Part shown: piece after piece, positions 1 through 64,000 of the stretch
Position numbering within the stretch: the first letter of the stretch is position 1
Layout: each line of letters begins with the position of its first letter
From: Pseudomonadota bacterium
GTDB lineage: Bacteria; Pseudomonadota; Gammaproteobacteria; Steroidobacterales; Steroidobacteraceae
Assembly (NCBI GenBank): GCA_021792755.1
Contig: JAJYUA010000004.1
Location: 62,001-126,000, forward strand
DNA length: 64,000 nucleotides
Reading direction: 5' to 3'
The notes under the pieces: model-generated
What the model was told of the DNA's origin: nothing
Seen by the model: the letters and a program-made list of their open reading frames with translations, nothing else
The model's database searches: none
Program-made: the position numbers and the translations under genes

Positions 1-16
1 GCTATACTCGCAAATC

Positions 17-2572
17 ATGCACCGTATTGCGCGAGGCGCAGCTTGTCTGGAATTCGGACGCTTTCGACTCCTCATCCGGCAGCGGGAGCTGCGCCTCGAT
101 GAGGCGCCCGTTGCGCTGGGCTCCCGCGCTTTCGACGTTCTGCTGGTCCTGATCGAGGCCGGCGGCGAGCTCGTCAGCAAGGAGGAGCTTCTCGCCCGCG
201 CCTGGCCCGGCATCGTCGTCGAGGAAAGCAATATCCAGGTGCAGATCTCGGCGCTGCGCAAGGCGCTTGGCGAGGACCGCAATCTCATTCTCACCGTGCC
301 GCTGCGCGGCTATCGCTTCACCGGCGAGGTGCGGGTCGTCGACGAGCACGGCGGGCTGCCCGAGGCCGGCGCTCTCGTGCGGGCGCCGCCCACCAATCTG
401 CCGGCGGCCGTGTCGGACTTCATCGGACGGGAAACCGACCTTGCCACGGTGCGCGAGCTGTTGCGGCACAACCGGCTGCTCACCCTGGCCGGCACCGGCG
501 GCATCGGCAAGACGCGGCTCGCCCTGGAGGCGGCGCGCGATGCGCTGCAGGAGTTCCCCGACGGGGTGTGGCTCGCGGAGCTGGCGCCGCTCACCGACGC
601 GGAGCTGGTCGGGAGCGCCGTGCATGCGGCGCTCGGCCTGCAAAGCGGCGCGGGCCGCTGGACGGCCGAGCGGCTTGCCGCGGCGCTGCGCGGCCGGCAG
701 TTGCTGCTGGTGCTGGATAACTGCGAGCACCTGATCCAGGCCGCCGCCCGCGAGGCCGAGACGCTGCTGCACGCGGCTCCGCAGGTGCGCATTCTCGCCA
801 CCAGCCAGGAGCCGCTCGGCATCGAGGGGGAGTGCGTCTTGCGGCTGCGGCCGCTGGAGTTTCCCGCCGAGGACGCGACCGGACTCGCCGCGGCCGAGCG
901 CCACGATGCGGTGCGGCTGTTCGTCGCCCGGGCCCGCGCGGCCGATCCGCAGTTCACCCTGGACGAGCGCAACGCGGCCATCGTGGTAACGATCTGCCGG
1001 CGTCTCGATGGGATTCCGCTCGCAATCGAGCTCGCGGCCGCGCGCTCGGCCGCGCTCGGGATCGAAGGCCTGGCGCAGCGGCTCGATTTGCGTTTTCACG
1101 TGCTCACGGGCGGGCGCCGTACCGCGCTGCCGCGCCATCAGACGCTGCGCGCAACGCTCGATTGGAGCCATCGGCTGCTGGCCGAGCCCGATCGGATGGT
1201 GTTGCGGCGGCTGGCGGTATTCGCGGGCAGCTTCAGCCTGGAAGCCGCCGGCAGCGTGGTGGCCGATTCCGGCCTGCCGGAATGGGAAGTGGTCGGGCGG
1301 ATCGCCGAACTGGTCGACAAGTCGCTGGTGGTGGCCGATGCCGCAGGCGATGCGCGCCGCTACCGGCTGCTCGAGACGACCCATGCCTATGCGATGGAGA
1401 AGCTCGCCGACAGCGGCGAATTCGGCCCGCTCGCCCGCCTGCATGCGCAGTACTTTCACGGCCACCTGTGCGAGGGGCTCACGCTCTGGGAGCGCACGCC
1501 ATCGGTCCGCTGGCTCGAGGGGCAGGCGCCGGAGATCGGCAACATCCGGGTGGCGCTTGACTGGGCATTCGGTCCGGATGGCGATTCGGGGTTGGGAGTC
1601 GAGCTGGCGTCGGCCTCGTACCTGCTGTGGTACCTGATGTCGCTGGCGCAGGAGGGCCGGGCGCGCCTCGAGCGGGCCACGAAGGCGCTCGGGCCGAGCA
1701 CCCCGCAGGCGCTCGAGGCAAGGCTCTGGTACGGCTACGGATTTCTCTCGACCGGCGAGCCGCGCGGACGTGCCGTGCCGGCGCTGCGGCGCGCGGTGAC
1801 GCTCTTGCGGGAAGGGGGCGAGCCTCTCGATCTGGGGCGCGCGCTCAGCTGCTACGGACTCAATCTGGTGCGCACCGGAGTGTTCGCCGATGGGCTCGAG
1901 GCGCTGCGGGAGGCGTGCGCCTCGCTGTCGGCGATCGCCCAGCCGAAGAGCTTCTCGCAGTGTCTCACCAACCTCGCGATCGGCCGCACCGTGGCGGGGG
2001 AGTACAACGCGGCGCGCGCGCTGCTCGATGAGGCGCTCGAGGTGAGCGGGCACTCCAAGGCTGACTTCTGGAACTGGCGCGCGCTCATCTACAAGGCCGA
2101 GGTGGAGTTCGCCGAGGGCAGGGTGGACGAGGCGATCACCCTGGCGCGCGAGGTGATCTCGCTGTGCCGGTCGGTGCGGCGCGCGGGGCTGCTCGGACAC
2201 GCTCTGTGCAACCTTGCCGGCTACCTGATCGCCCGCGATGCGATCGAGGAGGCGAGCGCGGCGCTGCGCGAGGGGCTGCCGCTCGCGCACGAGAGCGAGC
2301 TCGATGCGGTTTTGCTCGCCGGGGGCATGCAGCATCTGGCGGCGATCGCGGCCAGGCAGGATCAGCTCGAGCGCGCCGCGCGGTTCATCGGCTACGCGCA
2401 TGCGTTTTTCTCCTCCGAGTTCGCCGGGCGCAATCCGGCGAAGTTGCGGATCCAGGCCGGGATTCTCGAGCGGTTGCGCCACGCGATGCCCGGGCAGCGG
2501 CTCGCGGCGCTGATGGAGGAGGGTGCCCGCTGGAGCGAGGACGAGGCAATGTCGGCGGCGCTCGCGCCGTGA
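17..2572 (+). CDS. Winged-helix / NB-ARC ATPase / TPR transcriptional regulator
   Basis: This is a large (851 aa) cytoplasmic STAND-type regulator. Residues about 10-105 form an OmpR/PhoB-type winged-helix DNA-binding domain: the N-terminus reads LEFGRFRLLIRQREL and the domain ends in the typical RGYRF hairpin. An NB-ARC-like ATPase follows, with Walker A GTGGIGKT near residue 160 and Walker B LLLVLDNCEH near 230. The C-terminal 350 residues are helical and TPR-like, presumably the sensing part. Proteins of this build switch on ATP binding and oligomerisation after ligand recognition; the ligand here is unknown. The start at the first ATG keeps the whole DNA-binding domain. No upstream context is visible, and the downstream cyo operon is separated by 175 bases, so its target is not evident. 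Confidence 0.85.
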   Translation: MHRIARGAACLEFGRFRLLIRQRELRLDEAPVALGSRAFDVLLVLIEAGGELVSKEELLARAWPGIVVEESNIQVQISALRKALGEDRNLILTVPLRGYRFTGEVRVVDEHGGLPEAGALVRAPPTNLPAAVSDFIGRETDLATVRELLRHNRLLTLAGTGGIGKTRLALEAARDALQEFPDGVWLAELAPLTDAELVGSAVHAALGLQSGAGRWTAERLAAALRGRQLLLVLDNCEHLIQAAAREAETLLHAAPQVRILATSQEPLGIEGECVLRLRPLEFPAEDATGLAAAERHDAVRLFVARARAADPQFTLDERNAAIVVTICRRLDGIPLAIELAAARSAALGIEGLAQRLDLRFHVLTGGRRTALPRHQTLRATLDWSHRLLAEPDRMVLRRLAVFAGSFSLEAAGSVVADSGLPEWEVVGRIAELVDKSLVVADAAGDARRYRLLETTHAYAMEKLADSGEFGPLARLHAQYFHGHLCEGLTLWERTPSVRWLEGQAPEIGNIRVALDWAFGPDGDSGLGVELASASYLLWYLMSLAQEGRARLERATKALGPSTPQALEARLWYGYGFLSTGEPRGRAVPALRRAVTLLREGGEPLDLGRALSCYGLNLVRTGVFADGLEALREACASLSAIAQPKSFSQCLTNLAIGRTVAGEYNAARALLDEALEVSGHSKADFWNWRALIYKAEVEFAEGRVDEAITLAREVISLCRSVRRAGLLGHALCNLAGYLIARDAIEEASAALREGLPLAHESELDAVLLAGGMQHLAAIAARQDQLERAARFIGYAHAFFSSEFAGRNPAKLRIQAGILERLRHAMPGQRLAALMEEGARWSEDEAMSAALAP

Positions 2573-2687
2573 CTTCCGTCACATGCGCCGCGACGGGCGC
2601 AAATTGGCTCCGGGCTGACAAGGCTCGATCGCCATGAGTTCGCAATGATTTAGAAAGTTTAAGCAGGTTTCAGGAGGAGCTAAGGAC

Positions 2688-2723
2688 TTGCCGAAGGGGT
2701 GGCGGCATCCTTGCGCCGTTTAA
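2688..2723 (+). other. Possible 11-codon leader ORF upstream of cyoA
   Basis: A strong Shine-Dalgarno-like AGGAGG (2672-2677) is followed 10 bases later by a TTG and a short frame MPKGWRHPCAV ending in TAA at 2721-2723. The cyoA ATG further down has no recognisable ribosome-binding site of its own. The AGGAGG may serve a leader peptide. Only the sequence pattern supports this; there is no functional evidence. Confidence 0.2.
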
Positions 2724-2747
2724 AAAGGCCTCGCGCACGCCCCCACC

Positions 2748-3671
2748 ATGAACTGCCCCGATCGCTCCTGGTTCTCCCGACTGTGCCGATTGCTGCCGCT
2801 GCCGGCAACCCTGCTGCTCGGCGGCTGCCACTGGGCGCTGCTCGACCCCAAAGGGCCGATCGGAGTGGACGAGCGCTGGATCATCGAGACCGCCGGCGGC
2901 CTGATGCTGCTGGTGGTCGTGCCGGTGATCGTGCTGGCAATCGTCATCCCGTGGCGCTACCGGGCCTCGAACACCCGCGCCAAGTACGAGCCCGAGTGGT
3001 CGCACTCGAACAAGGTCGAGGCGGTGATGTGGTCGATTCCGATCGTGATCGTCTCCATTCTTGCCGTGATCTGCTGGCGCACCTCGCACGAGCTCGACCC
3101 GTTCCGGCCGATCCCCTCGAAGGAGAAGCCGGTGCACATCGAGGCGGTGGCGATGGATTGGAAGTGGCTGTTCATCTATCCGGACCAGCACATCGCCACG
3201 GTCAACGAGGTCGCGATGCCGGTCGGCGTGCCGGTGGTGTTCCACATCACCTCGGCCACGGTCATGAACTCATTCTTCATCCCGCGGCTCGGCAGCCAGA
3301 TCTATGCCATGGCGAACATGCAAACGGCCGACAATCTGGTGGCGAGCGTTGCGGGCACCTACCGTGGCATTTCGGCCAACTTCAGCGGCGGCGGCTTCTC
3401 GGGCATGACCTTCAAGGTCAAGGCCATGTCGGCAAGCCGGTACCGGCAGTGGCTCGCCAAGGTCGGATCCTCCGCCAAGACCCTTGACGCCAAGCAGTAT
3501 CTGGCGCTCGACAGGCCGAGCTCGGACGTGCCGGTGACCTACTTCTCCCACGTGAATCCGGACCTGTTCGCGCAGATTCTCATGGGCAAGCTCTCGGCCG
3601 GCCGCGCGCTCGCGATGGCGGCGACCACCGTGACCTCGGGCGGGGAGACGGGCCCGCTCAGGAGAGATTGA
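2748..3671 (+). CDS. cyoA: Cytochrome bo3 ubiquinol oxidase subunit II
   Basis: CyoA is the membrane-anchored periplasmic subunit of the proton-pumping quinol oxidase, the aerobic terminal oxidase of the inner membrane. The 307-aa product has a lipoprotein signal ending in LLGGC (Cys27), two transmembrane helices (about 45-70 and 90-110) and a cupredoxin fold lacking the CuA ligands, as expected for a quinol rather than cytochrome c oxidase. The motif [14 protein letters not shown] in the middle is characteristic. The frame opens only at 2724 and this is its first ATG, but no clear ribosome-binding site precedes it. Its TGA lies 2 bases before the cyoB ATG, so the genes form one operon. Confidence 0.95.
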
Positions 3672-3673
3672 TC

Positions 3674-5647
3674 ATGCTCGGCAAGCTGACGCTCAGCGCC
3701 ATCCCCTACACCAACCCGATCATCATGGGCGCGGTCGCCTTCATGCTGATCTGCGTGGCGGCGGTTCTCGGTGCGATCACTTACCTCGGCAAATGGAAGT
3801 ACCTGTGGACCGAGTGGCTGACCTCGGTCGATCACAAGAAGATCGGCATCATGTATCTGATCCTGGCGGGCATCATGCTGCTGCGCGGCTTCGCCGATGC
3901 GCTCATGATGCGCGCCCAGCAGGCGCTGTCCTATGGCAGCAACATGGGCTATCTGCCGCCGGGGCACTTCGATCAGGTGTTCAGCGCCCACGGCACGATC
4001 ATGATCTTCTTCATGGCCATGCCCTTCATCATCGGCCTGATGAACTGCATCCTGCCGCTGCAGATCGGTGCGCGCGACGTGGCGTTCCCGTTGATGAACA
4101 ACCTCAGCCTGTGGTTGACCGCGGCCGGCGCGGTGCTGGTCAACGTCTCGCTTGCCGTCGGCAATTTCTCGCGCGCCGGATGGCTCGGCTTTGCGCCGCT
4201 GTCGGAGCTGCACTACAGCCCCGGCGTCGGGGTCGATTACTGGATATGGGCCCTGCAGATATCGGGCATAGGCACGACATTGACGGGCGTCAACTTCATC
4301 GCCACCATCCTGAAGATGCGCGCGCCGGGCATGAAGCTGATGCGCATGCCGGTGTTCGCCTGGGCGTCGCTGTGCACGAGCATCCTGATCGTCGCCGCCT
4401 TCCCGCTGCTTACCGTGACGCTGGCGCTGCTCACCATGGATCGGTACCTCGGCATGCATTTTTTCACCAATTCGCTCGGCGGCGATCCGATGATGTACAT
4501 CAACCTCATCTGGATCTGGGGTCACCCGGAGGTGTACATCCTCATCCTGCCGCTGTTTGGCGTGTACTCCGAGATCGTGCCGACGTTCTCCGGCAAACGC
4601 CTGTTTGGCTACACATCGATGGTGTATGCGACCATGGCGATCTCGGTGCTGTCGCTCATCGTCTGGCTGCACCATTTCTTCACCATGGGCAACGGCGCCG
4701 ACGTGAACGCGTTCTTCGGCATCACCACGATGATCATCGCGGTGCCGACCGGGGTGAAGATCTTCAACTGGCTGCTGACCATGTATCGCGGCCGGGTGCG
4801 TCTCGAGACGCCGATGCTCTGGACGATCGGCTTTCTGATCACCTTCACGATCGGCGGCATGAGCGGCGTGCTGCTCGCCGAGCCGCCGGCGGACTTCGTG
4901 CTGCACAACAGCCTGTTCCTGGTCGCGCACTTCCACAACGTCATCATCGGCGGGGTGGTGTTCGGGATATTCGCCGGCGTGACCTACTGGGCGCCGAAGA
5001 TCTTCGGCTTCCGGCTGAATGAGCGCCTCGGCCGCGCGGCGTTCTGGTGCTGGTTCATCGGCTTTTACGTCGCCTTCATGCCGCTGTATGCGCTCGGCCT
5101 GATGGGCGCCACGCGCCGCATGGACCACTACGACGTGGCCGCCTGGCATCCGCTGTTCATCGTCGCCGCGTGCGGCGCCGCCATCATCTTCAGCGGCATC
5201 ATCCTGCAGGTGGCGCAGGTGGTGGTGAGCATCCGCCAGCGCGAGCTCACCCGCGACCTCACGGGCGATCCCTGGAACGGGCGCACCCTGGAGTGGTCGC
5301 TTCCCTCGCCGGCGCCGGCCTACAATTTCGCCCGCATCCCCGTGGTGCGCGACCGCGACGCGTTCTGGGACATGAAGCAGCGCGGCGTGGACCTCAAGGG
5401 CGCCACCTTCGTGCCGATTCACATGCCGCGCAACAAGGCCGCCGGCTTCATCATCGGCGGCTGCGCGTTCGTGCTGGCATTTGCCATGATCTGGCACATC
5501 TGGTGGCTCGCCATCGCCGCCCTGGCGGGCGTCATCGTCACTTTGATCCGTCACGCCTTCGACGAGGACCGCGATTACCACCTCGGCGCCGAGGAGGTGC
5601 GGCGGGTCGAGGCGTTGCACGGGCGGGTAGCAGCGAGGAGCACGTAA
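3674..5647 (+). CDS. cyoB: Cytochrome bo3 ubiquinol oxidase subunit I
   Basis: This is the catalytic haem-copper subunit that reduces O2 to water and pumps protons. The product (657 aa from this ATG) aligns along its length with E. coli CyoB, from the N-terminal [15 protein letters not shown] to the DEDRDYH tail. Visible ligands are the low-spin haem His in [10 protein letters not shown], the CuB His and cross-linked Tyr in WGHPEVYI, the His pair in WLHHFF, and the haem o/haem b His residues in AHFHN. About fifteen hydrophobic segments are present. A TTG 6 bases upstream would overlap the cyoA stop; the ATG is preferred because GGAGAG sits 7 bases before it. Confidence 0.97.
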
Positions 5648-5650
5648 ACC

Positions 5651-6349
5651 ATGTCAAGCGATCCGACTGTCCTGCACGCAGGCTCGCTCGCGCTGAAGCC
5701 GGGGTACGCGGATCACGCCGCCGATGCGCTGCGCGATCTGCGCCAGAGCGGCGATGCCGTCGATTTTCGGCTCGACCACCACCACGACGTCGCCTCGACG
5801 ATCCAGCTGGGATTCTGGATCTACCTGATGAGCGACTGCCTGCTGTTCTCGGGGCTGTTCGCCACCTACGCGCTGCTGAACTCGCATACCGCAGGCGGGC
5901 CGGCCGCCAGTCAGCTGTTCGATCTGCCGGACGTGCTCACCGAGACGATGTTCCTGCTCTTCAGCAGCTTCACCTGCGGGCTGGCGACGCTCGCGATGAG
6001 CGCCGACCGGCGCAACGCCACGGTCGGCTGGCTGGCGGTGACCTTTGTGCTCGGTCTCGGTTTCATCGGCATGGAGGTGCGCGAGTTCGCGCACATGGTG
6101 GCGATCGGCGCGGGCCCCGGACGCAGCGCGTTCCTGTCGAGCTTTTTCACGCTGGTCGCGACGCACGGGCTGCATGTCACCTGTGGTCTGATCTTCATGG
6201 CGGTGATGATGGCGGCGGTGCTGAAGAAGGGACTCACGCCGACCAATCGGGCGCGGCTGGTCAACCTCAGCCTGTTCTGGCACTTCCTCGACATCATCTG
6301 GGTGGGCGTGTTCTCGCTGGTGTATCTGTTCGGAGTGGCGCACCGATGA
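5651..6349 (+). CDS. cyoC: Cytochrome bo3 ubiquinol oxidase subunit III
   Basis: CyoC is a five-helix accessory subunit that stabilises the oxidase core. The 232-aa product has a soluble N-terminus of about 45 residues, somewhat longer than E. coli CyoC, then the typical segments GFWIYLMSDCLLFSGLFATY, LLFSSFTCGLATLAM and a C-terminal WHFLDIIWVGVFSLVYLFG. It starts 3 bases after the cyoB stop, preceded by GAGGAG, and its stop overlaps the cyoD start (ATGA), so translation is probably coupled. Confidence 0.95.
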   Translation: MSSDPTVLHAGSLALKPGYADHAADALRDLRQSGDAVDFRLDHHHDVASTIQLGFWIYLMSDCLLFSGLFATYALLNSHTAGGPAASQLFDLPDVLTETMFLLFSSFTCGLATLAMSADRRNATVGWLAVTFVLGLGFIGMEVREFAHMVAIGAGPGRSAFLSSFFTLVATHGLHVTCGLIFMAVMMAAVLKKGLTPTNRARLVNLSLFWHFLDIIWVGVFSLVYLFGVAHR

Positions 6350-6726
6350 ACGTTGCAAACGAAGCAGTCGCCGGTCAGCCGCCGCACGGGGCGCGCGGCG
6401 GCGCCCACGGCCCGGCGCGCAAGCAGTACATCATCGGCTTTGCGCTCGCCCTCGCCCTGACGCTGATACCGTTCGCGCTGGTGATGAACCACGCGCCGGC
6501 GGCGACGCCGCTGGTGATTGCCGGGTTCGCCATCGGGCAGATTGTCGTGCATGTCGTGTACTTCCTGCACGTGGACGGCTCGCAGGAGAAGCGCTGGAAC
6601 CTGATGGCGCTGCTGTACACGGCAGTGATGGTGTTCATCGTCATCGGCGGCTCGCTGTGGATCATGCACCATCTGTACGTCAACATGGTGCCGCACGCGA
6701 GCATGCACGGGCGGGTGTGGAAGTAA
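6346..6726 (+). CDS. cyoD: Cytochrome bo3 ubiquinol oxidase subunit IV
   Basis: CyoD is the small three-helix subunit of the bo3 oxidase, thought to help CuB insertion and assembly. The 126-aa product has a soluble Gly/Ala-rich N-terminus of about 25 residues, then three hydrophobic helices. The second contains the family pattern QIVVHVVYFLHVDGSQEKRWN. The ATG overlaps the cyoC stop as ATGA. No cyoE (haem O synthase) follows, so haem o farnesylation must be encoded elsewhere. A strong hairpin follows 20 bases downstream. Confidence 0.93.
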   Translation: MNVANEAVAGQPPHGARGGAHGPARKQYIIGFALALALTLIPFALVMNHAPAATPLVIAGFAIGQIVVHVVYFLHVDGSQEKRWNLMALLYTAVMVFIVIGGSLWIMHHLYVNMVPHASMHGRVWK

Positions 6727-6745
6727 GCTGAAATCGGCTCTATGA

Positions 6746-6789
6746 GGCAACGCCCGGGCCGCCCGCGAGGGGGGGCGCCGGGCGTTGCC
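6746..6789 (+). terminator. Hairpin after cyoABCD
   Basis: A perfect 12-bp inverted repeat (GGCAACGCCCGG at 6746-6757 and CCGGGCGTTGCC at 6778-6789) with a 20-base loop lies just behind cyoD. There is no T tract after it. It may be a weak or Rho-assisted terminator or an mRNA-stabilising 3' hairpin. Confidence 0.5.
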
Positions 6790-6903
6790 GTCTCTCGGGC
6801 GGCAGCGCGCCGCCGGCAAGCCGCCCCGCTGGCACCCGCGCCGGCATGACCTTCGGGCGAGCGGCTCGCTATACTGCGCGGCTTTCGCCGCGGTGGCCCT
6901 GGA

Positions 6904-7815
6904 ATGTGGTTCAAGAATCTCACGGTCTATCGTCTGCCGGCGGACTGGAACTGGTCGGCGGCCAATCTGGAGCAAGCGTTGGGCCGCCGTCCGCTGCAAC
7001 CGTGCAGTCCGTTGCAGATGCGCAGCCTCGGCTGGGTCGCCGCAAGCCCCGCGCAGCGGCTGCTGCACACGGTGGGCGAGCAGCATCTGTTGGCCCTTGG
7101 GATCGACCAGAAGCTGCTGCCGGCCTCGGTCATCCGCCAGCAGGCCGAGGAGCGCGCCCGGCAGCAGGCCGAGACGCAGGGGTTCCCGGTCGGGCGGCGG
7201 CAGATGCGCGCATTGAAGATGCAGGTTGCCGAGGCGCTGCGCGCGCGCGCCTTCAGCCGGCGCACCGTCACGCGGCTGTGGATCGATCGCGCGCAGGGCT
7301 GGCTGGTGGTCGATGCCGGCAGCGCGAGCCGGGCGGAGGAACTGCTCGAGACGCTGCGCGATACGCTCGGGAGCCTCTCGGTTCAGGCGTTGGACGTGCG
7401 GCGCTCGGTGAGCGGCTGCATGGCCGCGTGGCTCACGCAGGGCGGCTCGGCGGGGCCGTTTTCGGTGGAGCAGGACCTCGAGCTGCAGTCGGCGGACGCC
7501 GCCAAGGCCACCGTTTGCTATCGGCGGCACCCGCTCGAGGGCAGCGACATCCGCGGCCATTTGAGCGCGGGCAAGCGCCCCACGCAGCTCGGGCTGACGT
7601 GGAACGGCCGCATTTCGTTCGTGTTGACCGAGAAGCTGCGGATCAAGCGGGTGCAGTTCCTGCAGCTCGGACCGGAAAAGGAAAGCGAGGGCGAGCAGAT
7701 CGATCCGGTGGAGCAGTTCGACATCGACTTCACCGTGATGGCGGGGGAGCTGTCGAAGCTGCTGAGTGATCTTCGTCGGCAATTGGACGGCGAGGCCGAT
7801 CGGGCCGCGGCGTGA
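6904..7815 (+). CDS. rdgC: Recombination-associated protein RdgC
   Basis: RdgC is a ring-shaped DNA-binding protein that restrains RecA-mediated recombination and associates with the nucleoid. The 303-aa length matches the family. The N-terminus MWFKNLTVYRLP and the internal segments LGWVAA, LLPASVIRQ and LGLTWNGRISFVL are typical. The start ATG has only a weak ribosome-binding site (CCCTGGA), but no upstream start keeps the canonical MWFKN beginning. The gene stands alone, convergent with the glutathione S-transferase gene, with 15 bases between the stops. Confidence 0.93.
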   Translation: MWFKNLTVYRLPADWNWSAANLEQALGRRPLQPCSPLQMRSLGWVAASPAQRLLHTVGEQHLLALGIDQKLLPASVIRQQAEERARQQAETQGFPVGRRQMRALKMQVAEALRARAFSRRTVTRLWIDRAQGWLVVDAGSASRAEELLETLRDTLGSLSVQALDVRRSVSGCMAAWLTQGGSAGPFSVEQDLELQSADAAKATVCYRRHPLEGSDIRGHLSAGKRPTQLGLTWNGRISFVLTEKLRIKRVQFLQLGPEKESEGEQIDPVEQFDIDFTVMAGELSKLLSDLRRQLDGEADRAAA

Positions 7816-7830
7816 CGTGAGCCGTGAATG

Positions 7831-8433
7831 CTAGGCAGGCCGGGTGGCCGTGAGCGAGGGCCGCTCGCTTGCGGCGGCGTGCCAGGCGCCGATGCGGGGA
7901 CGGGTCTCGCGCCAGCGCTCGGCCGGGAACCTGAGGTCAAGATAGCCGAGCGCGCACGCGACCGAGATCGCGCCGATGTCGAAGGGGGTGTCCAGGTCTT
8001 CTTTCTCGAGCGCATCGAGCGCGGTGCGTATCTTCAGAAACTGCCCCTCGATCCAGTCCTGCCATTGCAGCGTCGCCGGCCGGGCCGTCTGCTCGTAACG
8101 CACCAGCACCGCGGCGTCGGCCATGCCGTCGGCGAGCGCCTGGCGGCGCAGGGCGGTCCAGCGCGCCGGACCGGGCGCAGGGAAGAGGCGATTGGCGCCG
8201 GCGAGCGCATCGAGATACTCGCAGATGACCGGGGAGTCGTACAGCGTCTCGCCGGCATCGGTGATCAACGCCGGAATCTTGCCGAGCGGGTTGTGCGCGC
8301 GCAGCTCCCGGTGCGGATTCACCGGAGACTGCGTGATGTTGAGGAGCTCGATGCGCTCGGTGAGACCGAGCTCGAACGCGCTCACTCTCACCTTGCGGGC
8401 GAAGGGGGAGGCGGGATTGCAATACAACTGCAT
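7831..8433 (-). CDS. Glutathione S-transferase family protein
   Basis: The 200-aa cytosolic protein has a thioredoxin-like N-terminal domain (MQLYCNPASPFARKVRV, with Ser/Pro at the GSH-activating turn, then NPLGKIPAL and DSPVICEYLD, which bind the gamma-glutamyl part of GSH) and a helical C-terminal domain (GAISVACALGYLDLRFP). It resembles the small bacterial GSTs related to YibF/YliJ. The start chosen keeps the canonical beta-strand and has AGAGG upstream; longer frames would add unrelated sequence. It follows ddl on the same strand after 26 bases and may be co-transcribed with it. The substrate cannot be read from the sequence. Confidence 0.88.
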   Translation of the reverse strand: MQLYCNPASPFARKVRVSAFELGLTERIELLNITQSPVNPHRELRAHNPLGKIPALITDAGETLYDSPVICEYLDALAGANRLFPAPGPARWTALRRQALADGMADAAVLVRYEQTARPATLQWQDWIEGQFLKIRTALDALEKEDLDTPFDIGAISVACALGYLDLRFPAERWRETRPRIGAWHAAASERPSLTATRPA

Positions 8434-8459
8434 GGCGGGAACCTCTTGGCGCGGGCGCC

Positions 8460-9554
8460 TCAATCGCTCATCGAGCGCCGCAGCGCGGCGCGGCGCCGGC
8501 CGCGATCGAGCGCCAGGTCGATGAGCCGGCTGACGAGCCCGGCCGGGGCGATGCCTGAGAGCTCCCAGAGCTTCGGGTACATGGAGATGGCGGTGAAGCC
8601 CGGGATGGTGTTGATCTCGTTGACGAGGAAAGTCCCATCGGGTCTCAGGAACAGGTCGACGCGCGCCATCCCTTCGCACTCGAGCACCTCGAAGGCGCGG
8701 CCCGCCATCGCCTGCGCGCGGGTGAGCTCATCGGCGGTGAGCGGCGCCGGCAGCTCGAGGCGCGCGCCGCTCTCATCGATGTACTTGGCATCATAGGAAT
8801 AGAAGCCGTCGGGATGCCGGACCACGATCTCGCCGGCGACCGACACCGAGGGGGGATTGCCGCCGAGAACGGCCAGCTCGATCTCGCGCGCCGTGACCGC
8901 GGCCTCCACCAGCACCTTGCAATCGAACTGGAACGCGTGGCGGATCGCGTCCTCGATCGCCGCCGCGTCGGTGACTTTGCGGATTCCGACCGAGGAGCCG
9001 GCGTTGGCCGGCTTCGTGAACACGGGCAGTCCGAGGCGGCCGAGCTGCGCGAGCGCACCGGCGGGATCGATGTCGAAGCGCTCGCGGCGCAGCGTGACGA
9101 AATCCGCCACCGGGATGCCCGCCTCGCGCAGCAGGCGCTTGCTCACGTCCTTGTCCATGCCGATGGCCGAGCCGAGCACGCCCGCGCCCACGTAGGGAAT
9201 GCCGGCGAGCTCGAACAGTCCTTGAACGGTTCCGTCCTCGCCCATCGTACCGTGCAGCACCGGGAAGAGGACGTCGATGGAACCGGCCGCATCGCCAGGC
9301 CCCCGGGGCACGATCAGATCCTTCGAAACGGGCCTGCCGTCCTCGAGACGCACCAGGCGCGGGTCGCGCGCGCTCGCGAGCAGCCTGTCCGGATCCTGCA
9401 TCAGCCAGCGCCCGCCCTTGTCGATGCCGATCAGCAGCGGCTCGAATCGGGATCTGTCGAGGGCGGCGAGCACGTTGCGCGCCGACAAGATCGAAATCTC
9501 GTGCTCGGTGGACTGGCCGCCGAAGACGATGGCGACACGGATCTTGCGGTTCAT
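8460..9554 (-). CDS. ddl: D-alanine--D-alanine ligase
   Basis: Ddl joins two D-alanines with ATP to make the dipeptide of peptidoglycan precursors in the cytoplasm. The 364-aa product has the ATP-grasp fold. Visible signatures are FGGQSTEHEISILSARNV at the N-terminus, VLHGTMGEDGTVQGLFEL (substrate loop), TKPANAGSSVGIRKV (nucleotide loop) and NEINTIPGFTAISMYP (metal and omega loop) near the C-terminus. The length and EHEIS motif fit the DdlA-like branch. The gene is outside any cell-division cluster, so it may be a second ddl. A start 12 bases upstream is also possible. Confidence 0.93.
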   Translation of the reverse strand: MNRKIRVAIVFGGQSTEHEISILSARNVLAALDRSRFEPLLIGIDKGGRWLMQDPDRLLASARDPRLVRLEDGRPVSKDLIVPRGPGDAAGSIDVLFPVLHGTMGEDGTVQGLFELAGIPYVGAGVLGSAIGMDKDVSKRLLREAGIPVADFVTLRRERFDIDPAGALAQLGRLGLPVFTKPANAGSSVGIRKVTDAAAIEDAIRHAFQFDCKVLVEAAVTAREIELAVLGGNPPSVSVAGEIVVRHPDGFYSYDAKYIDESGARLELPAPLTADELTRAQAMAGRAFEVLECEGMARVDLFLRPDGTFLVNEINTIPGFTAISMYPKLWELSGIAPAGLVSRLIDLALDRGRRRAALRRSMSD

Positions 9555-9605
9555 CGCGCCAAGCATATCGGAACGTAGGCCGGTTCGCTGCCCGCCGGTG
9601 CGGCC

Positions 9606-10028
9606 TCAGAGTTTGAAGGTCGACAGCAGCAGGCTGGTCTCGCTGCTCGAGACCCCGGGCGTACGGCTGATCCGGGCCAGCACCCGGTCAAACGACGCCA
9701 GGCTGTCGGCGCGCAGTTCCGCGACCAGATCCCACCGGCCGTTGGTGCTGTAGAGGCTCGCCACCGCCGGATCGCCGCGCAGCGCCTTGACGACGGCATC
9801 GACCTGATTGCCTTCGGCGGCGAGCGTCATGAACGCCCGGATGTGCTGCTCTTGCACGTCGGGCTTCAGGCGCACGGTGTATCCCACGATCGTTCCGTCG
9901 GCCTCCAGCTTGGCCATGCGGTTTTGCACCGTGCCGCGGGCCACTCCCAGCTGCTTGCCCAGGGAGGCGACGGAGGCGCGCGCATTGCCTCGCAGCAATG
10001 CGATGAGGCGGTGATCGAGATCGTCCAT
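9606..10028 (-). CDS. Lrp/AsnC-family transcriptional regulator
   Basis: The 140-aa regulator has an N-terminal helix-turn-helix (LDHRLIALLRGNARASVASLGKQLGVARGTVQNRM, residues about 4-38) and a C-terminal RAM domain that binds amino acids and forms octamers. It starts at the MDDLDHRL methionine, the usual beginning of the family. It is divergent from the ornithine cyclodeaminase-arginase operon, with 183 bases between the starts. By position it is the likely arginine- or ornithine-responsive regulator of that operon, as well as of itself. Confidence 0.92.
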   Translation of the reverse strand: MDDLDHRLIALLRGNARASVASLGKQLGVARGTVQNRMAKLEADGTIVGYTVRLKPDVQEQHIRAFMTLAAEGNQVDAVVKALRGDPAVASLYSTNGRWDLVAELRADSLASFDRVLARISRTPGVSSSETSLLLSTFKL

Positions 10029-10075
10029 CGGCCGGTCCACCTGCGAAGCGCGCGACCGGCATAGTCTAGCAAAAT

Positions 10076-10102
10076 GATCAACTCGAATGGCGAATTGATC
10101 AA
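10076..10102. promoter_or_regulatory. Inverted repeat, probable Lrp/AsnC operator
   Basis: GATCAA (10076-10081) and TTGATC (10095-10100) form an inverted repeat in an AT-rich stretch. The right arm extends into the palindrome TTGATCAA (10095-10102). It lies between the divergent AsnC-type regulator and ornithine cyclodeaminase genes, the only AT-rich stretch there. Assignment to the neighbouring regulator is inference. Confidence 0.45.
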
Positions 10103-10211
10103 TACGATGGAAATTTTGGTCAATCTTCTGACTATTCTTTGGCCGCGGCCCTGCGGATGATGGTGCGAAGAGGAGCGCACAGCGATTGACGCGCTCCCCA
10201 GGAGAACGAAC

Positions 10212-11294
10212 ATGGTCGACTTCATCGGCATCCGGCGCGCGCAGGAGCTCGTCGGGGAGCTCGGGCCTGCGGCCTTCATCGGCGGATTGGCGCGTGAGAT
10301 CGAAGCGGACTATCGGCGCTGGGCGCAATTTGACAAATCGCCCCGGCACGCCACGCATTCCGCCGTCGGCGTCATCGAGCTGATGCCGGCGAGCGACGGC
10401 CGCCAGTATGCATTCAAGTACGTCAACGGCCACCCGAAGAACACCGCCAAAGGCCTGCTGACGGTCATGGCCTTCGGGGTGCTCGCCGATGTGCAGACGG
10501 GGTATCCGCTCTTGCTCTCGGAGATGACGCTCGCCACGGCGTTGCGAACCGCCGCAACCTCAGCGGTGGCCGCGCGTTGGATGGCGCGTCGCGACAGCCG
10601 AGTCATGGCGCTGATCGGCAATGGCGCGCAGGCTGAATTTCAGGCCGTTGCGTTTCATCATCTGCAGGGCATCCGCGAGCTGCGGCTGTACGATACCGAT
10701 CCGGCGGCGACCGACAAGCTCGAGGACAATCTCGCGAGGCTGCGCCTCGAGGCACTTGCGGTCGTGCGCTGCCGCTGCGCGGCCGAGGCGGTCCGGGGGG
10801 CGGATATCGTGACGACCGCCACCGCGGACAAGCGCAACGCCGTCATCCTGACGCCGGAGATGATCGCGCCCGGCATGCACCTGAACGCGGTCGGCGGGGA
10901 CTGCCCGGGCAAGACCGAGCTGCACGCGGACATCCTGCGCCGCGCCGACGCCCGTGTCGTCGTGGAGTTCGAGCCCCAGTCGCGCATCGAGGGCGAAATT
11001 CAACAGCTGCCGCCGCAGTTTCCGGTCACCGAGCTCGCCGAGGTGGTGGCGGGCCGCAGACCGGGCCGCGCGGCTGAGGCGGAGGTGACCATCTTCGATT
11101 CGGTCGGCTTCGCCCTGCAGGATTTCTCGGCGCTGCGGTATCTGTACCGGCTGCATCAGCAGCGCCGGGGAACGCGCTCGCGCATCGATCTCATCCCCGA
11201 TCTGCAGGATCCGAAGGATCTCTTTTCCCTGCTCGCCCCGGGGACGGATGGGCGCAAGCGTCCCGCTGCGCTCGCCGATGCGCTGAGCGTGTGA
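10212..11294 (+). CDS. Ornithine cyclodeaminase family protein
   Basis: The enzyme converts L-ornithine to L-proline and ammonia with a tightly bound NAD, the second step of arginine catabolism when paired with arginase. The 360-aa product shows the family's substrate-binding segment (FKYVNGHPKN), the Rossmann motif MALIGNGAQAEFQ and the catalytic-Asp region NAVGGDCPGKTEL. A good AGGAG precedes the ATG. Its TGA overlaps the GTG start of the arginase gene, so the two are translationally coupled. The length and NGHPKN motif suggest the longer OCD branch found next to arginase. Confidence 0.92.
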   Translation: MVDFIGIRRAQELVGELGPAAFIGGLAREIEADYRRWAQFDKSPRHATHSAVGVIELMPASDGRQYAFKYVNGHPKNTAKGLLTVMAFGVLADVQTGYPLLLSEMTLATALRTAATSAVAARWMARRDSRVMALIGNGAQAEFQAVAFHHLQGIRELRLYDTDPAATDKLEDNLARLRLEALAVVRCRCAAEAVRGADIVTTATADKRNAVILTPEMIAPGMHLNAVGGDCPGKTELHADILRRADARVVVEFEPQSRIEGEIQQLPPQFPVTELAEVVAGRRPGRAAEAEVTIFDSVGFALQDFSALRYLYRLHQQRRGTRSRIDLIPDLQDPKDLFSLLAPGTDGRKRPAALADALSV

Positions 11295-12292
11295 GCGTGC
11301 CGCGGCGCACGATGAGTCTGATAGCCGCGCCGACGGATGTCGGGGCGGGGCAGTGCGGCGCTTCCATGGGACCGGAGGCCATGCGGGTGGCGGGGATCCA
11401 GGGGGCGCTCGAGGCGCGCGGGCTCGAGGTCGCCGATCGGGGCAACATCGCCGGTCCGGCCAATCCACGACAGCCGGCGCTCGAGGGCTACCGCAATCTG
11501 CAGGCCGTGCTGCAATGGAGCCGCCTGGTGCACGCGGCGGTGTATCGGGACCTGTGCGCCGAGTGCGTACCGATCCTGCTCGGCGGCGACCACTCCCTTG
11601 CCATCGGCTCGATCAGCGCCGTGGCGCGGCGCTGCCGAGAGACCGGCCGCAAGCTTCGGGTGCTATGGCTGGATGCGCACGCGGATTTCAATACCGGCAC
11701 TCTCTCCCCGAGCGGCAACCTGCACGGCATGCCGCTCGCGTGCCTGTGCGGTTTCGGTCCGAAAGCGCTGGTGGAGTTGGGCGGTGGCGCGCCGGCGATT
11801 CATCCGCAGTGGCTGCGGCAGATCGGCGTGCGCAGCGTCGATGAGGGAGAGAGGCGCTTCGTGCACGAGCTCGGGGTCGAAGTGTTCGACATGCGCTACA
11901 TCGACGAGATGGGTATGCGGGCGACCATGAAGCAGGCGCTCGCCGGCCTGGATCGCGACACGCACCTGCACGTGAGCTTCGATGTTGATTTTTTGGACCC
12001 CGATATCGCCCCGGGCGTGGGCACGACGGTGCCGGGGGGACCGACCTACCGCGAGGCGCAGCTGTGCATGGAGATGATCGCTGACACGCATCTGGTCGGC
12101 TCGCTCGATGTGGTCGAGCTCAACCCCGCCCTCGATGTGCGCAACGCGACCGCGGTGCTGGCGGTGAGCCTGCTCGAGTCGCTGTTCGGCAAGAGCACGC
12201 TGGTGCGCCGCGAGATCGCCCGGCCGGCACTCGATGTGGTCGGTCCGCGCGCGGCGAAAGGCCGGCGGACTGCGAGGCAAGGGGGCGACTGA
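11291..12292 (+). CDS. rocF: Arginase
   Basis: Arginase hydrolyses L-arginine to ornithine and urea. The binuclear Mn2+ ligands are all visible: GGDHS (near residue 97), DAHADFNT (near 127) and SFDVDFLDPD (near 230), plus the substrate loop SGNLHGMPLA. The 333-aa product starts at a GTG overlapping the upstream stop (GTGA); an ATG seven codons later is an alternative. Together with ornithine cyclodeaminase it gives a two-step arginine-to-proline route that avoids ornithine aminotransferase. No urease genes are in the window. Confidence 0.93.
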   Translation: MSVPRRTMSLIAAPTDVGAGQCGASMGPEAMRVAGIQGALEARGLEVADRGNIAGPANPRQPALEGYRNLQAVLQWSRLVHAAVYRDLCAECVPILLGGDHSLAIGSISAVARRCRETGRKLRVLWLDAHADFNTGTLSPSGNLHGMPLACLCGFGPKALVELGGGAPAIHPQWLRQIGVRSVDEGERRFVHELGVEVFDMRYIDEMGMRATMKQALAGLDRDTHLHVSFDVDFLDPDIAPGVGTTVPGGPTYREAQLCMEMIADTHLVGSLDVVELNPALDVRNATAVLAVSLLESLFGKSTLVRREIARPALDVVGPRAAKGRRTARQGGD

Positions 12293-12579
12293 GCGGCCGC
12301 GACCGCGGCGGCGCGGGCGGGACAGCTGATTTTTATCTCGAATCTTGATTTTTATTGCAGATGTGTGACCATCGCTGCGGGGAGGGGTGTCACATGCACC
12401 GATTCTGACGGCTGCGCGGGCCGCTCGAGGGCCGCAGGCGGCGCATGAAGGTGCGCTGTCCGCTCGTGGCCAACGGATGATTTTCCAGTGATGCCGGGTC
12501 CGAACATCGCGTGAGTCCATCAGAAAATCTGCCCGCGGCGAGGGATGCATGCGCCGCATGGCGCCACGGGTAAAAGCGC

Positions 12580-14643
12580 GTGAATACTCCACAGGCGCTC
12601 GGGACCCTGCAGACCGCCCTAGATCATGCGTCTCGTCTGCTCGAGACGCGCCCGGAGCTCGCGGCCGGGCAGGCCGTCGAGATCCTGAAGCACTATCCGC
12701 GACAGCCCATGGCGCTGCTGCTGCTGGCCGCATCCCGCCGCAAGTGCGGACAAACGGCCGCCGCTGTGTCGATGCTGCGGCAGCTGTGCGCGCAGCAGCC
12801 GCGCTGGGCGGCGGCGCATCGTGAGCTCGGGGAGACGCTCGGTGCGGCCGGAGAGGCCGAGGCGGGCGAGGAGGCGTTGCGCCGGGCGCTGGCTCTGCAG
12901 CCGGACTCGCCGACCGCGTGGCTCGCCCTGGCGGATCTGTTGACCGCCGCGCGCAAGCTGCCGCAGGCCGATGCGGCCTATGCGCGCTACCTCAAGGCCG
13001 CCACCGCCGATCCGCAGCTGCAGCAGGCCGCGGCCAGCCTTTGCAACAACCGGCTTGCGCAAGCCGAGGCGCTGTTGCGCGCACGACTGAGGCGATACCC
13101 GACCGATGTTGCGGCGCTGCGCATGCTTGCCGAGGCGCAGGCGCGCCTGCAACGCTATCGTGAGGCGCGGGTGCTGCTCGAGCGCGTACTGTCGCTTGCG
13201 CCGGGTTTCGATGCGGCCCGGCACAACTATGCCACCGTGCTCAACCGGGAGGGCAGGAGCGCAGAGGCGATGGCGCAGTGCGCGCAGCTGCTGGCAAAGG
13301 AGCCGCACGATCCGGGCTATCGGAGCCTGCACGCCGCCATTTCGGCCAACCTCGGCGAATATGCGGCTGCGATCGCCTCGTACGAGTCGGTGCTCGATCG
13401 GTATCCGCAGCAGCCGAAGCTGTGGATGAGCTACGGCCACGCCTTAAGGACCACCGGCAAGGTGCCGGAGGGTATCGCGGCCTACCGGCGCGCGCTGTCG
13501 ATGCAGCCGACTCTCGGGGAAGCGTACTGGAGTCTGGCGAATCTGAAGACCTTCCGCTTCAGCGACGCCGAAGTGCTCGCCATGCGCCGGGCGCTCGGGC
13601 ACGCGGGCCTTGCCGACGAGGACCGGCTGCACTTCGAGTTTGCGCTCGGCAAGGCGCTCGAGGACGCCGGATGTTACCAGGACTCGTTCGCCCACTACGC
13701 GGCGGGCAATGCGTTGCGCCGCAAGATGCACCGCTACGATGCGCAGGAGAATTCCCGCTTCGTGCGCCGCTCGAAGCGGCTGTTCACGCGGGAATTCTTC
13801 GCCGAGCGCGCCGGCGCCGGCGCGCTCGCGCCGGATCCGATCTTCGTCGTGGGGCTGCCGCGCTCGGGCTCGACGCTGATCGAGCAGATTCTCGCGAGCC
13901 ACCCGCTCGTCGAGGGGACGATGGAGCTGTCCGAGCTGCCGAGGATCGCCCGCGAGCTCGCCGGCTGCGACGAACAGCAAGAGGAGGGGGCGTTCCTCAG
14001 CAGGCTCGCCGCGCTCGATCGCGACCAGCTGCGCGGCCTTGGCGAGCGATACCTCGCCGAGACCCGCATCATGCGCAAGACCGGGGCGCCGTTCTTCATC
14101 GACAAGATGCCGAACAACCTGTTTTACGTCGGCCTGATCCACCTCATTCTGCCGAACGCCGTGATCATCGACGCGCGGCGCCACCCGCTCGCCTGCGGCT
14201 TCTCGTGCTTCAAGCAGCACTTCTCGCGCGGTCAATGGTTCAGCTACGGGCTCGAGGACATCGGTCGCTACTATCGCGACTACGTCGAGCTCATGTCCCA
14301 TTACGATGCCGCTCTGCCCGGCCGGGTGGGCCGCGTGCACCACGAGCGGTTGGTCGAGGACACCGAAGCCGAGGTCCGCCGCCTCCTCGGGCATTGCCGG
14401 CTGCCGTTTCACGCGCGCTGCCTGCGATTCTACGAGACCGAGCGGGCGGTGCGCACCCCGAGCGCCGAGCAGGTGCGCCAGCCGATATTCCGCGCCGCGG
14501 TCGAGCAGTGGCGCCATTACGAGCCGTGGCTCGGGCCGCTGAAGAGCGCCTTGGGAGATGTGCTGGCCGGACATCCGCAGGTTCCAGCCTTTCCCGACGA
14601 GGGCGCGCGCGACGCACCGGACGAGCCGGACTCGTCGCAGTAG
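12580..14643 (+). CDS. TPR-repeat sulfotransferase
   Basis: The 687-aa protein has TPR repeats over about residues 1-330 and a PAPS-dependent sulfotransferase domain from about 420. The 5'-phosphosulfate loop reads PIFVVGLPRSGSTLIEQILASH, and the later DARRHPLACGFSCFKQHF region fits the 3'-phosphate-binding loop. It starts at a GTG; no ATG lies nearby in frame. Such proteins are frequent beside TonB-dependent receptors in xanthomonads and caulobacters, and a TonB receptor starts 31 bases downstream here. The acceptor (protein tyrosine, sugar or small molecule) is unknown. The TPR block suggests a protein substrate or scaffold. Confidence 0.85.
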   Translation: MNTPQALGTLQTALDHASRLLETRPELAAGQAVEILKHYPRQPMALLLLAASRRKCGQTAAAVSMLRQLCAQQPRWAAAHRELGETLGAAGEAEAGEEALRRALALQPDSPTAWLALADLLTAARKLPQADAAYARYLKAATADPQLQQAAASLCNNRLAQAEALLRARLRRYPTDVAALRMLAEAQARLQRYREARVLLERVLSLAPGFDAARHNYATVLNREGRSAEAMAQCAQLLAKEPHDPGYRSLHAAISANLGEYAAAIASYESVLDRYPQQPKLWMSYGHALRTTGKVPEGIAAYRRALSMQPTLGEAYWSLANLKTFRFSDAEVLAMRRALGHAGLADEDRLHFEFALGKALEDAGCYQDSFAHYAAGNALRRKMHRYDAQENSRFVRRSKRLFTREFFAERAGAGALAPDPIFVVGLPRSGSTLIEQILASHPLVEGTMELSELPRIARELAGCDEQQEEGAFLSRLAALDRDQLRGLGERYLAETRIMRKTGAPFFIDKMPNNLFYVGLIHLILPNAVIIDARRHPLACGFSCFKQHFSRGQWFSYGLEDIGRYYRDYVELMSHYDAALPGRVGRVHHERLVEDTEAEVRRLLGHCRLPFHARCLRFYETERAVRTPSAEQVRQPIFRAAVEQWRHYEPWLGPLKSALGDVLAGHPQVPAFPDEGARDAPDEPDSSQ

Positions 14644-14674
14644 CACAATCAAACATGCTTACGGGGAGACAATC

Positions 14675-17299
14675 ATGACGCGAAGCCGACGTAGAAAGCT
14701 GGGGCGGGGTCGAACGGGAGGGCGGCGGGCCGAGGCGCTGCGCGCCCTGGTGCGCGCCGCCATGCCGCTCGCGGCGCTCGCGGTGGCCGTGCCCGCGGCC
14801 CGGGCGCAGTCGGCGGGCGGCGGCCTGCAGACGATCCTGATCACGGCGCAGAAGATCAGGCAGAACCTGCAGAACGTGCCGATCAGCGTGGAGGTGTTCA
14901 ACCATCGCGCGTTGCGGCAGCTCAACATCACCAACCTCGACGACTACGTCAAGATGTCGCCGACCATATCGTTCGTGCGCAGCCAGGGCGAGGGCGGCAA
15001 CGGCGAGCCGGGCACCTCCATCATCTATATCCGCGACGTGGTGAGCGGCGGCGACGGCAATCACTCCGGCTCCGAGCCGAGCGTCGGCGTGTACCTCGAC
15101 CAGCAGCCGGTGACGACCATCACCGGCGTGGTGCCGCTGCATCTGTACGACATCAACCGCATCGAGGTGCTGGAAGGCCCGCAGGGGACGCTGTTCGGCT
15201 CGAGCGCCGAGGCGGGCGCGGTGCGCATCATCACCAACAAGCCGGTTCCGGGCAAGTTCGCCGGCGGCTATGATTTGCAGGAAAACATCATCGAGAACGG
15301 CGGCCCCGGCCACGTCTTCCAGGGCTACCTCAATATCCCGCTGTGGCAGGAGGCGGCAATCCGCCTGGTCGCCTGGGACGTGCACGACGGCGGCTTCATC
15401 AGCAACGTGGGAGGCACGGACGCCAACGGCTGCATCTTCAACGGCGTGCGGTCCTTCCCGAGCTGGGCGATCGCGACGAATCCGGGCTACTACGGCACCA
15501 GCAGCTACGCGGCCGGCAACGGCCAGTGCGCCCCGGTGTCATCGGTCGGCAAGGGCGCCATCACCAATGCGCCGTGGCAGGGGAACAACTACAACACGGT
15601 GGATACCTACGGCGGGCGCGTGGAGCTGCGCTTCGGGTTCCAGGATCCCTGGGGAGATCAGTGGACGGTGACGCCCACGTTTCAGGGCCAGTCGGTGAGC
15701 ACGCACGGATTCTTCGGTTACGACCCGGCGGTGGGCTACCTGAAGCTGGCGCATTTCGGGCCGGAGAGCTCGCACGACACCTGGACGCAGACCGCCCTCA
15801 CCATCGAGGGCAGGATTCACAACTTCGACGTCGTTTATACCGGCGGCTACCTGAAGCGCAACCAGCATTCGATCGCCGACTACAGCGACTACTCGGAGTT
15901 CTACGACAAGATGCACGGCTCCGGCGCGTTCTACGACGGCAACGCCGGCACCCCGATCATGCCGCAGCAGTTCGTGATCGGTGCGGGCGACTTCGAGATG
16001 TGGAGCCAGGAGCTGCGCGTCACCACCCCGCTCGATGAGCCGGTCCATGCGACGGTCGGGGCCTATCTCGGGCGCCAGATGCACAACATCTGGCAGCTGT
16101 ACACCATACCCGGATTCGGCTGGACCAGCGTCTACGGCGGCAACCCCAATGGTCTCGGCTACACCCCGACCTCCAACCCCCTCACCGACGAGTCGATTCC
16201 CGGCTTTCCGAATGCCATCTGGCTCACCGACGAGCAGCGCGTCGACCGCGACCGCGCCGTCTACGCACAGGCCACCTGGGACATCACCAAGCAGTGGCAC
16301 CTCACCGGCGGCGTGCGTTTCTACCATTACAACAACTCGCTGCTCGGCTTCTACGGCTTCAATTCGAATTTCTCCGCGAGCGAGGGAACGGCGACGTGCT
16401 TCCAGCAGGCCATCGTCAGGTTCTCCCCCTGCACGGACCTCAATGCCGAGACCACCGGCAGCGGGCACGTGCCGAGGTTCAACCTGACCTATCAGATCAC
16501 GCCGACCAAGATGGTCTATGCGACCTACTCCAAGGGCTTCCGGCCGGGTGGCGTCAACCGCATCGCCGAGGCCGTCAGCCCGGGACAGCGGCCCAATCCC
16601 GAGCCCTATCAGGCGGATTTCCTGACGAACTACGAAGTGGGCTGGAAGACGCAGTGGTTTCACAACACTCTGCGGTGGAACGGCGCATTGTTCTGGGAGG
16701 AGTGGAAGAACTTCCAGTTTTCCTTCCTCGGTCCCAATAGCGTCACGATCATCGCCAATGGCGGCAACGCGCGCATCAGAGGCGTGGAGAGCGACGTGCA
16801 GTGGGCGCCGGTGCGCAACTTGTACCTGAGCACGAATTTCTCGTTCACAGACCCGGTGCTGACCTCCAATTACTACGGGTGCATCCCCGGGACCCCGCCG
16901 TGCACGCCCCTGCCGGCGGTGCAGGTGCCCGCGGGAACCAACCTGCCGGTGGCGCCGAAGTTCAAGGGCAATATCGTGGCGCGCTACAGCCTGCCGATGA
17001 TCGCGGACTGGAAGCCGTACGTGCAGCTCGCGGGCATGTACCAGGACGAGACGTCCTCCGCGCTGCTCCTGACGCAGAATGCGGTCTACGGCAACCTGCC
17101 CGCCTATGCGCTGTTCAACCTGAAGATCGGCGCCAATGCGGGCAACGGCATGCACGTGGATCTGTTCATCTCGAACCTGATGAACCGCCTTGCTCAGTAC
17201 TCGCGCTTCACCGAGAGCAACCCGAGCACCGACAGCCAGGTCTATATCCTGCCCGCGCAGCCGCGCACTTTCGGGGTGGAGTTCGGCCAGGACTTTTAG
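14675..17299 (+). CDS. TonB-dependent outer-membrane receptor
   Basis: This 874-aa receptor imports a ligand across the outer membrane using TonB energy. It has a basic signal peptide (residues 1 to about 45, ending in PAARAQ), a TonB-box-like ILITAQKIRQNLQNVPISV, a plug domain with the usual EVLEGPQGTLFGSSAEAGAVRI, and a 22-strand barrel ending in phenylalanine (VEFGQDF). The ATG is preceded by GGGGAG. It resembles the oxidative, non-siderophore receptors of sphingomonads and xanthomonads; its ligand is not evident. It lies between a TPR-sulfotransferase and a TPR-glycosyltransferase. No LacI-type operator precedes it. Confidence 0.9.
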   Translation: MTRSRRRKLGRGRTGGRRAEALRALVRAAMPLAALAVAVPAARAQSAGGGLQTILITAQKIRQNLQNVPISVEVFNHRALRQLNITNLDDYVKMSPTISFVRSQGEGGNGEPGTSIIYIRDVVSGGDGNHSGSEPSVGVYLDQQPVTTITGVVPLHLYDINRIEVLEGPQGTLFGSSAEAGAVRIITNKPVPGKFAGGYDLQENIIENGGPGHVFQGYLNIPLWQEAAIRLVAWDVHDGGFISNVGGTDANGCIFNGVRSFPSWAIATNPGYYGTSSYAAGNGQCAPVSSVGKGAITNAPWQGNNYNTVDTYGGRVELRFGFQDPWGDQWTVTPTFQGQSVSTHGFFGYDPAVGYLKLAHFGPESSHDTWTQTALTIEGRIHNFDVVYTGGYLKRNQHSIADYSDYSEFYDKMHGSGAFYDGNAGTPIMPQQFVIGAGDFEMWSQELRVTTPLDEPVHATVGAYLGRQMHNIWQLYTIPGFGWTSVYGGNPNGLGYTPTSNPLTDESIPGFPNAIWLTDEQRVDRDRAVYAQATWDITKQWHLTGGVRFYHYNNSLLGFYGFNSNFSASEGTATCFQQAIVRFSPCTDLNAETTGSGHVPRFNLTYQITPTKMVYATYSKGFRPGGVNRIAEAVSPGQRPNPEPYQADFLTNYEVGWKTQWFHNTLRWNGALFWEEWKNFQFSFLGPNSVTIIANGGNARIRGVESDVQWAPVRNLYLSTNFSFTDPVLTSNYYGCIPGTPPCTPLPAVQVPAGTNLPVAPKFKGNIVARYSLPMIADWKPYVQLAGMYQDETSSALLLTQNAVYGNLPAYALFNLKIGANAGNGMHVDLFISNLMNRLAQYSRFTESNPSTDSQVYILPAQPRTFGVEFGQDF

Positions 17300-17751
17300 C
17301 CTCATTGGCGGCGGGCGCTGCCGGCGCCTGCAGCGAAAGGCCCCGCACGGTTGCCGCGGGCCGAGCCGGGCGGGCCAAGCCCGAGCACGGCGATCGAGCG
17401 GGGCGGGCGGTTGTGGCGCGCATCCGATCCGGCGCCGCTCGCGGGCAGCCGGGGCCTGCGGCCGGCGAAAATCGCCCCCGGGGGATTTCGTCCCGGGGCG
17501 CGATGCGCTAGCGTATCGGGGGGCTCGGCCCTGCACTTCGACGGCGCCATGCAACGAGAGCAAAGAGATTTCCGGTCGCTGCGGCCTGCGCGTGGTAACG
17601 GTATCAACCGCGCCCGGGCAGCGGCAACGCCGATGGCGTGCGCAGGGCGGCCGACGCGTGCGGGGACGGGGGGCGTGTCGAGCGCGAGATCGCTGTCCTG
17701 GAGCGCCGTGTCGGACTGCCGTTTGGCCGCGCGAGGCGTTCGGTCGGGTCG
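17300..17751. other. Intergenic region with one operator
   Basis: These 452 bases between the TonB receptor and the TPR-glycosyltransferase gene contain a perfect LacI-type operator (17593-17606) and a short GC-rich hairpin just after the receptor stop (GGCGC/GCGCC near 17315). I see no convincing gene or strong promoter hexamers in the rest. Confidence 0.5.
17593..17606 (+). promoter_or_regulatory. LacI-type operator, TGGTAACGGTATCA
   Basis: A 14-of-14 match to the operator shared across this window (TGGTARCGRTAYCA), 146 bases upstream of the TPR-glycosyltransferase start. The TATCAA inside it could act as a -10 box. It places a GT41-like gene under the same repressor as the xylose genes, if the site is functional. 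Confidence 0.6.
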
Positions 17752-20070
17752 ATGAGCGAAGGCCCCCGCACCGCCCAGGGCGTGCCTGCCCGCTCTGCCG
17801 GGGCGGACATCCATCCGCTGCAGCGGGCGAGCGAGCTGTACGCCCAGGGACAGTGGGCCGAGGCCGAGGGGCTCTGCCGAGCCTTCCTGCAGCGCCAGCC
17901 CGATCATCCCGGCGCCCTCGGCCTGCTCGGCATTCTGCTGGCGCGCACGCGCAGGGCAGAGGAAGCCGAGCGGATGCTCGGCCGCGCGGCGGCGGCGATG
18001 CCGGACAGCGCCGAGGCGCACACCAACCACGGCAACGCTCTGCGCGCTCTCGGCCGATATGAGGAGGCGCTGGCGTGCTACGAGCGGGCGCTTGCCCTGA
18101 AGCCCGACAGCGCCCTCGCCCACTACAACCGCGGTCTGGCGTTGAGCGACCGGCAACACTACGATCAGGCGATCGAGAGCTACGAACGGGCCATCGGCTT
18201 CGATCCGGACTATGCCGCGGCCTGGAACAACCGCGCAGCCGCGTTGCACGAGCAGGGCCGCCATGAGCAGGCGCTCGCCAGCGTCGAGCGGGCGATCGCT
18301 CTGCAGCCGAGGTTTCCCGCCGCGCACTGCAACCACGGCATCACCTTGCGGGTGGTGGGACGGCCCGAAGAGGCGCTGGAGAGTTTCCAGCGCGCGCTCG
18401 CGCTGCAGCCGAATTTTGCGCAAGCGCACGCCCACCGGGGCGCCACCCTGAGCTCGATGGGTCGATATGCCGAGGCGCTTGCAAGCTTTGACGCTTCTCT
18501 CGCCGTCGACCCGCGCTGTCTGACTGCGCACGCGAATCGGGGAGCGGCCCTGTGTGAGCTGAAGCGCTATCGCGAGGCGCTCGAGAGTCTCGAGCGGGCG
18601 ATCGCCCTGGGTCATCGGGACGCCCACACGTACCATTGCCGCGCCGTGGCGCTAGAGGAGCTCGGCGCCTTCGAGCAGGCGATTGCGAGCTACGCGCAGG
18701 CGCTTGCAATCGACCCGCGCAGCCGCTTCCTGCGGGGAAATTGCCGCCACGCCCGGATGCAGATTTGCGACTGGGAAGGCCTCGAGAGCGACAGGGCCGC
18801 CCTCACCGCCGCCCTCGAGCGCGGCGAGGCGGCCGCCACGCCCTTCGTCGTGCTCTCGCTCATCGACTCGCCCGCGCTGCAGCGGCGCGCCGCCGAGATC
18901 TGCGTGCGTGGCAAGCCGGCGCGGGCCGCGCTTGCGAGTGCCGCACCCCATCCCCGCCACGACAGGATCCGCGTCGGCTATTTCTCCGCAGACCTCGGCA
19001 ATCATGCGGTCGGCTTGCTTGCGGCCGGGCTGTTCGAGGCCCACGATCGATCCGGCTTCGAGCTGACCGCCTTTTCTCTCGGGCAGCGCGTGTCCGACGG
19101 GTTGGGCGAGCGCGCCAAGGCCGCGTGCGATCGTTTCCTTCAGCTCGAGGCACGGACCGATCAGGATGTCGCCGCCCTGGCGAGGGGGCTGGAAATCGAC
19201 ATCGCGGTCGACCTCGGCGGGTATACCCGTGACGCCCGCCCGGGCATCATGGCGCTGCGCGCCGCTCCCGTGCAGGTGAGCTACCTGGGGTATCTGGGCA
19301 CCCTGGGCGGGCTGGTCGATTACCTGCTCGCCGACCCGGTGCTCGTGCCCGGGGAGGCCAGAGAGCACTACTGCGAGAAGATCGCCTACCTGCCGAGCTA
19401 CCAGGTCAATGACGGCAAGCGGCCCGTCGCCGGCGGGGCTTTTACCCGCGCCGCGCTCGGCCTGCCGGCTTCGGGGTTCGTCTTCTGCTGCTTCAACAAC
19501 ACCTACAAGATCACCCCTGAGACCTTCGACAGCTGGATGCGCATCCTCTGCGCGGTGCCGGACAGCGTGCTGTTTCTGCTGGGCGGATCGCCGGCCGCGC
19601 AGCGCAACCTGCGCCGCGAAGCCGCGCGGCGCGCCATCCCGCCCGAGCGGCTGGTGTTCGGCGGCGTGCTGCCCATGGAGCAATATCTGGCCCGCTACCG
19701 CGCGGCCGACCTGTTTCTCGACACCTTGCCCTACAACGCGGGCACCACCGCCTCCGATGCGCTGTGGGCGGGGCTGCCGGTGCTGACCTTGCCCGGGCAG
19801 TCTTTCGCTGCGCGCATGGCCGCCAGCATTCTCACCTCCGCGCAGCTACCCGAGCTCATCGCGCACAGCCGCGCCGATTACGAGCGCCGCGCGATCGAGC
19901 TCGCCACCGACGGGCGGCGCATCGAGGCGCTCAAAGGCAAGCTCGCCGCGAATCGCGGCCGCTGCCCATTGTTCGACACGACAGCCTGCGCACGCAATCT
20001 CGAATCGCTCTACCGGCAGATGTACGAGCGGCACCGCGCGGGTATGCCTGCCGAGCATCTGTATTCGTGA
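17752..20070 (+). CDS. TPR / O-GlcNAc-transferase-like (GT41) protein
   Basis: The 772-aa protein has about ten TPR repeats (residues 25-370, each like AHYNRGLALSDRQHYDQAIESYERA) followed by a SPINDLY/OGT-type GT41 domain. Visible GT41 features are RVGYFSADLGNHAVG (the catalytic-loop His region), VDLGGYTRDARPGI, CCFNNTYKITPETFDSWMRIL (UDP-binding Lys) and FLDTLPYNAGTTASDALWAGLPVLT (UDP-sugar binding). It probably transfers GlcNAc or a related sugar to Ser/Thr of bacterial proteins in the cytoplasm. The ATG is chosen because upstream codons are not family-like; the ribosome-binding site is weak. It is convergent with the halogenase gene. Confidence 0.87.
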   Translation: MSEGPRTAQGVPARSAGADIHPLQRASELYAQGQWAEAEGLCRAFLQRQPDHPGALGLLGILLARTRRAEEAERMLGRAAAAMPDSAEAHTNHGNALRALGRYEEALACYERALALKPDSALAHYNRGLALSDRQHYDQAIESYERAIGFDPDYAAAWNNRAAALHEQGRHEQALASVERAIALQPRFPAAHCNHGITLRVVGRPEEALESFQRALALQPNFAQAHAHRGATLSSMGRYAEALASFDASLAVDPRCLTAHANRGAALCELKRYREALESLERAIALGHRDAHTYHCRAVALEELGAFEQAIASYAQALAIDPRSRFLRGNCRHARMQICDWEGLESDRAALTAALERGEAAATPFVVLSLIDSPALQRRAAEICVRGKPARAALASAAPHPRHDRIRVGYFSADLGNHAVGLLAAGLFEAHDRSGFELTAFSLGQRVSDGLGERAKAACDRFLQLEARTDQDVAALARGLEIDIAVDLGGYTRDARPGIMALRAAPVQVSYLGYLGTLGGLVDYLLADPVLVPGEAREHYCEKIAYLPSYQVNDGKRPVAGGAFTRAALGLPASGFVFCCFNNTYKITPETFDSWMRILCAVPDSVLFLLGGSPAAQRNLRREAARRAIPPERLVFGGVLPMEQYLARYRAADLFLDTLPYNAGTTASDALWAGLPVLTLPGQSFAARMAASILTSAQLPELIAHSRADYERRAIELATDGRRIEALKGKLAANRGRCPLFDTTACARNLESLYRQMYERHRAGMPAEHLYS

Positions 20071-20102
20071 GCAAGGCCTCAGGGTGCGCCATGCCGTGCG
20101 AA

Positions 20103-21608
20103 TCACTGCGGCGGCGCGGCGCGACAGTGCCGCTCGATGAACTCCTCGTGCGCGGGCATGGTGGCGGCGCAACCGGCCACCACCTCGCGGATCTCGCTCA
20201 GCGCCGCCTGCGGGTTCGGGCCGAGACTGTCCGCGAAAGGGTCGTACCCGGCAGTCTCGACGCCCTGGCCGTTGAGCACGTGAAACCAGCTTTGGGCCGA
20301 GAACAGCTCGTTCTCATCGCGCAGGAGCCGTCCGTGGGTGCGGAACAGCTCGAGGCGCTCTGCGAGGCTCTCGGGAAGCTCGGTGCTGCGGCAGTGGCGC
20401 CAGAACTCCTCCTCACGCTGCGTGAAACGATAGTGCGCCACCAGGAAGTCCCGGGCGCGCTCGTAGTCGAACGCGAGCTGCCGGTTATAGCGATCGATGT
20501 CCGGCTGGCGGAAATGGCGGTCGGGGAAGAGCCTGAGCAGCATGAGGATGCCGCGCTGGATCAGGTGGATGCCGGTGGACTCGAGCGGCTCGAGGAAGCC
20601 CGCGGACAGGCCGATCGCCACGCAGTTCCTGTTCCAGCATTGCCGGCGCCGCCCGGTGGTGAATCTCAGGCGCAGCGGCTCGCGCGTCGGGCGGCCCTCG
20701 AGACTGCCGAGGAGAATATCCTGCGCCGCATCGTCACCGATGAACTGGCTGCTGTAGACGTAGCCGTTGCCGACGCGATGCTGCAAGGGAATGCGCCATT
20801 GCCAGCCGACGCGGCGCGCGGTTGCGAGCGTATGTGAAGAGAGCGGTCCTGCGCGCTCGCACGGCACGGCGACGGCCCGATCGCAGGGGAGCCAACGTGT
20901 CCAGTCCTCGTAGCCGGTCTTCAGCGCCCCCTCGATCAACAGGCCGCGAAATCCCGTGCAATCGATGAAAAGGTCGGCGGTGAGCCGCTCGCCGCTCTCG
21001 AGCGTGACGCAATCGATGAAGCCGTCCTCGGGGCGCAAGGCGACGCTGCGCACCTTGCCTTGCGCGCGCACGACTCCCCGCGCTTCGGCGCACGCGCGCA
21101 AATAGGCCGCGAACAGCGTTGCGTCGAAGTGCAGAGCATAGACGATGGTGGCAAGCGGCGAGTGCATGCGGGCGACGGGGCGCATGAACCTGCCCTGACG
21201 CGCGGCGAGCGCCTGCAGGGAATAGACCTCGAGCGGCGCCGCCGTGCCGCCGAGCGCGCATTTGTGCCAGTAGGCATGGAAGGGGACGCCGCCCTTGGGC
21301 AGGCCCGTGGGACCGAACGGGTGTATGTAGCTCTGTCCCGGCCGTGTCCAGTCCTTGAACTCGATCCCGAGCTTGAAGGTGGCCTGCGTCTTGCGGACCA
21401 GGTCGTCCTCGTCGATGGAGTGGGTGTGCAGGTAGTCGATGATCGGCGGGATGGTCGCCTCGCCGACGCCCACCGTGCCGATCTCCTGCGACTCGATGAG
21501 CCGGATGGCGCCCCTGAGGTGAGGGAAGGACTTCGACAGCGTCGCGGCGGTCATCCAGCCCGCGGTGCCTCCCCCGACGATGAGGACGCTTCGGATCGGC
21601 TCATTCAT
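20103..21608 (-). CDS. Tryptophan-halogenase-like FAD-dependent protein (orphan copy)
   Basis: The 501-aa protein has the flavin-dependent halogenase fold: a GGGTAGW FAD motif at residues 12-18, a Lys at position 79 (TFKLGIEFKDW) at the place of the catalytic Lys of PrnA, the W-x-W-x-I-P signature (GWQWRIPLQH, Trp269 and Trp271) that blocks monooxygenase activity, and EPLESTGIHL with a Glu at 343. A typical halogenase would use FADH2, O2 and a halide. Genes of this branch next to TonB receptors have no proven substrate. The ATG is favoured over a GTG one codon upstream. It reads away from the receptor operon, with its own operator upstream. Confidence 0.85.
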   Translation of the reverse strand: MNEPIRSVLIVGGGTAGWMTAATLSKSFPHLRGAIRLIESQEIGTVGVGEATIPPIIDYLHTHSIDEDDLVRKTQATFKLGIEFKDWTRPGQSYIHPFGPTGLPKGGVPFHAYWHKCALGGTAAPLEVYSLQALAARQGRFMRPVARMHSPLATIVYALHFDATLFAAYLRACAEARGVVRAQGKVRSVALRPEDGFIDCVTLESGERLTADLFIDCTGFRGLLIEGALKTGYEDWTRWLPCDRAVAVPCERAGPLSSHTLATARRVGWQWRIPLQHRVGNGYVYSSQFIGDDAAQDILLGSLEGRPTREPLRLRFTTGRRRQCWNRNCVAIGLSAGFLEPLESTGIHLIQRGILMLLRLFPDRHFRQPDIDRYNRQLAFDYERARDFLVAHYRFTQREEEFWRHCRSTELPESLAERLELFRTHGRLLRDENELFSAQSWFHVLNGQGVETAGYDPFADSLGPNPQAALSEIREVVAGCAATMPAHEEFIERHCRAAPPQ

Positions 21609-21724
21609 CACGACCTGCGCTCCCGGTGCCCGCGGTAATGCCTCGCCAGGCTCTCGCCAAGCGCCCGGCAGCCCGTGCGGCCCAAGTGGGGGTGTTCTCG
21701 ATCATGGTACCGGCCGCCCGCGCA

Positions 21725-21738
21725 GAGTAACGATATCA
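21725..21738 (-). promoter_or_regulatory. LacI-type operator, GAGTAACGATATCA
   Basis: A 12-of-14 match to the shared operator, 117 bases upstream of the minus-strand halogenase-like gene and just downstream of a minus-strand TTGAAG. Confidence 0.5.
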
Positions 21739-22218
21739 ACTCTATCGCTTCAAGCCCGGGACCGCCGGCGCGCGGCACAGGGTGCCGCGCCGGTCGGCTC
21801 TCTTGCGACGAGGCCGTGCCCCGACGCGCCGCCTTTCCATTGACCGCGCCCGAACAGGCCCGTGTGACCGGCGCCGGGAACTCACCTCTTGAGGTCGCCA
21901 TGACAGCGATGTCATACTCCATCTCTGCGCGTGCGGACCGCAAGCGCGCTCCTCCGGCGCACGCTCCAGCCGCGCAGGCGCTTTGTCCTCATCGTGTCGC
22001 GCCTCGCCAACGCAGCCGATGGCCAACGGCGCCGGTGCGACCGGCAGCGCCGAGCCTGAGCCCGGCCGCAGCCATGATTACGCAATCAGCCCGTGAGCGG
22101 TCGGACGAAAGCGGCGGTGGCGCAACGCGGCGGGCAGGAGTCGAGACTGATTCTAGTGTTGTGGAGAAGCCTGGGAAATCCCGGATTCCAGGGAGGGGCG
22201 GGGAACGCGGAAAGGCTG

Positions 22219-22248
22219 TTGACAGGAAAGTGGGACGAGGAACATACT
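22219..22248 (+). promoter_or_regulatory. Sigma-70 promoter of the TonB receptor operon
   Basis: TTGACA at 22219-22224, an 18-base spacer, and CATACT at 22243-22248. The expected transcription start near 22255 is immediately followed by a LacI-type operator (22261-22274), the layout of a roadblock or initiation repressor site. Confidence 0.6.
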
Positions 22249-22260
22249 GCTTCGGCCGTT

Positions 22261-22274
22261 AGATAGCGGTACCA
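22261..22274 (+). promoter_or_regulatory. LacI-type operator, AGATAGCGGTACCA
   Basis: A 12-of-14 match to the shared operator at about +5 to +20 of the predicted transcript, 134 bases before the TonB receptor start. Confidence 0.6.
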
Positions 22275-22407
22275 TATTCCGGAGCGACAGAGACCAGAGG
22301 ACCGGACGGGGAGTGGAAAAGCTGCCGAAAAGGATTCGATCCGGCCGGCAGCCGTTCATGTTGCTGTGTAACAACGTTCAGGCGCTTTCGATAGAGGGGG
22401 CTTTTCA

Positions 22408-25400
22408 ATGAGTCGGAAGACATTACGTAATGCAACCAAGAACGCGGCCAAGAAGAGCGCAAGAATCCGGACGCTGAGTAGCTCCGCCTACGCGAAACTC
22501 GGTCTGTCAGGGCTCGCCCTGGGATCTCTCGCCCTCGGTGCCGGGGGCGTCGCGCACGCCCGAAGCGCCCCGGCGAAGGGATCGAGGCGCCCGATCGTTC
22601 CGGGAAAGGCGGCGAAGGTCAGGCGGCGCGGTTTCAAGGCGACACCGATGGCCTCATCGGGCGAGTTCAACCTCGGCGGGGCGGGGCTGTATGCCCAAAC
22701 CTCGGTGCCCGACCCCGGCACTCCCGCGAGGGGCAAATCCGTGGCGGAATCGGCCACGGCGCTGCAGCCGATCATCGTCACCGGTATCCGCGGGTCCTTG
22801 ATGCGATCGCTGCAGATCAAGAAGGAGTCGATCGGCGTGGTCGATGCGATCTCCGCCGAGACGATCGGCCAGTTCCCCGATTCCTCGGTCGGCGGCGCCC
22901 TCGCGCATCTGCCGGGGGTCACCGTCAACCGCGGTTCGCTCGCGTACGCCAGTTCCTTCGGAGCGCCGACCGCCACGGGTCTGCCGCAGGGCTTCAATGT
23001 CAACGGCTTCGGCGGATCGTTCAACACGGTTCTGCAGGACGGCCGGCAGATTGCCTCCGGCAACGGGCAGACCTTCAACGTCTCCACCGTCGGCGCGATG
23101 TGGGTCGGCGAAATCGATACCTTGAAGACCCCGGACATGGCCCTCTCCTCGGGCAACATCGGCTCCGTGGTCAACATCAAGCCCCTCACTCCCTTCATGA
23201 ATCCCGGCCTGCACGGCGCGGTGAACATCGGCCAGACCGATTACCCGATGGACGGGGGCATGCGGCCGGCCGTGGGCGCTTTGTTCAGCGACACGTTCGA
23301 CCACAACAAATTCGGCATCCTCGTCGACGGCGACTATACCGACTACAGCACCCTCACCCACCATCAGGACGTCGTCGGATGGAAGGGCCTCGCCGCCGGG
23401 GCGTTCGCCTGCTCGGACCTCGCGGCCAACTACACCACCGCTTTCGGCAGCACGGGCTGCGCGAACGTGGGGCCCGGGGCCACGGGCGATGCGCAGGTGC
23501 CGGTCTGGTACCCGCAGGACATGGCCATGTATCTGGAGCGCATCAACACGCGCAGCAAAGACGGGCGCGTAGCGCTGCAATGGCATCCGACCAAGGCGGT
23601 GCTGGTGACGCTCGACGAGAACTACTCGTCGTGGGATCAGCACATCAACCGCTGGCAGCGCAGCACCTGGTTCGGGGCCTTCCCCGGCGCCACGCTCGAC
23701 GGCAACGGCACGATCAGTAATTTCAATTACACGGGTCCCACCGACTTCAATGCGTTCGTCGCCGACCAGTACATCGTTACGAACACCTATGGCCTGAACG
23801 TTCTGTGGAACGTCAACGACAACTGGACGCTCGATGTCGATGCCGACCAGTCCAAGTCGCAGTTGAATCCCAATGGCACCTACAGCGACATCGACTCCGA
23901 CGTGGGCTTCGGCGACGTCACCAACAACTACACCGGCGGACTCGCTCTGAACAAGAGCGCCAACGTGCTGCCGTACTGGAGCGCCTACGGACCGGGCGCC
24001 GTCGCCTCCGGCTCGAGCGCGGTCGCCTCGCCGAATTACAACGGACTCAATCCGTTCATCATCGGCTCGCACGTGCTGCCGCTTCAGACCCAGCAGAACT
24101 CCGATCAGATCAACGAGGCGAAGATCGACGCCACCTGGAACCCGGGAAACGACACCAAGGTGCAATTCGGGGCGCAATTCCTCGACGACGACTGGAACAC
24201 CAAGGAGTTCGACACCTTCACGAACAACTACTGGGAGCTCTGGGCGGGCTACGGGCCGGCCTCGGGCAATACGCAAGGCGTCCCGTTGCCATCGTCGCTC
24301 TTCAGGGCGGTCAATGTCGGCAACTGGATGCCGGGCTACAGCGGCGGCGGCAATCTGCCTGCCAGCCTGCTGGTGTACAGTCCGTACTCGGTGCTCAACT
24401 ATCTGATGACCCAGCCGATCGACTCGGGCTGGACGCCGACCAAAGGTTACCCGAAGTACACCGGCGGTGTTCCCACGGAGGCGTTGAGCCCGACTTCGGT
24501 GCAGCACGTCTCGCGCATGAACTACGCGCCGTTCGTGCAGGTGAGCCACAATTTCAGGGTTGAAGGCATGAGGCTCATGACGCGGCTCGGGCTGCGGTAC
24601 CAGAAGACCGACGAGATGATCGCGGGCCTCGCGGCGCCGGTGACGAGCGTGGCGTGGGTGGGCAAGAGCGACCCGACGGCGTACAAGTTCGCCACCGGCA
24701 CGGCGAAGTGGACACAGGTGACCAACTCCTACGGCTTCTTCCTGCCGGCGCTCGACCTGGCCCTCTGGCCCACCCGCGAGCTGGAAGTGGCGGTCGATTT
24801 CTCGCGCACGGAATCGGCGCCGCCGGACTTCCAGCTGATTCCAAACTCGGCCTACGGTGGGCGTGTCAACGCGCTGACCGCGACCGGAAACAACCCCGGC
24901 CTGATGCCGTACCTGTCCAACAACTACGATCTGAGGCTGTCGTGGTATTACGCGCCGAACGACTACGCGGAGGTGCATCCGTTCTACAAGCAGGTGTCGA
25001 ACTTCCCGACTTCCAGCGTGACGGACGTCACGCTTCCGATCAACGATCCGGCGCCGTGCACCTACAGCGCCGGCGGCACGGTCGTGTTCAACGATCCGGG
25101 CTGCGGCAAGCCGATGGTGTTCGCGGAGACCACCTACACGAACAAGCTGTCGGCGGACGTCACCGGCGTGTCGGCCACCTGGCAGCAGATGCTGCCGTAC
25201 GGATTCGGCGTCATGATCAATGGAACGTGGATGCATGACAACGCGAATTTCAACAACTACAGCCTGGACTCGAACCAGTTCGCGCTCACGGGTGTCGGCA
25301 GCTCGGCGAACGGCACCCTGTTCTACCAGCGCAACAAGTGGCAGGCGCGGATCACCGTGAACTGGCAGGCGAAGCTGCTGCTGTTCACCGGTCAGGAGCA

Positions 25401-25620
25401 GGGGGGCGGGGCCTTCGGCAACGAGCCGGTGTATCAGGCGCCGTTCACGCAGCTGGACTACGCCATGAACTACCAGGTCAACAAATACCTGAACGTGTAC
25501 TTCGACACCAATAACCTGCTGAACTCCGTCTACCACACATATGGAAGATTCCCGAATCAGACGCTGAACCTGGTCGAGTACGGCAGGTCGCTGTCGTTCG
25601 GGGTGCGGGCGCAGTTCTGA
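22408..25620 (+). CDS. TonB-dependent receptor, carbohydrate-utilisation type
   Basis: This 1070-aa outer-membrane receptor heads a five-gene operon. The N-terminus is unusually long and basic (Lys/Arg-rich residues 1-30, hydrophobic stretch 31-50, AHA cleavage region), followed by a linker of about 65 residues. The TonB box and plug read IIVTGIRGSLMRSLQIKKES, then VVDAISAETIGQFPDSSVGGALAHLPGVTVNR, the hallmark of receptors found in sugar-uptake loci of Xanthomonas and Caulobacter. The barrel ends in SFGVRAQF. GAGGGGG precedes the ATG. By operon and operator context the ligand is probably a xylose-containing oligosaccharide; this is inference. Confidence 0.92.
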   Translation: MSRKTLRNATKNAAKKSARIRTLSSSAYAKLGLSGLALGSLALGAGGVAHARSAPAKGSRRPIVPGKAAKVRRRGFKATPMASSGEFNLGGAGLYAQTSVPDPGTPARGKSVAESATALQPIIVTGIRGSLMRSLQIKKESIGVVDAISAETIGQFPDSSVGGALAHLPGVTVNRGSLAYASSFGAPTATGLPQGFNVNGFGGSFNTVLQDGRQIASGNGQTFNVSTVGAMWVGEIDTLKTPDMALSSGNIGSVVNIKPLTPFMNPGLHGAVNIGQTDYPMDGGMRPAVGALFSDTFDHNKFGILVDGDYTDYSTLTHHQDVVGWKGLAAGAFACSDLAANYTTAFGSTGCANVGPGATGDAQVPVWYPQDMAMYLERINTRSKDGRVALQWHPTKAVLVTLDENYSSWDQHINRWQRSTWFGAFPGATLDGNGTISNFNYTGPTDFNAFVADQYIVTNTYGLNVLWNVNDNWTLDVDADQSKSQLNPNGTYSDIDSDVGFGDVTNNYTGGLALNKSANVLPYWSAYGPGAVASGSSAVASPNYNGLNPFIIGSHVLPLQTQQNSDQINEAKIDATWNPGNDTKVQFGAQFLDDDWNTKEFDTFTNNYWELWAGYGPASGNTQGVPLPSSLFRAVNVGNWMPGYSGGGNLPASLLVYSPYSVLNYLMTQPIDSGWTPTKGYPKYTGGVPTEALSPTSVQHVSRMNYAPFVQVSHNFRVEGMRLMTRLGLRYQKTDEMIAGLAAPVTSVAWVGKSDPTAYKFATGTAKWTQVTNSYGFFLPALDLALWPTRELEVAVDFSRTESAPPDFQLIPNSAYGGRVNALTATGNNPGLMPYLSNNYDLRLSWYYAPNDYAEVHPFYKQVSNFPTSSVTDVTLPINDPAPCTYSAGGTVVFNDPGCGKPMVFAETTYTNKLSADVTGVSATWQQMLPYGFGVMINGTWMHDNANFNNYSLDSNQFALTGVGSSANGTLFYQRNKWQARITVNWQAKLLLFTGQEQGGGAFGNEPVYQAPFTQLDYAMNYQVNKYLNVYFDTNNLLNSVYHTYGRFPNQTLNLVEYGRSLSFGVRAQF

Positions 25621-25621
25621 G

Positions 25622-27169
25622 GTGGTGAAGTCCGTCGAGGCGGTCGTCATCGTCGGCGGAGGGACCGCCGGCTGGCTCACCGCAGGCACGATCGCCGCCC
25701 GCCATCAGGCTCGGATGAAGGCGGGCGGCCTGTCGATCACGCTGATCGAATCCCCGGACATCCGGGCGATCGGTGTGGGGGAGGGGACGTGGCCGACGAT
25801 GCGCGCATCCCTGGAGCGGATGGGTGTGTCGGAGACAGCGCTGTTGCGGCAGTGTGACGCCGCCTTCAAGCAGGGAGGGAAGTTCGTCGGATGGACGACA
25901 GGGGCGGCGGACGATGCGTACTATCATCCGCTGATGGTTCCGCAGGGGTTTTCCCGGGTGAACCTCGTGCCGCACTGGCTGCGCGAGGGGGCGCCGGGAA
26001 GTTTTTGCGACTTCGTGACCCCGCAGGGTCGTGTTTGCGACCTTGGGCTGGCGCCGAAGACCATCGCGCACGGGGAGTACCGGGCGCTCGCCAATTACGC
26101 GTATCACCTGGACGCGGGCAAGTTCGGGCCGTTCCTGGCAAAGCACTGTACGGACAGGCTCGGCGTGCGCCACGTCCGGGCGGACGTGGTCGGCGTGAAT
26201 CAGGACGAGTCGGGCGATATCGTGAGCGTGCTCACGCCGCAGGCGGGGCAGATCGCCGGCGACCTGTTCGTCGACTGCAGCGGCTTCTCGGCGCTGTTGA
26301 TCGGCGGGACGCTCGGAGTCGGCTTCAAGGAGTGCGGCGATATTCTGCTGTGCGATAGCGCCTTGGCGGTGCAAGTGCCCTACGACACGCCCGATGCGCC
26401 CATGGCGTCGCAGACGATCGCTACCGCGCAGGAGGCCGGTTGGATCTGGGACATTTGTCTGCCGACCCGGCGCGGCGTCGGTTATGTCTACTCGAGCCGG
26501 CACGCGAGCGAGGAGGCGGCGCGGGAGGTGTTGCTGCGCTATATCGGCGCGCGGCACCGGGCCTTGCCGGTGCGCAAGATCCCGATCCGTGCCGGCTACC
26601 GGCGCCGGTTCTGGCAGAACAACTGCGTGGCCATCGGCCTCGCCGGAGGCTTTCTCGAGCCGCTCGAATCCTCCGCGATCGTCCTGGTGGAGCTGTCGGC
26701 AAAGCTGCTGGCGGAGCAGATGCCGGCCTGCCGGGAAGTGATGGACATCGTCGCGCGGCGCTTCAACGAGGTGACGATGTACCGCTGGGGACGGATCATC
26801 GATTTCCTGAAGCTCCATTACCTGCTGACTCGGCGCACCGACACGGCGTTCTGGCGCGACAACGTCGATCCTGCTACCGTTCCGGACCGGCTGAAGGACA
26901 TGCTGACCTTGTGGAGGTATCAGTCGCCGTGGTTTTTCGACGAGCTGGATCGGCTGGAGGAGGTTTTCCCCGCGGCGAGCTACCAGTACGTGCTCTACGG
27001 GATGGGCTTCCGGACCGAGGTGAGGCCCGAGGATACGGTGGAGTCCGCTGCGGATGCCCTGAGGCTGGTGCAGGAGAACCAGCGGGTGACCGCCGAGATG
27101 TGCGCGCGGTTGCCCGGCAACCGCGAGTTGTTGAGCAAGATCCACCAGTACGGGCTGCAGCCCGTCTGA
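25622..27169 (+). CDS. Tryptophan-halogenase-like FAD-dependent protein (operon copy)
   Basis: The 515-aa protein begins one base after the receptor stop at a GTG (a second GTG follows directly). It has the FAD motif VIVGGGTAGW near residue 10, a Lys in AAFKQGGKFVGW near 83, and a variant of the halogenase signature in GWIWDICLPTRRG (W-x-W-x-I, then C-L-P instead of P). EPLESSAIVLV carries the conserved Glu. Both catalytic positions are kept, so flavin chemistry is plausible. No halogenated product is known for receptor-linked members, and the substrate may be a sugar-pathway or redox compound. Translation is probably coupled to the receptor gene. Confidence 0.85.
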   Translation: MVKSVEAVVIVGGGTAGWLTAGTIAARHQARMKAGGLSITLIESPDIRAIGVGEGTWPTMRASLERMGVSETALLRQCDAAFKQGGKFVGWTTGAADDAYYHPLMVPQGFSRVNLVPHWLREGAPGSFCDFVTPQGRVCDLGLAPKTIAHGEYRALANYAYHLDAGKFGPFLAKHCTDRLGVRHVRADVVGVNQDESGDIVSVLTPQAGQIAGDLFVDCSGFSALLIGGTLGVGFKECGDILLCDSALAVQVPYDTPDAPMASQTIATAQEAGWIWDICLPTRRGVGYVYSSRHASEEAAREVLLRYIGARHRALPVRKIPIRAGYRRRFWQNNCVAIGLAGGFLEPLESSAIVLVELSAKLLAEQMPACREVMDIVARRFNEVTMYRWGRIIDFLKLHYLLTRRTDTAFWRDNVDPATVPDRLKDMLTLWRYQSPWFFDELDRLEEVFPAASYQYVLYGMGFRTEVRPEDTVESAADALRLVQENQRVTAEMCARLPGNRELLSKIHQYGLQPV

Positions 27170-27182
27170 CAGGCGCCTCGCC

Positions 27183-27920
27183 ATGACCCGGATCGTACCG
27201 CTCAACAAGCAGGCGCATCGCGATCTGACAGTGGACGGGCGGCCGGCGGCAGAGTACGGGGACAATCAGCACTTCGTGCAGGTGGTGGTCGAGGAGTTCC
27301 CGCATCTGGTGGTGCACTATCCGATCCTGTTCGGCAAGGAGCAGTCCACGGGGCAGTTCTTCTGCGGCGCGATGCTGGGGTTCATCGAGGGCGAGAATCA
27401 GTTTCTGGAGGATTGGCGGCGGGACCCGGAATTCTATCGGCCGCTCAGCCTGCAGCGCGCGCCCTTCTATGCCCACGGACCGGAGCTCGCGATCGATCTC
27501 GATCACCCGCGGGTCAAGGCCGGGGGCGGACAGGGGCTGTTCACCGAGCAAGGCCAGCCGACCCGCTACCTGCAGAGCATCATCTGGGCGTTTCAGGACC
27601 TGCAGCCGGGGATCGAGCGCACCCGGATCTTCATCGCCCGCCTGCTCGAGCTCAATCTGATCGAGCCGGTGGCGATCGAAGCGGAATTCGAGGACGGCAA
27701 TCTGTACAAGTGCGAGGGGCTTTACACGGTCAACAGAGAGGTGCTCTCGGGCATGCCCGATGCCGTGGTGGTGGAGCTGTTCCGGCGCGGGTACCTCACC
27801 CTCATGCAGCTGATGGTCGCCTCCCTCAAGCAGGTGCGCGAGATGGCGCGGACGAAGAATGCGCGCCTGCTGAAGCACACCGAGGGCCTGGCGGGCATGC
27901 GCCAGGGGTCGATGGGCTGA
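27183..27920 (+). CDS. SapC family protein
   Basis: The 245-aa soluble protein has no signal peptide and matches the SapC-like family named after a Caulobacter S-layer-associated protein. Typical segments are VPLNKQAHRDLTV, FPHLVVHYPILFGK, GFIEGENQFL and RARIF-like ERTRIFIARLLELNLIEP. Members occur almost only beside TonB receptors and halogenase-like genes. Their biochemical role is unknown. It starts 13 bases after the halogenase stop and ends 32 bases before the first cupin-like gene. Confidence 0.85.
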   Translation: MTRIVPLNKQAHRDLTVDGRPAAEYGDNQHFVQVVVEEFPHLVVHYPILFGKEQSTGQFFCGAMLGFIEGENQFLEDWRRDPEFYRPLSLQRAPFYAHGPELAIDLDHPRVKAGGGQGLFTEQGQPTRYLQSIIWAFQDLQPGIERTRIFIARLLELNLIEPVAIEAEFEDGNLYKCEGLYTVNREVLSGMPDAVVVELFRRGYLTLMQLMVASLKQVREMARTKNARLLKHTEGLAGMRQGSMG

Positions 27921-27952
27921 GTTTCTGCGCAGCCGGCGATCGAGGCTTCACC

Positions 27953-28972
27953 ATGTCCTTGTCCCCAACCGAGCTCGCCGGCTGCGATCTTTCGGGCCTC
28001 GAGGACTTTCGAGAGCGCGTGCTCGAGGCCGCCCGGCCGGTGGTTCTGCGCGGACTCGTCGCGGACTGGCCCGCCGTTCGGGCCGGGCGCGGCGCGCCTC
28101 GAGATCTGGCGCGGTATCTCGCGACGTTCGATGTCGGATTGCGCGTCGAGGCGTTCCTCGGCGATCGCTGCATCGCGGGCAAGTACTTCTACACACCGGA
28201 CCTGGAGGGCTTCAATTTCGAGCGCCGGACGTTGAAGTTCCTCGAAGCGCTCGCGCTGATGGTCGAGACCATCGAGCAGCCGCAGGCGCAGACGATCTAC
28301 GTGGGCTCGGTGCCGGTGGCCGAGTGCATGCCGGGCTTCGCGGCCGCCAACCGGGTTTCACTGTTGCCTGCGAGCGTGCCGGCGCGGATCTGGATCGGTC
28401 ATCCCTCCAACGTGTCGAGCCATTACGACACCTTCGACAATCTCGCGTGCGTGATCGGCGGCCGCCGCCGCTTTACGCTGTATGCGCCGGAGCACATCGG
28501 CAAGCTCTACGTGGGGCCCATCGACCACACGATGGCGGGCCCGCCGGTGAGCCTCGCCGCCTCGGCGGAGCCGGGCTGCGCCGAACGGTATCCGCTGTTC
28601 GAGTCGATCCGGGAGCAGGCGCTGGTCGCCGAGCTCGAGCCGGGGGATGCGCTGTACCTACCCAAGCTCTGGTGGCATCAGGTCGAATCCACCGCGCCGT
28701 TCAACGTGATGGTCAACCACTGGTGGGACGCGTTCAGCGCAGGACCGGACGCTCCCTATACCAGCCTGCTCTACGCCATGATCACGATCGCGGAGCGCCC
28801 ATTCGCGGAACGTCAGGCGTGGAAGGCATTCTTCGAGCACTTCGTGTTCCGCACCCACGGCCATCCGCTCGCGCACCTGCCGCCGCAGCAGCACGGTTTG
28901 CTGGGTCCGCTGAAACCGGACAACTACGGGCGCATCCGCGCCGGAATCATGCGGATGATGCGGGGCGGCTGA
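27953..28972 (+). CDS. Cupin-like (JmjC-type) oxygenase family protein, first copy
   Basis: The 339-aa protein resembles the Cupin_8/JmjC Fe(II)- and 2-oxoglutarate-dependent dioxygenases (factor-inhibiting-HIF type). The N-terminal RPVVLRGLVADWP is the usual family opening. The metal-binding triad is visible as SHYDTFDN (His and Asp) and LPKLWWHQVES (second His). The preceding GDALYLP fits the last jelly-roll strands. The ATG gives the full family N-terminus. Hydroxylation of an amino-acid side chain of a partner protein is a reasonable but unproven role. Confidence 0.85.
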   Translation: MSLSPTELAGCDLSGLEDFRERVLEAARPVVLRGLVADWPAVRAGRGAPRDLARYLATFDVGLRVEAFLGDRCIAGKYFYTPDLEGFNFERRTLKFLEALALMVETIEQPQAQTIYVGSVPVAECMPGFAAANRVSLLPASVPARIWIGHPSNVSSHYDTFDNLACVIGGRRRFTLYAPEHIGKLYVGPIDHTMAGPPVSLAASAEPGCAERYPLFESIREQALVAELEPGDALYLPKLWWHQVESTAPFNVMVNHWWDAFSAGPDAPYTSLLYAMITIAERPFAERQAWKAFFEHFVFRTHGHPLAHLPPQQHGLLGPLKPDNYGRIRAGIMRMMRGG

Positions 28973-29057
28973 TCGGGTCGCAATTGCCGCCCGATTGCGC
29001 GGGCGGGCGCTCGACGGTGAGCAGAGGCCCGCCGGGCACGTCAGAGGGGGTGGCGAA

Positions 29058-30167
29058 ATGGCGATGACGGATTCCTTGCAATATGACTCGCTCGCGAAGA
29101 CGCGCGAATGGCGCGATGTCACCCTTGGGACGCTGCGCGGGCAGATCATCCCCGCCGACAGACCGGCGGTTCTGAGGGGCGTGGTCGAGCACTGGCCGAT
29201 CGTGCGCGCCGCCGCCGAGTCCCCCGAGGCGCTGAGCGAGTACATCCGCGCACGCGACTGCGGCCGTCCGATCCGCGTCATGGTCGGGCAGCCGGAGATC
29301 CGGGGCGTCTATTTCTTCCGCGACGACATGAGCGGATTGAACTTCGAGCAGGTCTACCGTCCGACCCACGAGATTCTCGCAAGCATTCTCGACTATCGCG
29401 ATCACCCGAATCCGCCATCGCTCTATACGGGCGCGACAGCGCTCGAGCACACGCTGCCGCAGATGGCCCGGGAATGCCCGCTCGGCATCCTGGACAAGCC
29501 GGCGCAACCGAGAATGTGGCTCGGCAATGCGGTGAGCGCGGCAACACACTACGACAACCTGGACGGCATAAACTGCATGGTCGCCGGCCGCAAACGCTTC
29601 ATTTTCTTTCCGCCGGATCAGCTGCCGAACCTCTATGTCGGACCGCTCGAGCTCGGGCCCGGAGGGCAGCCGACGAGCCTGGTGAAGGTCTCGGCGCCCG
29701 ATCTGGAGCGTTACCCCCGCTTCGCGCAGGCCCTGGCGGTGGCGGAAACGGCCGAGCTCGGGCCCGGGGACGCGATCTTCATCCCGAACCTCTGGTGGCA
29801 CAACGTCGAGTCGCTCGAGCCGCTGAACCTGTCGGTGAATTTCTGGTGGTACGACGCGCTCGATGACTGGGCGGCCGAGCCGTTCGCGGCCCTGGCGCAC
29901 GCCTTGCTCGCGCTCTGCCCGTTACCGCAGAGCCGGCGCGAGATCTGGCGCATGATGTTCGAGCATTACGTGTTCCGCTCCGGCGGCGACCCGGTTCCCT
30001 ATCTGCCGCCGGACCGGCGCGGGATGCTGGGCGAGATGACGCCCGCACTGCAGGACCACATGCGCTCGCAGCTGATTCGTTCGCTCACCAAGAGCATGCC
30101 GAGCGCGCTCGGGGAGCCGATCCGCCGTCTGTTGTGGGCGGCACGCGGGCGCTTTGGCACGCAGTGA
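29058..30167 (+). CDS. Cupin-like (JmjC-type) oxygenase family protein, second copy
   Basis: A 369-aa paralogue of the preceding gene. It has RPAVLRGVVEHWP at the N-terminus, the metal ligands in ATHYDNLDG (His, Asp) and FIPNLWWHNVES (His), and a longer helical C-terminus. GAGGGGG stands 7 bases before the ATG; a second ATG two codons later is possible. The two copies are clearly diverged, which suggests different substrates rather than recent duplication. It is the last gene of the receptor operon and is convergent with xylA, 21 bases away. Confidence 0.85.
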   Translation: MAMTDSLQYDSLAKTREWRDVTLGTLRGQIIPADRPAVLRGVVEHWPIVRAAAESPEALSEYIRARDCGRPIRVMVGQPEIRGVYFFRDDMSGLNFEQVYRPTHEILASILDYRDHPNPPSLYTGATALEHTLPQMARECPLGILDKPAQPRMWLGNAVSAATHYDNLDGINCMVAGRKRFIFFPPDQLPNLYVGPLELGPGGQPTSLVKVSAPDLERYPRFAQALAVAETAELGPGDAIFIPNLWWHNVESLEPLNLSVNFWWYDALDDWAAEPFAALAHALLALCPLPQSRREIWRMMFEHYVFRSGGDPVPYLPPDRRGMLGEMTPALQDHMRSQLIRSLTKSMPSALGEPIRRLLWAARGRFGTQ

Positions 30168-30188
30168 TTCAAGTGCCCAATGGCAGGC

Positions 30189-31505
30189 TCAGTGCCTGCA
30201 GTGCCGTGCCACCAGGCTCTCGGCGAGCTCCTGGTGACCGGAGCGGGAAACGGGCTGAAAGTCCCCGGCCGTGGCGAGATCGGCGATGCCGGCCAGGTCG
30301 AGCGCGCCGCTTTCGATCCGCTGGCCAAGCTCGCCGTTCCAGCCTTGGTAGCGCTCCGCCTTCAGCCGTGCCAGCTTGCGCTCGGTCACGACATCGGCGG
30401 CGGCAAGCAACGCGCGCGCCAGGGTGTCGATGCCGCCGATGTGCGCCACGTACAGGTCGAGAGGGTCCACGGACTGACGGCGCAGCTTCGCGTCGAAGTT
30501 GAATCCGCCGGTGCTGAAGCCGCCGTTCTCTATGAGCGACAGGAACGCCGGAACGAGCTCCTGGGCGTTGTTCGGGAACTGATCGGTGTCCCAGCCGTTG
30601 CGCGGGTCGCCGCGGTTGATATCGATGGAGCCGAAGATGCCGTAGGCGAGGGCGGCGGCGACCTCGTGCTCGAAGTCGAGGCCGGCCAGGGTGGCGTGGT
30701 TCACCTCGATGTTCACCCTGACGTCCTGCGCCAATCCGTAGCGCTGCAGGAAGGCGTAGACGGCGGCGACGTCGCGGTCGTACTGGTGCTTGGTCGGCTC
30801 GAAGGGCTTGGGCTCGACGAGGATGGTGCCTTTGAAGCCGATGCGGTGTTTGTGCTCGACCACCAGGGAGAGAAATCGTCCGTAGTGATCGAGCTCGCGC
30901 TTCAGGTCGGTGTTGAGCAGCGAGTCATAGCCCTCGCGTCCGCCCCAGAGCACGTAGTTTTCTCCTCCGAGCCGATGGGTGGCCTCCAGGCAGGCGCGCA
31001 CCTGCGCGGCCGCCCATGCGAACACCTGCGGGTCGGCGCTGGTCGGTCCGCCGCCGGCATAGCGCGGGTGGCTGAACAGGTTCGCCGTGCCCCAGAGGAG
31101 CTTCATCCCCGTGGCGGCCATCCTCTGCTGCATCCGCTCCTCGATCGCCTTCAAGTTGCGATCGTGCTCTTTGAGCGTCGTGGCGGTGGCCATCGCGTCG
31201 ATGTCGTGGAACGTGAAGTACGGCACGCCGAGCCGCGAGAGGAAGTCGAAAGCGGCCTCGAGCTTCTCCTCCGCCATGGCCTGGGTGATCGTGGCGCCGA
31301 GCCAGGGCCGCGGCAGCGTGCCGGCGCCGAAGATGTCCTGTCCCGGCCAGTTGAACGAGTGCCAGTAGCACACGGCGCAGCGCAGCCACTCCTGCATGGG
31401 CTTGCCGAGCACTTTGCGATCCTTGTCGTAGACGCGGAAGGCATACTCACTCGAGGACTCCGGACCCTCGAAGCGAACCGGTGCGATGTTGGAAAACAGA
31501 CTCAT
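30189..31505 (-). CDS. xylA: Xylose isomerase
   Basis: XylA converts D-xylose to D-xylulose in the cytoplasm. The 438-aa product matches the length of class II bacterial enzymes (E. coli 440). Visible signatures are FTFHDIDAMA (catalytic His-Asp), ENYVLWGGREGYDSLLNTD, GTILVEPKPFEPTKHQYDRD (metal Glu and His) and IDINRGDPRNGWDTDQFP (metal-binding Asp residues). The ATG overlaps the xylB stop on the minus strand as ATGA, so xylB-xylA is one translationally coupled operon, with kinase first. Confidence 0.96.
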   Translation of the reverse strand: MSLFSNIAPVRFEGPESSSEYAFRVYDKDRKVLGKPMQEWLRCAVCYWHSFNWPGQDIFGAGTLPRPWLGATITQAMAEEKLEAAFDFLSRLGVPYFTFHDIDAMATATTLKEHDRNLKAIEERMQQRMAATGMKLLWGTANLFSHPRYAGGGPTSADPQVFAWAAAQVRACLEATHRLGGENYVLWGGREGYDSLLNTDLKRELDHYGRFLSLVVEHKHRIGFKGTILVEPKPFEPTKHQYDRDVAAVYAFLQRYGLAQDVRVNIEVNHATLAGLDFEHEVAAALAYGIFGSIDINRGDPRNGWDTDQFPNNAQELVPAFLSLIENGGFSTGGFNFDAKLRRQSVDPLDLYVAHIGGIDTLARALLAAADVVTERKLARLKAERYQGWNGELGQRIESGALDLAGIADLATAGDFQPVSRSGHQELAESLVARHCRH

Positions 31506-32962
31506 GAGGAAAACTCCACGAAAGCGGTCTTCAGATCCCGATACAGGCGTTGGAAGGTTCGGCGGCGGCCGGCGAGAAGCGAGGACAGCGCGGCCTCGGG
31601 CGCCACCACGCGCTCCACCGGCGGGGCGGCGCACACGGCCTCCTCGGGCTCCCCGGCCGCCAGGCGCGCGAGCCGGGCCGCGCCGAGTGCGGCTCCGACC
31701 TCGCCTGCGGAGCGGTACGTGAGCGGCCGGCGCAGCGCCGCGGCGATGAGGCGGCCCCAGTAAGGCAGGCGCGCGCCGCCGCCGGTGACGCTGATGTCCC
31801 CCACCTGATCGCCCTCCTCGGTGAGCACGTCGAGGCCGTCCGCGAATGCCAGGGCGACCCCTTCGAGGACCGCCCCGGCGAGCTCCGCCGCGGTGCAATC
31901 CGGGCGCAGCCCGAAGAACACGCCGCGCGCGTGCGGATCGTTGTGAGGCGTGCGCTCGCCGGTGAGATAGGGCAAAAAGAGCGGCGAGTGACGATGCAGG
32001 CCGTGTGCCTCGGCCCGCTTCACCAGGCCCGGCAGGTCCTCGGCGCAGCCGACGGTGTGCGCAATCCAGTCAAGCGTGCTCGCCGCGCTCAGCATCACCG
32101 ACATCTGGTGCCAGCGCTCCGGCAGGCAGTGACAGAACGCATGCACGGCGCGCTGCGGATTCGGCCGGAAGCGCTCCGTCACCACGAACAGCACGCCCGA
32201 GGTGCCGAGCGACAGGAAAGCCTGCCCCGGCCTCACCACACCGAGGCCCACCGCGCTTGCGGCGTTGTCGCCGCCGCCGCCCGCGACGAGGGCGCGCGGC
32301 AGGCCGAGCGCCTCGGCGGCGTGCGCGGTCAGCGTTCCGGAGGGGCTCGAGCCCTCGACGAGCCGCGGCATGTGCGCGCGCGTGAGATCGGTCGCGGCCA
32401 GCATCGCATCCGACCATTGCCGCCGGCCGACATCGAGCCAGCCCGTGCCGGAGGCATCGGACATATCGCTGACTCTCTCGCCGGTCAGGCGCAGCCGGAC
32501 ATAGTCTTTCGGCAGCAGCACGTGCGCGATGCGGCGGAAGATCTCGGGCTCGTGGCGGGCCACCCACAGCAGCTTCGGTGCGGTGAATCCCGGCATCATG
32601 ATGTTGCCGGTGATCGCGCGCGCGGCGCTCTCGCGCCGCTCGAGCTCCAGGCACTGCGGTGCCGAGCGGCCATCGTTCCACAGAATGGCCGGGCGCAGCG
32701 GCCGATCGTGTGCGTCGAGCATTGTCGCGCCATGCATCTGACCCGACAGTCCGATGGCGCGCACCCCGGCACGCGCGCCCTTGGGCAGCATCGCGACGGC
32801 GTGCACCGTGGCCTGCCACCAGGCTTGCGGGTCCTGCTCCGAGAAGCCGGGAGACGGTCGGCTCACTTCGAGCGAACAGGCGCCCTGGGCCAGGAGGCCG
32901 CCGTGCGCATCGAGAAGCACCGCCTTGACGCTGGAGGTGCCGATGTCGATACCGAGGTACAG
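31502..32962 (-). CDS. xylB: Xylulokinase, probable CTG start
   Basis: XylB phosphorylates D-xylulose to xylulose 5-phosphate. FGGY-kinase features are the N-terminal YLGIDIGTSSVKAVLL phosphate loop, SGQMHGATMLD, the catalytic-base region MSDASGTGWLDV, FLSLGTSGV and VTGGGARLPYWG. The first ordinary start (GTG at 32920) falls inside the phosphate loop and would delete it. Upstream in frame there is no ATG, GTG or TTG back to the promoter. A CTG at 32962-32960 gives HLYLGIDIGTS-like family length (486 aa; E. coli 484) and has GGGAG 8 bases before it. A CTG start is therefore inferred; a sequencing error is the alternative. Confidence 0.9.
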   Translation of the reverse strand: MYLGIDIGTSSVKAVLLDAHGGLLAQGACSLEVSRPSPGFSEQDPQAWWQATVHAVAMLPKGARAGVRAIGLSGQMHGATMLDAHDRPLRPAILWNDGRSAPQCLELERRESAARAITGNIMMPGFTAPKLLWVARHEPEIFRRIAHVLLPKDYVRLRLTGERVSDMSDASGTGWLDVGRRQWSDAMLAATDLTRAHMPRLVEGSSPSGTLTAHAAEALGLPRALVAGGGGDNAASAVGLGVVRPGQAFLSLGTSGVLFVVTERFRPNPQRAVHAFCHCLPERWHQMSVMLSAASTLDWIAHTVGCAEDLPGLVKRAEAHGLHRHSPLFLPYLTGERTPHNDPHARGVFFGLRPDCTAAELAGAVLEGVALAFADGLDVLTEEGDQVGDISVTGGGARLPYWGRLIAAALRRPLTYRSAGEVGAALGAARLARLAAGEPEEAVCAAPPVERVVAPEAALSSLLAGRRRTFQRLYRDLKTAFVEFSS

Positions 32963-32996
32963 GTGTGCTGCTCCCGTGCAATGAGGGATTTCATCG

Positions 32997-33026
32997 ATGG
33001 TAGCGGTATCATCGCTCGACTGTCAA
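32997..33026 (-). promoter_or_regulatory. Promoter of xylBA
   Basis: On the minus strand, TTGACA (33026-33021), an 18-base spacer and TACCAT (33002-32997). The -10 box is buried in the operator at 32998-33011, so a bound repressor would exclude RNA polymerase. Confidence 0.6.
32998..33011 (-). promoter_or_regulatory. LacI-type operator, TGGTAGCGGTATCA
   Basis: A 14-of-14 match, overlapping the xylBA -10 box and 36 bases upstream of the proposed CTG start. Confidence 0.75.
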
Positions 33027-33261
33027 TGGCCTCGGAGCGCACGCCTCTCATTATGTCAACGGATGCGCCGGCGGCGTCACGGGCGGCGGGCAGCCGTGGC
33101 GGCAGGCGGGCGGACCGCACGGCGGCGAGGCGGAGCCTGCGAGCCGCCTGCGGGCACGGCCCCCGAGGCGAGACTGCGCGCCATGGCGAGCGCGCGCACC
33201 CGGTCGGGGCGTGAAACGCGGGAAGGCGACGCGATCTTGCCCCTGGCGCCGTGATTTGAAA

Positions 33262-33275
33262 GGGTAGCGATAGCA
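33262..33275 (+). promoter_or_regulatory. LacI-type operator, GGGTAGCGATAGCA
   Basis: A 12-of-14 match, preceded directly by TTGAAA (33256-33261). It may be an auxiliary site; its centre is 86 bases from that of the next copy, compatible with looping. Confidence 0.4.
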
Positions 33276-33333
33276 CGCCCGGAGCGCTCCGTGCGCCGGC
33301 GTGCTGACGAGGCGAGTGCCGCCGGAGCGGAAA

Positions 33334-33362
33334 TTGCCAAGGCAAAATGGGAGCGCTATCAT
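33334..33362 (+). promoter_or_regulatory. Promoter of the secreted-protein operon
   Basis: TTGCCA (33334-33339), a 17-base spacer and TATCAT (33357-33362). The -10 box overlaps the operator at 33348-33361. Confidence 0.55.
33348..33361 (+). promoter_or_regulatory. LacI-type operator, TGGGAGCGCTATCA
   Basis: A 13-of-14 match lying across the spacer and -10 box, 59 bases before the TTG start of the downstream gene. Confidence 0.65.
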
Positions 33363-33419
33363 GCCGCCGACGATGTAACAGCCGGCTCTCGATGTCCGAT
33401 CGCCAGGTAGGGGGGAAGC

Positions 33420-35324
33420 TTGAAAGGCAGACTTTGGCTCGCAGCGCTCGCCTTTTTGCTGGCGACCGCCCCGTGTTGGGCCGCACCCCGGCCGTACAGG
33501 AACTTCAAGGTCACGGTCTACATTCCCGTGCGCGTCGTGAGGCGCATGGCGAGCGATCCGGCGTGGATGCGCTCGAGCTGGAAGACGATCAGCGCGGCGC
33601 TGCATGTCGATCAGGTGTTCATCGAGAGTTATCGGGCCGGGGTGAGCGCCGACGGCGCGCAGCTCGATCGAGTCAAGCGCTTCTTTCTCGCCCACGGCGT
33701 CGCGGTCGCCGGCGGCATGGCGATGCTCGCTGCGGGCGGGGACGGGCAGATCCGCACTCTCGATTACGCGCTGCCGCAGGACCGCGCGCTCGCGCGGCGA
33801 ATGTCGGCGCTCACGGCGCGGCACTTCAACGAGTTCATCCTCGATGACCTGTATTTCTTCAACACCAAGAGCGATGCGGATATCGCCGCCAAGGGTGCGC
33901 GCACGTGGGCGCAATACCGCATGCAGACCATGGACTGGGTGTCGCGCAACCTCATCCTCAAGCCCGCCCGGGCGGCCAACCCGCGGGTGCGGGTCATCAT
34001 CAAGTTCCCGAACTTCTACCCTTCCTTCCAGGGGATGGGATTTGACCTCGAGAGCGAGCCGAAGATCTTTGGGCAGATCTGGACCGGGGACGAGACGCGC
34101 TATGCGCCCACCACCGATCAACAGCTGCTGCCTTACGAGAGCTACGAGATCTTCCGCTACTTCGAGAACATCGCCCCGGGCAGGAACGGTGGCGGCTGGG
34201 TCGACCCGATCGCGATGCATGATCTCGACCGCTATGCCGAGCAGCTCTGGGACACGATCCTCGCCAGGGCGCCGGCGATCAACCTGTTCGAGTACTCGAG
34301 CCTGCTCAGGATCGCCAATCCGAAGAACCGCGCCGCCTGGCGGGATCTGCCGACCACGTTCAACTACTGGCGGATGATGAAGAAGTGCTGCGGTGTTCCC
34401 GGTACCTCGGGCTTCAAGTATCCGCGGCTCGCCAACGTGGCCGCCTACGCGCTGCGCCAGGTCGATCGGATCGCGGGCCACCTCGGGGAGCCGCGGGGCC
34501 TTGCCACCTACCGGCCGCTCGACTCCAGCGGCGAGGACTTCCTGCCCGAGATGCTCGGCATGATCGGCGTACCGATCGAAATGTATCCGCATTGGCCGAA
34601 GGCCCACACCGTGCTGCTGACGGAAGCGGCGCGACAGGATCCGCGCATCGTCGCGCAGATAGAGTCGCACCTGCTCGCCGGCGATCGGGTGATCATCACC
34701 TCGGGCCTGCTGCGCGTGCTGCAGAAGCGTGGGTTCGGCCAGGTCACCGACATGCGCGTCACCCATTCGATCGCCGCGCCCACCCGCTATGTGCAGGGCT
34801 ACGGTTTCGGCGCCGGCACGATGATCGGCAAGAGCCGCCCGATCCTCTTCCCGCTGATTCACTTCTATACCAACGAGGACTGGGCCGTGATACGCGGACT
34901 CGACGACGACGGCGGCGTGCCGCTGCTGCTGATGGACCACTATGGCAAGGGCGAGCTGTACGTGCTCGATGTTCCCGAAGAGCAGAACGATTTCTACTCT
35001 CTGCCGCCGCGGGTGCTCGATGCGCTCAGGCGCTATCTCACCCCGGGGCTGCCGCGGCTTGCCGGACCGGCGCGGGTCAGCCTGTTCGAATACGACAACG
35101 GCGCTCTGGTGCTCGAGTCCTACCGCAACCACCCGGTTGCCGTGCGCGTGATCGATCGATCGGCCCACCTCGAGGACCTCGACAACGGCGTGGAATTGAG
35201 CGGAGAGCCGGTGGCCGCGGTACGGTTTGACGGCGGCGGCGCTCGGGCGGGCGCGTCGCGCGAATACGGCTACGAGCTTCGGGTCGAGCCGCACAGCCTC
35301 CTCGCCTTGGGGGTACGGTCGTGA
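33420..35324 (+). CDS. Secreted protein, possible unrecognised glycoside hydrolase
   Basis: I do not recognise this 634-aa protein as a named family. It begins at TTG with GGGGGA just upstream and has a signal peptide ending in CWAAP (near residue 22). The first 380 residues alternate strands and helices like a TIM barrel, with acidic strand ends typical of sugar hydrolases: FIESYRAG, FNEFILDDLYFF (Asp142, Asp143), VIIKFPNFYP, IWTGDETRY (Asp224, Glu225) and INLFEYSS. The next part (about 400-470: AHTVLLTEAARQDPRI, GDRVIITSGLL) looks like the glutamine-amidotransferase-like domain of GH42-type enzymes, then a beta-rich C-terminus. It overlaps the SGNH gene (GTGA) and lies under the xylose-type operator. 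Confidence 0.6.
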   Translation: MKGRLWLAALAFLLATAPCWAAPRPYRNFKVTVYIPVRVVRRMASDPAWMRSSWKTISAALHVDQVFIESYRAGVSADGAQLDRVKRFFLAHGVAVAGGMAMLAAGGDGQIRTLDYALPQDRALARRMSALTARHFNEFILDDLYFFNTKSDADIAAKGARTWAQYRMQTMDWVSRNLILKPARAANPRVRVIIKFPNFYPSFQGMGFDLESEPKIFGQIWTGDETRYAPTTDQQLLPYESYEIFRYFENIAPGRNGGGWVDPIAMHDLDRYAEQLWDTILARAPAINLFEYSSLLRIANPKNRAAWRDLPTTFNYWRMMKKCCGVPGTSGFKYPRLANVAAYALRQVDRIAGHLGEPRGLATYRPLDSSGEDFLPEMLGMIGVPIEMYPHWPKAHTVLLTEAARQDPRIVAQIESHLLAGDRVIITSGLLRVLQKRGFGQVTDMRVTHSIAAPTRYVQGYGFGAGTMIGKSRPILFPLIHFYTNEDWAVIRGLDDDGGVPLLLMDHYGKGELYVLDVPEEQNDFYSLPPRVLDALRRYLTPGLPRLAGPARVSLFEYDNGALVLESYRNHPVAVRVIDRSAHLEDLDNGVELSGEPVAAVRFDGGGARAGASREYGYELRVEPHSLLALGVRS

Positions 35325-36631
35325 GCGCGCGCCTGCTCAAGCGCGTGGTGTTGGCGTGCGCGCTGCTCGCCTGCGCGGGCTGCTCGGGCGGTACGGCCGG
35401 TACGGTCGGTACGGGCAGCACCGGCGGCGCCGCGAGCACCGTCATGCGGGTGCGCCTGCCGGCTCCGGCGCACTGGGTGGGGACATGGGCCGCCTCGCAG
35501 CAGATTCCGGAGCCGGGCAACGCCCTGGCGCCGGCCGAGCTGCGCAATGCGACGCTGCGCCAGATCGTGCATCTCACCTTGGGCGGCAAGGAGCTGCGCG
35601 TGCGGTTGTCCAACGTCTTCGGCACCCGGCCGCTGCGCATCGAGTCGGTCAGCATCGCGAGGCCGGTGTCGCTGGCGACGGGCGCCATCGAGCCATCGAC
35701 CAGCAAGGCGCTCACCTTCAACGGCCGGGCGGGCGTGACCATACCGGCGGGCGCGGTGTATTACTCCGATCCGGTCGCCTTCGACGCCCCGCCGTTTTCG
35801 AATCTGGCGATCACGATGTACCTCAAGCGCCCGCCGGCGCGCGAGACCAGCCACCCGGGCTCCAGGGAGACCTCGTTTCTCGTTCACGGCGAGCATGTCT
35901 CGGAGGCGATTCTGACCGGGGCAAGGCGCTTCGCCCACTGGTTCTTCATCTCGGGCGTCGATGTTCTCAGGCATGGGCCGGCGGCCGCCGTCGTCGTGCT
36001 CGGGGACTCGCTCACCGACGGGCACGCCACCGCGAACAACAGCAACACCCGCTGGCCCGACGATCTGGCGCGGCGTCTGGCGAAGACGCCGCCGACGCGC
36101 GCTCTGTCCGTGCTCAACGCCGGCCTGGGGGGCAACCGGCTGTTGTTGAACGGCCTGGGGCCCAATGCCCTTGCGCGTGTCGATCGCGACGTGCTCTCGC
36201 AAGACGGTGTGCGCTATCTCATCGTGCTCGAGGGAGTGAACGACCTCGGCACCGCAACCCTGCACAGGACGCTCACGCCCGCGCAGAACGCGGCCCTGGT
36301 GCGCCACATCATCGGCGCCTACGAGCAGATCATCCTGCGCGCGCATGCCCACGGCATCCCGGTGATGGGCGGCACCATTCCCCCATTCATGGGCTCGACC
36401 TATTACCATCCCTCGGCCGCGACGGAAGCGGACCGGGAGAAGATCAACGACTGGATCCGCGCACCCGGGCACTTCGATGCGGTTGCCCATTTCGCCGGGG
36501 CGCTGCGCGACCCGAGCGATCCGCATCGGCTGCGGCCGGCTTACGATTCCGGTGACAACCTGCATCCGAACGCGGCAGGCTATCGCGTGATGGCCGATGC
36601 CGTGCCGCTGTCGTTTTTCATGCGCCGGTGA
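35321..36631 (+). CDS. SGNH/GDSL-hydrolase lipoprotein, probable carbohydrate esterase
   Basis: The 436-aa exported protein has a signal ending in a Cys-rich lipobox (LLACAGC, Cys18 or Cys21) and a Gly/Thr-rich linker. An N-terminal beta domain (HWVGTWAASQQ) precedes the SGNH domain: block I GDSLTDGH (Ser230), block II NAGLGGNRLL, block III GVNDLG, and block V DNLHPNAAGY (Asp412, His415), a complete catalytic set. Lipases and acetyl-xylan or rhamnogalacturonan esterases share this build. With the xylose operator upstream, deacetylation of a xylose-containing glycan is the best guess. It starts at GTG overlapping the previous stop. Confidence 0.85.
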   Translation: MSARLLKRVVLACALLACAGCSGGTAGTVGTGSTGGAASTVMRVRLPAPAHWVGTWAASQQIPEPGNALAPAELRNATLRQIVHLTLGGKELRVRLSNVFGTRPLRIESVSIARPVSLATGAIEPSTSKALTFNGRAGVTIPAGAVYYSDPVAFDAPPFSNLAITMYLKRPPARETSHPGSRETSFLVHGEHVSEAILTGARRFAHWFFISGVDVLRHGPAAAVVVLGDSLTDGHATANNSNTRWPDDLARRLAKTPPTRALSVLNAGLGGNRLLLNGLGPNALARVDRDVLSQDGVRYLIVLEGVNDLGTATLHRTLTPAQNAALVRHIIGAYEQIILRAHAHGIPVMGGTIPPFMGSTYYHPSAATEADREKINDWIRAPGHFDAVAHFAGALRDPSDPHRLRPAYDSGDNLHPNAAGYRVMADAVPLSFFMRR

Positions 36632-37355
36632 CAAGGCGCGCCGCGAAAATGACGCGGGTTGTCCAACGCGAGGCGCGCCCGCCCCGCGGCGAGAGCTGCG
36701 GCCGCGGCGCCGGCGCGCTGCCCGCGGGGCGTTTGCCTTGCGGGGCTGAGCGGCCGTCCGTCGCGCCCCTTGAGGACGGCAGGAGGCGGGAGGGGTGAGC
36801 TCCTTCGCCTCGGCGTCGCGGTTACCGAGGGACCGGGATGTGTGTCGGGGCGCAGGCGGGTCCGCCCCCGTTACCCCCGGGGCGCCTTGCACGCCGGGGA
36901 TGCGCACTGCGCGTGAGGTCTTCGGCGACTCGGGCGGCGGGGCCGGGCCGCGCCGACCGTCTACGCCCCCGCTCGAGGACTAAGGCGGGCCGCCGTTGTC
37001 GAGCCCCGGGCAGGGGGGAGGCCGTCCCGGGGGTATCGAGCCTGAGCGGCAAGGGCGTGCGCGGCCAGACCGAGGGAGCTTGGCCCCCCCGTCGCGGGGG
37101 CGCCGCCGCGGGCTCGCCGGCCGCGCACAGCGCCTCACCGGGCACGAGGGCGCGAAGGGGTGCTCAGTGAGCGGTGCTCGCGCATTTCAGTCGAGCCGCC
37201 GGGGGTGGTAACGATATCATATCGGGGTTGTACCGTTGAAATCCGCCGCTTTGCGAGTTGGCGAATGCCATGTCGTGAGCGGGCGGGCGTGTGATAATGT
37301 CCGCCCGCCGTGCGTTGTCGGATAACAGCGCGAAGAAACGTCCGATCATCAGCAG
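36632..37355. other. Long non-coding gap before the LacI-type gene
   Basis: 724 bases, extremely GC-rich until about 37180. I see no coding-like frame, repeat or RNA gene in 36632-37200. Near 37206 composition drops and an operator appears, followed by 136 bases of leader before the regulator gene. Confidence 0.5.
37206..37219 (+). promoter_or_regulatory. LacI-type operator, TGGTAACGATATCA (autoregulation)
   Basis: A 14-of-14 match, 136 bases upstream of the LacI-family gene. TATCAT (37215-37220) inside it could be the -10 box; the -35 region is poor. It implies that the repressor controls itself. Confidence 0.65.
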
Positions 37356-38423
37356 ATGAACAAACCGGCACGCAAGACCCGCAGTGGCGCCCGCGGCAGC
37401 ATCACCATCAAGGACGTGGCCCGTTATGCCGGCGTGTCGCCGATGACCGTTTCACGGGTCGTCAACGGCAGCCAGTATGTGAGCGATGCCACGCGCCAGA
37501 CGGTGCTGCAGGCCGTGCGGCGGCTCGGCTACTCGCCGAACATCGCCGCCCGCAACCTCGCCAGCGCCCGCGGCGAGCGCATGGGCCTGCTCTACGGCAA
37601 CCCGAGCGCCTCCTACCTCAGCGAATTCCTGGTCGGGGCGCTCGATGCGGCCACCCGGCACGGCGTGCAGCTCGTGCTGGAGAAGTGCGAGCTCACCCCG
37701 GCCGCATCCCGCCGCGCGGTCCGCCGGCTGGTCTCGGGCGGGGCGGTCGGGGCGGTGTTGCCGCCGCCGCTGTGCGAATCGACCGTCATCTGCGCGGAGC
37801 TGCAGGCGGCGCGCATGCAGATCGTGGCAGTGGCCGCGGGCCGCCCGCCGGCGGAGCTCATGTGCGTGCGGATCGATGATTTCGCGGCGGCGCGGGAGAT
37901 GACCCGCTACCTGCTCGCCCTCGGGCACGAGCGGCTCGGCTTCATCAAGGGCCACCCCAATCAGACCGCGAGCGAGGAGCGCTGGCGCGGGTTCTCCTCG
38001 GTGATCCAGGAGGCCGGTCACCTGCCGGCCCCGCGCGTCGAGCAGGGCTTCTTCACGTTCCGCTCCGGGCTCGATGCCGCGCGCAAGCTCCTCGCCGCCG
38101 AGCCGGCGCCGACCGCGATCTTCGCCAGCAACGATGACATGGCGGCGGCAGTGATGGCCGAAGCGCACCGGCGCGCCCTGGAAGTGCCGCACGACCTGAC
38201 TGTCGTGGGATTCGACGACAGCCTGATCGCCTCGACCATCTGGCCCGGGCTCACCACCATCCATCAGCCGATCGCGCAGATGGCCGGCGAGGCCGTGGAT
38301 CTGTTGGTTACCGCGGTGCGCGGCGGCAAGGGCCACGGGCCGGCCGAGTCCGCGCACCGGTTGGTCGCCTACGAGCTGGTGGCGCGCGAATCGGCGGCCC
38401 GTCCCAAGGGTGCGGCCGTTTGA
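37356..38423 (+). CDS. LacI-family transcriptional repressor, probable xylose regulator
   Basis: The 355-aa protein has an N-terminal LacI helix-turn-helix at residues about 16-40 (TIKDVARYAGVSPMTVSRVVN), the hinge helix SPNIAARNLASAR, and a periplasmic-binding-protein-like sensor ending in FDDSLIASTIWPGLTTIHQP. The YSPN hinge and the CG-centred palindromes nearby agree with LacI/GalR operator recognition. It sits between the secreted-enzyme operon and the sugar symporter, all carrying the same 14-bp site, so it is the likely local repressor. The inducer is presumably xylose or a derivative. No good ribosome-binding site precedes the ATG. Confidence 0.92.
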   Translation: MNKPARKTRSGARGSITIKDVARYAGVSPMTVSRVVNGSQYVSDATRQTVLQAVRRLGYSPNIAARNLASARGERMGLLYGNPSASYLSEFLVGALDAATRHGVQLVLEKCELTPAASRRAVRRLVSGGAVGAVLPPPLCESTVICAELQAARMQIVAVAAGRPPAELMCVRIDDFAAAREMTRYLLALGHERLGFIKGHPNQTASEERWRGFSSVIQEAGHLPAPRVEQGFFTFRSGLDAARKLLAAEPAPTAIFASNDDMAAAVMAEAHRRALEVPHDLTVVGFDDSLIASTIWPGLTTIHQPIAQMAGEAVDLLVTAVRGGKGHGPAESAHRLVAYELVARESAARPKGAAV

Positions 38424-38442
38424 CAGATCCGCCGGTGCGCGC

Positions 38443-38448
38443 TTGACA
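38443..38448 (+). promoter_or_regulatory. -35 box of the sugar symporter gene
   Basis: A perfect TTGACA 20 bases after the LacI-gene stop. The expected -10 position runs into the operator at 38468-38481, and no good -10 hexamer is readable there. Confidence 0.4.
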
Positions 38449-38467
38449 AGGCGGGTACGCGGGAGGA

Positions 38468-38481
38468 TGGTAGCGATACCA
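38468..38481 (+). promoter_or_regulatory. LacI-type operator, TGGTAGCGATACCA
   Basis: The most symmetric copy (12 of 14 bases palindromic), ending only 13 bases before the symporter ATG and next to its ribosome-binding site. Confidence 0.75.
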
Positions 38482-38494
38482 CGACGGGGGTGAT

Positions 38495-39994
38495 ATGAGC
38501 AAGGGCAATACGGGGCTCGTGGTCGCGCTGACGGCCGCCGCGACGCTCGGTGGACTGCTGTTCGGCTACGACACGGCGGTGATCTCGGGGGTGACGAGCG
38601 CGATCACCCATAATTTCGTCGCCCCGCGCCACCTCGCCGAAGCGAGCGCGAACTTTCTCTCCGGTCTTGCGATCTCCATCGCGCTCATCGGCTGCGCGAT
38701 CGGCGCGGGGCTCGCCGGTCCGATCTCGACGCGCATCGGACGCAAGGCAGGACTGCTCATCGCCGGCATATTGTTCTTTGTCTCCTCCCTCGGGGCGGGT
38801 TACCCGGAGTTCATCTGGAGCCTGTTCGGCGCGACCGGCTATCAGGCGCTGCCGGCCTTTCTCGCCTATCGCACGTTGGCGGGCATGGCGATCGGCATGG
38901 CCTCGATGCTGGCGCCGATGTACATCGCGGAGGTCGCCCCGCCGGAAAAGCGCGGCATGCTGGTCACCTTCCAGCAGATCGCGATCGTCGTCGGGATCAT
39001 GCTCGTGTACTTCGTCAACGCGGGCATCCAGGCCGGCCACACCCGTGCCTACCTCATGACGACGGCCTGGCGTCACATGCTCGCCTCGGCGGCCTTACCG
39101 GCGATGCTGTTGGTCATTGCGATGTTGTTCGTGCCGGAGACGCCGCGATTTCTGGTGCTGAAGGATCGCGACACCGAGGCGCTGTCGCTGTTGAGGCGCC
39201 TGGTCGGCGCCGATGCCGCGCAAAGAACCCTCCAGGAGATCAAGGGCACGCTCATCGAGCACAGCCGGCCGCTGCTGAGCTTCGGCGTGCTGGTGCTGGT
39301 GGTGGGGATTCTGCTGTCGGTGTTCCAGCAGGTCGTCGGCATCAACGCCGTGCTCTACTATGCGCCGCACATGTTCGAGAACATGGGCGCCTCGACCAAC
39401 CAGGCGTTGTGGGAAACGGCGATTTTCGACGGGGTGACCATGACCTTGTTCACCCTGGTGGCGACCTTCACGGTGGACAGGCTCGGCCGCAGGCCGCTGC
39501 TGATCAGCGGGGCGCTGGTCATGGCCGCGGCCATGATTCTTCTCGGGTTCCTTTTCGATCTGCACGTCGTCAGCGCGGGGGTGGGGCAATCCGGGGCGGC
39601 CTCGGGCGGGCCGTCGTACCTCGCGCTCGCGGCGGTGGTGCTGTACATCATGGGGTTCTCGATCTCCTGGGGACCGGTGGTGTGGGTCATGCTTGCGGAG
39701 ATCTATCCGAACGCGATCCGAGGCAAGGCCATGTCGGTCGCGGTCGCGGCGCAGTGGATCATGAACTTCATCGTCTCGCTCACCTTCCCGATGATGGACG
39801 GCAGCGCATACCTGAATGCGCGTTTCAACCACGGCTTCGCCTACTGGATCTACGGAGCCTGCTCGATCCTCGCCGCGGTGTTCGTGATGCGCTTCGTGCC
39901 CGAGACCAAGGGCCGCTCGCTCGAGTCCATCCAGGATCTGTGGCACGCCCGGCGCAAGGGCGCCACCATCGCGCCGGCGCCGGCGGCCAAGTAG
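38495..39994 (+). CDS. MFS sugar:proton symporter, XylE-like
   Basis: The 499-aa inner-membrane protein has twelve predicted helices and all sugar-porter signatures: GLLFGYDTAVISG in helix 1, the cytoplasmic loop motifs STRIGRKAG and DRLGRRPLL, YIAEVAPPEKRG after helix 5, QQVVGINAVLYYAP in helix 7 (sugar-binding QQ..N), and PETKGRSLE after helix 12 region. It most resembles D-xylose:H+ symporter XylE. GGGGG precedes the ATG. The operator and the xylA/xylB genes support xylose as the substrate; glucose or arabinose cannot be excluded from sequence alone. Confidence 0.92.
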   Translation: MSKGNTGLVVALTAAATLGGLLFGYDTAVISGVTSAITHNFVAPRHLAEASANFLSGLAISIALIGCAIGAGLAGPISTRIGRKAGLLIAGILFFVSSLGAGYPEFIWSLFGATGYQALPAFLAYRTLAGMAIGMASMLAPMYIAEVAPPEKRGMLVTFQQIAIVVGIMLVYFVNAGIQAGHTRAYLMTTAWRHMLASAALPAMLLVIAMLFVPETPRFLVLKDRDTEALSLLRRLVGADAAQRTLQEIKGTLIEHSRPLLSFGVLVLVVGILLSVFQQVVGINAVLYYAPHMFENMGASTNQALWETAIFDGVTMTLFTLVATFTVDRLGRRPLLISGALVMAAAMILLGFLFDLHVVSAGVGQSGAASGGPSYLALAAVVLYIMGFSISWGPVVWVMLAEIYPNAIRGKAMSVAVAAQWIMNFIVSLTFPMMDGSAYLNARFNHGFAYWIYGACSILAAVFVMRFVPETKGRSLESIQDLWHARRKGATIAPAPAAK

Positions 39995-40088
39995 CCGCGC
40001 CGGGCGGGGCGGCGGGGGCGCTGCGCGCACGGCCGCGCCGGCGCTAAACTGCGTGTTTTCGGGCTTGGCTGGCCCGGGAGGTCGACCG

Positions 40089-41627
40089 ATGCACCGTCGC
40101 GAATTCCTGCAGAATTCCCTCGCGGTCGGCAGCGCCGCGATGAGCTGGATGGTGCTGGCGCCGATGGGCGCGCGGGCCGCCGAGCGCGACTTGGTCGAGG
40201 TGACGCTCGAGGCCCGGCCGTACCGCTACCCCGCGGCAAGCGGCGCGCGATTCACCGGCCTTGCGTACAACGGCCGGGTGCCGGGTCCGCTGCTGCGCGT
40301 GCGGTACGGACAGACCTTCCGTGCGCGCTATCTGAACCGCACGGGCGGAGCGAGCACCATCCACTGGCACGGCATGATCCTGCCGAACGACATGGATGGC
40401 GTGCCGTACGTCACCCAGCCACCGGTGCCCGATGGCGGGGAGTTCACCTACACCTTCAAGCCCGATCCTCCCGGATTTCGCTGGTATCACTCCCACGTAG
40501 GCGATCAGGAGGCACTCGGCCTGTTCGGCGCATTTCTGGTCGAGGACCCGCGCGATCCGCACGCCGACGTCGAGGCGGTCCTGGTGCTGCACGACGTGCC
40601 GGACATGCGCAGCTTCCGGGAGGCGCTCGCCGGCAAGAGCACTGCGACGATGAATAGGCCGCCGGGCCTGAACTTCAACGGCATGCACGCCTTGCCGGCC
40701 GCGCATGCGATGGGCGCCATGGGCGCCATGGGCGGCATGGGTGATAGGAGTCACCGGGGCGCAATGGCCCGGTCCATGACGTCGATGCCCATGGGCGATG
40801 AGCTGTCGTACTTGTCTCATTGCGTGAGCGGCGAGGCCTATCCGCACACGCGCCCGATCCTCGTCAAGGTGGGACAGACCGTGAGGCTGCGGATCCTCAA
40901 CGCGAGTCCCACCCTCACGCACTACGTGCGGCTGGCGGGGCACAGGCTGCGTGTCACGCACAGCGACGGTAACCCCATGCCCCGCGCGGTGACGGTCGAT
41001 GCGCTGCGCATCGGGGTTGCGGAGCGGTACGACGCCTGGTTCGAGGTGACCCGCCCGGGCGCCTGGCTGCTGACGAGCCTGATGGGCGATACGCGCGATC
41101 ACCGCCAGTCGATACTGATCCGCACGCCCGATGCGGCCAACCGCGTCCCCGAGGTGCCTGCACCTTCACTCGAGGGCGCGCAGCTGTTCACCTATCGGCT
41201 GGCCGGGGTCGGCACGCCGCTGCCGCCCGATGCGCACGACCCGTACGGTTGGGCGAACGTGCGCAAGACTCTGCTGCTCGGCGGAGGCAAGCCGGGCCAC
41301 CGGCATTGGACGATCGACGGCACGATCTGGCCGCACACGCCCAAAATCGACGTGCGTCACGGCGATCGCGTGCTGATCCACTTCAAGAATCCGACCGACA
41401 TGGATCATCCGATGCACCTGCACGGTCACGTGTTCGAGCTGGTGGAGCAGTCCGGGCTGCGACTGCACTATCCGCTGCCGAAGGACACGACACTGGTGCC
41501 CGCGGGCGGCACGAGCACCTGGCGCTTCCTCGCCGACTCGCCTCCCGGGCGTTGGGTGTTGCACTGTCACGATGTCATACACATGATGGACGGAATGATG
41601 ACCGAGGTCGACTACGTGCCGGCGTGA
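40089..41627 (+). CDS. Tat-exported multicopper oxidase, CopA/PcoA-like
   Basis: The 512-aa periplasmic oxidase has a twin-arginine signal (MHRREFLQN, cleavage near ARA-A) and the three cupredoxin domains with all copper-binding blocks: HWHGM, WYHSH, HPMHLHGH and HCHDVIHMMDGMM (type 1 Cys and axial Met). Residues about 198-236 form a Met/His-rich insert with MGAMGAMGGMG, as in copper-resistance oxidases that bind or oxidise Cu(I). GGGAGG lies before the ATG and TAAACT upstream (near 40045) could be a -10 box. It has no LacI-type operator, so it is probably independent of the sugar genes. Confidence 0.9.
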   Translation: MHRREFLQNSLAVGSAAMSWMVLAPMGARAAERDLVEVTLEARPYRYPAASGARFTGLAYNGRVPGPLLRVRYGQTFRARYLNRTGGASTIHWHGMILPNDMDGVPYVTQPPVPDGGEFTYTFKPDPPGFRWYHSHVGDQEALGLFGAFLVEDPRDPHADVEAVLVLHDVPDMRSFREALAGKSTATMNRPPGLNFNGMHALPAAHAMGAMGAMGGMGDRSHRGAMARSMTSMPMGDELSYLSHCVSGEAYPHTRPILVKVGQTVRLRILNASPTLTHYVRLAGHRLRVTHSDGNPMPRAVTVDALRIGVAERYDAWFEVTRPGAWLLTSLMGDTRDHRQSILIRTPDAANRVPEVPAPSLEGAQLFTYRLAGVGTPLPPDAHDPYGWANVRKTLLLGGGKPGHRHWTIDGTIWPHTPKIDVRHGDRVLIHFKNPTDMDHPMHLHGHVFELVEQSGLRLHYPLPKDTTLVPAGGTSTWRFLADSPPGRWVLHCHDVIHMMDGMMTEVDYVPA

Positions 41628-41671
41628 GCTCGCCGCACCGTGGGCGCCCGCGGCTGCGAACGGCCCGGGGC

Positions 41672-42352
41672 TCACGGTCGTCCGCCGACCTCGTCGATGT
41701 GCCGCAGCAGATCCGCCGGATCCTCGTAGACCCGTATCGCGCCGGAGCGCTCGAGCTCATCCTGGCCGTAGCCGCCGGAGAGCAGGCCGACTCCGAGCCC
41801 GTGCGCTCGCCGCGCCGCGAGAATGTCCCAGATGCTGTCCCCGACGATGGCCGCGGAGTGGATGTCGGTGCCGAGCCGCGCGGCCGCCGCGAGAAACAGG
41901 TCCGGGTCGGGCTTGGCATGGCGGACCTCGTCGCGGGTAATCACCACCGCCTGCGCCGGATCGACCCCCAGGGCCCGCAGATTGTATTGCGCGGAGTCCA
42001 TCCGGCCGCTGGTCGCGATCGCCCATGGGATGCGCGCCCGGGTGAGGTAGGCAAGCAACTCCTTTGCTCCGGGCAGCGGCCTGACCCATTGCGCCAGGCT
42101 TGCGTACGCGTCGGCATGGCGGCGCTGCAGCATCTCGAGAAGCTCTGGGGTGATCTCGGCTCTCACCTCTCGCAGCAGCATCTCCGTGAACAGTCCGCCG
42201 CTCATGCCGATGCGCCGGTGGATGCGCCACACCGACAGCTCGATGCCCGCGGCGTGCAGCGCCTGCTGCCAGGCAAGCACATGCTGATACACGCTGTCGA
42301 CCAGCGTGCCATCCAGGTCGAACAGAAAACTGACCTCGGTGGTGCGGCTCAT
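41672..42352 (-). CDS. HAD phosphatase / phosphoglucomutase-like hydrolase
   Basis: The 226-aa cytoplasmic protein is a HAD subfamily IA enzyme with the cap domain after motif I. Motif I FDLDGTLVDS (nucleophile Asp near 12), motif II ATSGRMDS, motif III Lys in RHAKPDPDLF and motif IV GDSIWDIL are all present. It could be a sugar-phosphate phosphatase or a beta-phosphoglucomutase-like enzyme. Two operator copies and a promoter lie directly upstream, so it belongs to the xylose-type regulon and may remove or isomerise a sugar phosphate formed in that pathway. It is convergent with the multicopper oxidase. Confidence 0.88.
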   Translation of the reverse strand: MSRTTEVSFLFDLDGTLVDSVYQHVLAWQQALHAAGIELSVWRIHRRIGMSGGLFTEMLLREVRAEITPELLEMLQRRHADAYASLAQWVRPLPGAKELLAYLTRARIPWAIATSGRMDSAQYNLRALGVDPAQAVVITRDEVRHAKPDPDLFLAAAARLGTDIHSAAIVGDSIWDILAARRAHGLGVGLLSGGYGQDELERSGAIRVYEDPADLLRHIDEVGGRP

Positions 42353-42416
42353 GGCTCCTCGTCATCACGCGGGCGGGCCGCGCCGATCATCCTGCGCCAC
42401 GCGCGCGGCAACCGTA

Positions 42417-42430
42417 TAACATCGCTATCA
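42417..42430 (-). promoter_or_regulatory. Degenerate LacI-type operator upstream of the HAD gene
   Basis: TAACATCGCTATCA, an 11-of-14 match directly abutting the stronger copy at 42431-42444. Confidence 0.4.
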
Positions 42431-42458
42431 TGGTATCGCCGCCATTTCCCGCCTTCAA
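42430..42458 (-). promoter_or_regulatory. Promoter of the HAD phosphatase gene
   Basis: On the minus strand TTGAAG (42458-42453), a 17-base spacer and TACCAT (42435-42430). The same TACCAT -10 inside an operator is used by xylBA. Confidence 0.55.
42431..42444 (-). promoter_or_regulatory. LacI-type operator, TGGTATCGCCGCCA
   Basis: A 12-of-14 match (counting T as allowed at position 6), overlapping the -10 box of the HAD gene. Confidence 0.55.
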
Positions 42459-42567
42459 GTCCCGGCTCGGCGACGGAGCCGCTTGCCGGCGCTCTGTGCG
42501 CTGCGCGCGCAGCGGGCTCGAAAGGCGGCTGCGGCTGCCGTTGAGAGGCACCGGTGTGCGGCGACGC

Positions 42568-44985
42568 TCAGCGGCCGCGCACCAGCTCTTTCTCGAGCTC
42601 GAGGACGTTGAGCGTCGTCTTGATGATGGCGTCGGGATTCAAGCTGATCGAATCGATCCCGAGCCGCACCAGCTCGGCGGCAATCTCGGGAAAGTCGGAG
42701 GGCGCCTGGCCGCAGATCCCGCAGTGGCGGGCGTTGCGACGGCTGCCCTCGACGGCAAGCTTCAGCATGCGCCGCACGCCGGGGTCGCGCTCATCGAACT
42801 CGAAGGCGACCAACGCAGAGTCGCGATCCACCCCGAGTGTGAGCTGGGTGAGATCGTTCGAGCCGATCGAGAAGCCGTCGAAGATGCGGCTGAACTCGTC
42901 GATCAGCAGCACGTTGTTCGGGATCTCGCACATGACGTAGATCTCGAGGCCGTCCCGGCCGCGCGCAAGGCCCAACTGAGCCATGCGCTCGACGACGGCC
43001 TCGCCTTCCTCCAGGCGGCGGCAGAAGGGAATCATGAGCTTGATGTTGGTAAGTCCCAACACCTCTCGCGCCCGCCGCATCGCGGCGCATTCGAGCGCGA
43101 AGCCCTGCGCATACGCCGGATGGGTGTAGCGCGAGGCGCCGCGGAAGCCGAGCATGGGATTGTCTTCCTTCGGCTCGAACCAGCGTCCGCCGAGCAATCC
43201 GGCGTACTCGTTGGTCTTGAAGTCCGACATGCGCACGATGACCGGCTTCGGATAGAACGCCGCGGCGATCGTGCCGATGCCCTCGGCGAGGCGCTCGATG
43301 AAGAAATCCTCGGGTTTCGCGTAGCCGCGGGTGAGCTCGGCGAGCCGGCCGCGCTCGGCCTCGTCGCCGACCCGTTGCGGGTGCACCAGCGCCATGGGGT
43401 GCGCCTTGATGTACTCGGTGACGATGAACTCCATCCGCGCCAATCCCACCCCGTCGTTCGGCAGGAAGCTCATCTGGAAGGCGAGCTCGGGGTTGGCGAG
43501 GATCAGCATGATCTTCGTGCGCGGCCGCTCGATGCGCGCCAGGTCGGTGCGGCGCACCTCGAAGGGTACCTTGCCTGGATAAACCCTGCCGGTCTCCCCC
43601 TCGGCGCAGGAGACGGTCACCAGCTCTGCGCTGCTCAGCCGCTCGGTCGCGTTCTCCGTGCCGACGATCGCGGGAATGCCGAATTCGCGCGCGACGATGG
43701 CAGCGTGGCACACGCGTCCGCCGCGGTTGGTGACGATGGCGGCCGCCTGGCGCATGATCGGCTCCCAGTCCGGTGTCGTGCTGTCGGTGACCAGCACCTC
43801 CCCGGGGCGAAATTGCCCGATCTGCGTGCTGTTGGCGATGATGCGCACCGCGCCGGTTGCGATGTGGTTGCCCACGGCGCGGCCGACGGCGAGCGGCTCG
43901 ACGGTGGGCGCGATGAGATATTCCTCGAGCACCGTGCCGCTCTTGCGCGAAGCGCTCGTCTCGGGGCGCGCCTGCACGATGTAGAGCATGCCGTCGATTC
44001 CATCCTTGGCCCACTCGATGTCCATCGGCATCGGCCGGCCCTCGCGCTCGCTGTAGTGCCGCTCGATCTCGATCGCATAGCCGGCGAGCACCAGCACGTC
44101 CTCGTCGCGGAGGCAGAACCGCTCGCGCTCGGCCTGCGAGGTCGGCACGTTGCGCGTCGCCTCGCGCGTGCCGCCTTCGGCGTACACCAATTTCAGCTTC
44201 TTGCTGCCCAACGCGCGCCGCAGCACCGCACGGTGCCCCTGCTCGAACGCCGGCTTGAACACCACCCACTCGTCCGGCTCCACGGCGCCCTGCACGATGT
44301 TCTCGCCGAGCCCGACGCTGCCTGTGATCAGCACCACGTCGCGGAAGCCGCTCTCGGTGTCGATCGTGAACATGACCCCGCTCGAGGCGAGGTCCGAGCG
44401 CACCATCTTCTGGACCGCGATCGACAGGGCGACCTTGAAGTGGTCGAACCCGTTGTCGCAGCGGTAATGGATGGCGCGATCCGTGAACAGACTGGCGAAG
44501 CAGCGCTTGCACGCATCGAGGAGCCGTTCCGCTCCGCGCACGTTGAGAAACGAGTCCTGTTGACCGGCGAAGCTCGCCGCCGGCAGATCCTCGGCCGTCG
44601 CGGAGCTGCGCACGGCGAGGCTCACATCGGCTCCGTACTCCCGCTGCAGCTGCGCGTAGGCGCAGAGGATCTCGTGCTTGAGCGTCTCCGGCAGCCCGGC
44701 GCCGTAGACGATTTCCCGGGCCGCCCGCCCTCGGCGCGCAAGGTCCTGTGCGTCATCGATGCGCACCCCCTCGAGCGCCTCGCGCAGCCGCCCCCAGGCA
44801 TCGGCCGCATCGAGCAAGCCCCGGTAGGCTTCGGCGGTGATGGCAAACCCGTTGGGGATCGGAACGCCGCGCGGCCGCAGGGTGCCGTACATCTCCCCCA
44901 GGGAGGCGGTCTTGCCCCCGACCAGCGCAACGTCGTCGGCCTTGATCTGCTCGAAGAGGCGGATGTAGCGTCTCTGGGTCGCCAA
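42568..44985 (-). CDS. ppsA: Phosphoenolpyruvate synthase
   Basis: PpsA makes phosphoenolpyruvate from pyruvate and ATP, giving AMP and phosphate; it is a gluconeogenic enzyme. The 805-aa product has the ATP-grasp N-terminal domain (VGGKTASLGEMY, SLAVRSSATAEDLPAASFAGQQ), the swivelling phosphohistidine domain (GGRVCHAAIVARE) and the PEP/pyruvate barrel ending with NARHCGICGQAPSDFPE (active-site Cys) and SISLNPDAI. It starts at TTG with AGAGGTG 6 bases upstream. The OsmC-like gene lies 39 bases upstream on the same strand, so they may share a transcript. No PpsR regulator is adjacent. Confidence 0.96.
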   Translation of the reverse strand: MATQRRYIRLFEQIKADDVALVGGKTASLGEMYGTLRPRGVPIPNGFAITAEAYRGLLDAADAWGRLREALEGVRIDDAQDLARRGRAAREIVYGAGLPETLKHEILCAYAQLQREYGADVSLAVRSSATAEDLPAASFAGQQDSFLNVRGAERLLDACKRCFASLFTDRAIHYRCDNGFDHFKVALSIAVQKMVRSDLASSGVMFTIDTESGFRDVVLITGSVGLGENIVQGAVEPDEWVVFKPAFEQGHRAVLRRALGSKKLKLVYAEGGTREATRNVPTSQAERERFCLRDEDVLVLAGYAIEIERHYSEREGRPMPMDIEWAKDGIDGMLYIVQARPETSASRKSGTVLEEYLIAPTVEPLAVGRAVGNHIATGAVRIIANSTQIGQFRPGEVLVTDSTTPDWEPIMRQAAAIVTNRGGRVCHAAIVAREFGIPAIVGTENATERLSSAELVTVSCAEGETGRVYPGKVPFEVRRTDLARIERPRTKIMLILANPELAFQMSFLPNDGVGLARMEFIVTEYIKAHPMALVHPQRVGDEAERGRLAELTRGYAKPEDFFIERLAEGIGTIAAAFYPKPVIVRMSDFKTNEYAGLLGGRWFEPKEDNPMLGFRGASRYTHPAYAQGFALECAAMRRAREVLGLTNIKLMIPFCRRLEEGEAVVERMAQLGLARGRDGLEIYVMCEIPNNVLLIDEFSRIFDGFSIGSNDLTQLTLGVDRDSALVAFEFDERDPGVRRMLKLAVEGSRRNARHCGICGQAPSDFPEIAAELVRLGIDSISLNPDAIIKTTLNVLELEKELVRGR

Positions 44986-45024
44986 GATGTCACCTCTTGC
45001 CGCGCCGCCTCGGGCCGGCGGCGC

Positions 45025-45477
45025 TCACGCCCGTTGCGCCGCGCGGGCGTGCATCACCTCGATCTGCATCGTGCGAGTGCCGCGCAATGAGTTGGTGACG
45101 AGACAGTCGCGTTCGGCCTTCTCGAGCAGCTTGCGAGCCTTCTCTTCGCTTGCGCCGGCGGGCAGGCCCAGGCGCGCAACGGTGGCGAAGCTCGCAAACT
45201 GCGTGACGCCGTCGATGCGATCGAGCACGCCCTCGGTCGAGCACTCGAGCGTGAGCCACTCGAAGTGCGCAGCTCTTGCCACCGCGCGAAACGTGAGCAA
45301 GATGCAGTTGGCGACCGCGGCGGTGAGCAGTGTCTCCGGACTCCAGAGGCCGACCGGACCGTCGAACTCGGGAGGTGGCGCCGAGACGATGGGCGGCAGG
45401 GACGGGGAGGCGAGCGTCACCTCGCCGTCCGCACGGCCCGAGGCCGAGGCGCTGTAGCGATGGGGATAGGATTTCAT
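45025..45477 (-). CDS. OsmC family peroxiredoxin-like protein
   Basis: The 150-aa protein fits the OsmC/Ohr superfamily of dimeric thiol peroxidases that reduce organic hydroperoxides. The two redox cysteines are visible in TAAVANCILLTFRAVA (near 57) and ERDCLVTNSL (near 126). The N-terminal SAPPPEFDGPVGLWSPETLL is typical of the YhfA-like/OsmC branch. It is transcribed towards ppsA and divergently from the flavoprotein gene. Confidence 0.85.
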   Translation of the reverse strand: MKSYPHRYSASASGRADGEVTLASPSLPPIVSAPPPEFDGPVGLWSPETLLTAAVANCILLTFRAVARAAHFEWLTLECSTEGVLDRIDGVTQFASFATVARLGLPAGASEEKARKLLEKAERDCLVTNSLRGTRTMQIEVMHARAAQRA

Positions 45478-45578
45478 GGCACAAAGCTACTGTGACGGTG
45501 CGTGCGCGCAAATCAGGACTACTGCATATCGCGGGTAGGTACATGTGCTGACGACGGCGCCGGCGGCGGAGTTCTAGT

Positions 45579-47219
45579 TTGCTGCCGATGAGCCTCCGGC
45601 ACCCCGATCTCACACCCGACGTCGATCTGCTCGCCGAGCCGGGCACCGGGCCCGTGCGCTCGCGCCGGCCGGTGTACGGGGATTTTCTGCCGCCCTGCAA
45701 CGAAGCCTGTCCGGCGGGCGAGAGCATCCAGGCGTGGCTCGCGCTGGCCGCGGCGGACCGCCCACGGCAGGCGTGGGAAATCCTGGCGCGGGACAATCCG
45801 CTGCCCGCCGTGCACGGACGGGTGTGCTATCACCCCTGCGAGTCGGCCTGCAATCGCGCCGAGCTCGAGAGCGCGGTGTCGGTGCACGCGGTGGAACGTT
45901 CTCTCGGCGATCAGGCGATCGAGGAGCATTGGCCGCTGCCTTCCCGCGCCGCGCCGCACGGCCGCCGGGTGCTCATCGTAGGGGCGGGGCCGGCGGGCCT
46001 CAGCGCCGGCTATCAGCTGGCGCGGTTGGGGCACACGGTCGAGATCCACGATGCCGAGTCCCGCGCCGGAGGCATGATGCGCTTCGGCATACCCGCGTAT
46101 CGACTGCCGCGGGAAGTTCTCGAGCAGGAGGTGCACCGCCTTGCGGCCTTCGGCCTGGAGCTGGTGCTCGGCCACCGCATCGCCGATCTGCTCGAGGCGA
46201 GGGCGGCCGGCCGCTTCGATGCCGTCTTCGTCGCGATCGGGGCGCATGTCTCGCAGCACATCGACATTCCAGCGCGCGATGTCACCCGTCTGGTGGATGC
46301 GCTCTCGCTTCTGAAGGATGTGAGCGCCGGAGAGCGGCCGCGGCTCGGGCGGCGGGTCGTGGTCTACGGCGGCGGCAATACCGCGCTCGATGCGGCGCGG
46401 ACGGTCAGGCGGTTGGGGGCCACCGACCCGCTCATCGTCTATCGGCGCGACCGTGCGCACATGCCCGCCCATGCGCTCGAGACGCAGGAAGCCGAGGAGG
46501 AGGGCGTTCGATTCAAGTGGCTGACCAGCATCCGCGAGGTCGCGGGCGATGGGCTCACCGTCGAGCAGATGACACTCGATGCCGACGGACGTCCTCAGCC
46601 GACGGGGCGCCTGGAGCGAATCGAGGCCGACGCGGTGGTGCTCGCGGTCGGCCAGCAGAGCGAGAGCGCCTTTCTCGCTTCGGTCCCGGGTATCGAAATT
46701 GCGGCCGGCGGCACGGTGAAGGTGGGACCGAACCTGATGACCGGATCTGCCGGGATCTTCGCGGGCGGCGATCTGGTGCCAGGGGAGCGGACCGTGACCG
46801 CGGCGGTCGGCTACGGCAAGCTCGCTGCCCGGCACATCGATGCCTGGTTGCGTGGAATGACTTGCGGTGCGCCAGCTGTACCGCCGCGCGTGTCCTTCTC
46901 AATGCTGCATCTGCCGTTGTTCAGCGACGCGTTGCGCTCCGTGGAGCCGAAGCTTCCAGCCGATACCCGTACCGGCGACTTCTCGGAAGTGCTGTCGGGA
47001 CTGAGCCCGCCTGAGGCCGTGCGCGAGGCAAAACGGTGCCTGTCCTGCGGCAACTGCTACGAATGCGATATCTGCCACGCGGCATGCCCGGAGCGGGCGA
47101 TCGAGAAGCTGGGGCCGGGGCAGGGCTACCGGATCGACTACCAGCGCTGCACCGGGTGCGCGGTGTGCTTCGAGAGCTGCCCGTGCCACGCCATCGAGTT
47201 GCTCGATGAGCCCCGATGA
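45579..47219 (+). CDS. GltD-like FAD/NAD(P)/4Fe-4S oxidoreductase
   Basis: The 546-aa protein has the glutamate-synthase small-subunit build plus an added ferredoxin. N-terminal Cys clusters (PPCNEACPAGESI and VCYHPCESACNR) bind two 4Fe-4S centres, IVGAGPAGLSAGYQLARLG near residue 130 binds FAD, and VVYGGGNTALDAARTVRRLG binds NAD(P)H. The last 75 residues hold CLSCGNCYECDICHAACP and CTGCAVCFESCPCHAIE, a two-cluster ferredoxin. No GltB partner is present. The next gene is pyruvate:ferredoxin oxidoreductase, overlapping or almost so, hence it probably moves electrons between NAD(P)H and that enzyme. TTG is preferred as start because GGAG lies 7 bases before it; an ATG follows at 45588. Confidence 0.85.
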   Translation: MLPMSLRHPDLTPDVDLLAEPGTGPVRSRRPVYGDFLPPCNEACPAGESIQAWLALAAADRPRQAWEILARDNPLPAVHGRVCYHPCESACNRAELESAVSVHAVERSLGDQAIEEHWPLPSRAAPHGRRVLIVGAGPAGLSAGYQLARLGHTVEIHDAESRAGGMMRFGIPAYRLPREVLEQEVHRLAAFGLELVLGHRIADLLEARAAGRFDAVFVAIGAHVSQHIDIPARDVTRLVDALSLLKDVSAGERPRLGRRVVVYGGGNTALDAARTVRRLGATDPLIVYRRDRAHMPAHALETQEAEEEGVRFKWLTSIREVAGDGLTVEQMTLDADGRPQPTGRLERIEADAVVLAVGQQSESAFLASVPGIEIAAGGTVKVGPNLMTGSAGIFAGGDLVPGERTVTAAVGYGKLAARHIDAWLRGMTCGAPAVPPRVSFSMLHLPLFSDALRSVEPKLPADTRTGDFSEVLSGLSPPEAVREAKRCLSCGNCYECDICHAACPERAIEKLGPGQGYRIDYQRCTGCAVCFESCPCHAIELLDEPR

Positions 47220-47226
47220 GGAGCCG

Positions 47227-50200
47227 ATGACCGATGTGATGGACGGCAACACGGCCGTCGCGTACGTCGCGTATCGGGTGAACGACGGCTGCGCGATCTA
47301 TCCCATCACACCCGCCTCGCCGATGGCCGAGCTCGCCGACGAGTGGGCGGCCCGGGGCGTGACCAATATCTTCGGCCGTGTCCCCTTCGTCGTGGAGCTG
47401 CAGAGCGAGGCCGGCGCGGCCGGGGCGGTGCACGGCGCCCTGCAATCGGGCGCGCTCACGACGACGTTCACCGCATCGCAGGGACTGCTGCTCATGCTGC
47501 CGAACATGTACAAGATCGCCGGCGAGCTCACTCCCACGGTGTTTCACGTTGCGGCGCGAGCCGTGGCCACCCAGGCGCTCTCGATCTTCGGCGATCACTC
47601 CGACGTGATGGCCGCTCGCACCACGGGCTTCGCGTTGCTCTCGTCCGCCTCGGTGCAGGAGGCCCATGACGGGGCGCTCATCGCACAGGCGGCGACGCTC
47701 GCCTCGCGCATCCCCTTCCTGCATTTCTTCGACGGCTTTCGGACCTCGCACCAGATCGACAAGATCAGTGTCCTCACGCATCGGCAGCTGCGCGCCATGA
47801 TCGATGCGCAGCTCGTGCGCGCGCATCGCTGCCGCGGACTGTCCCCGGAGCATCCGGTCCTGCGGGGCACCTCGCACGACCCGGACACGTTCTTCCAGGC
47901 GCGCGAGGCGGTCAATCCCTACTACGCGCGCACGCCGCAGGTTGTGGAGGAGACCTTGGCACGCTTTGCCGGGCTCACCGGCCGGCGCTATCGACTGTTC
48001 GAATTCGACGGGGCGCAGGATGCCGAGCGGGTCATCGTCATCATGGGCTCGGGCGCGCTGACGGTGCGCGCGGTCACGCAGATGTTGCGGTCCCAGGGAG
48101 AGAAGGTCGGCGTTCTTCAGGTCCGCCTGTTGCGGCCGTTCTCGGCCGGGCATTTCCTGAGCGCGCTGCCCGCATCCTGTCGGGCGGTCGCGGTGCTCGA
48201 GCGCACCAAGGAGCCGGGCGCCTGCGGCGAGCCGCTGTATTTGGAGGTGGTTGCGACGCTCACCGGGGCTTTCTCGCGTGCCGAGCGCTCGATCCTGCCC
48301 CGCGTGGTCGGCGGGCGGTACGGGCTCGGCTCGAAGAACTTCAGTCCCGCGCAGGCAAAGGCCGTGTTCGAGGAGCTGAAGAAGACCGATCCCCGAAACG
48401 GCTTTACCGTCGGGATCGAGGACGACGTGTCCCACACGAGTCTCGAGGTCGACCGCGCGTTCACGCTCGAGCCCGAGGGCGCGGTGCGGGCGTTGTTCTT
48501 CGGCCTGGGCTCGGACGGCACGGTCGGCGCGAACAAGAACAGCGCGAAGATCATCGCGCAGGATCCGGGACGGTTTGCGCAGGCCTACTTCGTCTACGAC
48601 TCGCACAAAGCCGGCGCCCGGACCGTCTCGCACCTGCGCTTCGGCTCGCGCCCGATCGACGCTCCCTATCTCATCGAGTCGGCGAGCTTCATCGCCTGCC
48701 ACAATCCGCTGTTCCTCGAGCGTATCGAGGTGCTGCGAGAGGCGGCCGACGGCGCCACGTTCCTGCTCAACACCCCGCACGGGCCGCAGCAGGTGTGGAG
48801 CCAGCTGCCGGGGCCGGTGCAGCGCCGGATCCTCGAGAGGCACCTGCGCCTGTACGTGATCGACGCCTCGCGGGTGGCTCGCGAGGCCGGCCTCGGCGCG
48901 CACATCAACACCGTGCTGCAGGCCTGCTTCTTTGCGATCTGCGCCGTCCTGCCGCGCGAGCAGGCGATCGGCCGCATCAAACAGGCCATCGAGCACAGCT
49001 ACCGGGACCAGGGCGAGCAGGTCGTGCAGCGCAACTTCGCGGCGGTCGATCGCGCTCTGCAAGCGCTGTTCGAGGTGCCGATTCCCGCCCGGGAGACCAG
49101 TGCGCCCGAGCCTGCACCGCTCGTCCCGGCCGATGCGCCGCGCTTCGTGCGCGAGGTCACCGCGGTGCTCATGGCAGGGCGGGGCGATGAGCTCAAGGTG
49201 AGCCGGCTGCCGGCGGATGGGACGTATCCCACCGGCACGGCGGTGTTCGAGAAGCGCAATGTCTCGGACATCGTCGCGGCGTGGATTCCCGGGCGCTGCG
49301 TGCAGTGCGGCGAGTGCAGCTTCGTGTGTCCGCACAGCGCGATCCGGGCGAAGTACTTCGACGAGGCGCAGCTGTCGGCAGCGCCCGCGGATTTTCACTC
49401 CGTGCCGGTCAATGTGCGCGGCTTTCCGAGCGTGCGCTTCGCACTGCAGTTCTATCCGGAGGACTGCACGGGTTGCGGGCTGTGCATCGAGGCTTGTCCG
49501 GCCGGCGCCGATGGCGCTGCCGCGGAGACGGACAAGGCGATCCGGCTGACGGGCAAGGCGCCGCTGCTTGCGGCGCAGCGAGCCAACATCGCCTTCTTCG
49601 AGACGCTCGCGGTGAACGAGCGCTCGCGGGTCGATTTCGCGAACGTGCGCGGCGTGCAGTTCCTGCAGCCGCTGTTCGAGTTCTCGGGCGCCTGCGCCGG
49701 GTGCGGCGAGACGCCGTATCTGAAGCTGCTTTCGCAGCTCTTCGGTGATCGGGCGCAGATTGCCAACGCCACCGGCTGCTCCTCGATCTACGGCGGCAAT
49801 CTTCCGGTCACGCCCTGGACGAAAGATCCCGACGGGCGCGGCCCGGCCTGGTCGAATTCGCTGTTCGAGGACAACGCCGAATTCGGCCTGGGCTTTCGGC
49901 TCGCCGCCGACCAGCAGCTCGAGCAGGCGAGCGCGCTGCTGCGCGGGCTCGCCCCGGTGCTCGGGGAGTCGCTCGCGCGCTCGATTCTCGAGGCGCCGCA
50001 GATGCGCGAGTCGGAGCTGCGCGCGCAGCGAGAGCGGGTGCAGGGGCTGAAGCGCGCTCTGCGGGAGCTCGAGGACGAGCGTGCGAGGGAGCTGCTCTGT
50101 CTCGCCGATCAGTTCGTCCGGCGCAGCATCTGGATCGTCGGCGGCGACGGCTGGGCGTATGACATCGGCTCGGCTGGACTCGATCACGTGCTCGCGAGCG

Positions 50201-50820
50201 GCCGTGATGTCAACATCCTGGTCCTCGACACCGAGGTCTATTCCAACACCGGCGGACAGGCCTCGAAGGCGACGCCTCTCGGCGCCGTGGCGCGGTTCGC
50301 CGCGGCGGGCAAGCGTACCGCGCGCCGCGACCTGGCGCTGCAGGCGATCGCCTATGGCAATGTCTACGTCGCGCAAGTCGCCATGGGCGCCAACCCGCAG
50401 CAAACCCTGCTCGCCTTGCGGGAGGCGGAAGCCTACCCGGGCACCTCGCTGATCCTGGCCTACTGCCCCTGCATCGCCCACGGGTTCGACCTGCGCTTCG
50501 GGCTGCGCCAGCAGCGCCTGGCGGCTGCGAGCGGCTATTGGCCGCTGTTTCGCTTCAATCCGGCGATGCGCGCCGTGGGCAAGCGGCCCTTTCGCCTCGA
50601 TTCGCGGCGGCCGACGATCCCATTCAAGGACTACGCCTACCGGGAGCTGCGCTACCGCGTGCTCACCGAGACCGATCCGCGGGCGGCCGCCGAGCTGCTC
50701 GCGCAGGCCCAGCAGGTGGTGCTGGAGAAATACCGGCAGTACGAGGAGCTCGCGACTCGCGGCGGGGAGAGCTTTCATCCCGCGCAGGCCGCATCGAGCC
50801 GGCCTGGAAGTGTCCCTTGA
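47227..50820 (+). CDS. nifJ: Pyruvate:ferredoxin (flavodoxin) oxidoreductase
   Basis: This cytoplasmic enzyme interconverts pyruvate plus CoA with acetyl-CoA, CO2 and reduced ferredoxin. The single-chain 1197-aa protein has all domains of the NifJ/YdbK type: domain I (VAYRVNDGCAIYPITPASPM), the CoA-linked region, two ferredoxin clusters (CVQCGECSFVCPHSAI and CTGCGLCIEACPAG) and the TPP domain (GDGWAYDIGSAGLDH...VLDTEVYSNTGGQ). Near residue 820 CAGCGETPYLKLL carries the proximal cluster. An ATG at 47206 overlaps the upstream gene, but the one at 47227 has AGGAG before it. An aerobe with bo3 oxidase carrying this enzyme suggests low-oxygen or reductive use. Confidence 0.94.
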   Translation: MTDVMDGNTAVAYVAYRVNDGCAIYPITPASPMAELADEWAARGVTNIFGRVPFVVELQSEAGAAGAVHGALQSGALTTTFTASQGLLLMLPNMYKIAGELTPTVFHVAARAVATQALSIFGDHSDVMAARTTGFALLSSASVQEAHDGALIAQAATLASRIPFLHFFDGFRTSHQIDKISVLTHRQLRAMIDAQLVRAHRCRGLSPEHPVLRGTSHDPDTFFQAREAVNPYYARTPQVVEETLARFAGLTGRRYRLFEFDGAQDAERVIVIMGSGALTVRAVTQMLRSQGEKVGVLQVRLLRPFSAGHFLSALPASCRAVAVLERTKEPGACGEPLYLEVVATLTGAFSRAERSILPRVVGGRYGLGSKNFSPAQAKAVFEELKKTDPRNGFTVGIEDDVSHTSLEVDRAFTLEPEGAVRALFFGLGSDGTVGANKNSAKIIAQDPGRFAQAYFVYDSHKAGARTVSHLRFGSRPIDAPYLIESASFIACHNPLFLERIEVLREAADGATFLLNTPHGPQQVWSQLPGPVQRRILERHLRLYVIDASRVAREAGLGAHINTVLQACFFAICAVLPREQAIGRIKQAIEHSYRDQGEQVVQRNFAAVDRALQALFEVPIPARETSAPEPAPLVPADAPRFVREVTAVLMAGRGDELKVSRLPADGTYPTGTAVFEKRNVSDIVAAWIPGRCVQCGECSFVCPHSAIRAKYFDEAQLSAAPADFHSVPVNVRGFPSVRFALQFYPEDCTGCGLCIEACPAGADGAAAETDKAIRLTGKAPLLAAQRANIAFFETLAVNERSRVDFANVRGVQFLQPLFEFSGACAGCGETPYLKLLSQLFGDRAQIANATGCSSIYGGNLPVTPWTKDPDGRGPAWSNSLFEDNAEFGLGFRLAADQQLEQASALLRGLAPVLGESLARSILEAPQMRESELRAQRERVQGLKRALRELEDERARELLCLADQFVRRSIWIVGGDGWAYDIGSAGLDHVLASGRDVNILVLDTEVYSNTGGQASKATPLGAVARFAAAGKRTARRDLALQAIAYGNVYVAQVAMGANPQQTLLALREAEAYPGTSLILAYCPCIAHGFDLRFGLRQQRLAAASGYWPLFRFNPAMRAVGKRPFRLDSRRPTIPFKDYAYRELRYRVLTETDPRAAAELLAQAQQVVLEKYRQYEELATRGGESFHPAQAASSRPGSVP

Positions 50821-50866
50821 CGAGCAGGCATCGAGCCGCGCCCGGTCCGCCGCGGGGCATCGACCG

Positions 50867-51413
50867 ATGGGCATTCATCACGCCGAGGTCGCCGACGCTG
50901 TCGGACAGATCGGCGATTTGCTTGCCGTCGAGGGCGGGAACCCCTTTCGCATTCGCGCGTACCGGCGGGCAGCGCGCATCGTGCGCAGCCTGCCGAGGCC
51001 GCTCGCCGAGATGCGCGGGCGCCGAGGCCTACCAGGCGATACCCGGCATCGCAGAGGAGCTCGCCCGCAAGATCGGCGAGCGGATCCGCACCGGAGAGCG
51101 CGAGGCGCTCGAGAGGCTGCGCCGCGAGCTGCCGCTGCAGAGGCGGGAACTGCGCGCTCTACCGGGTCTGGGGCCCGTGCGGGTGCGTGCGCTGATGAGG
51201 CAGCTTTCGGTGGGGCGCCAAGCGGATCTCGAACGGGCGCTTGCGGCCGGCCGGGTCGCAGCGCTGCCGGGGTTCGGGGCCGGGCTCGAGGCGGCGCTCG
51301 GGATGTGCCCAACACGCGCACCGTCTCCGGGGTACGCGCGCTGCTCGGCAGAAGATAGCCCGGCCGCACGCAGGTGGCTGCAGCGATGGCTTTGTCTCCC
51401 AAGTCCGGTGTGA
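50867..51413 (+). pseudogene. DNA polymerase X N-terminal remnant, frameshifted and truncated
   Basis: The first frame (from ATG 50867) reads MGIHHAEVADAVGQIGDLL, NPFRIRAYRRAARIV and so on, the 8-kDa N-terminal domain of family X polymerases. Near 51013 the homology jumps to the +1 frame (AYQAIPGIAEELARKIGERI), then continues through two helix-hairpin-helix motifs (LRALPGLGPVRVRALM, VAALPGFGAGLEAAL) and stops at 51413. The palm, nucleotidyltransferase and PHP domains of the usual 570-aa protein are missing. One base change would restore the frame of this fragment but not the lost domains. It begins 46 bases after nifJ. Confidence 0.75.
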
Positions 51414-52042
51414 AAGTGCGCCGCGGCCGAGGCGGCGCCACGACGGCCACGGTGAGCATTCGCGTGCGCAATCTCACGCAGATGTTCAACTCGCTCGACC
51501 CGTCCCCCTTCTGGGACCGCGACCTCGACCCGCACGCGGCCGAGTTCATCGAAGAGGAGTTCAGCGACAAGCGTGCCGCCCAGCGCTGGCGCCTGCGGGT
51601 GCACGCGAGCGAGGGCGTGGCCCTGGCGGCAGACTTGCGCAGCGCAATCGCACGCTATTATCAGCGCCTCGCCAACTCCGCCCGCCACCGCCAGCGCGAG
51701 CAGATGCGTCTCGCGCAGCTCTCGTTACTCGGCGGCGCGGCCATCTTCCTGCTGAGCATGAGCGTGCGCGAGCTCCTCGCGAGCTTGCTTGCGCACGGCA
51801 GTTCCTGGTTGATCGATGAAGGACTGATGATCCTCGCCTGGCTCGCGCTGTGGCGCCCGACCGAGTCGCTGGTGTATGGCTGGGTGCCGTCGTTTCGGCA
51901 GCGCCGGCTGTATGAGCGCCTTGCGGCCATGCGCGTCAGCGTGCGCGTCGATGTCAGCTTGCCCGGGGCGGCGCGCGCGTCGTCTGCGGGCGACGGCTTC
52001 GGCGCAGCCCACGATGCGCGGCCCGGGACGGATCCGGTGTAG
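51386..52042 (+). CDS. Hypothetical inner-membrane protein
   Basis: The 218-aa product has a basic N-terminus, a conserved-looking soluble part (LTQMFNSLDPSPFWDRDLDPHAAEFI, then an amphipathic helix region), two adjacent hydrophobic segments (about 115-135 and 140-160: LGGAAIFLLSMSV and LMILAWLALWRPTESLVYGW) and a cytoplasmic tail. I recognise the pattern of small proteins annotated as hypothetical in many proteobacteria, without known function. A GTG at 51374 is an alternative start. It overlaps the end of the polymerase X remnant by 28 bases. Confidence 0.65.
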   Translation: MALSPKSGVKVRRGRGGATTATVSIRVRNLTQMFNSLDPSPFWDRDLDPHAAEFIEEEFSDKRAAQRWRLRVHASEGVALAADLRSAIARYYQRLANSARHRQREQMRLAQLSLLGGAAIFLLSMSVRELLASLLAHGSSWLIDEGLMILAWLALWRPTESLVYGWVPSFRQRRLYERLAAMRVSVRVDVSLPGAARASSAGDGFGAAHDARPGTDPV

Positions 52043-52251
52043 TTTTGGACCAAGCTGGCGGTGCGGCGGCGATCCCTGTAGGGTATCGGAGTGCCGGGTT
52101 TTCCCGGAAGTTGGATTCCAACGCAAGTCTGTATTTCTCCCTACGGCAGCGCTCGCTGGCGAAGTATTATGCTTGCGGTTGCCCCGTAGAGTTGAGCTGC
52201 GCGCGGCGGCGGTGTGCGGATCGCCTCCGCCGCGACGATGAAGGTGACTGC

Positions 52252-53253
52252 ATGAGCGACTCGAAGAAAAACCTCTGGGCACTCGTGCTCGCGGCCGGCG
52301 AAGGCAGACGGCTGCGCCGTCTGACCACCACCCGCAGCGGGCTCGCCATACCGAAGCAGTTCTGCTCGCTCGACCGGGGACCGTCGCTGATGCAGGAGGC
52401 GCTCGAGCGGGCTGCGGGCGTCACGGACCGGGAGCGCATCTGCGTCATCGTCGCCTCTCAGCACAGGCAGTGGTGGAGCGGGCAGCTCGGGACGGTCGGG
52501 CCGCAGAACATCATCGTTCAACCGCGCAATCGCGGCACCGCCAACGGTGTGCTGCTGCCGTTGCTCATGATCCTCGAGCGCGACCCGCGGGCGCGCGTGG
52601 TGCTGCTGCCCTCGGATCACCATGTCAGCGAGGAGCGGCAGCTCGCGCGCGCGTTACGCTGCGCCGCGACGCCGCCCGAGACCGATCCGGCTGACATCGT
52701 CCTGCTCGGGCTCGAGCCGCGAGCCGCCGACACCCAGCTCGGCTACATCGTGCCGAATCGCGAGGCGGGGCGCGCGTATCACCGCGTCGAGCGGTTCGTG
52801 GAGAAGCCGGACGCTGCGCACGCGGCGGCCCTCGTCTACCAGGGGGCGCTCTGGAACACCTTCATCATCGCCGCGGACGCTTCGGCGTTGCTTGGGCTGT
52901 ACGAGCAGCGCTGCCCGGACATCGTCGCGGCCATGCGCGCGGTCGTGCGCGGCGGGCGAGGCGGACAGGTGCTCGAACAGGCTCTGGAGGAGCTCTACCG
53001 GCTGCTGCCGGAGCTCGACTTCTCGAGCGCCATTCTGCAGCGCCAGGAGCAGCACCTGCGTGTGCTGCCCGTGCCGGAGTGCGGCTGGAGCGATCTCGGC
53101 ACCCCGGCCCGGGTGGCCGAGGCCGTGGATGCGTTGCGAAGGGGCGATCGGGCGCAGAGCCCCGACCTCGGCAGGCACGCGATCGGGCAGGCCTTGCTCA
53201 GCCTCGCGGCGCAGCACCGTCAGCTGCAGGGCGCGGCGTCCGCCTCGCAATAG
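52252..53253 (+). CDS. Sugar-phosphate nucleotidyltransferase, mannose-1-phosphate guanylyltransferase-like
   Basis: The 333-aa cytoplasmic protein has the nucleotidyltransferase signature LVLAAGEGRRLRRLT near residue 12, IPKQFCSL (activating Lys), the metal-binding LLPSDHHV, VERFVEKPD, and WNTFIIAAD, typical of GDP-mannose pyrophosphorylase-type enzymes. It lacks the C-terminal isomerase domain and is shorter than full ManC, resembling single-domain relatives found next to CBS-domain genes. The sugar is not certain. TATTAT at 52165-52170 could be a -10 box. Confidence 0.8.
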   Translation: MSDSKKNLWALVLAAGEGRRLRRLTTTRSGLAIPKQFCSLDRGPSLMQEALERAAGVTDRERICVIVASQHRQWWSGQLGTVGPQNIIVQPRNRGTANGVLLPLLMILERDPRARVVLLPSDHHVSEERQLARALRCAATPPETDPADIVLLGLEPRAADTQLGYIVPNREAGRAYHRVERFVEKPDAAHAAALVYQGALWNTFIIAADASALLGLYEQRCPDIVAAMRAVVRGGRGGQVLEQALEELYRLLPELDFSSAILQRQEQHLRVLPVPECGWSDLGTPARVAEAVDALRRGDRAQSPDLGRHAIGQALLSLAAQHRQLQGAASASQ

Positions 53254-53271
53254 CCGTGATTACGCTCCCGC

Positions 53272-53712
53272 TCAGCCGGTCCCGGCGTGCGCCTGCCGGG
53301 AGACGATGCCGGCGAGGGCGGTGATCTCCCCGGCCAGGTGCGCCAGCAGATCGTCGGCTGAGATCACCCCGAGAAGGGCTCCGTCCTCGCTCACCACGGG
53401 TGCCCGCCGGACGCCGCGCGCGCGCAGGTGCGCCACGGCCGCGCCGACCGAATCGTGCTCGCGGATCAAAAGCGGATGCGCTGTCATGGTCTCGGCGGCG
53501 CTGATGCTCGAGAGGTCCGCGGCCCGGGTGATCCTGGCGCAGACGATGTCCCGGTCCGTGATGATGCCCGCCACGTGCGGGCGCGCCGGATCGCCCTCGG
53601 TGACCACGACGGCCCCGACGTGCCGCTCGCGCATCAGCTGGGCGACATCCGAAAGCGGCGCGCCGCTTGCCACGGCGACCGGCGGGCGGCTGCAGAAATC
53701 TCCGACATTCAT
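53272..53712 (-). CDS. CBS-domain pair protein
   Basis: The 146-aa protein consists of two CBS motifs (residues about 7-60 and 75-130: MNVGDFCSRPPVAVASGAPL, MRERHVGAVVVTEGD, IITDRDIV; MTAHPLLIREHDSV, RGVRRAPVVSEDG, LLGVISADDLL). Such Bateman modules bind adenine nucleotides and sense energy state. GGGAGA precedes the ATG. It is divergent from a paralogue starting 114 bases away. Confidence 0.88.
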   Translation of the reverse strand: MNVGDFCSRPPVAVASGAPLSDVAQLMRERHVGAVVVTEGDPARPHVAGIITDRDIVCARITRAADLSSISAAETMTAHPLLIREHDSVGAAVAHLRARGVRRAPVVSEDGALLGVISADDLLAHLAGEITALAGIVSRQAHAGTG

Positions 53713-53826
53713 GTGCGTCTCCCAACAGCGGCTGTCTGCTTGCAAGTTCGACACAGCCCGCCGCATGCGCCAATGCGTATCAATGCGGATGGCGCGCGGG
53801 GATGCGCCGCGGTTATCTTTGCCGCC

Positions 53827-54270
53827 GTGAAGATCCGGGACCTCTACACGCCTCAGCCGCAGACCGTATTCCGGGACGAGCCGCTCGCCGATGCGGCCCG
53901 AACGCTGTGCCACCGTCACATCGGCGCGCTGGTCGTTCTCGAGCGCGGCGACCCGCTGCGCCGGCCGATCGGCATCCTGACCGACCGCGACATCGTGCGC
54001 GGGGAGTTCCGACGGGGAACCGACCTGTTTCTGCTCACGGTAGGGGATGTCATGACGCCGGATCCGCTGGTGCTGCGGACCGATCTTGGTCTGACCGAAG
54101 CCATCGATGCCCTCAATGCGCGCTGTGTCCGGCGCGCTCCGGTCATCGATGCATCGGGCGCAGTCCTCGGCATCATCACGCTCGATGACCTGCTGCCCGC
54201 GCTTGCGCGCGAGCTGATGACGCTCGCCAGTCTCATGGGTACCCAGGCGAGTCGCGAAGGGCGCCACTGA
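53827..54270 (+). CDS. CBS-domain pair protein, divergent paralogue
   Basis: The 147-aa protein starts at GTG (VKIRDLYTPQPQTVF) and has two CBS motifs, with CHRHIGALVVLERGD and IGILTDRDIVRGE in the first and MTPDPLVLRTDLGLTE, RCVRRAPVIDASG, LGIITLDDLL in the second. It closely parallels the protein encoded divergently at 53272-53712. The pair probably shares a promoter region and may hetero-oligomerise. It is convergent with the DoxX gene fragment. Confidence 0.88.
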   Translation: MKIRDLYTPQPQTVFRDEPLADAARTLCHRHIGALVVLERGDPLRRPIGILTDRDIVRGEFRRGTDLFLLTVGDVMTPDPLVLRTDLGLTEAIDALNARCVRRAPVIDASGAVLGIITLDDLLPALARELMTLASLMGTQASREGRH

Positions 54271-54285
54271 GGCCGCCGCGGCGAG

Positions 54286-54450
54286 TCATTGCGCAGATTG
54301 GAGCCGGCTGCGCGTGCTGCCCACCCAGAGAAACACGAACGGGATCAGATAGATCAGGACGTTGCCGAGGACATTGCCGCGCACCCCGGTTCCGGCCGAC
54401 GAGTAAGGCCCTCCGAACGCCTCCGCGGTCGTCCGGATCGCAGGCGGGTA
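54286..54450 (-). pseudogene. 3'-end fragment of a DoxX-like membrane protein gene
   Basis: This frame reads TTAEAFGGPYSSAG, GNVLGNVLIYLIPFVFLWVG and STRSR before a stop, the same as the last 50 residues of the intact gene at 60609-61550. Only the 3' end is present. It lies directly behind the RND efflux operon, on the far side from the intact copy, and is best explained as a duplication made when the efflux genes were inserted. Confidence 0.8.
54304..54450. repeat. Direct repeat, left copy (about 147 bp)
   Basis: Matches 60624-60770 in the same orientation at a constant offset of 6320 bases, with about seven to eight mismatches, mostly towards the outer end. The two copies bracket the RND efflux operon. 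Confidence 0.85.
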
Positions 54451-54580
54451 TGGCGGGTGCTTCCGGGGCATCTCCTGCCACGCCGCAGAGACGCTGCGGG
54501 TCGATTTGTATCCGGCCTCTGGAGCTGCTCTGGAAGGCCGCCGGGCTCGGTGCCGTGCTGATGAAGCTACCGATTGCTTT

Positions 54581-55999
54581 TCAGGGAGCCTGCGGTCCCG
54601 GCTTCCCGTTCTGCGCCGCTTGCAGAGTGGAGGGGGCGAGAGTGAGCGGGCTCTGCACGGCGTCCTCCAAAGCGCCGAGTGCCCGCTGGGCCTCAATGCG
54701 GGTCGCAAGCAGGTTTTGAGCGCCCTTGTCGAAGGCGACTTCGGCGTCGGCAAGATCAAGCGGCTGACGTTCACCGGCTTGCACCTGATCGCGCACCGAG
54801 TCGATCTGCTGCCGCAGGTCCGCCAGCAATGAAGTCGCGGTTCTCATCCTGGCGAGCGCCGAGCGGTACCCGGCGAGGGCGCTATCGATCTGCTCGAGGG
54901 CGTCGGCCTGTACGGAGAGGAAATGAGCGGCAGCCAGCCGGCGCTCGGCCCGCGCCTCGGCGATCGGGCCCTGGTTATGATTGAGGATGGGCAGCGGCAG
55001 GCTCAGCCGCAGCTGCCACTCGCTGTCTTCTCTCAGTTGCGAGTTCCAGGCGAATCCGGGGCCGAGCTGCACGTCCGGCCACTGCCGGGCGACCTCGAGC
55101 TGCAGTGCCGACTGACTGGCCGCATACTGTTCGAGTGCGGCGCGCACATCGGCGCGATTGATTAACGCTCGGCGCCTGATCTGCGGCCCGGTGAGATCGC
55201 GTGGAAACTTCCGCAGTTCCTCGAACGAGAGCTTCACTCCGTTGAGCGCATGCGGCGCGACGCCGAGCGCTCCCGCCAGGCGAATTTGCGCCTGGCGAAT
55301 CGCGCCGGCCGCGGCCTGGCGTGCCAGAGTGGTATCGTCCAGTGCGACGCGCGCTTGGGCAAGCAGGTAGCTCGAGACCGCACCGGCTTCGAGCTGACCT
55401 TGGAGCAACATCACGACTTTGCGCTCGGCAGCCTGCCGGCGCGCGAGAAGGGACTCCGTACGGCGTGCAGCATACAGATCGAGCAGCGCGCTTCGCAGGC
55501 GGCTACGTACCTGCCAGACGCTCCCGATGAGCTCCCAGCGTGCCGCGGCGGAAAGGTAGCGTGCGTGCGCGAGCCGAGCGCCGCGCCTGCCAGCAGTCTC
55601 GATCGGCCAATCCACATTGATCGGCACGATCCACGGACTCGGCGCAGCCGCAATGCGGGTATCGTATCCCAATGCCATTGCCACTGACGGGTTCGGGCGC
55701 TCGCCCGCCGTCACTCGCGCAGCCTCCGCCGCGCGCAACCGGTCGCGGGCCTCGGCGAGCGAGGGTTGATAATAGAGCGCCGCGAGAGTGAGAGCCTTCA
55801 GATCCCAGCCCGCTGCCGGCTCGGGCACCCGATTGTCCGCGAGAAACGTCTGCAGGCCTGGATTGGTCAGGGAGCGTGTGTTGAAAGTCGCGATCGACTC
55901 CGCGGGCGAGAGGGGCCGAGACACGAAGTGTGCACAGCCCGTTACGAGCGCAAGACCGAGCGCCGATACCCAGCGAAGCGTTCGTGTCCTCGGTGTCAT
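54581..55999 (-). CDS. TolC-family outer-membrane efflux lipoprotein
   Basis: The outer-membrane channel of the tripartite pump, 472 aa, with a lipoprotein signal ending in VTGC (Cys22) and long helical hairpins (RRTESLLARRQAAERK and similar) typical of CzcC/OprM-like proteins. QLREDSEWQLRLSLPLPILNHNQGPIAEARAERR is the second-repeat signature. Its ATG overlaps the permease stop (ATGA), so it is the last gene of the operon. Confidence 0.9.
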   Translation of the reverse strand: MTPRTRTLRWVSALGLALVTGCAHFVSRPLSPAESIATFNTRSLTNPGLQTFLADNRVPEPAAGWDLKALTLAALYYQPSLAEARDRLRAAEAARVTAGERPNPSVAMALGYDTRIAAAPSPWIVPINVDWPIETAGRRGARLAHARYLSAAARWELIGSVWQVRSRLRSALLDLYAARRTESLLARRQAAERKVVMLLQGQLEAGAVSSYLLAQARVALDDTTLARQAAAGAIRQAQIRLAGALGVAPHALNGVKLSFEELRKFPRDLTGPQIRRRALINRADVRAALEQYAASQSALQLEVARQWPDVQLGPGFAWNSQLREDSEWQLRLSLPLPILNHNQGPIAEARAERRLAAAHFLSVQADALEQIDSALAGYRSALARMRTATSLLADLRQQIDSVRDQVQAGERQPLDLADAEVAFDKGAQNLLATRIEAQRALGALEDAVQSPLTLAPSTLQAAQNGKPGPQAP

Positions 56000-58900
56000 G
56001 CTTCGCCTTCATTCGCCGGTACTGAAGATCCGCCAAAACAACGCCGGTGCGCGCGGATCAGCAGGGAGTAGATCACGGGTGTTGCGATGAGCGACAGCGG
56101 CACGGAAAGGAACAGTGCGCCGATCACGGCGACGCCGAGCGGCTGCAGCATCTGTGCTCCGGCGCCCGCCCCGTAGGCAAGCGGCAGCATGCCGAGCGCC
56201 GCGGCCAGCGAGGTCATGAGCACCGGCCGGAGCCTGCGATGCCCTGCTTGGACCAGCGCCTCCATGAGCTCCACGCCCTGGGCGCGCTGCTGCCGGCAAT
56301 AATCGAGCACCAGGATGCCGTTCTTGGCGACGATGCCGACGCCGATGATCGCTCCGAGGTAGGACACGATGTTCAACGTGATACCGCCGACCGTCAGCCC
56401 GATCATGGCGCCGAACAGGGCGAGCACTGCACCGAACACGATGGCGACGGGCTCGCAGAACGAGCGAAATTCGACCACGAGCACCGTGAACACGAGCAGG
56501 ATGGCGACGATCAGCACCGCCAGCAGGTTGTGGAACGACTGCTGCTGGAGCTGGTAAAGGCCGCCATAGCGAACGCTGCCCGCAGGCAGCCACTTGTCCC
56601 GGGCCAATGTGGCCCTCACCTCGCGCATCGCAGTGCCCAGATCCACGCCTTCCAGCCTCGCCGAGACGATGTCGTCCTGGCGCAGGTTATCGCGGTTCAG
56701 TTCCACTTCATTCGGCAGCATCTCGACGGTGGCGACTTGATCGAGTCGCACGATTGCCCCCGCCGGGGTCCGCAGCGGCAGATGGCGTAACGCCGAGAGT
56801 CGATCGACGCTGCTGCGGTCATCGAGTACGCGAATGCCGACGAGCCGGTCGCCCTCGAGCATGTCTGAGGAGACCTGGCCGAGCATGGCGTTCTTCACGG
56901 AGGCGGCGATGGCCTCGGTCGTGAGGCCAAAGCGCGCCGCTGCGGCGCGCCTCACCCTCAGGCCGAGTGCAGGTCCGCTCACCGTCACACCATCGAACGT
57001 GTCCACGAGACCTGGAATCTTCGCGATCTGCGCCTGAACGCGCGGCGCGGTCTTCTCGAGCCAGCTGAGATGGGGTGAGAAGAGCTTGATCTCGACCGGA
57101 TAGGGCGCGAGCTGCAGGTCACCGACCAAGTCGGTAAGGAGCCCCTTGATGTCCCAGCGCACCATGGGAAAGCGCCGATCGAACTCGTGGCGGATGTGAT
57201 CCATGACCTCATCCGTCGAGTGCTTGCGATCGGGCTTCAGCATGACCAGATAGCTGCCGAAATTGGGCTCGTTCAGCTTCGGTCCGAGTTGCACGCCGAG
57301 CTCGCGCGAATAGCCCTGCACATCAGGGTCGGCACGGATGATCCGTTCGGCCTCATCGAGCACTCGAGAAGTCTCGGCGAGGCTCGCGCCGGGAAGCGCC
57401 GCATAATCAATGTTGAATCCGCCCTCGTCGAAATTCGGCAGGAAATCGGTTCGCAAGTGCCGATAGAGGAAGACGGCGCCAAGCAGGATCAGCCCGCACG
57501 CGAAGAGAGTGGTCAGGGCATGGCGCAACGCCCACCGCGCGCAGCCATCATAAACACGCAGCACGCGCCTGAGGATGAATCCGCCTTCCGCGCTGGCCCG
57601 GGCGCGAGCGCGGATGAGCCAGGCCGCGAGCGAAGGGGTCACGGTCAGCGCGAGCAGCAGGGACACAAGCAGTGCCACCACCATGGCGAGGCCGAGCGCG
57701 CGGAAGAACACTCCCGCGAGGCCCGTCAGGTAGGCGAGCGGGAGGAAGACGACTACCGGGGTCAGAGTCGACCCGACCAGCGCAGTCAGGATCTCGCCCA
57801 TGGCCTCATGGATGCCTGCCAGTCGCGGCCCGCCCGAGGCGATACGGTGGCACATCGCCTCCACCACGACGATGGCATCGTCGATGATGAGCCCGATGGA
57901 GGCGGCGATGCCTCCGAGCGTCATCATGTTGAAGCTCATTCCCGTGAGCTTCATCGCCACGAACGTGACCAGCACGCAAATCGGGATCGTGACGACCGCC
58001 GTCCACACGCTGCCCCAGTTCTTCAGGAATGCGTACAGAATCAAGATCGACAGAACGAGCCCGAAAATCACCGCCACCCACACGTTGTCGATGGACTCGC
58101 GAACGAACGAGGACTGGTTGTAGAAAAAGGCGAGATGCATGTCCGGCGGCAGCTGCCGATGGAGCTTGCGCAAAGCGGCCTTCAGGCCGGCGGCGATTGA
58201 AAGAATGCTTGCGTGCGAATGACTCTCGATCTGCAGCAGAACCGCGGGACGGCCTTGGGCCGTGACACTCGTAAAGGCCGGCGCGGCCCCATGAACGACG
58301 TCGGCCACGTCCTTGATGCGAATCGGGTGGCCATCCCGGACCGCGATGACGATATCGGCGATGTTGCGTGCCGAATGTACGCGGCCGTCGACGGTGGTGA
58401 GGTACAGCCGGTAGCTGCGCACGAGAAGGCCGGCTGGAGCGACCAGGTTGTTTCGCCCGAGCGCGGCAGTCACGTCCTGAAGGGCCAGGTGGGCGGACTG
58501 CAGCTTGAGCGGATCGACGATCACGTGGTATTCCGGAACCCGCCCCCCGACGACCTCCACCCGCGAGATGCCCGCAATCCGCAGGAACAGCGGCTTGATG
58601 ATGTAGGTGGCGGTGTTCCAGAGGTCCGTCTGGCTGTGACGGGTGGCCGTCAGGCTGATGCCGATGACAGGATCGCTCATCGAGAATCCGACGCGTGTGA
58701 CGTCGGTGACGACGGTCGACGGCAATTCGCTGCGGATTTGGGAGAGCCGGCCCATCACGTAGAGCTCGGCGTGCTGCATGTCCGTGCCCCACGGAAATTC
58801 CACGTTGATGAGGGCCGAACCGCGTGTCGTCGTGGATAGCACCGACTCAACGCCTGGAATCCTCTTGAGGGACTCCTCGATCGGGCGCGTCACCGTAGCC

Positions 58901-59094
58901 ATCACCTCGTTGGCAGGCATGATGCCGTCGCTGACCTGCACGACGATGCGCGGAAAGAAGGTCACGGGAAATACCGACGAAGGCAGGGTCAACGCCGAAA
59001 AGACCCCCGCGAGACAGAGGAGTCCTGCGATGAAGGTGATGGCGAGCGCGTGCCGCGTCGTGAACCGGCCCAGGCGGGAAGGGCGGTCGCTCAT
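55996..59094 (-). CDS. RND efflux transporter permease
   Basis: The inner-membrane proton antiporter of the pump, 1032 aa, with twelve predicted helices and two large periplasmic loops. GLIIDDAIVVVEAMCHRIA in helix 4 carries the paired Asp of the proton relay typical of hydrophobe/amphiphile (HAE) pumps rather than heavy-metal pumps. VFFRALGLAMVVALLVSL and the C-terminal GVELMEALVQAGHRRLRPVLMTSLAAALGMLPLA are also typical. It overlaps both neighbours by ATGA. The substrate is unknown. Confidence 0.94.
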   Translation of the reverse strand: MSDRPSRLGRFTTRHALAITFIAGLLCLAGVFSALTLPSSVFPVTFFPRIVVQVSDGIMPANEVMATVTRPIEESLKRIPGVESVLSTTTRGSALINVEFPWGTDMQHAELYVMGRLSQIRSELPSTVVTDVTRVGFSMSDPVIGISLTATRHSQTDLWNTATYIIKPLFLRIAGISRVEVVGGRVPEYHVIVDPLKLQSAHLALQDVTAALGRNNLVAPAGLLVRSYRLYLTTVDGRVHSARNIADIVIAVRDGHPIRIKDVADVVHGAAPAFTSVTAQGRPAVLLQIESHSHASILSIAAGLKAALRKLHRQLPPDMHLAFFYNQSSFVRESIDNVWVAVIFGLVLSILILYAFLKNWGSVWTAVVTIPICVLVTFVAMKLTGMSFNMMTLGGIAASIGLIIDDAIVVVEAMCHRIASGGPRLAGIHEAMGEILTALVGSTLTPVVVFLPLAYLTGLAGVFFRALGLAMVVALLVSLLLALTVTPSLAAWLIRARARASAEGGFILRRVLRVYDGCARWALRHALTTLFACGLILLGAVFLYRHLRTDFLPNFDEGGFNIDYAALPGASLAETSRVLDEAERIIRADPDVQGYSRELGVQLGPKLNEPNFGSYLVMLKPDRKHSTDEVMDHIRHEFDRRFPMVRWDIKGLLTDLVGDLQLAPYPVEIKLFSPHLSWLEKTAPRVQAQIAKIPGLVDTFDGVTVSGPALGLRVRRAAAARFGLTTEAIAASVKNAMLGQVSSDMLEGDRLVGIRVLDDRSSVDRLSALRHLPLRTPAGAIVRLDQVATVEMLPNEVELNRDNLRQDDIVSARLEGVDLGTAMREVRATLARDKWLPAGSVRYGGLYQLQQQSFHNLLAVLIVAILLVFTVLVVEFRSFCEPVAIVFGAVLALFGAMIGLTVGGITLNIVSYLGAIIGVGIVAKNGILVLDYCRQQRAQGVELMEALVQAGHRRLRPVLMTSLAAALGMLPLAYGAGAGAQMLQPLGVAVIGALFLSVPLSLIATPVIYSLLIRAHRRCFGGSSVPANEGEA

Positions 59095-60140
59095 TGCGAT
59101 TGAGGCGATTCGGACGCCACCCTGCCCGATGGACTTGCGGCTGTATCAACGATCCGGATTCGGGTTCGTCGTGGCAGTCCGAATGCACCCACTGTGACGA
59201 CCGGAGTGCCGGACTTGAGATCTTGGCCGGACACTTCGATCCAGCCGCGTTCGCGCAATCCAGTCTTGACGGGCCTCCGGATCGCTTCATTGCCCCGGAC
59301 GATCCAGAGAACGCCGTGACCGCCAATACCGCGCACCACGCCTGCGGTCGGGGCTACGAGGCTGTTCCGGTGGGTCGCCGCGACAATGCGGATCCGAACG
59401 TATTGGCCGGGCCGAAGGCCGCTAGCCGGTGGCAGCGGCGCCCAGGTGGTCACGGCGCCGTCGCTCTTGTTCACCGTCGAGCTGATATAGCCGAGCTGCG
59501 TCGTGATCGGCGGGGTGCCGAGGACCTTCAGCGGTTGACCGAGCGCTAGCTCGGCCGCCTCTGCCTGCGGAATGTCTGCCTGTACCACCAGCCGATGCAG
59601 GTCCATGATCTCGGCAAGCACTGTGCTCGCGCTCACCGCGGTGCCGGGCTCGACGTTGAGGCGCACAACAGTACCGGAGAGTGGCGCTGTCACGCGCAGC
59701 AGGGCGAGCTGCGCTTCGGCTTCCTGCAAGGCTTTGAGCGAAGTGTTGTGTGCGGCATAGAGATTCCGTTGCCGGACCGCTTCTTGCGCAGCGTAAGTCT
59801 CGGTCATCGCGGCCGAGTTCAGGTCCATCAGCAACCGGCCGCGCCGGACATTCTGGCCGGCGACAACCTTGACGCGCGTGACGACACCGGTCACAGGCGC
59901 CGCAATGGCGGCCCCCGCCGCCGGGCGCCGAGACGTGGCGGGCTCAGGCTCGATGAGTCCGAATCCGGTCACATATCGATGCACTGTCATGCGCCTGAGC
60001 GTGCCAACCTGCACGCTGATCAGGCTCGCAGGCGCACGGGCCTCCTCGGCCCGGGAATCGATTCCTCGCCACTCGAGGAGCGCATAAGCGCCGACACCGA
60101 TAGTCAGGGCGCCTGCGACAATCAGTGCGATCGGTTTCAT
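59091..60140 (-). CDS. RND efflux periplasmic adaptor
   Basis: The membrane-fusion subunit, 349 aa, with a single N-terminal anchor (ALIVAGALTIGVGAYALLEW), a biotinyl-lipoyl-like domain (APVTGVVTRVKVVAGQNVRRGRLL ... LRVTAPLSGTVVRLNVEPGTAV), a short coiled-coil hairpin and beta-barrel parts (GLRPGQYVRIRI). It is the first gene of the adaptor-permease-channel operon; GGGAAG precedes the ATG and the stop overlaps the permease start (ATGA). Confidence 0.92.
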   Translation of the reverse strand: MKPIALIVAGALTIGVGAYALLEWRGIDSRAEEARAPASLISVQVGTLRRMTVHRYVTGFGLIEPEPATSRRPAAGAAIAAPVTGVVTRVKVVAGQNVRRGRLLMDLNSAAMTETYAAQEAVRQRNLYAAHNTSLKALQEAEAQLALLRVTAPLSGTVVRLNVEPGTAVSASTVLAEIMDLHRLVVQADIPQAEAAELALGQPLKVLGTPPITTQLGYISSTVNKSDGAVTTWAPLPPASGLRPGQYVRIRIVAATHRNSLVAPTAGVVRGIGGHGVLWIVRGNEAIRRPVKTGLRERGWIEVSGQDLKSGTPVVTVGAFGLPRRTRIRIVDTAASPSGRVASESPQSQ

Positions 60141-60608
60141 GGTTCTTCCCGGAGCAATTGGCCTTCACCGGTTTTCAGTGTCGAGGCGCGAGGGCAAGCG
60201 GGCTGCGCCGCGCGGGTATCGGTTGGAGCCGCATGCCCGAGTGCGCGTCCTCGGCCGATGCTCCAGCAATTTCTCCCTCGGCATTCGAAACGGTCGGCCC
60301 GATCTGAAGCAGACCGCAGTCAGTCCCCCCATTCGTTATCGGTATGATCTCTCCAGGATAACAGCACGCGGTGCAAATGGCAGGCAGCTCGCACGCCGGC
60401 GTCCCCCCAAGATCACCGGTCGAGCAGTGAGGGACAAGCCTGAAAGTCGCGCTGGATGCGCCGGTACTATCTCCCCTCGCAAGGTCGCGCAGATAGCCGG
60501 CGAAAGCGATGGTATCGACGGCGGCGCCCGTGCGCACAGCTGAAGCCGATCGATATGAGCACTGCCATTAGCGTACAGGTGCGTGCCCGCTCCGGGGTCG
60601 TCAGGCTC
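60141..60608. other. Gap upstream of the RND operon
   Basis: 468 bases between the adaptor gene and the DoxX-like gene, both on the minus strand. One minus-strand open frame (60537-60175, 120 codons, Cys-containing, no recognisable family, no good ribosome-binding site) is probably not real. A CGTTATCGGTATGA at 60334-60347 only weakly resembles the LacI-type operator. Confidence 0.4.
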
Positions 60609-61550
60609 CTACGCTTTGGCCGCCCGGCTGCGCGTGCTGCCCACCCAGAGAAACACGAACGGGATCAGATAGATCAGGACGTTGCCGAGGACATTGCCGC
60701 GTACCCCGGTGCCGGCCGACGAGTAAGGCCCTCCGAACGCCTCTGCGGTCGTCCAGACCGCAAACGAGTACGCCGCACCGAAAGGAATGGCGAGGCGCAG
60801 CCATCTGCCGCTCAGCAGGGCGACGGCGATCGCGGTCTCGGACAGGCCGACCACGATGGCGACCGGGACGGGTCCGACCGCGCGAACCATCTCGGCCACG
60901 AATCCGAGCCAGGCGGCGACCCAGGAGGGCTGCCCGGGGATCACCGCAGTGATCTGACTGCTGAAATGAAACAGGAACGCCGGCAGCCACTTGAGGGCGG
61001 CGTCGAACAGCCACAGCACGCCGAAGCTGATCCGGGCCGCATTCCACAGCCGGCCGCCGACCCCGGGCGCATCGGCGCCCCGGCCCTCCAGAGTGGGCGC
61101 CACCGACAGCACGAACAGGAAGGCGATCGCATAGGCGACGAAAACGCCGGGATCGGTCTGTCCGCCGCTGTAGGGGAATCCGAAGCCGTTCAGGAACACC
61201 CAGCAGAGCGCGCTGTAGGCGATGCCGACGCGCGCCGCGAGCGCGACTTTCTTGCGTGTCAGCAGCGCAAGGCCGAGCAGAACGGCGATCACGACCATGC
61301 AGCCGGCGATGAGCTGCGGACCGACGGCCTTCGTGAGGTCCAGGCCCGCGAGCAGCAGCGGCCGGATCGAGCCCGGCACCTTCGAGGCGGGCTTGGCGAG
61401 CGCGTGGAGAAAATTCGCCTTGGCGGCCGCGACGGCGAGCCATGCCATGGCCTGAAAGAGCGCGTTTGCCAGCCAGACCACGCCAAACACGCCGGCCAGC
61501 AGGCGCAGCGCCGGGCCCTGCGGGCCGTCAAATTGAGCCGCCAGTTTCAT
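60609..61550 (-). CDS. DoxX-like multi-pass membrane protein
   Basis: The 313-aa inner-membrane protein has about eight hydrophobic segments and resembles DoxX/thiosulfate:quinone oxidoreductase-like or MauE-like proteins in its second half (WNAARISFGVLWLFDAALKWLPAF, then GLSETAIAVALLSG and the C-terminal NVLIYLIPFVFLWVG). No redox Cys motif is seen. The ATG has GGAGATTTCC upstream. Its 3' 147 bases recur 6.3 kb away. A PadR regulator lies 246 bases upstream on the same strand. Confidence 0.75.
   Translation of the reverse strand: MKLAAQFDGPQGPALRLLAGVFGVVWLANALFQAMAWLAVAAAKANFLHALAKPASKVPGSIRPLLLAGLDLTKAVGPQLIAGCMVVIAVLLGLALLTRKKVALAARVGIAYSALCWVFLNGFGFPYSGGQTDPGVFVAYAIAFLFVLSVAPTLEGRGADAPGVGGRLWNAARISFGVLWLFDAALKWLPAFLFHFSSQITAVIPGQPSWVAAWLGFVAEMVRAVGPVPVAIVVGLSETAIAVALLSGRWLRLAIPFGAAYSFAVWTTAEAFGGPYSSAGTGVRGNVLGNVLIYLIPFVFLWVGSTRSRAAKA
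60624..60770. repeat. Direct repeat, right copy (inside the DoxX-like gene)
   Basis: The parent copy of the 54304-54450 repeat, in the same orientation, covering almost all of the last 147 coding bases of the DoxX-like gene. Confidence 0.85.
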
Positions 61551-61796
61551 GGAAATCTCCGTTGGCTTGAGAGTTGCTGGCGCCGCGTCCGTCCGAGCGG
61601 ATGGGCTGCCCTGATAGCGGTGCAATGCTTCGGTGCCGCAGGCCCGGCCGCGGGCGCCGCCAGCGCGGTCCCGCCGGCGTTGCGAGCATGAGGTGCGCGG
61701 GAGCCGGCTGCGCCGGCTCCAGGAAGCGACTCGATCACGAGCGATCGCCGTCGCATGGAGCGACGGTCACGGCGGCGACATCCACTGCGTCAAGGG

Positions 61797-62174
61797 TCAC
61801 TTTTGTTCGCTTTCAGCGCTGTGCGCGTTGCAGTCTTTACCCCGAGTCTCTGGACCTGTCATTTCCTCAAAGAGTTCCTTGACGTAGCAATATCCTTGCC
61901 CCAGCGCACGGCGCCCTTTTGCGGTTGCGTCGTAGCGCCGCTGGCGTCCTCCCTCTTTGGCGCGTTCATCCAGAGAGCCCCGCTCAGTCAGCCGATGCCG
62001 CAGCGGATAGAGCGTCCCCGGGCCGATCGAGTCGCCGTGCCGGCGAAGCTCTTCGATGAGGCCCAGCCCGTAAACGTCTCCTTCGGACGCGTGATGCAGC
62101 ACATGAAGCTGTATCAGACCCCGCCACAGATCGCCATGGCTGCTTCTTGGACGGCCACGCATCGGGCAGAGCAT
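61797..62174 (-). CDS. PadR-family transcriptional regulator
   Basis: The 125-aa protein has a PadR winged helix: GLIQLHVLHHASEGDVYGLGLIEELRR and IGPGTLYPLRHRLTERGSL, followed by the wing RRYDATAKGRRAL and a short C-terminal helix (s2 type). It reads towards the DoxX-like gene and, beyond it, the RND operon, either of which it may repress. PadR proteins often sense lipophilic or phenolic compounds. Confidence 0.88.
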   Translation of the reverse strand: MLCPMRGRPRSSHGDLWRGLIQLHVLHHASEGDVYGLGLIEELRRHGDSIGPGTLYPLRHRLTERGSLDERAKEGGRQRRYDATAKGRRALGQGYCYVKELFEEMTGPETRGKDCNAHSAESEQK

Positions 62175-62420
62175 ATATCAAGGCGTGACGGAATGGGGCG
62201 TGCGTGCGTAGCCGGCCTCAAAGGGGCGCCGCCGCGGGCACTGCGCACGGCGCCTGAGGCAAAGCTGATCAGAGGGTAAACCCAGACCTTGCATACCGGG
62301 ACGCTCTCATGGCGCCACAGCGCTGCAATTGCTGGGTCGAGGTCCGATTTCTTGGCATGCGACCATGTGCACATTTTGTGAACTTCTCGAAACGGGCGCG
62401 GCATGCTTCCTGGGCCGGAT

Positions 62421-63470
62421 TTACAGGCACTTCAGCGCCTGAGCCACGAAATTTATGCATCTGACGGGTAAACATAACGCGGATGAGGCCGAGCACGGGG
62501 TCGGGCGTATCGCCCCCGCCGGGATGGCGCCAGAATTCGAGGTCCGGCTGAACGGTCCAGCCGTCCGAGGCGTCGAACTGGCAATAGGCCTCGATCTCGC
62601 TCTCGAAGCCGTGAGTGAAGCCGGCATCCGCGGCCAGCTGGCTGGCGCGGTAGGCGATGCCGAGCTCATCGTGTGGGCGTGAGGCCCCGGGGCTTGGTCC
62701 ACACCACGCCTGCGCCGACGTGCTGGCGTACCACTGCCACCGCGGCCGGGGCGGCTCCATGTTGCAGGAAGGCGCCAATGCCGCGATCGCTGGCGCCGGC
62801 GGGCCGCCAGAGCGTGCCGCTCGCGACCCGGTAGGCCCCCGGCCGCATGCCGCACGACGCCGCCCCGACATCGCCGGAACCGGTCGGTGTCGACCCAGCC
62901 CCCGATCTGAAGCTTCACGGGCAGGCCGCTCCAGCGGCTGCGCAGCGCCTCCTTTGAGACGATGAGCGTGCCGCCCGGGTCGTAGGGAAGCTCGGTCTCG
63001 CGCTCAAACAAGTCCTGCTGGAACCATGCGCGGTCGAGCGAGGTCTCAGAGTACGCATCCATATTGTCGGGATCGGCGATCGCGGGCACCTGATGGGGGA
63101 TCACGCTCGGGCCGCCGTGGCGCTGCGCATCGAGAAACAACGTGCCGCCCGGCCATCCGAGGAGCTTACGGGTGTCGAGAATGACGAACACATCGAGCAG
63201 GCGCTGCGCGTCGAAGCCGAGAGGATGGGGCAGTCCACCCTTGAGCACGTGCGATCCGTCGAGCTGCAGGAACCCGCCGAGGGAGCCGCCGCGGTTGTCG
63301 AGGTCGGAGCGCACCGCCGCCAGGCCGGCGAGCAGCGCCGCTTCGCGGCCCGTGCCGGCATAGGCGCTGGTTTGGGCCGTCGAACGCGCCTCCGCGCCGG
63401 CAGCGAATGCCAGCGCACCCGACAGCGCAATGATCGCGGCTCGGTGCGCGCATCGGCGGTGCCCGCTCAT
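62421..63470 (-). pseudogene. OprB-like carbohydrate porin, two frameshifts
   Basis: The reading begins at ATG 63470 with a signal peptide (AAIIALSGALAFAAGAEA) and OprB-like sequence (GGFLQLDGSHVLKGGLPHPL, LFLDAQRHGGPSVIPHQVPAIADPDNMDAYSETSLDRAWFQQ, VSKEALRSRWSGLPVKLQIGGWVDTDRF). Homology then jumps near 62870 to a second frame (AYRVASGTLWRPAGASDRGIGAFLQ...VGAGVVWTKP) and near 62680 to a third (DELGIAYRASQLAADAGF, VQPDLEFWRHPGGGDTPDPVLGLIRVMF), the family's C-terminal strands. Every part of a porin of about 350 aa is there but in three frames, so it is recently inactivated or the assembly has two indel errors. Confidence 0.75.
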
Positions 63471-63641
63471 CCACCCGAAGTATTCCCGCGACCCGAAGCG
63501 CAACCATCGAGCCCCGAGTGGTATGCTCGGTGCGGACCCTGAGCGCGGCCGCCCGTGGACCCTCGAGAGACGAGGGCGGAAAAGCCGTTGCTTTCGCGGC
63601 ACCGGCGATCCATGGGCGGTCCTTTCGCAGACCAACGTGAC

Positions 63642-63660
63642 ATTATCGGCAGTCGATAAT
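63642..63660. promoter_or_regulatory. Perfect inverted repeat, possible operator
   Basis: ATTATCG, a 5-base spacer and CGATAAT, 36 bases upstream of the last gene. The position suits a repressor site for that gene or for the porin upstream region. Confidence 0.4.
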
Positions 63661-63695
63661 AGTCGTCAAATCCTCAGGCAAGAAAGGACAGGATA

Positions 63696-64000
63696 TTGAA
63701 CAAACAGCGAGGTTTGATCGTACTGGCGCTCGCCTCACTGGCGCCGGCATCCTTCCCGGCGGCCCGCGCCACCGCCCCGACGCCGCCCTGCAGCGGACCC
63801 TCGGGCCTGCTCGGGCAGCTCGATCGGCCGACCGTCGAGGACTCGAGCTGCGTGGTCCCGAAGGGAATGACCGTCCTCGAGGCGGGCGCGACCGCCGGCA
63901 ACCTGTACGGCTCACCGGGCGGCGAGACCGATACGCTGCCGAATCTCGAGCTGCGCTGGGGCTTGGGGGACAATTCGGAGTTCGTGTGGCTGCCGCCGAA
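63696..64000 (+). CDS. Exported protein, N-terminal part (runs off the window)
   Basis: An open frame from TTG 63696 to the window end (101 codons) preceded by AAGGACAGGA. It begins MNKQRGLIVLALASLAPASF with a clear signal peptide ending in ARA, then a Cys-containing segment and LEAGATAGNLYGSPGGETDTLPNLELRWGLGDNSEFVWLPP. The last part resembles the start of outer-membrane barrel proteins of the phenol-degradation MetA/transporter type (an ELRWG strand followed by a hydrophobic strand). The family is uncertain because the C-terminus is missing. Confidence 0.6.
   Translation, partial: MNKQRGLIVLALASLAPASFPAARATAPTPPCSGPSGLLGQLDRPTVEDSSCVVPKGMTVLEAGATAGNLYGSPGGETDTLPNLELRWGLGDNSEFVWLPP

Follow-up and report, generated by a model that had tools for sequence, protein, structure and literature searches.

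The closest described system is the XylR regulon of Xanthomonas, in which the operator, the xyl-box, has been published as TGGTAGCGCTAACA, a 14-bp CG-centred palindrome, and the targets named in the portions of the reports consulted include xylose isomerase and xylan genes (PMC10380989, PMC7748154). In the corresponding excerpts for Caulobacter crescentus, XylR is a repressor of the LacI type whose operator in the xylX promoter spans 14 bp (PMC7198004). The palindrome of the Caulobacter xylose regulon, whose length Blanvillain et al. give as 20 bp, is also described there as present before TonB-receptor genes of Xanthomonas (PMC1790865). For LacI-family regulons in general, the main text of Ravcheev et al. 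2014 describes palindromic operators, sugar effectors and autoregulation of 72% of the factors (PMC4052901).

We analyzed a stretch of 64,000 nucleotides from a Steroidobacteraceae genome (the window) for copies of a 14-bp CG-centred palindrome, TGGTARCGNTAYCA. The palindromes very probably serve as operators for a LacI-family repressor whose gene lies at 37356-38423; this would be an autoregulated XylR-type protein governing a glucuronoxylan and xylose regulon (probability about 0.86, judged from comparative sequence evidence). This kind of system, the XylR/xyl-box regulon, is already known, and the regulon here is a further example of it. What is new is the passengers: a cassette of a TonB receptor, halogenase, SapC and cupin genes, a GT41-like gene, and a family of secreted proteins of about 640 amino acids, here called Sec634. 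To Xanthomonas and Caulobacter, whose xyl-box regulons are known, the present case would add what looks like another gammaproteobacterial genus. It would link plant-fibre breakdown to several genes without an assigned role, among them those of an undescribed family of secreted proteins. It would also give uncharacterised genes a common place in a pathway open to testing, the use of glucuronoxylan and xylose, and suggest which substrates to try first with the Sec634 family, with the GT41-like gene and with the halogenases that lie beside TonB receptors. The features are as follows, with matrix scores for the sites.

17593..17606, + strand: predicted operator before the GT41-like gene, TGGTAACGGTATCA, exact match, score 21.9
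17638..20070, + strand: TPR and GT41 (O-GlcNAc-transferase-like) gene, Pfam Glyco_transf_41, candidate target; start at 17638 or 17752
20103..21611, - strand: halogenase 1, flavin-dependent (tryptophan-type), Pfam Trp_halogenase, candidate target
21725..21738, - strand: weak predicted operator before halogenase 1, score 11.2
22075..22088, + strand: possible operator, TGATTACGCAATCA, score 15.5
22261..22274, + strand: predicted operator before the TonB-dependent receptor operon, score 17.9
22408..25620, + strand: TonB-dependent receptor (Xanthomonas-Caulobacter type), TIGR01782 above cut-off
25622..27169, + strand: halogenase 2 (Pfam), presumed in the TonB-receptor operon
27183..27920, + strand: SapC-family gene (Pfam), presumed in the TonB-receptor operon
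27953..30167 (27953-28972 and 29058-30167), + strand: two Cupin_8 genes (Pfam), presumed in the TonB-receptor operon
30189..31505, - strand: xylA, xylose isomerase, TIGR02630 above cut-off
31502..32962, - strand: xylB, xylulokinase, TIGR01312 above cut-off
32998..33011, - strand: predicted operator before xylBA, exact match, score 22.1
33262..33275, + strand: weak predicted upstream operator of the secreted-protein operon, score 11.7
33348..33361, + strand: predicted operator of the secreted-protein operon, score 19.2
33420..35324, + strand: Sec634, secreted protein of about 640 amino acids, no family assigned
35321..36631, + strand: secreted GDSL/SGNH esterase-like protein, Pfam Lipase_GDSL_2
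37206..37219, + strand: predicted operator before the repressor gene, exact match, score 23.0, candidate autoregulation
37356..38423, + strand: LacI-family repressor, XylR-type
38468..38481, + strand: predicted operator before the symporter, exact match, score 22.7
38495..39994, + strand: XylE-like D-xylose/proton symporter

The palindrome occurs above chance and is clustered in the window. Exact copies of TGGTARCGNTAYCA were found at six places in the 3.76-Mb genome, four of them inside the window (17593, 32998, 37206 and 38468), the same four that a preliminary description of this DNA had given as 14/14 matches. With up to three mismatches, the window contained 31 matches against 9.2 expected from shuffles (sd 3.29, largest 17), and all ten positions listed in that description were recovered among them. 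At two mismatches or fewer the genome held 45+39 matches, fewer than the 114+137 of a reversed control pattern, so that two-mismatch matches alone carry little meaning. A site was present in 55 of 80 loci around LacI relatives, amounting to 43 exact and 40 one-mismatch sites. When 30 permuted palindromes were searched on the same loci, 26 had no exact site, three had one each, and the remaining one, TGATRGCGNYATCA, a near-variant of the motif, had 11 exact and 39 one-mismatch sites. Over 58 same-genus genomes there were 143 exact strand-matches, compared with 33 for the reversed control.

We scored the sites with a matrix built from relatives' sites picked by the same consensus (at most one mismatch), which contains no window sequence and yet keeps some dependence on the motif. 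Seven window positions scored at least 14; column-permuted versions of the matrix (200 in all) averaged 0.36 such positions and never exceeded 4. These were six of the ten listed sites and 22075, a candidate absent from the earlier list. The other four scored low: 21725, 33262, 42417 (11.9) and 42431 (8.9). It is conceivable, if not our favored view, that only exact and one-mismatch sites are real and that these four are chance matches, given that the genome's matches at up to two mismatches do not exceed the reversed control and that the HAD phosphatase pair, 42417 and 42431, is not conserved. Against it, 33262 has a strong counterpart (22.0) at about the same distance in a close relative (L031), 21725 has one (19.6) in another (L143), and 22261, two mismatches from the first-noted pattern, is conserved. 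We retain about eight supported predicted operators plus one possible (22075) instead of ten. The description had placed its sites before the GT41-like gene, both halogenase units, xylBA, the secreted-protein operon, the repressor gene, the symporter and a HAD phosphatase; this placement stands, weakly for halogenase 1, except at the HAD phosphatase, which was dropped as a target after none of 14 orthologous promoters showed a site of score at least 14. Two further candidates were rejected: regulation of the MCO gene by its own site (0/13 promoters), and a two-mismatch match at 40482, which sits within the MCO reading frame.

The repressor has the helix-turn-helix (HTH) and sugar-binding domains of its family (Pfam LacI, Peripla_BP_1, Peripla_BP_3) and scored above no NCBIfam equivalog cut-off. 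That this protein reads the sites had been offered as inference, and comparison of genomes now argues for it. Among the 58 same-genus genomes, all 27 with a repressor ortholog have exact sites, as against 4 of the 31 without one (Fisher p 1.2e-12, uncorrected for kinship). Sites are kept before the repressor gene in 16 of 21 orthologous promoters and before the symporter in 21 of 25. In one genome (G023), xylA and its site lie about 54 kb away from the repressor gene. The recognition helix reads VSPMT in 76 of the 80 LacI relatives and VSAMT in three, with one sequence lacking that part. The helix argument is weak, because 24 relatives with VSPMT had no site in the stretch examined.

Another LacI-family protein, most plausibly a paralog of about 42% identity on contig C3, could bind the sites instead or as well. 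The genome has five LacI-type HTH matches, and all four genomes with exact sites but no match reaching about 49% (G007, G011, G071 and G077) carry a relative of about 40%; two of these genomes are 80-84% complete, and G071 and G077 are 96-98% complete. Exact sites were found in 4 of 11 genomes with only a relative of about 40% and in none of 20 that lack any match, so this paralog keeps some weight as a binder. We nevertheless regard it as very unlikely. The other seven of those 11 genomes (G001, G016, G019, G021, G031, G033 and G078) have no exact site, three of the four paralogs in the genome itself have different recognition helices (VSKKT, VSSKT and VSTIT; the fourth gave no alignment), and in relatives the sites stand before the gene of the 37356 repressor itself.

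For the repressor at 37356, we infer binding, repression and induction by xylose along the following lines. When no pentose is present, a dimer would sit on the 14-bp palindrome, covering the -10 region in the clearest promoters: the symporter site lies 27 bp before the start and overlaps the -10 position of a TTGACA promoter, and the site at 33348 covers the spacer and -10 of TTGCCA-17-TATCAT. The bound repressor would block its own gene, the xylose symporter, xylBA, the TonB-receptor cassette and the secreted-protein/esterase operon, as well as glucuronoxylan-degrading genes elsewhere in the genome. Imported xylose, or a xylan breakdown product, would then release it.

The xylose genes are among the most consistent targets. 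Sites stand before all five orthologous xylB genes and in 11 of 18 orthologous xylA promoters in relatives, and xylA lies behind xylB in the window and in two relatives (L142 and L160). The N-terminus, read by eye, suggests that xylB starts at a CTG at 32962. The symporter scored 578 bits against NF007484, below the XylE cut-off of 608, and matched XylE in the PDB with an E-value of 2.7e-134.

Outside the window, sites in the same genome precede GH67 with UxaC, a UxuB-like gene, GH3, GH115, transaldolase and an MFS carrier with D-mannonate dehydratase; in a relative, a GH10 xylanase was found at a site. Operators before these xylan-degrading genes (GH67, GH3, GH115 and GH10) are as in a xyl-box regulon, and they strengthen the xylose link first proposed from the window alone. 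The richness of these targets in GH67, GH115, UxaC, UxuB-like and D-mannonate dehydratase genes also fits a repressor that is no strict XylR and whose signal is not xylose but, for example, glucuronate or aldobiouronate released from glucuronoxylan. We consider this unlikely, since few targets are as well conserved as xylA, xylB and the XylE-like symporter, and xylan-degrading enzymes also belong to xyl-box regulons in the part of the Xanthomonas literature consulted (PMC10380989).

As a proposed xylose-responsive XylR system, the locus resembles that of Xanthomonas, as excerpted, in its LacI-type repressor and its xylose isomerase and xylan-gene targets. The operator is close to TGGTAGCGCTAACA, with the strong sites of the window identical to the printed xyl-box at 12 of 14 positions when compared by eye, and the isomerase and kinase sites are conserved. 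Four Dyella loci (L085, L101, L103 and L108) carry TGTTAGCGCTACCA, the exact reverse complement of TGGTAGCGCTAACA, some 100 bp past the 5' end of the xylB match and near a LacI gene of 49-51% relatedness. In contrast to the conserved site before the repressor gene here, the Xanthomonas text consulted reports that xylose did not affect xylR expression in wild-type cells. Also unlike Xanthomonas, the xylose symporter directly follows the repressor, and GT41, SapC, cupin and Sec634 genes are candidate targets. Caulobacter XylR, as excerpted, shares with the proposed repressor the LacI type and a 14-bp operator. Caulobacter uses an oxidative xylose pathway, whereas the window encodes the isomerase pathway; a one-mismatch site in the genome also precedes an IlvD/Edd sugar-acid dehydratase near a D-xylose-1-dehydrogenase-like gene. 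The palindromic operators, autoregulation and sugar effectors of the regulons of Ravcheev et al. 2014 would likewise be shared by the regulon proposed here, and the words 'halogenase' and 'TonB' are absent from that main text (PMC4052901), unlike the candidate targets of the window.

Among the passengers, the TonB-receptor operon has a counterpart of its site, AGGTAGCGGTACCA, similarly spaced in L146 and L156, and found too in L196 and L198. Own sites were seen neither in three orthologs of halogenase 2 nor in three SapC promoters. For halogenase 1, one of 12 orthologous promoters (L143) has its own site; in addition, an exact site precedes a 73% homologue in L192, and in two relatives (L146 and L156) the gene comes after xylA and the operator of xylA. 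The GT41-like gene has an exact site in the single orthologous promoter found (L143). SapC and halogenase genes are tied to the N-acetylglucosamine regulon of Xanthomonas (nix genes). Among the matches listed in open-licence literature, no work tied halogenase or SapC to TonB receptors or LacI regulons, and one halogenase genomics paper mentions neither TonB nor carbohydrate.

Sites precede both Sec634 orthologs and all six copies of 68-89% identity, and the GDSL esterase-like gene has its own operator in three of four orthologous promoters. A Sec634 paralog of 45% lies on contig C51, and 4 of 22 paralogs of this type have a site. Sec634 had no match above cut-off in Pfam, none in NCBIfam at 0.1 for 13 members, and no convincing one in the PDB (none at E up to 10 in one profile search, best E 1.4 in another), which by sequence places it in no known glycoside hydrolase family among curated families and solved structures. 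A plasmid search gave no match. The acidic residues D142, D143 and E225 of Sec634 are invariant. The full-length AlphaFold model (7 sequences) had a mean pLDDT of only 45.8, and the N-terminal model showed alternating strands and helices (pLDDT 65, pTM 0.68). With this low-confidence model, Foldseek returned Cwp19 as the best hit (E 3.9e-03), followed by GH31 chains, none at or below 0.001. We tentatively suggest, as a reading with the odds somewhat against it, that Sec634 and the C51 paralog found a new xylan-active enzyme family under XylR, probably of TIM-barrel glycoside hydrolases, and that the receptor-halogenase-SapC-cupin cassette works as an outer-membrane module induced by xylan, its halogenase chemistry serving carbohydrate uptake or aromatic xylan decorations. 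Genomes in which Sec634 was found numbered 1 of 274 in the class (the genome studied here) and 25 of 396 in the order, all labelled as the window's family.

The candidate regulon marked by 14-bp CG-centred palindromes in the window is most likely a glucuronoxylan and xylose regulon. The preliminary description had proposed ten such sites as operators of a LacI-type regulon, and the positions of all ten were confirmed (17593, 21725, 22261, 32998, 33262, 33348, 37206, 38468, 42417, and 42431). Allowing up to three mismatches, TGGTARCGRTAYCA matched the window 31 times, where 9.2 matches were expected. The genome itself (GCA_021792755.1; 3.76 Mb, 57 contigs) was searched with a slightly wider pattern, TGGTARCGNTAYCA, which occurred exactly at six places, four within the window and two outside (C49:39337 and C51:48125), and at twelve distinct places when one mismatch was included. 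At up to two mismatches the motif was found less often (45+39) than the reversed control pattern (114+137), so two-mismatch matches alone prove nothing.

We then scored the window with a symmetric matrix drawn from 42 loci of relatives, whose 79 exact or one-mismatch sites were chosen by the same consensus as the motif and included none from the window. Because some loci share one genome, only distinct sequences (30) were used. Six of the listed sites scored 17.9-23.0, a site absent from the list, at 22075, scored 15.5, and 21725, 33262, 42417, and 42431 scored 8.9-11.9. Seven window positions scored at least 14; with 200 permuted matrices the average number was 0.36 and the highest 4.

Conservation was assessed over the 350 bases upstream of orthologous genes, taking genes of at least 65% identity with 150 or more bases available upstream, treating identical stretches as one, and counting sites that scored at least 14.

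Genes with a site in ortholog promoters
17638..20070 (+), GT41: 1/1
20103..21611 (-), halogenase 1: 1/12
22408-30167 (+), TonB receptor of the cassette with halogenase 2, SapC, and two cupins: 2/2
xylB: 5/5
xylA: 11/18
33420..35324 (+), Sec634, a secreted protein of ~640 aa: 2/2
GDSL gene following Sec634: 3/4
37356..38423 (+), XylR-type LacI-family repressor: 16/21
38495..39994 (+), XylE-like symporter: 21/25

The same targets recur in further stretches, and the TonB-receptor site is also present in two more genomes (L196 and L198). No separate site is expected for xylA in L142 and L160, where it lies behind xylB (the order of the window), or for halogenase 1 in L146 and L156, where it lies behind xylA. 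No site was found in ortholog promoters of the multicopper oxidase (MCO) gene (0/13), halogenase 2 (0/3), SapC (0/3), or PPDK, TBDR1, the sulfotransferase, and the two cupins (0/1 each). The regulon as first described is well supported, except that the HAD gene should be dropped (0/14 ortholog promoters). In L030, a perfect palindrome, TGACATCGATGTCA, occupies the position of the window's 42417 site, ~75 bp ahead of the HAD gene, and may belong to another regulator. The MCO gene lies downstream of the symporter (38495-41627), near which it is also found in 14 of 20 symporter-bearing loci of the closest relatives; it may be controlled through the symporter operator.

XylA and XylB scored above their cut-offs (TIGR02630 and TIGR01312). 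The symporter scored 578 bits, below the XylE cut-off of 608, and its closest solved relative is XylE. By eye, the reading frame of xylB continues upstream of its listed GTG start into a conserved-looking N-terminus, YLGIDIGTSSVKA (32960-32998), and the start seems to be a CTG at 32962 on the minus strand. Elsewhere in the genome, sites precede GH67 with UxaC and a UxuB-like gene on C49, and GH3 and an MFS carrier with D-mannonate dehydratase (above its cut-off) on C51. One-mismatch sites precede GH115 on C18, a transaldolase on C34 (~240 bases away), and an IlvD/Edd dehydratase on C37, near a D-xylose-1-dehydrogenase-like gene (342 bits, cut-off 400); one such place on C47 is inside a predicted reading frame. 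In genome G069, xylA, xylB, GH3, GH67, UxaC, the UxuB-like gene, and the repressor all lie within ~35 kb. At C37:22000-31000, the dehydrogenase-like, an aldehyde dehydrogenase, and the dehydratase genes are grouped near the one-mismatch site, and an oxidative xylose route may exist alongside the isomerase route.

The regulon thus extended to xylan genes belongs to a known kind. Its closest known systems are Xanthomonas XylR with the xyl-box TGGTAGCGCTAACA (PMC10380989, PMC7748154) and Caulobacter XylR with a 14-bp operator (PMC7198004). TonB receptors in a xylose regulon are already known, because Blanvillain et al. describe the xylose palindrome of Caulobacter as also standing upstream of TonB-receptor genes in Xanthomonas (PMC1790865). 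Among the matches listed from open-licence literature, no report placed halogenase, SapC, or cupin genes in a xylose regulon.

The 33348 operator overlaps a TTGCCA-17-TATCAT promoter across its spacer and -10, and this promoter is kept in L031. The symporter operator starts 19 bp past TTGACA, covering the -10 position; relatives' symporter promoters also have TTGACA, as seen among the 45 records covered of 85. A T follows 25 of 30 oriented sites ending TATCA, giving a TATCAT hexamer (some sites are counted in both orientations). Such placement would look like that of a polymerase-blocking repressor: the bound repressor would repress its targets, and xylose would presumably induce them.

As to the protein acting on the sites, 27 of 58 same-genus genomes (own genome included) encode a relative of the LacI protein at ~49% identity or more. 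Exact sites, one or more per genome, were present in all 27, versus 4 of the other 31 (Fisher p 1.2e-12, which overstates the evidence since the genomes are related). These four (G007, G011, G071, and G077) all encode a ~40% relative; exact sites occurred in 4/11 genomes with only such a relative versus 0/20 with no match. Over the 58 genomes, with each perfect palindrome counted as two, the motif gave 143 exact strand-matches and the reversed control 33. Of 80 relatives, 76 have VSPMT as recognition helix and three have VSAMT, two of these three being Dyella loci with the xyl-box; 24 VSPMT relatives had no site in the stretch examined around each. The genome has five LacI-type HTH matches, and three of the four paralogs carry VSKKT, VSSKT, and VSTIT, the fourth (on C45) yielding no alignment.

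Sec634-family genes 68-89% identical to that of the window (own excluded) had a site within 400 bases upstream in 6/6 cases, and those at 40-48% in 4/22, with none among the other-genus genes of this group (L178, L180-L182, L184, and L186). The family was found in 25/396 order genomes and 1/274 class genomes, all labelled as the window's family. Sec634 and its 45% paralog on C51 had no Pfam above cut-off, no NCBIfam, and no convincing PDB match (13 members). In the model of the N-terminal 327 residues, strands alternate with helices, and confidence is good only up to about residue 175; Foldseek returned nothing at 0.001 or better, the top matches being Cwp19 and GH31 chains. A glycoside-hydrolase-type TIM barrel is a guess at the fold. 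Before the C51-type paralogs in L161, L172, L173, and L174, the palindromes TGACAGCGCTGTCA / TGACAGCGTTGTCA (score 10.3-10.5) may be a variant operator or belong to another regulator. In relatives (L145 and L202), the Sec634 ortholog adjoins an 850-aa CadC-like/TPR regulator. Genes resembling a cytochrome oxidase cluster are also beside it in L145, and such a cluster (17-6349) lies ~27 kb from Sec634 in the window, which suggests rearrangement.
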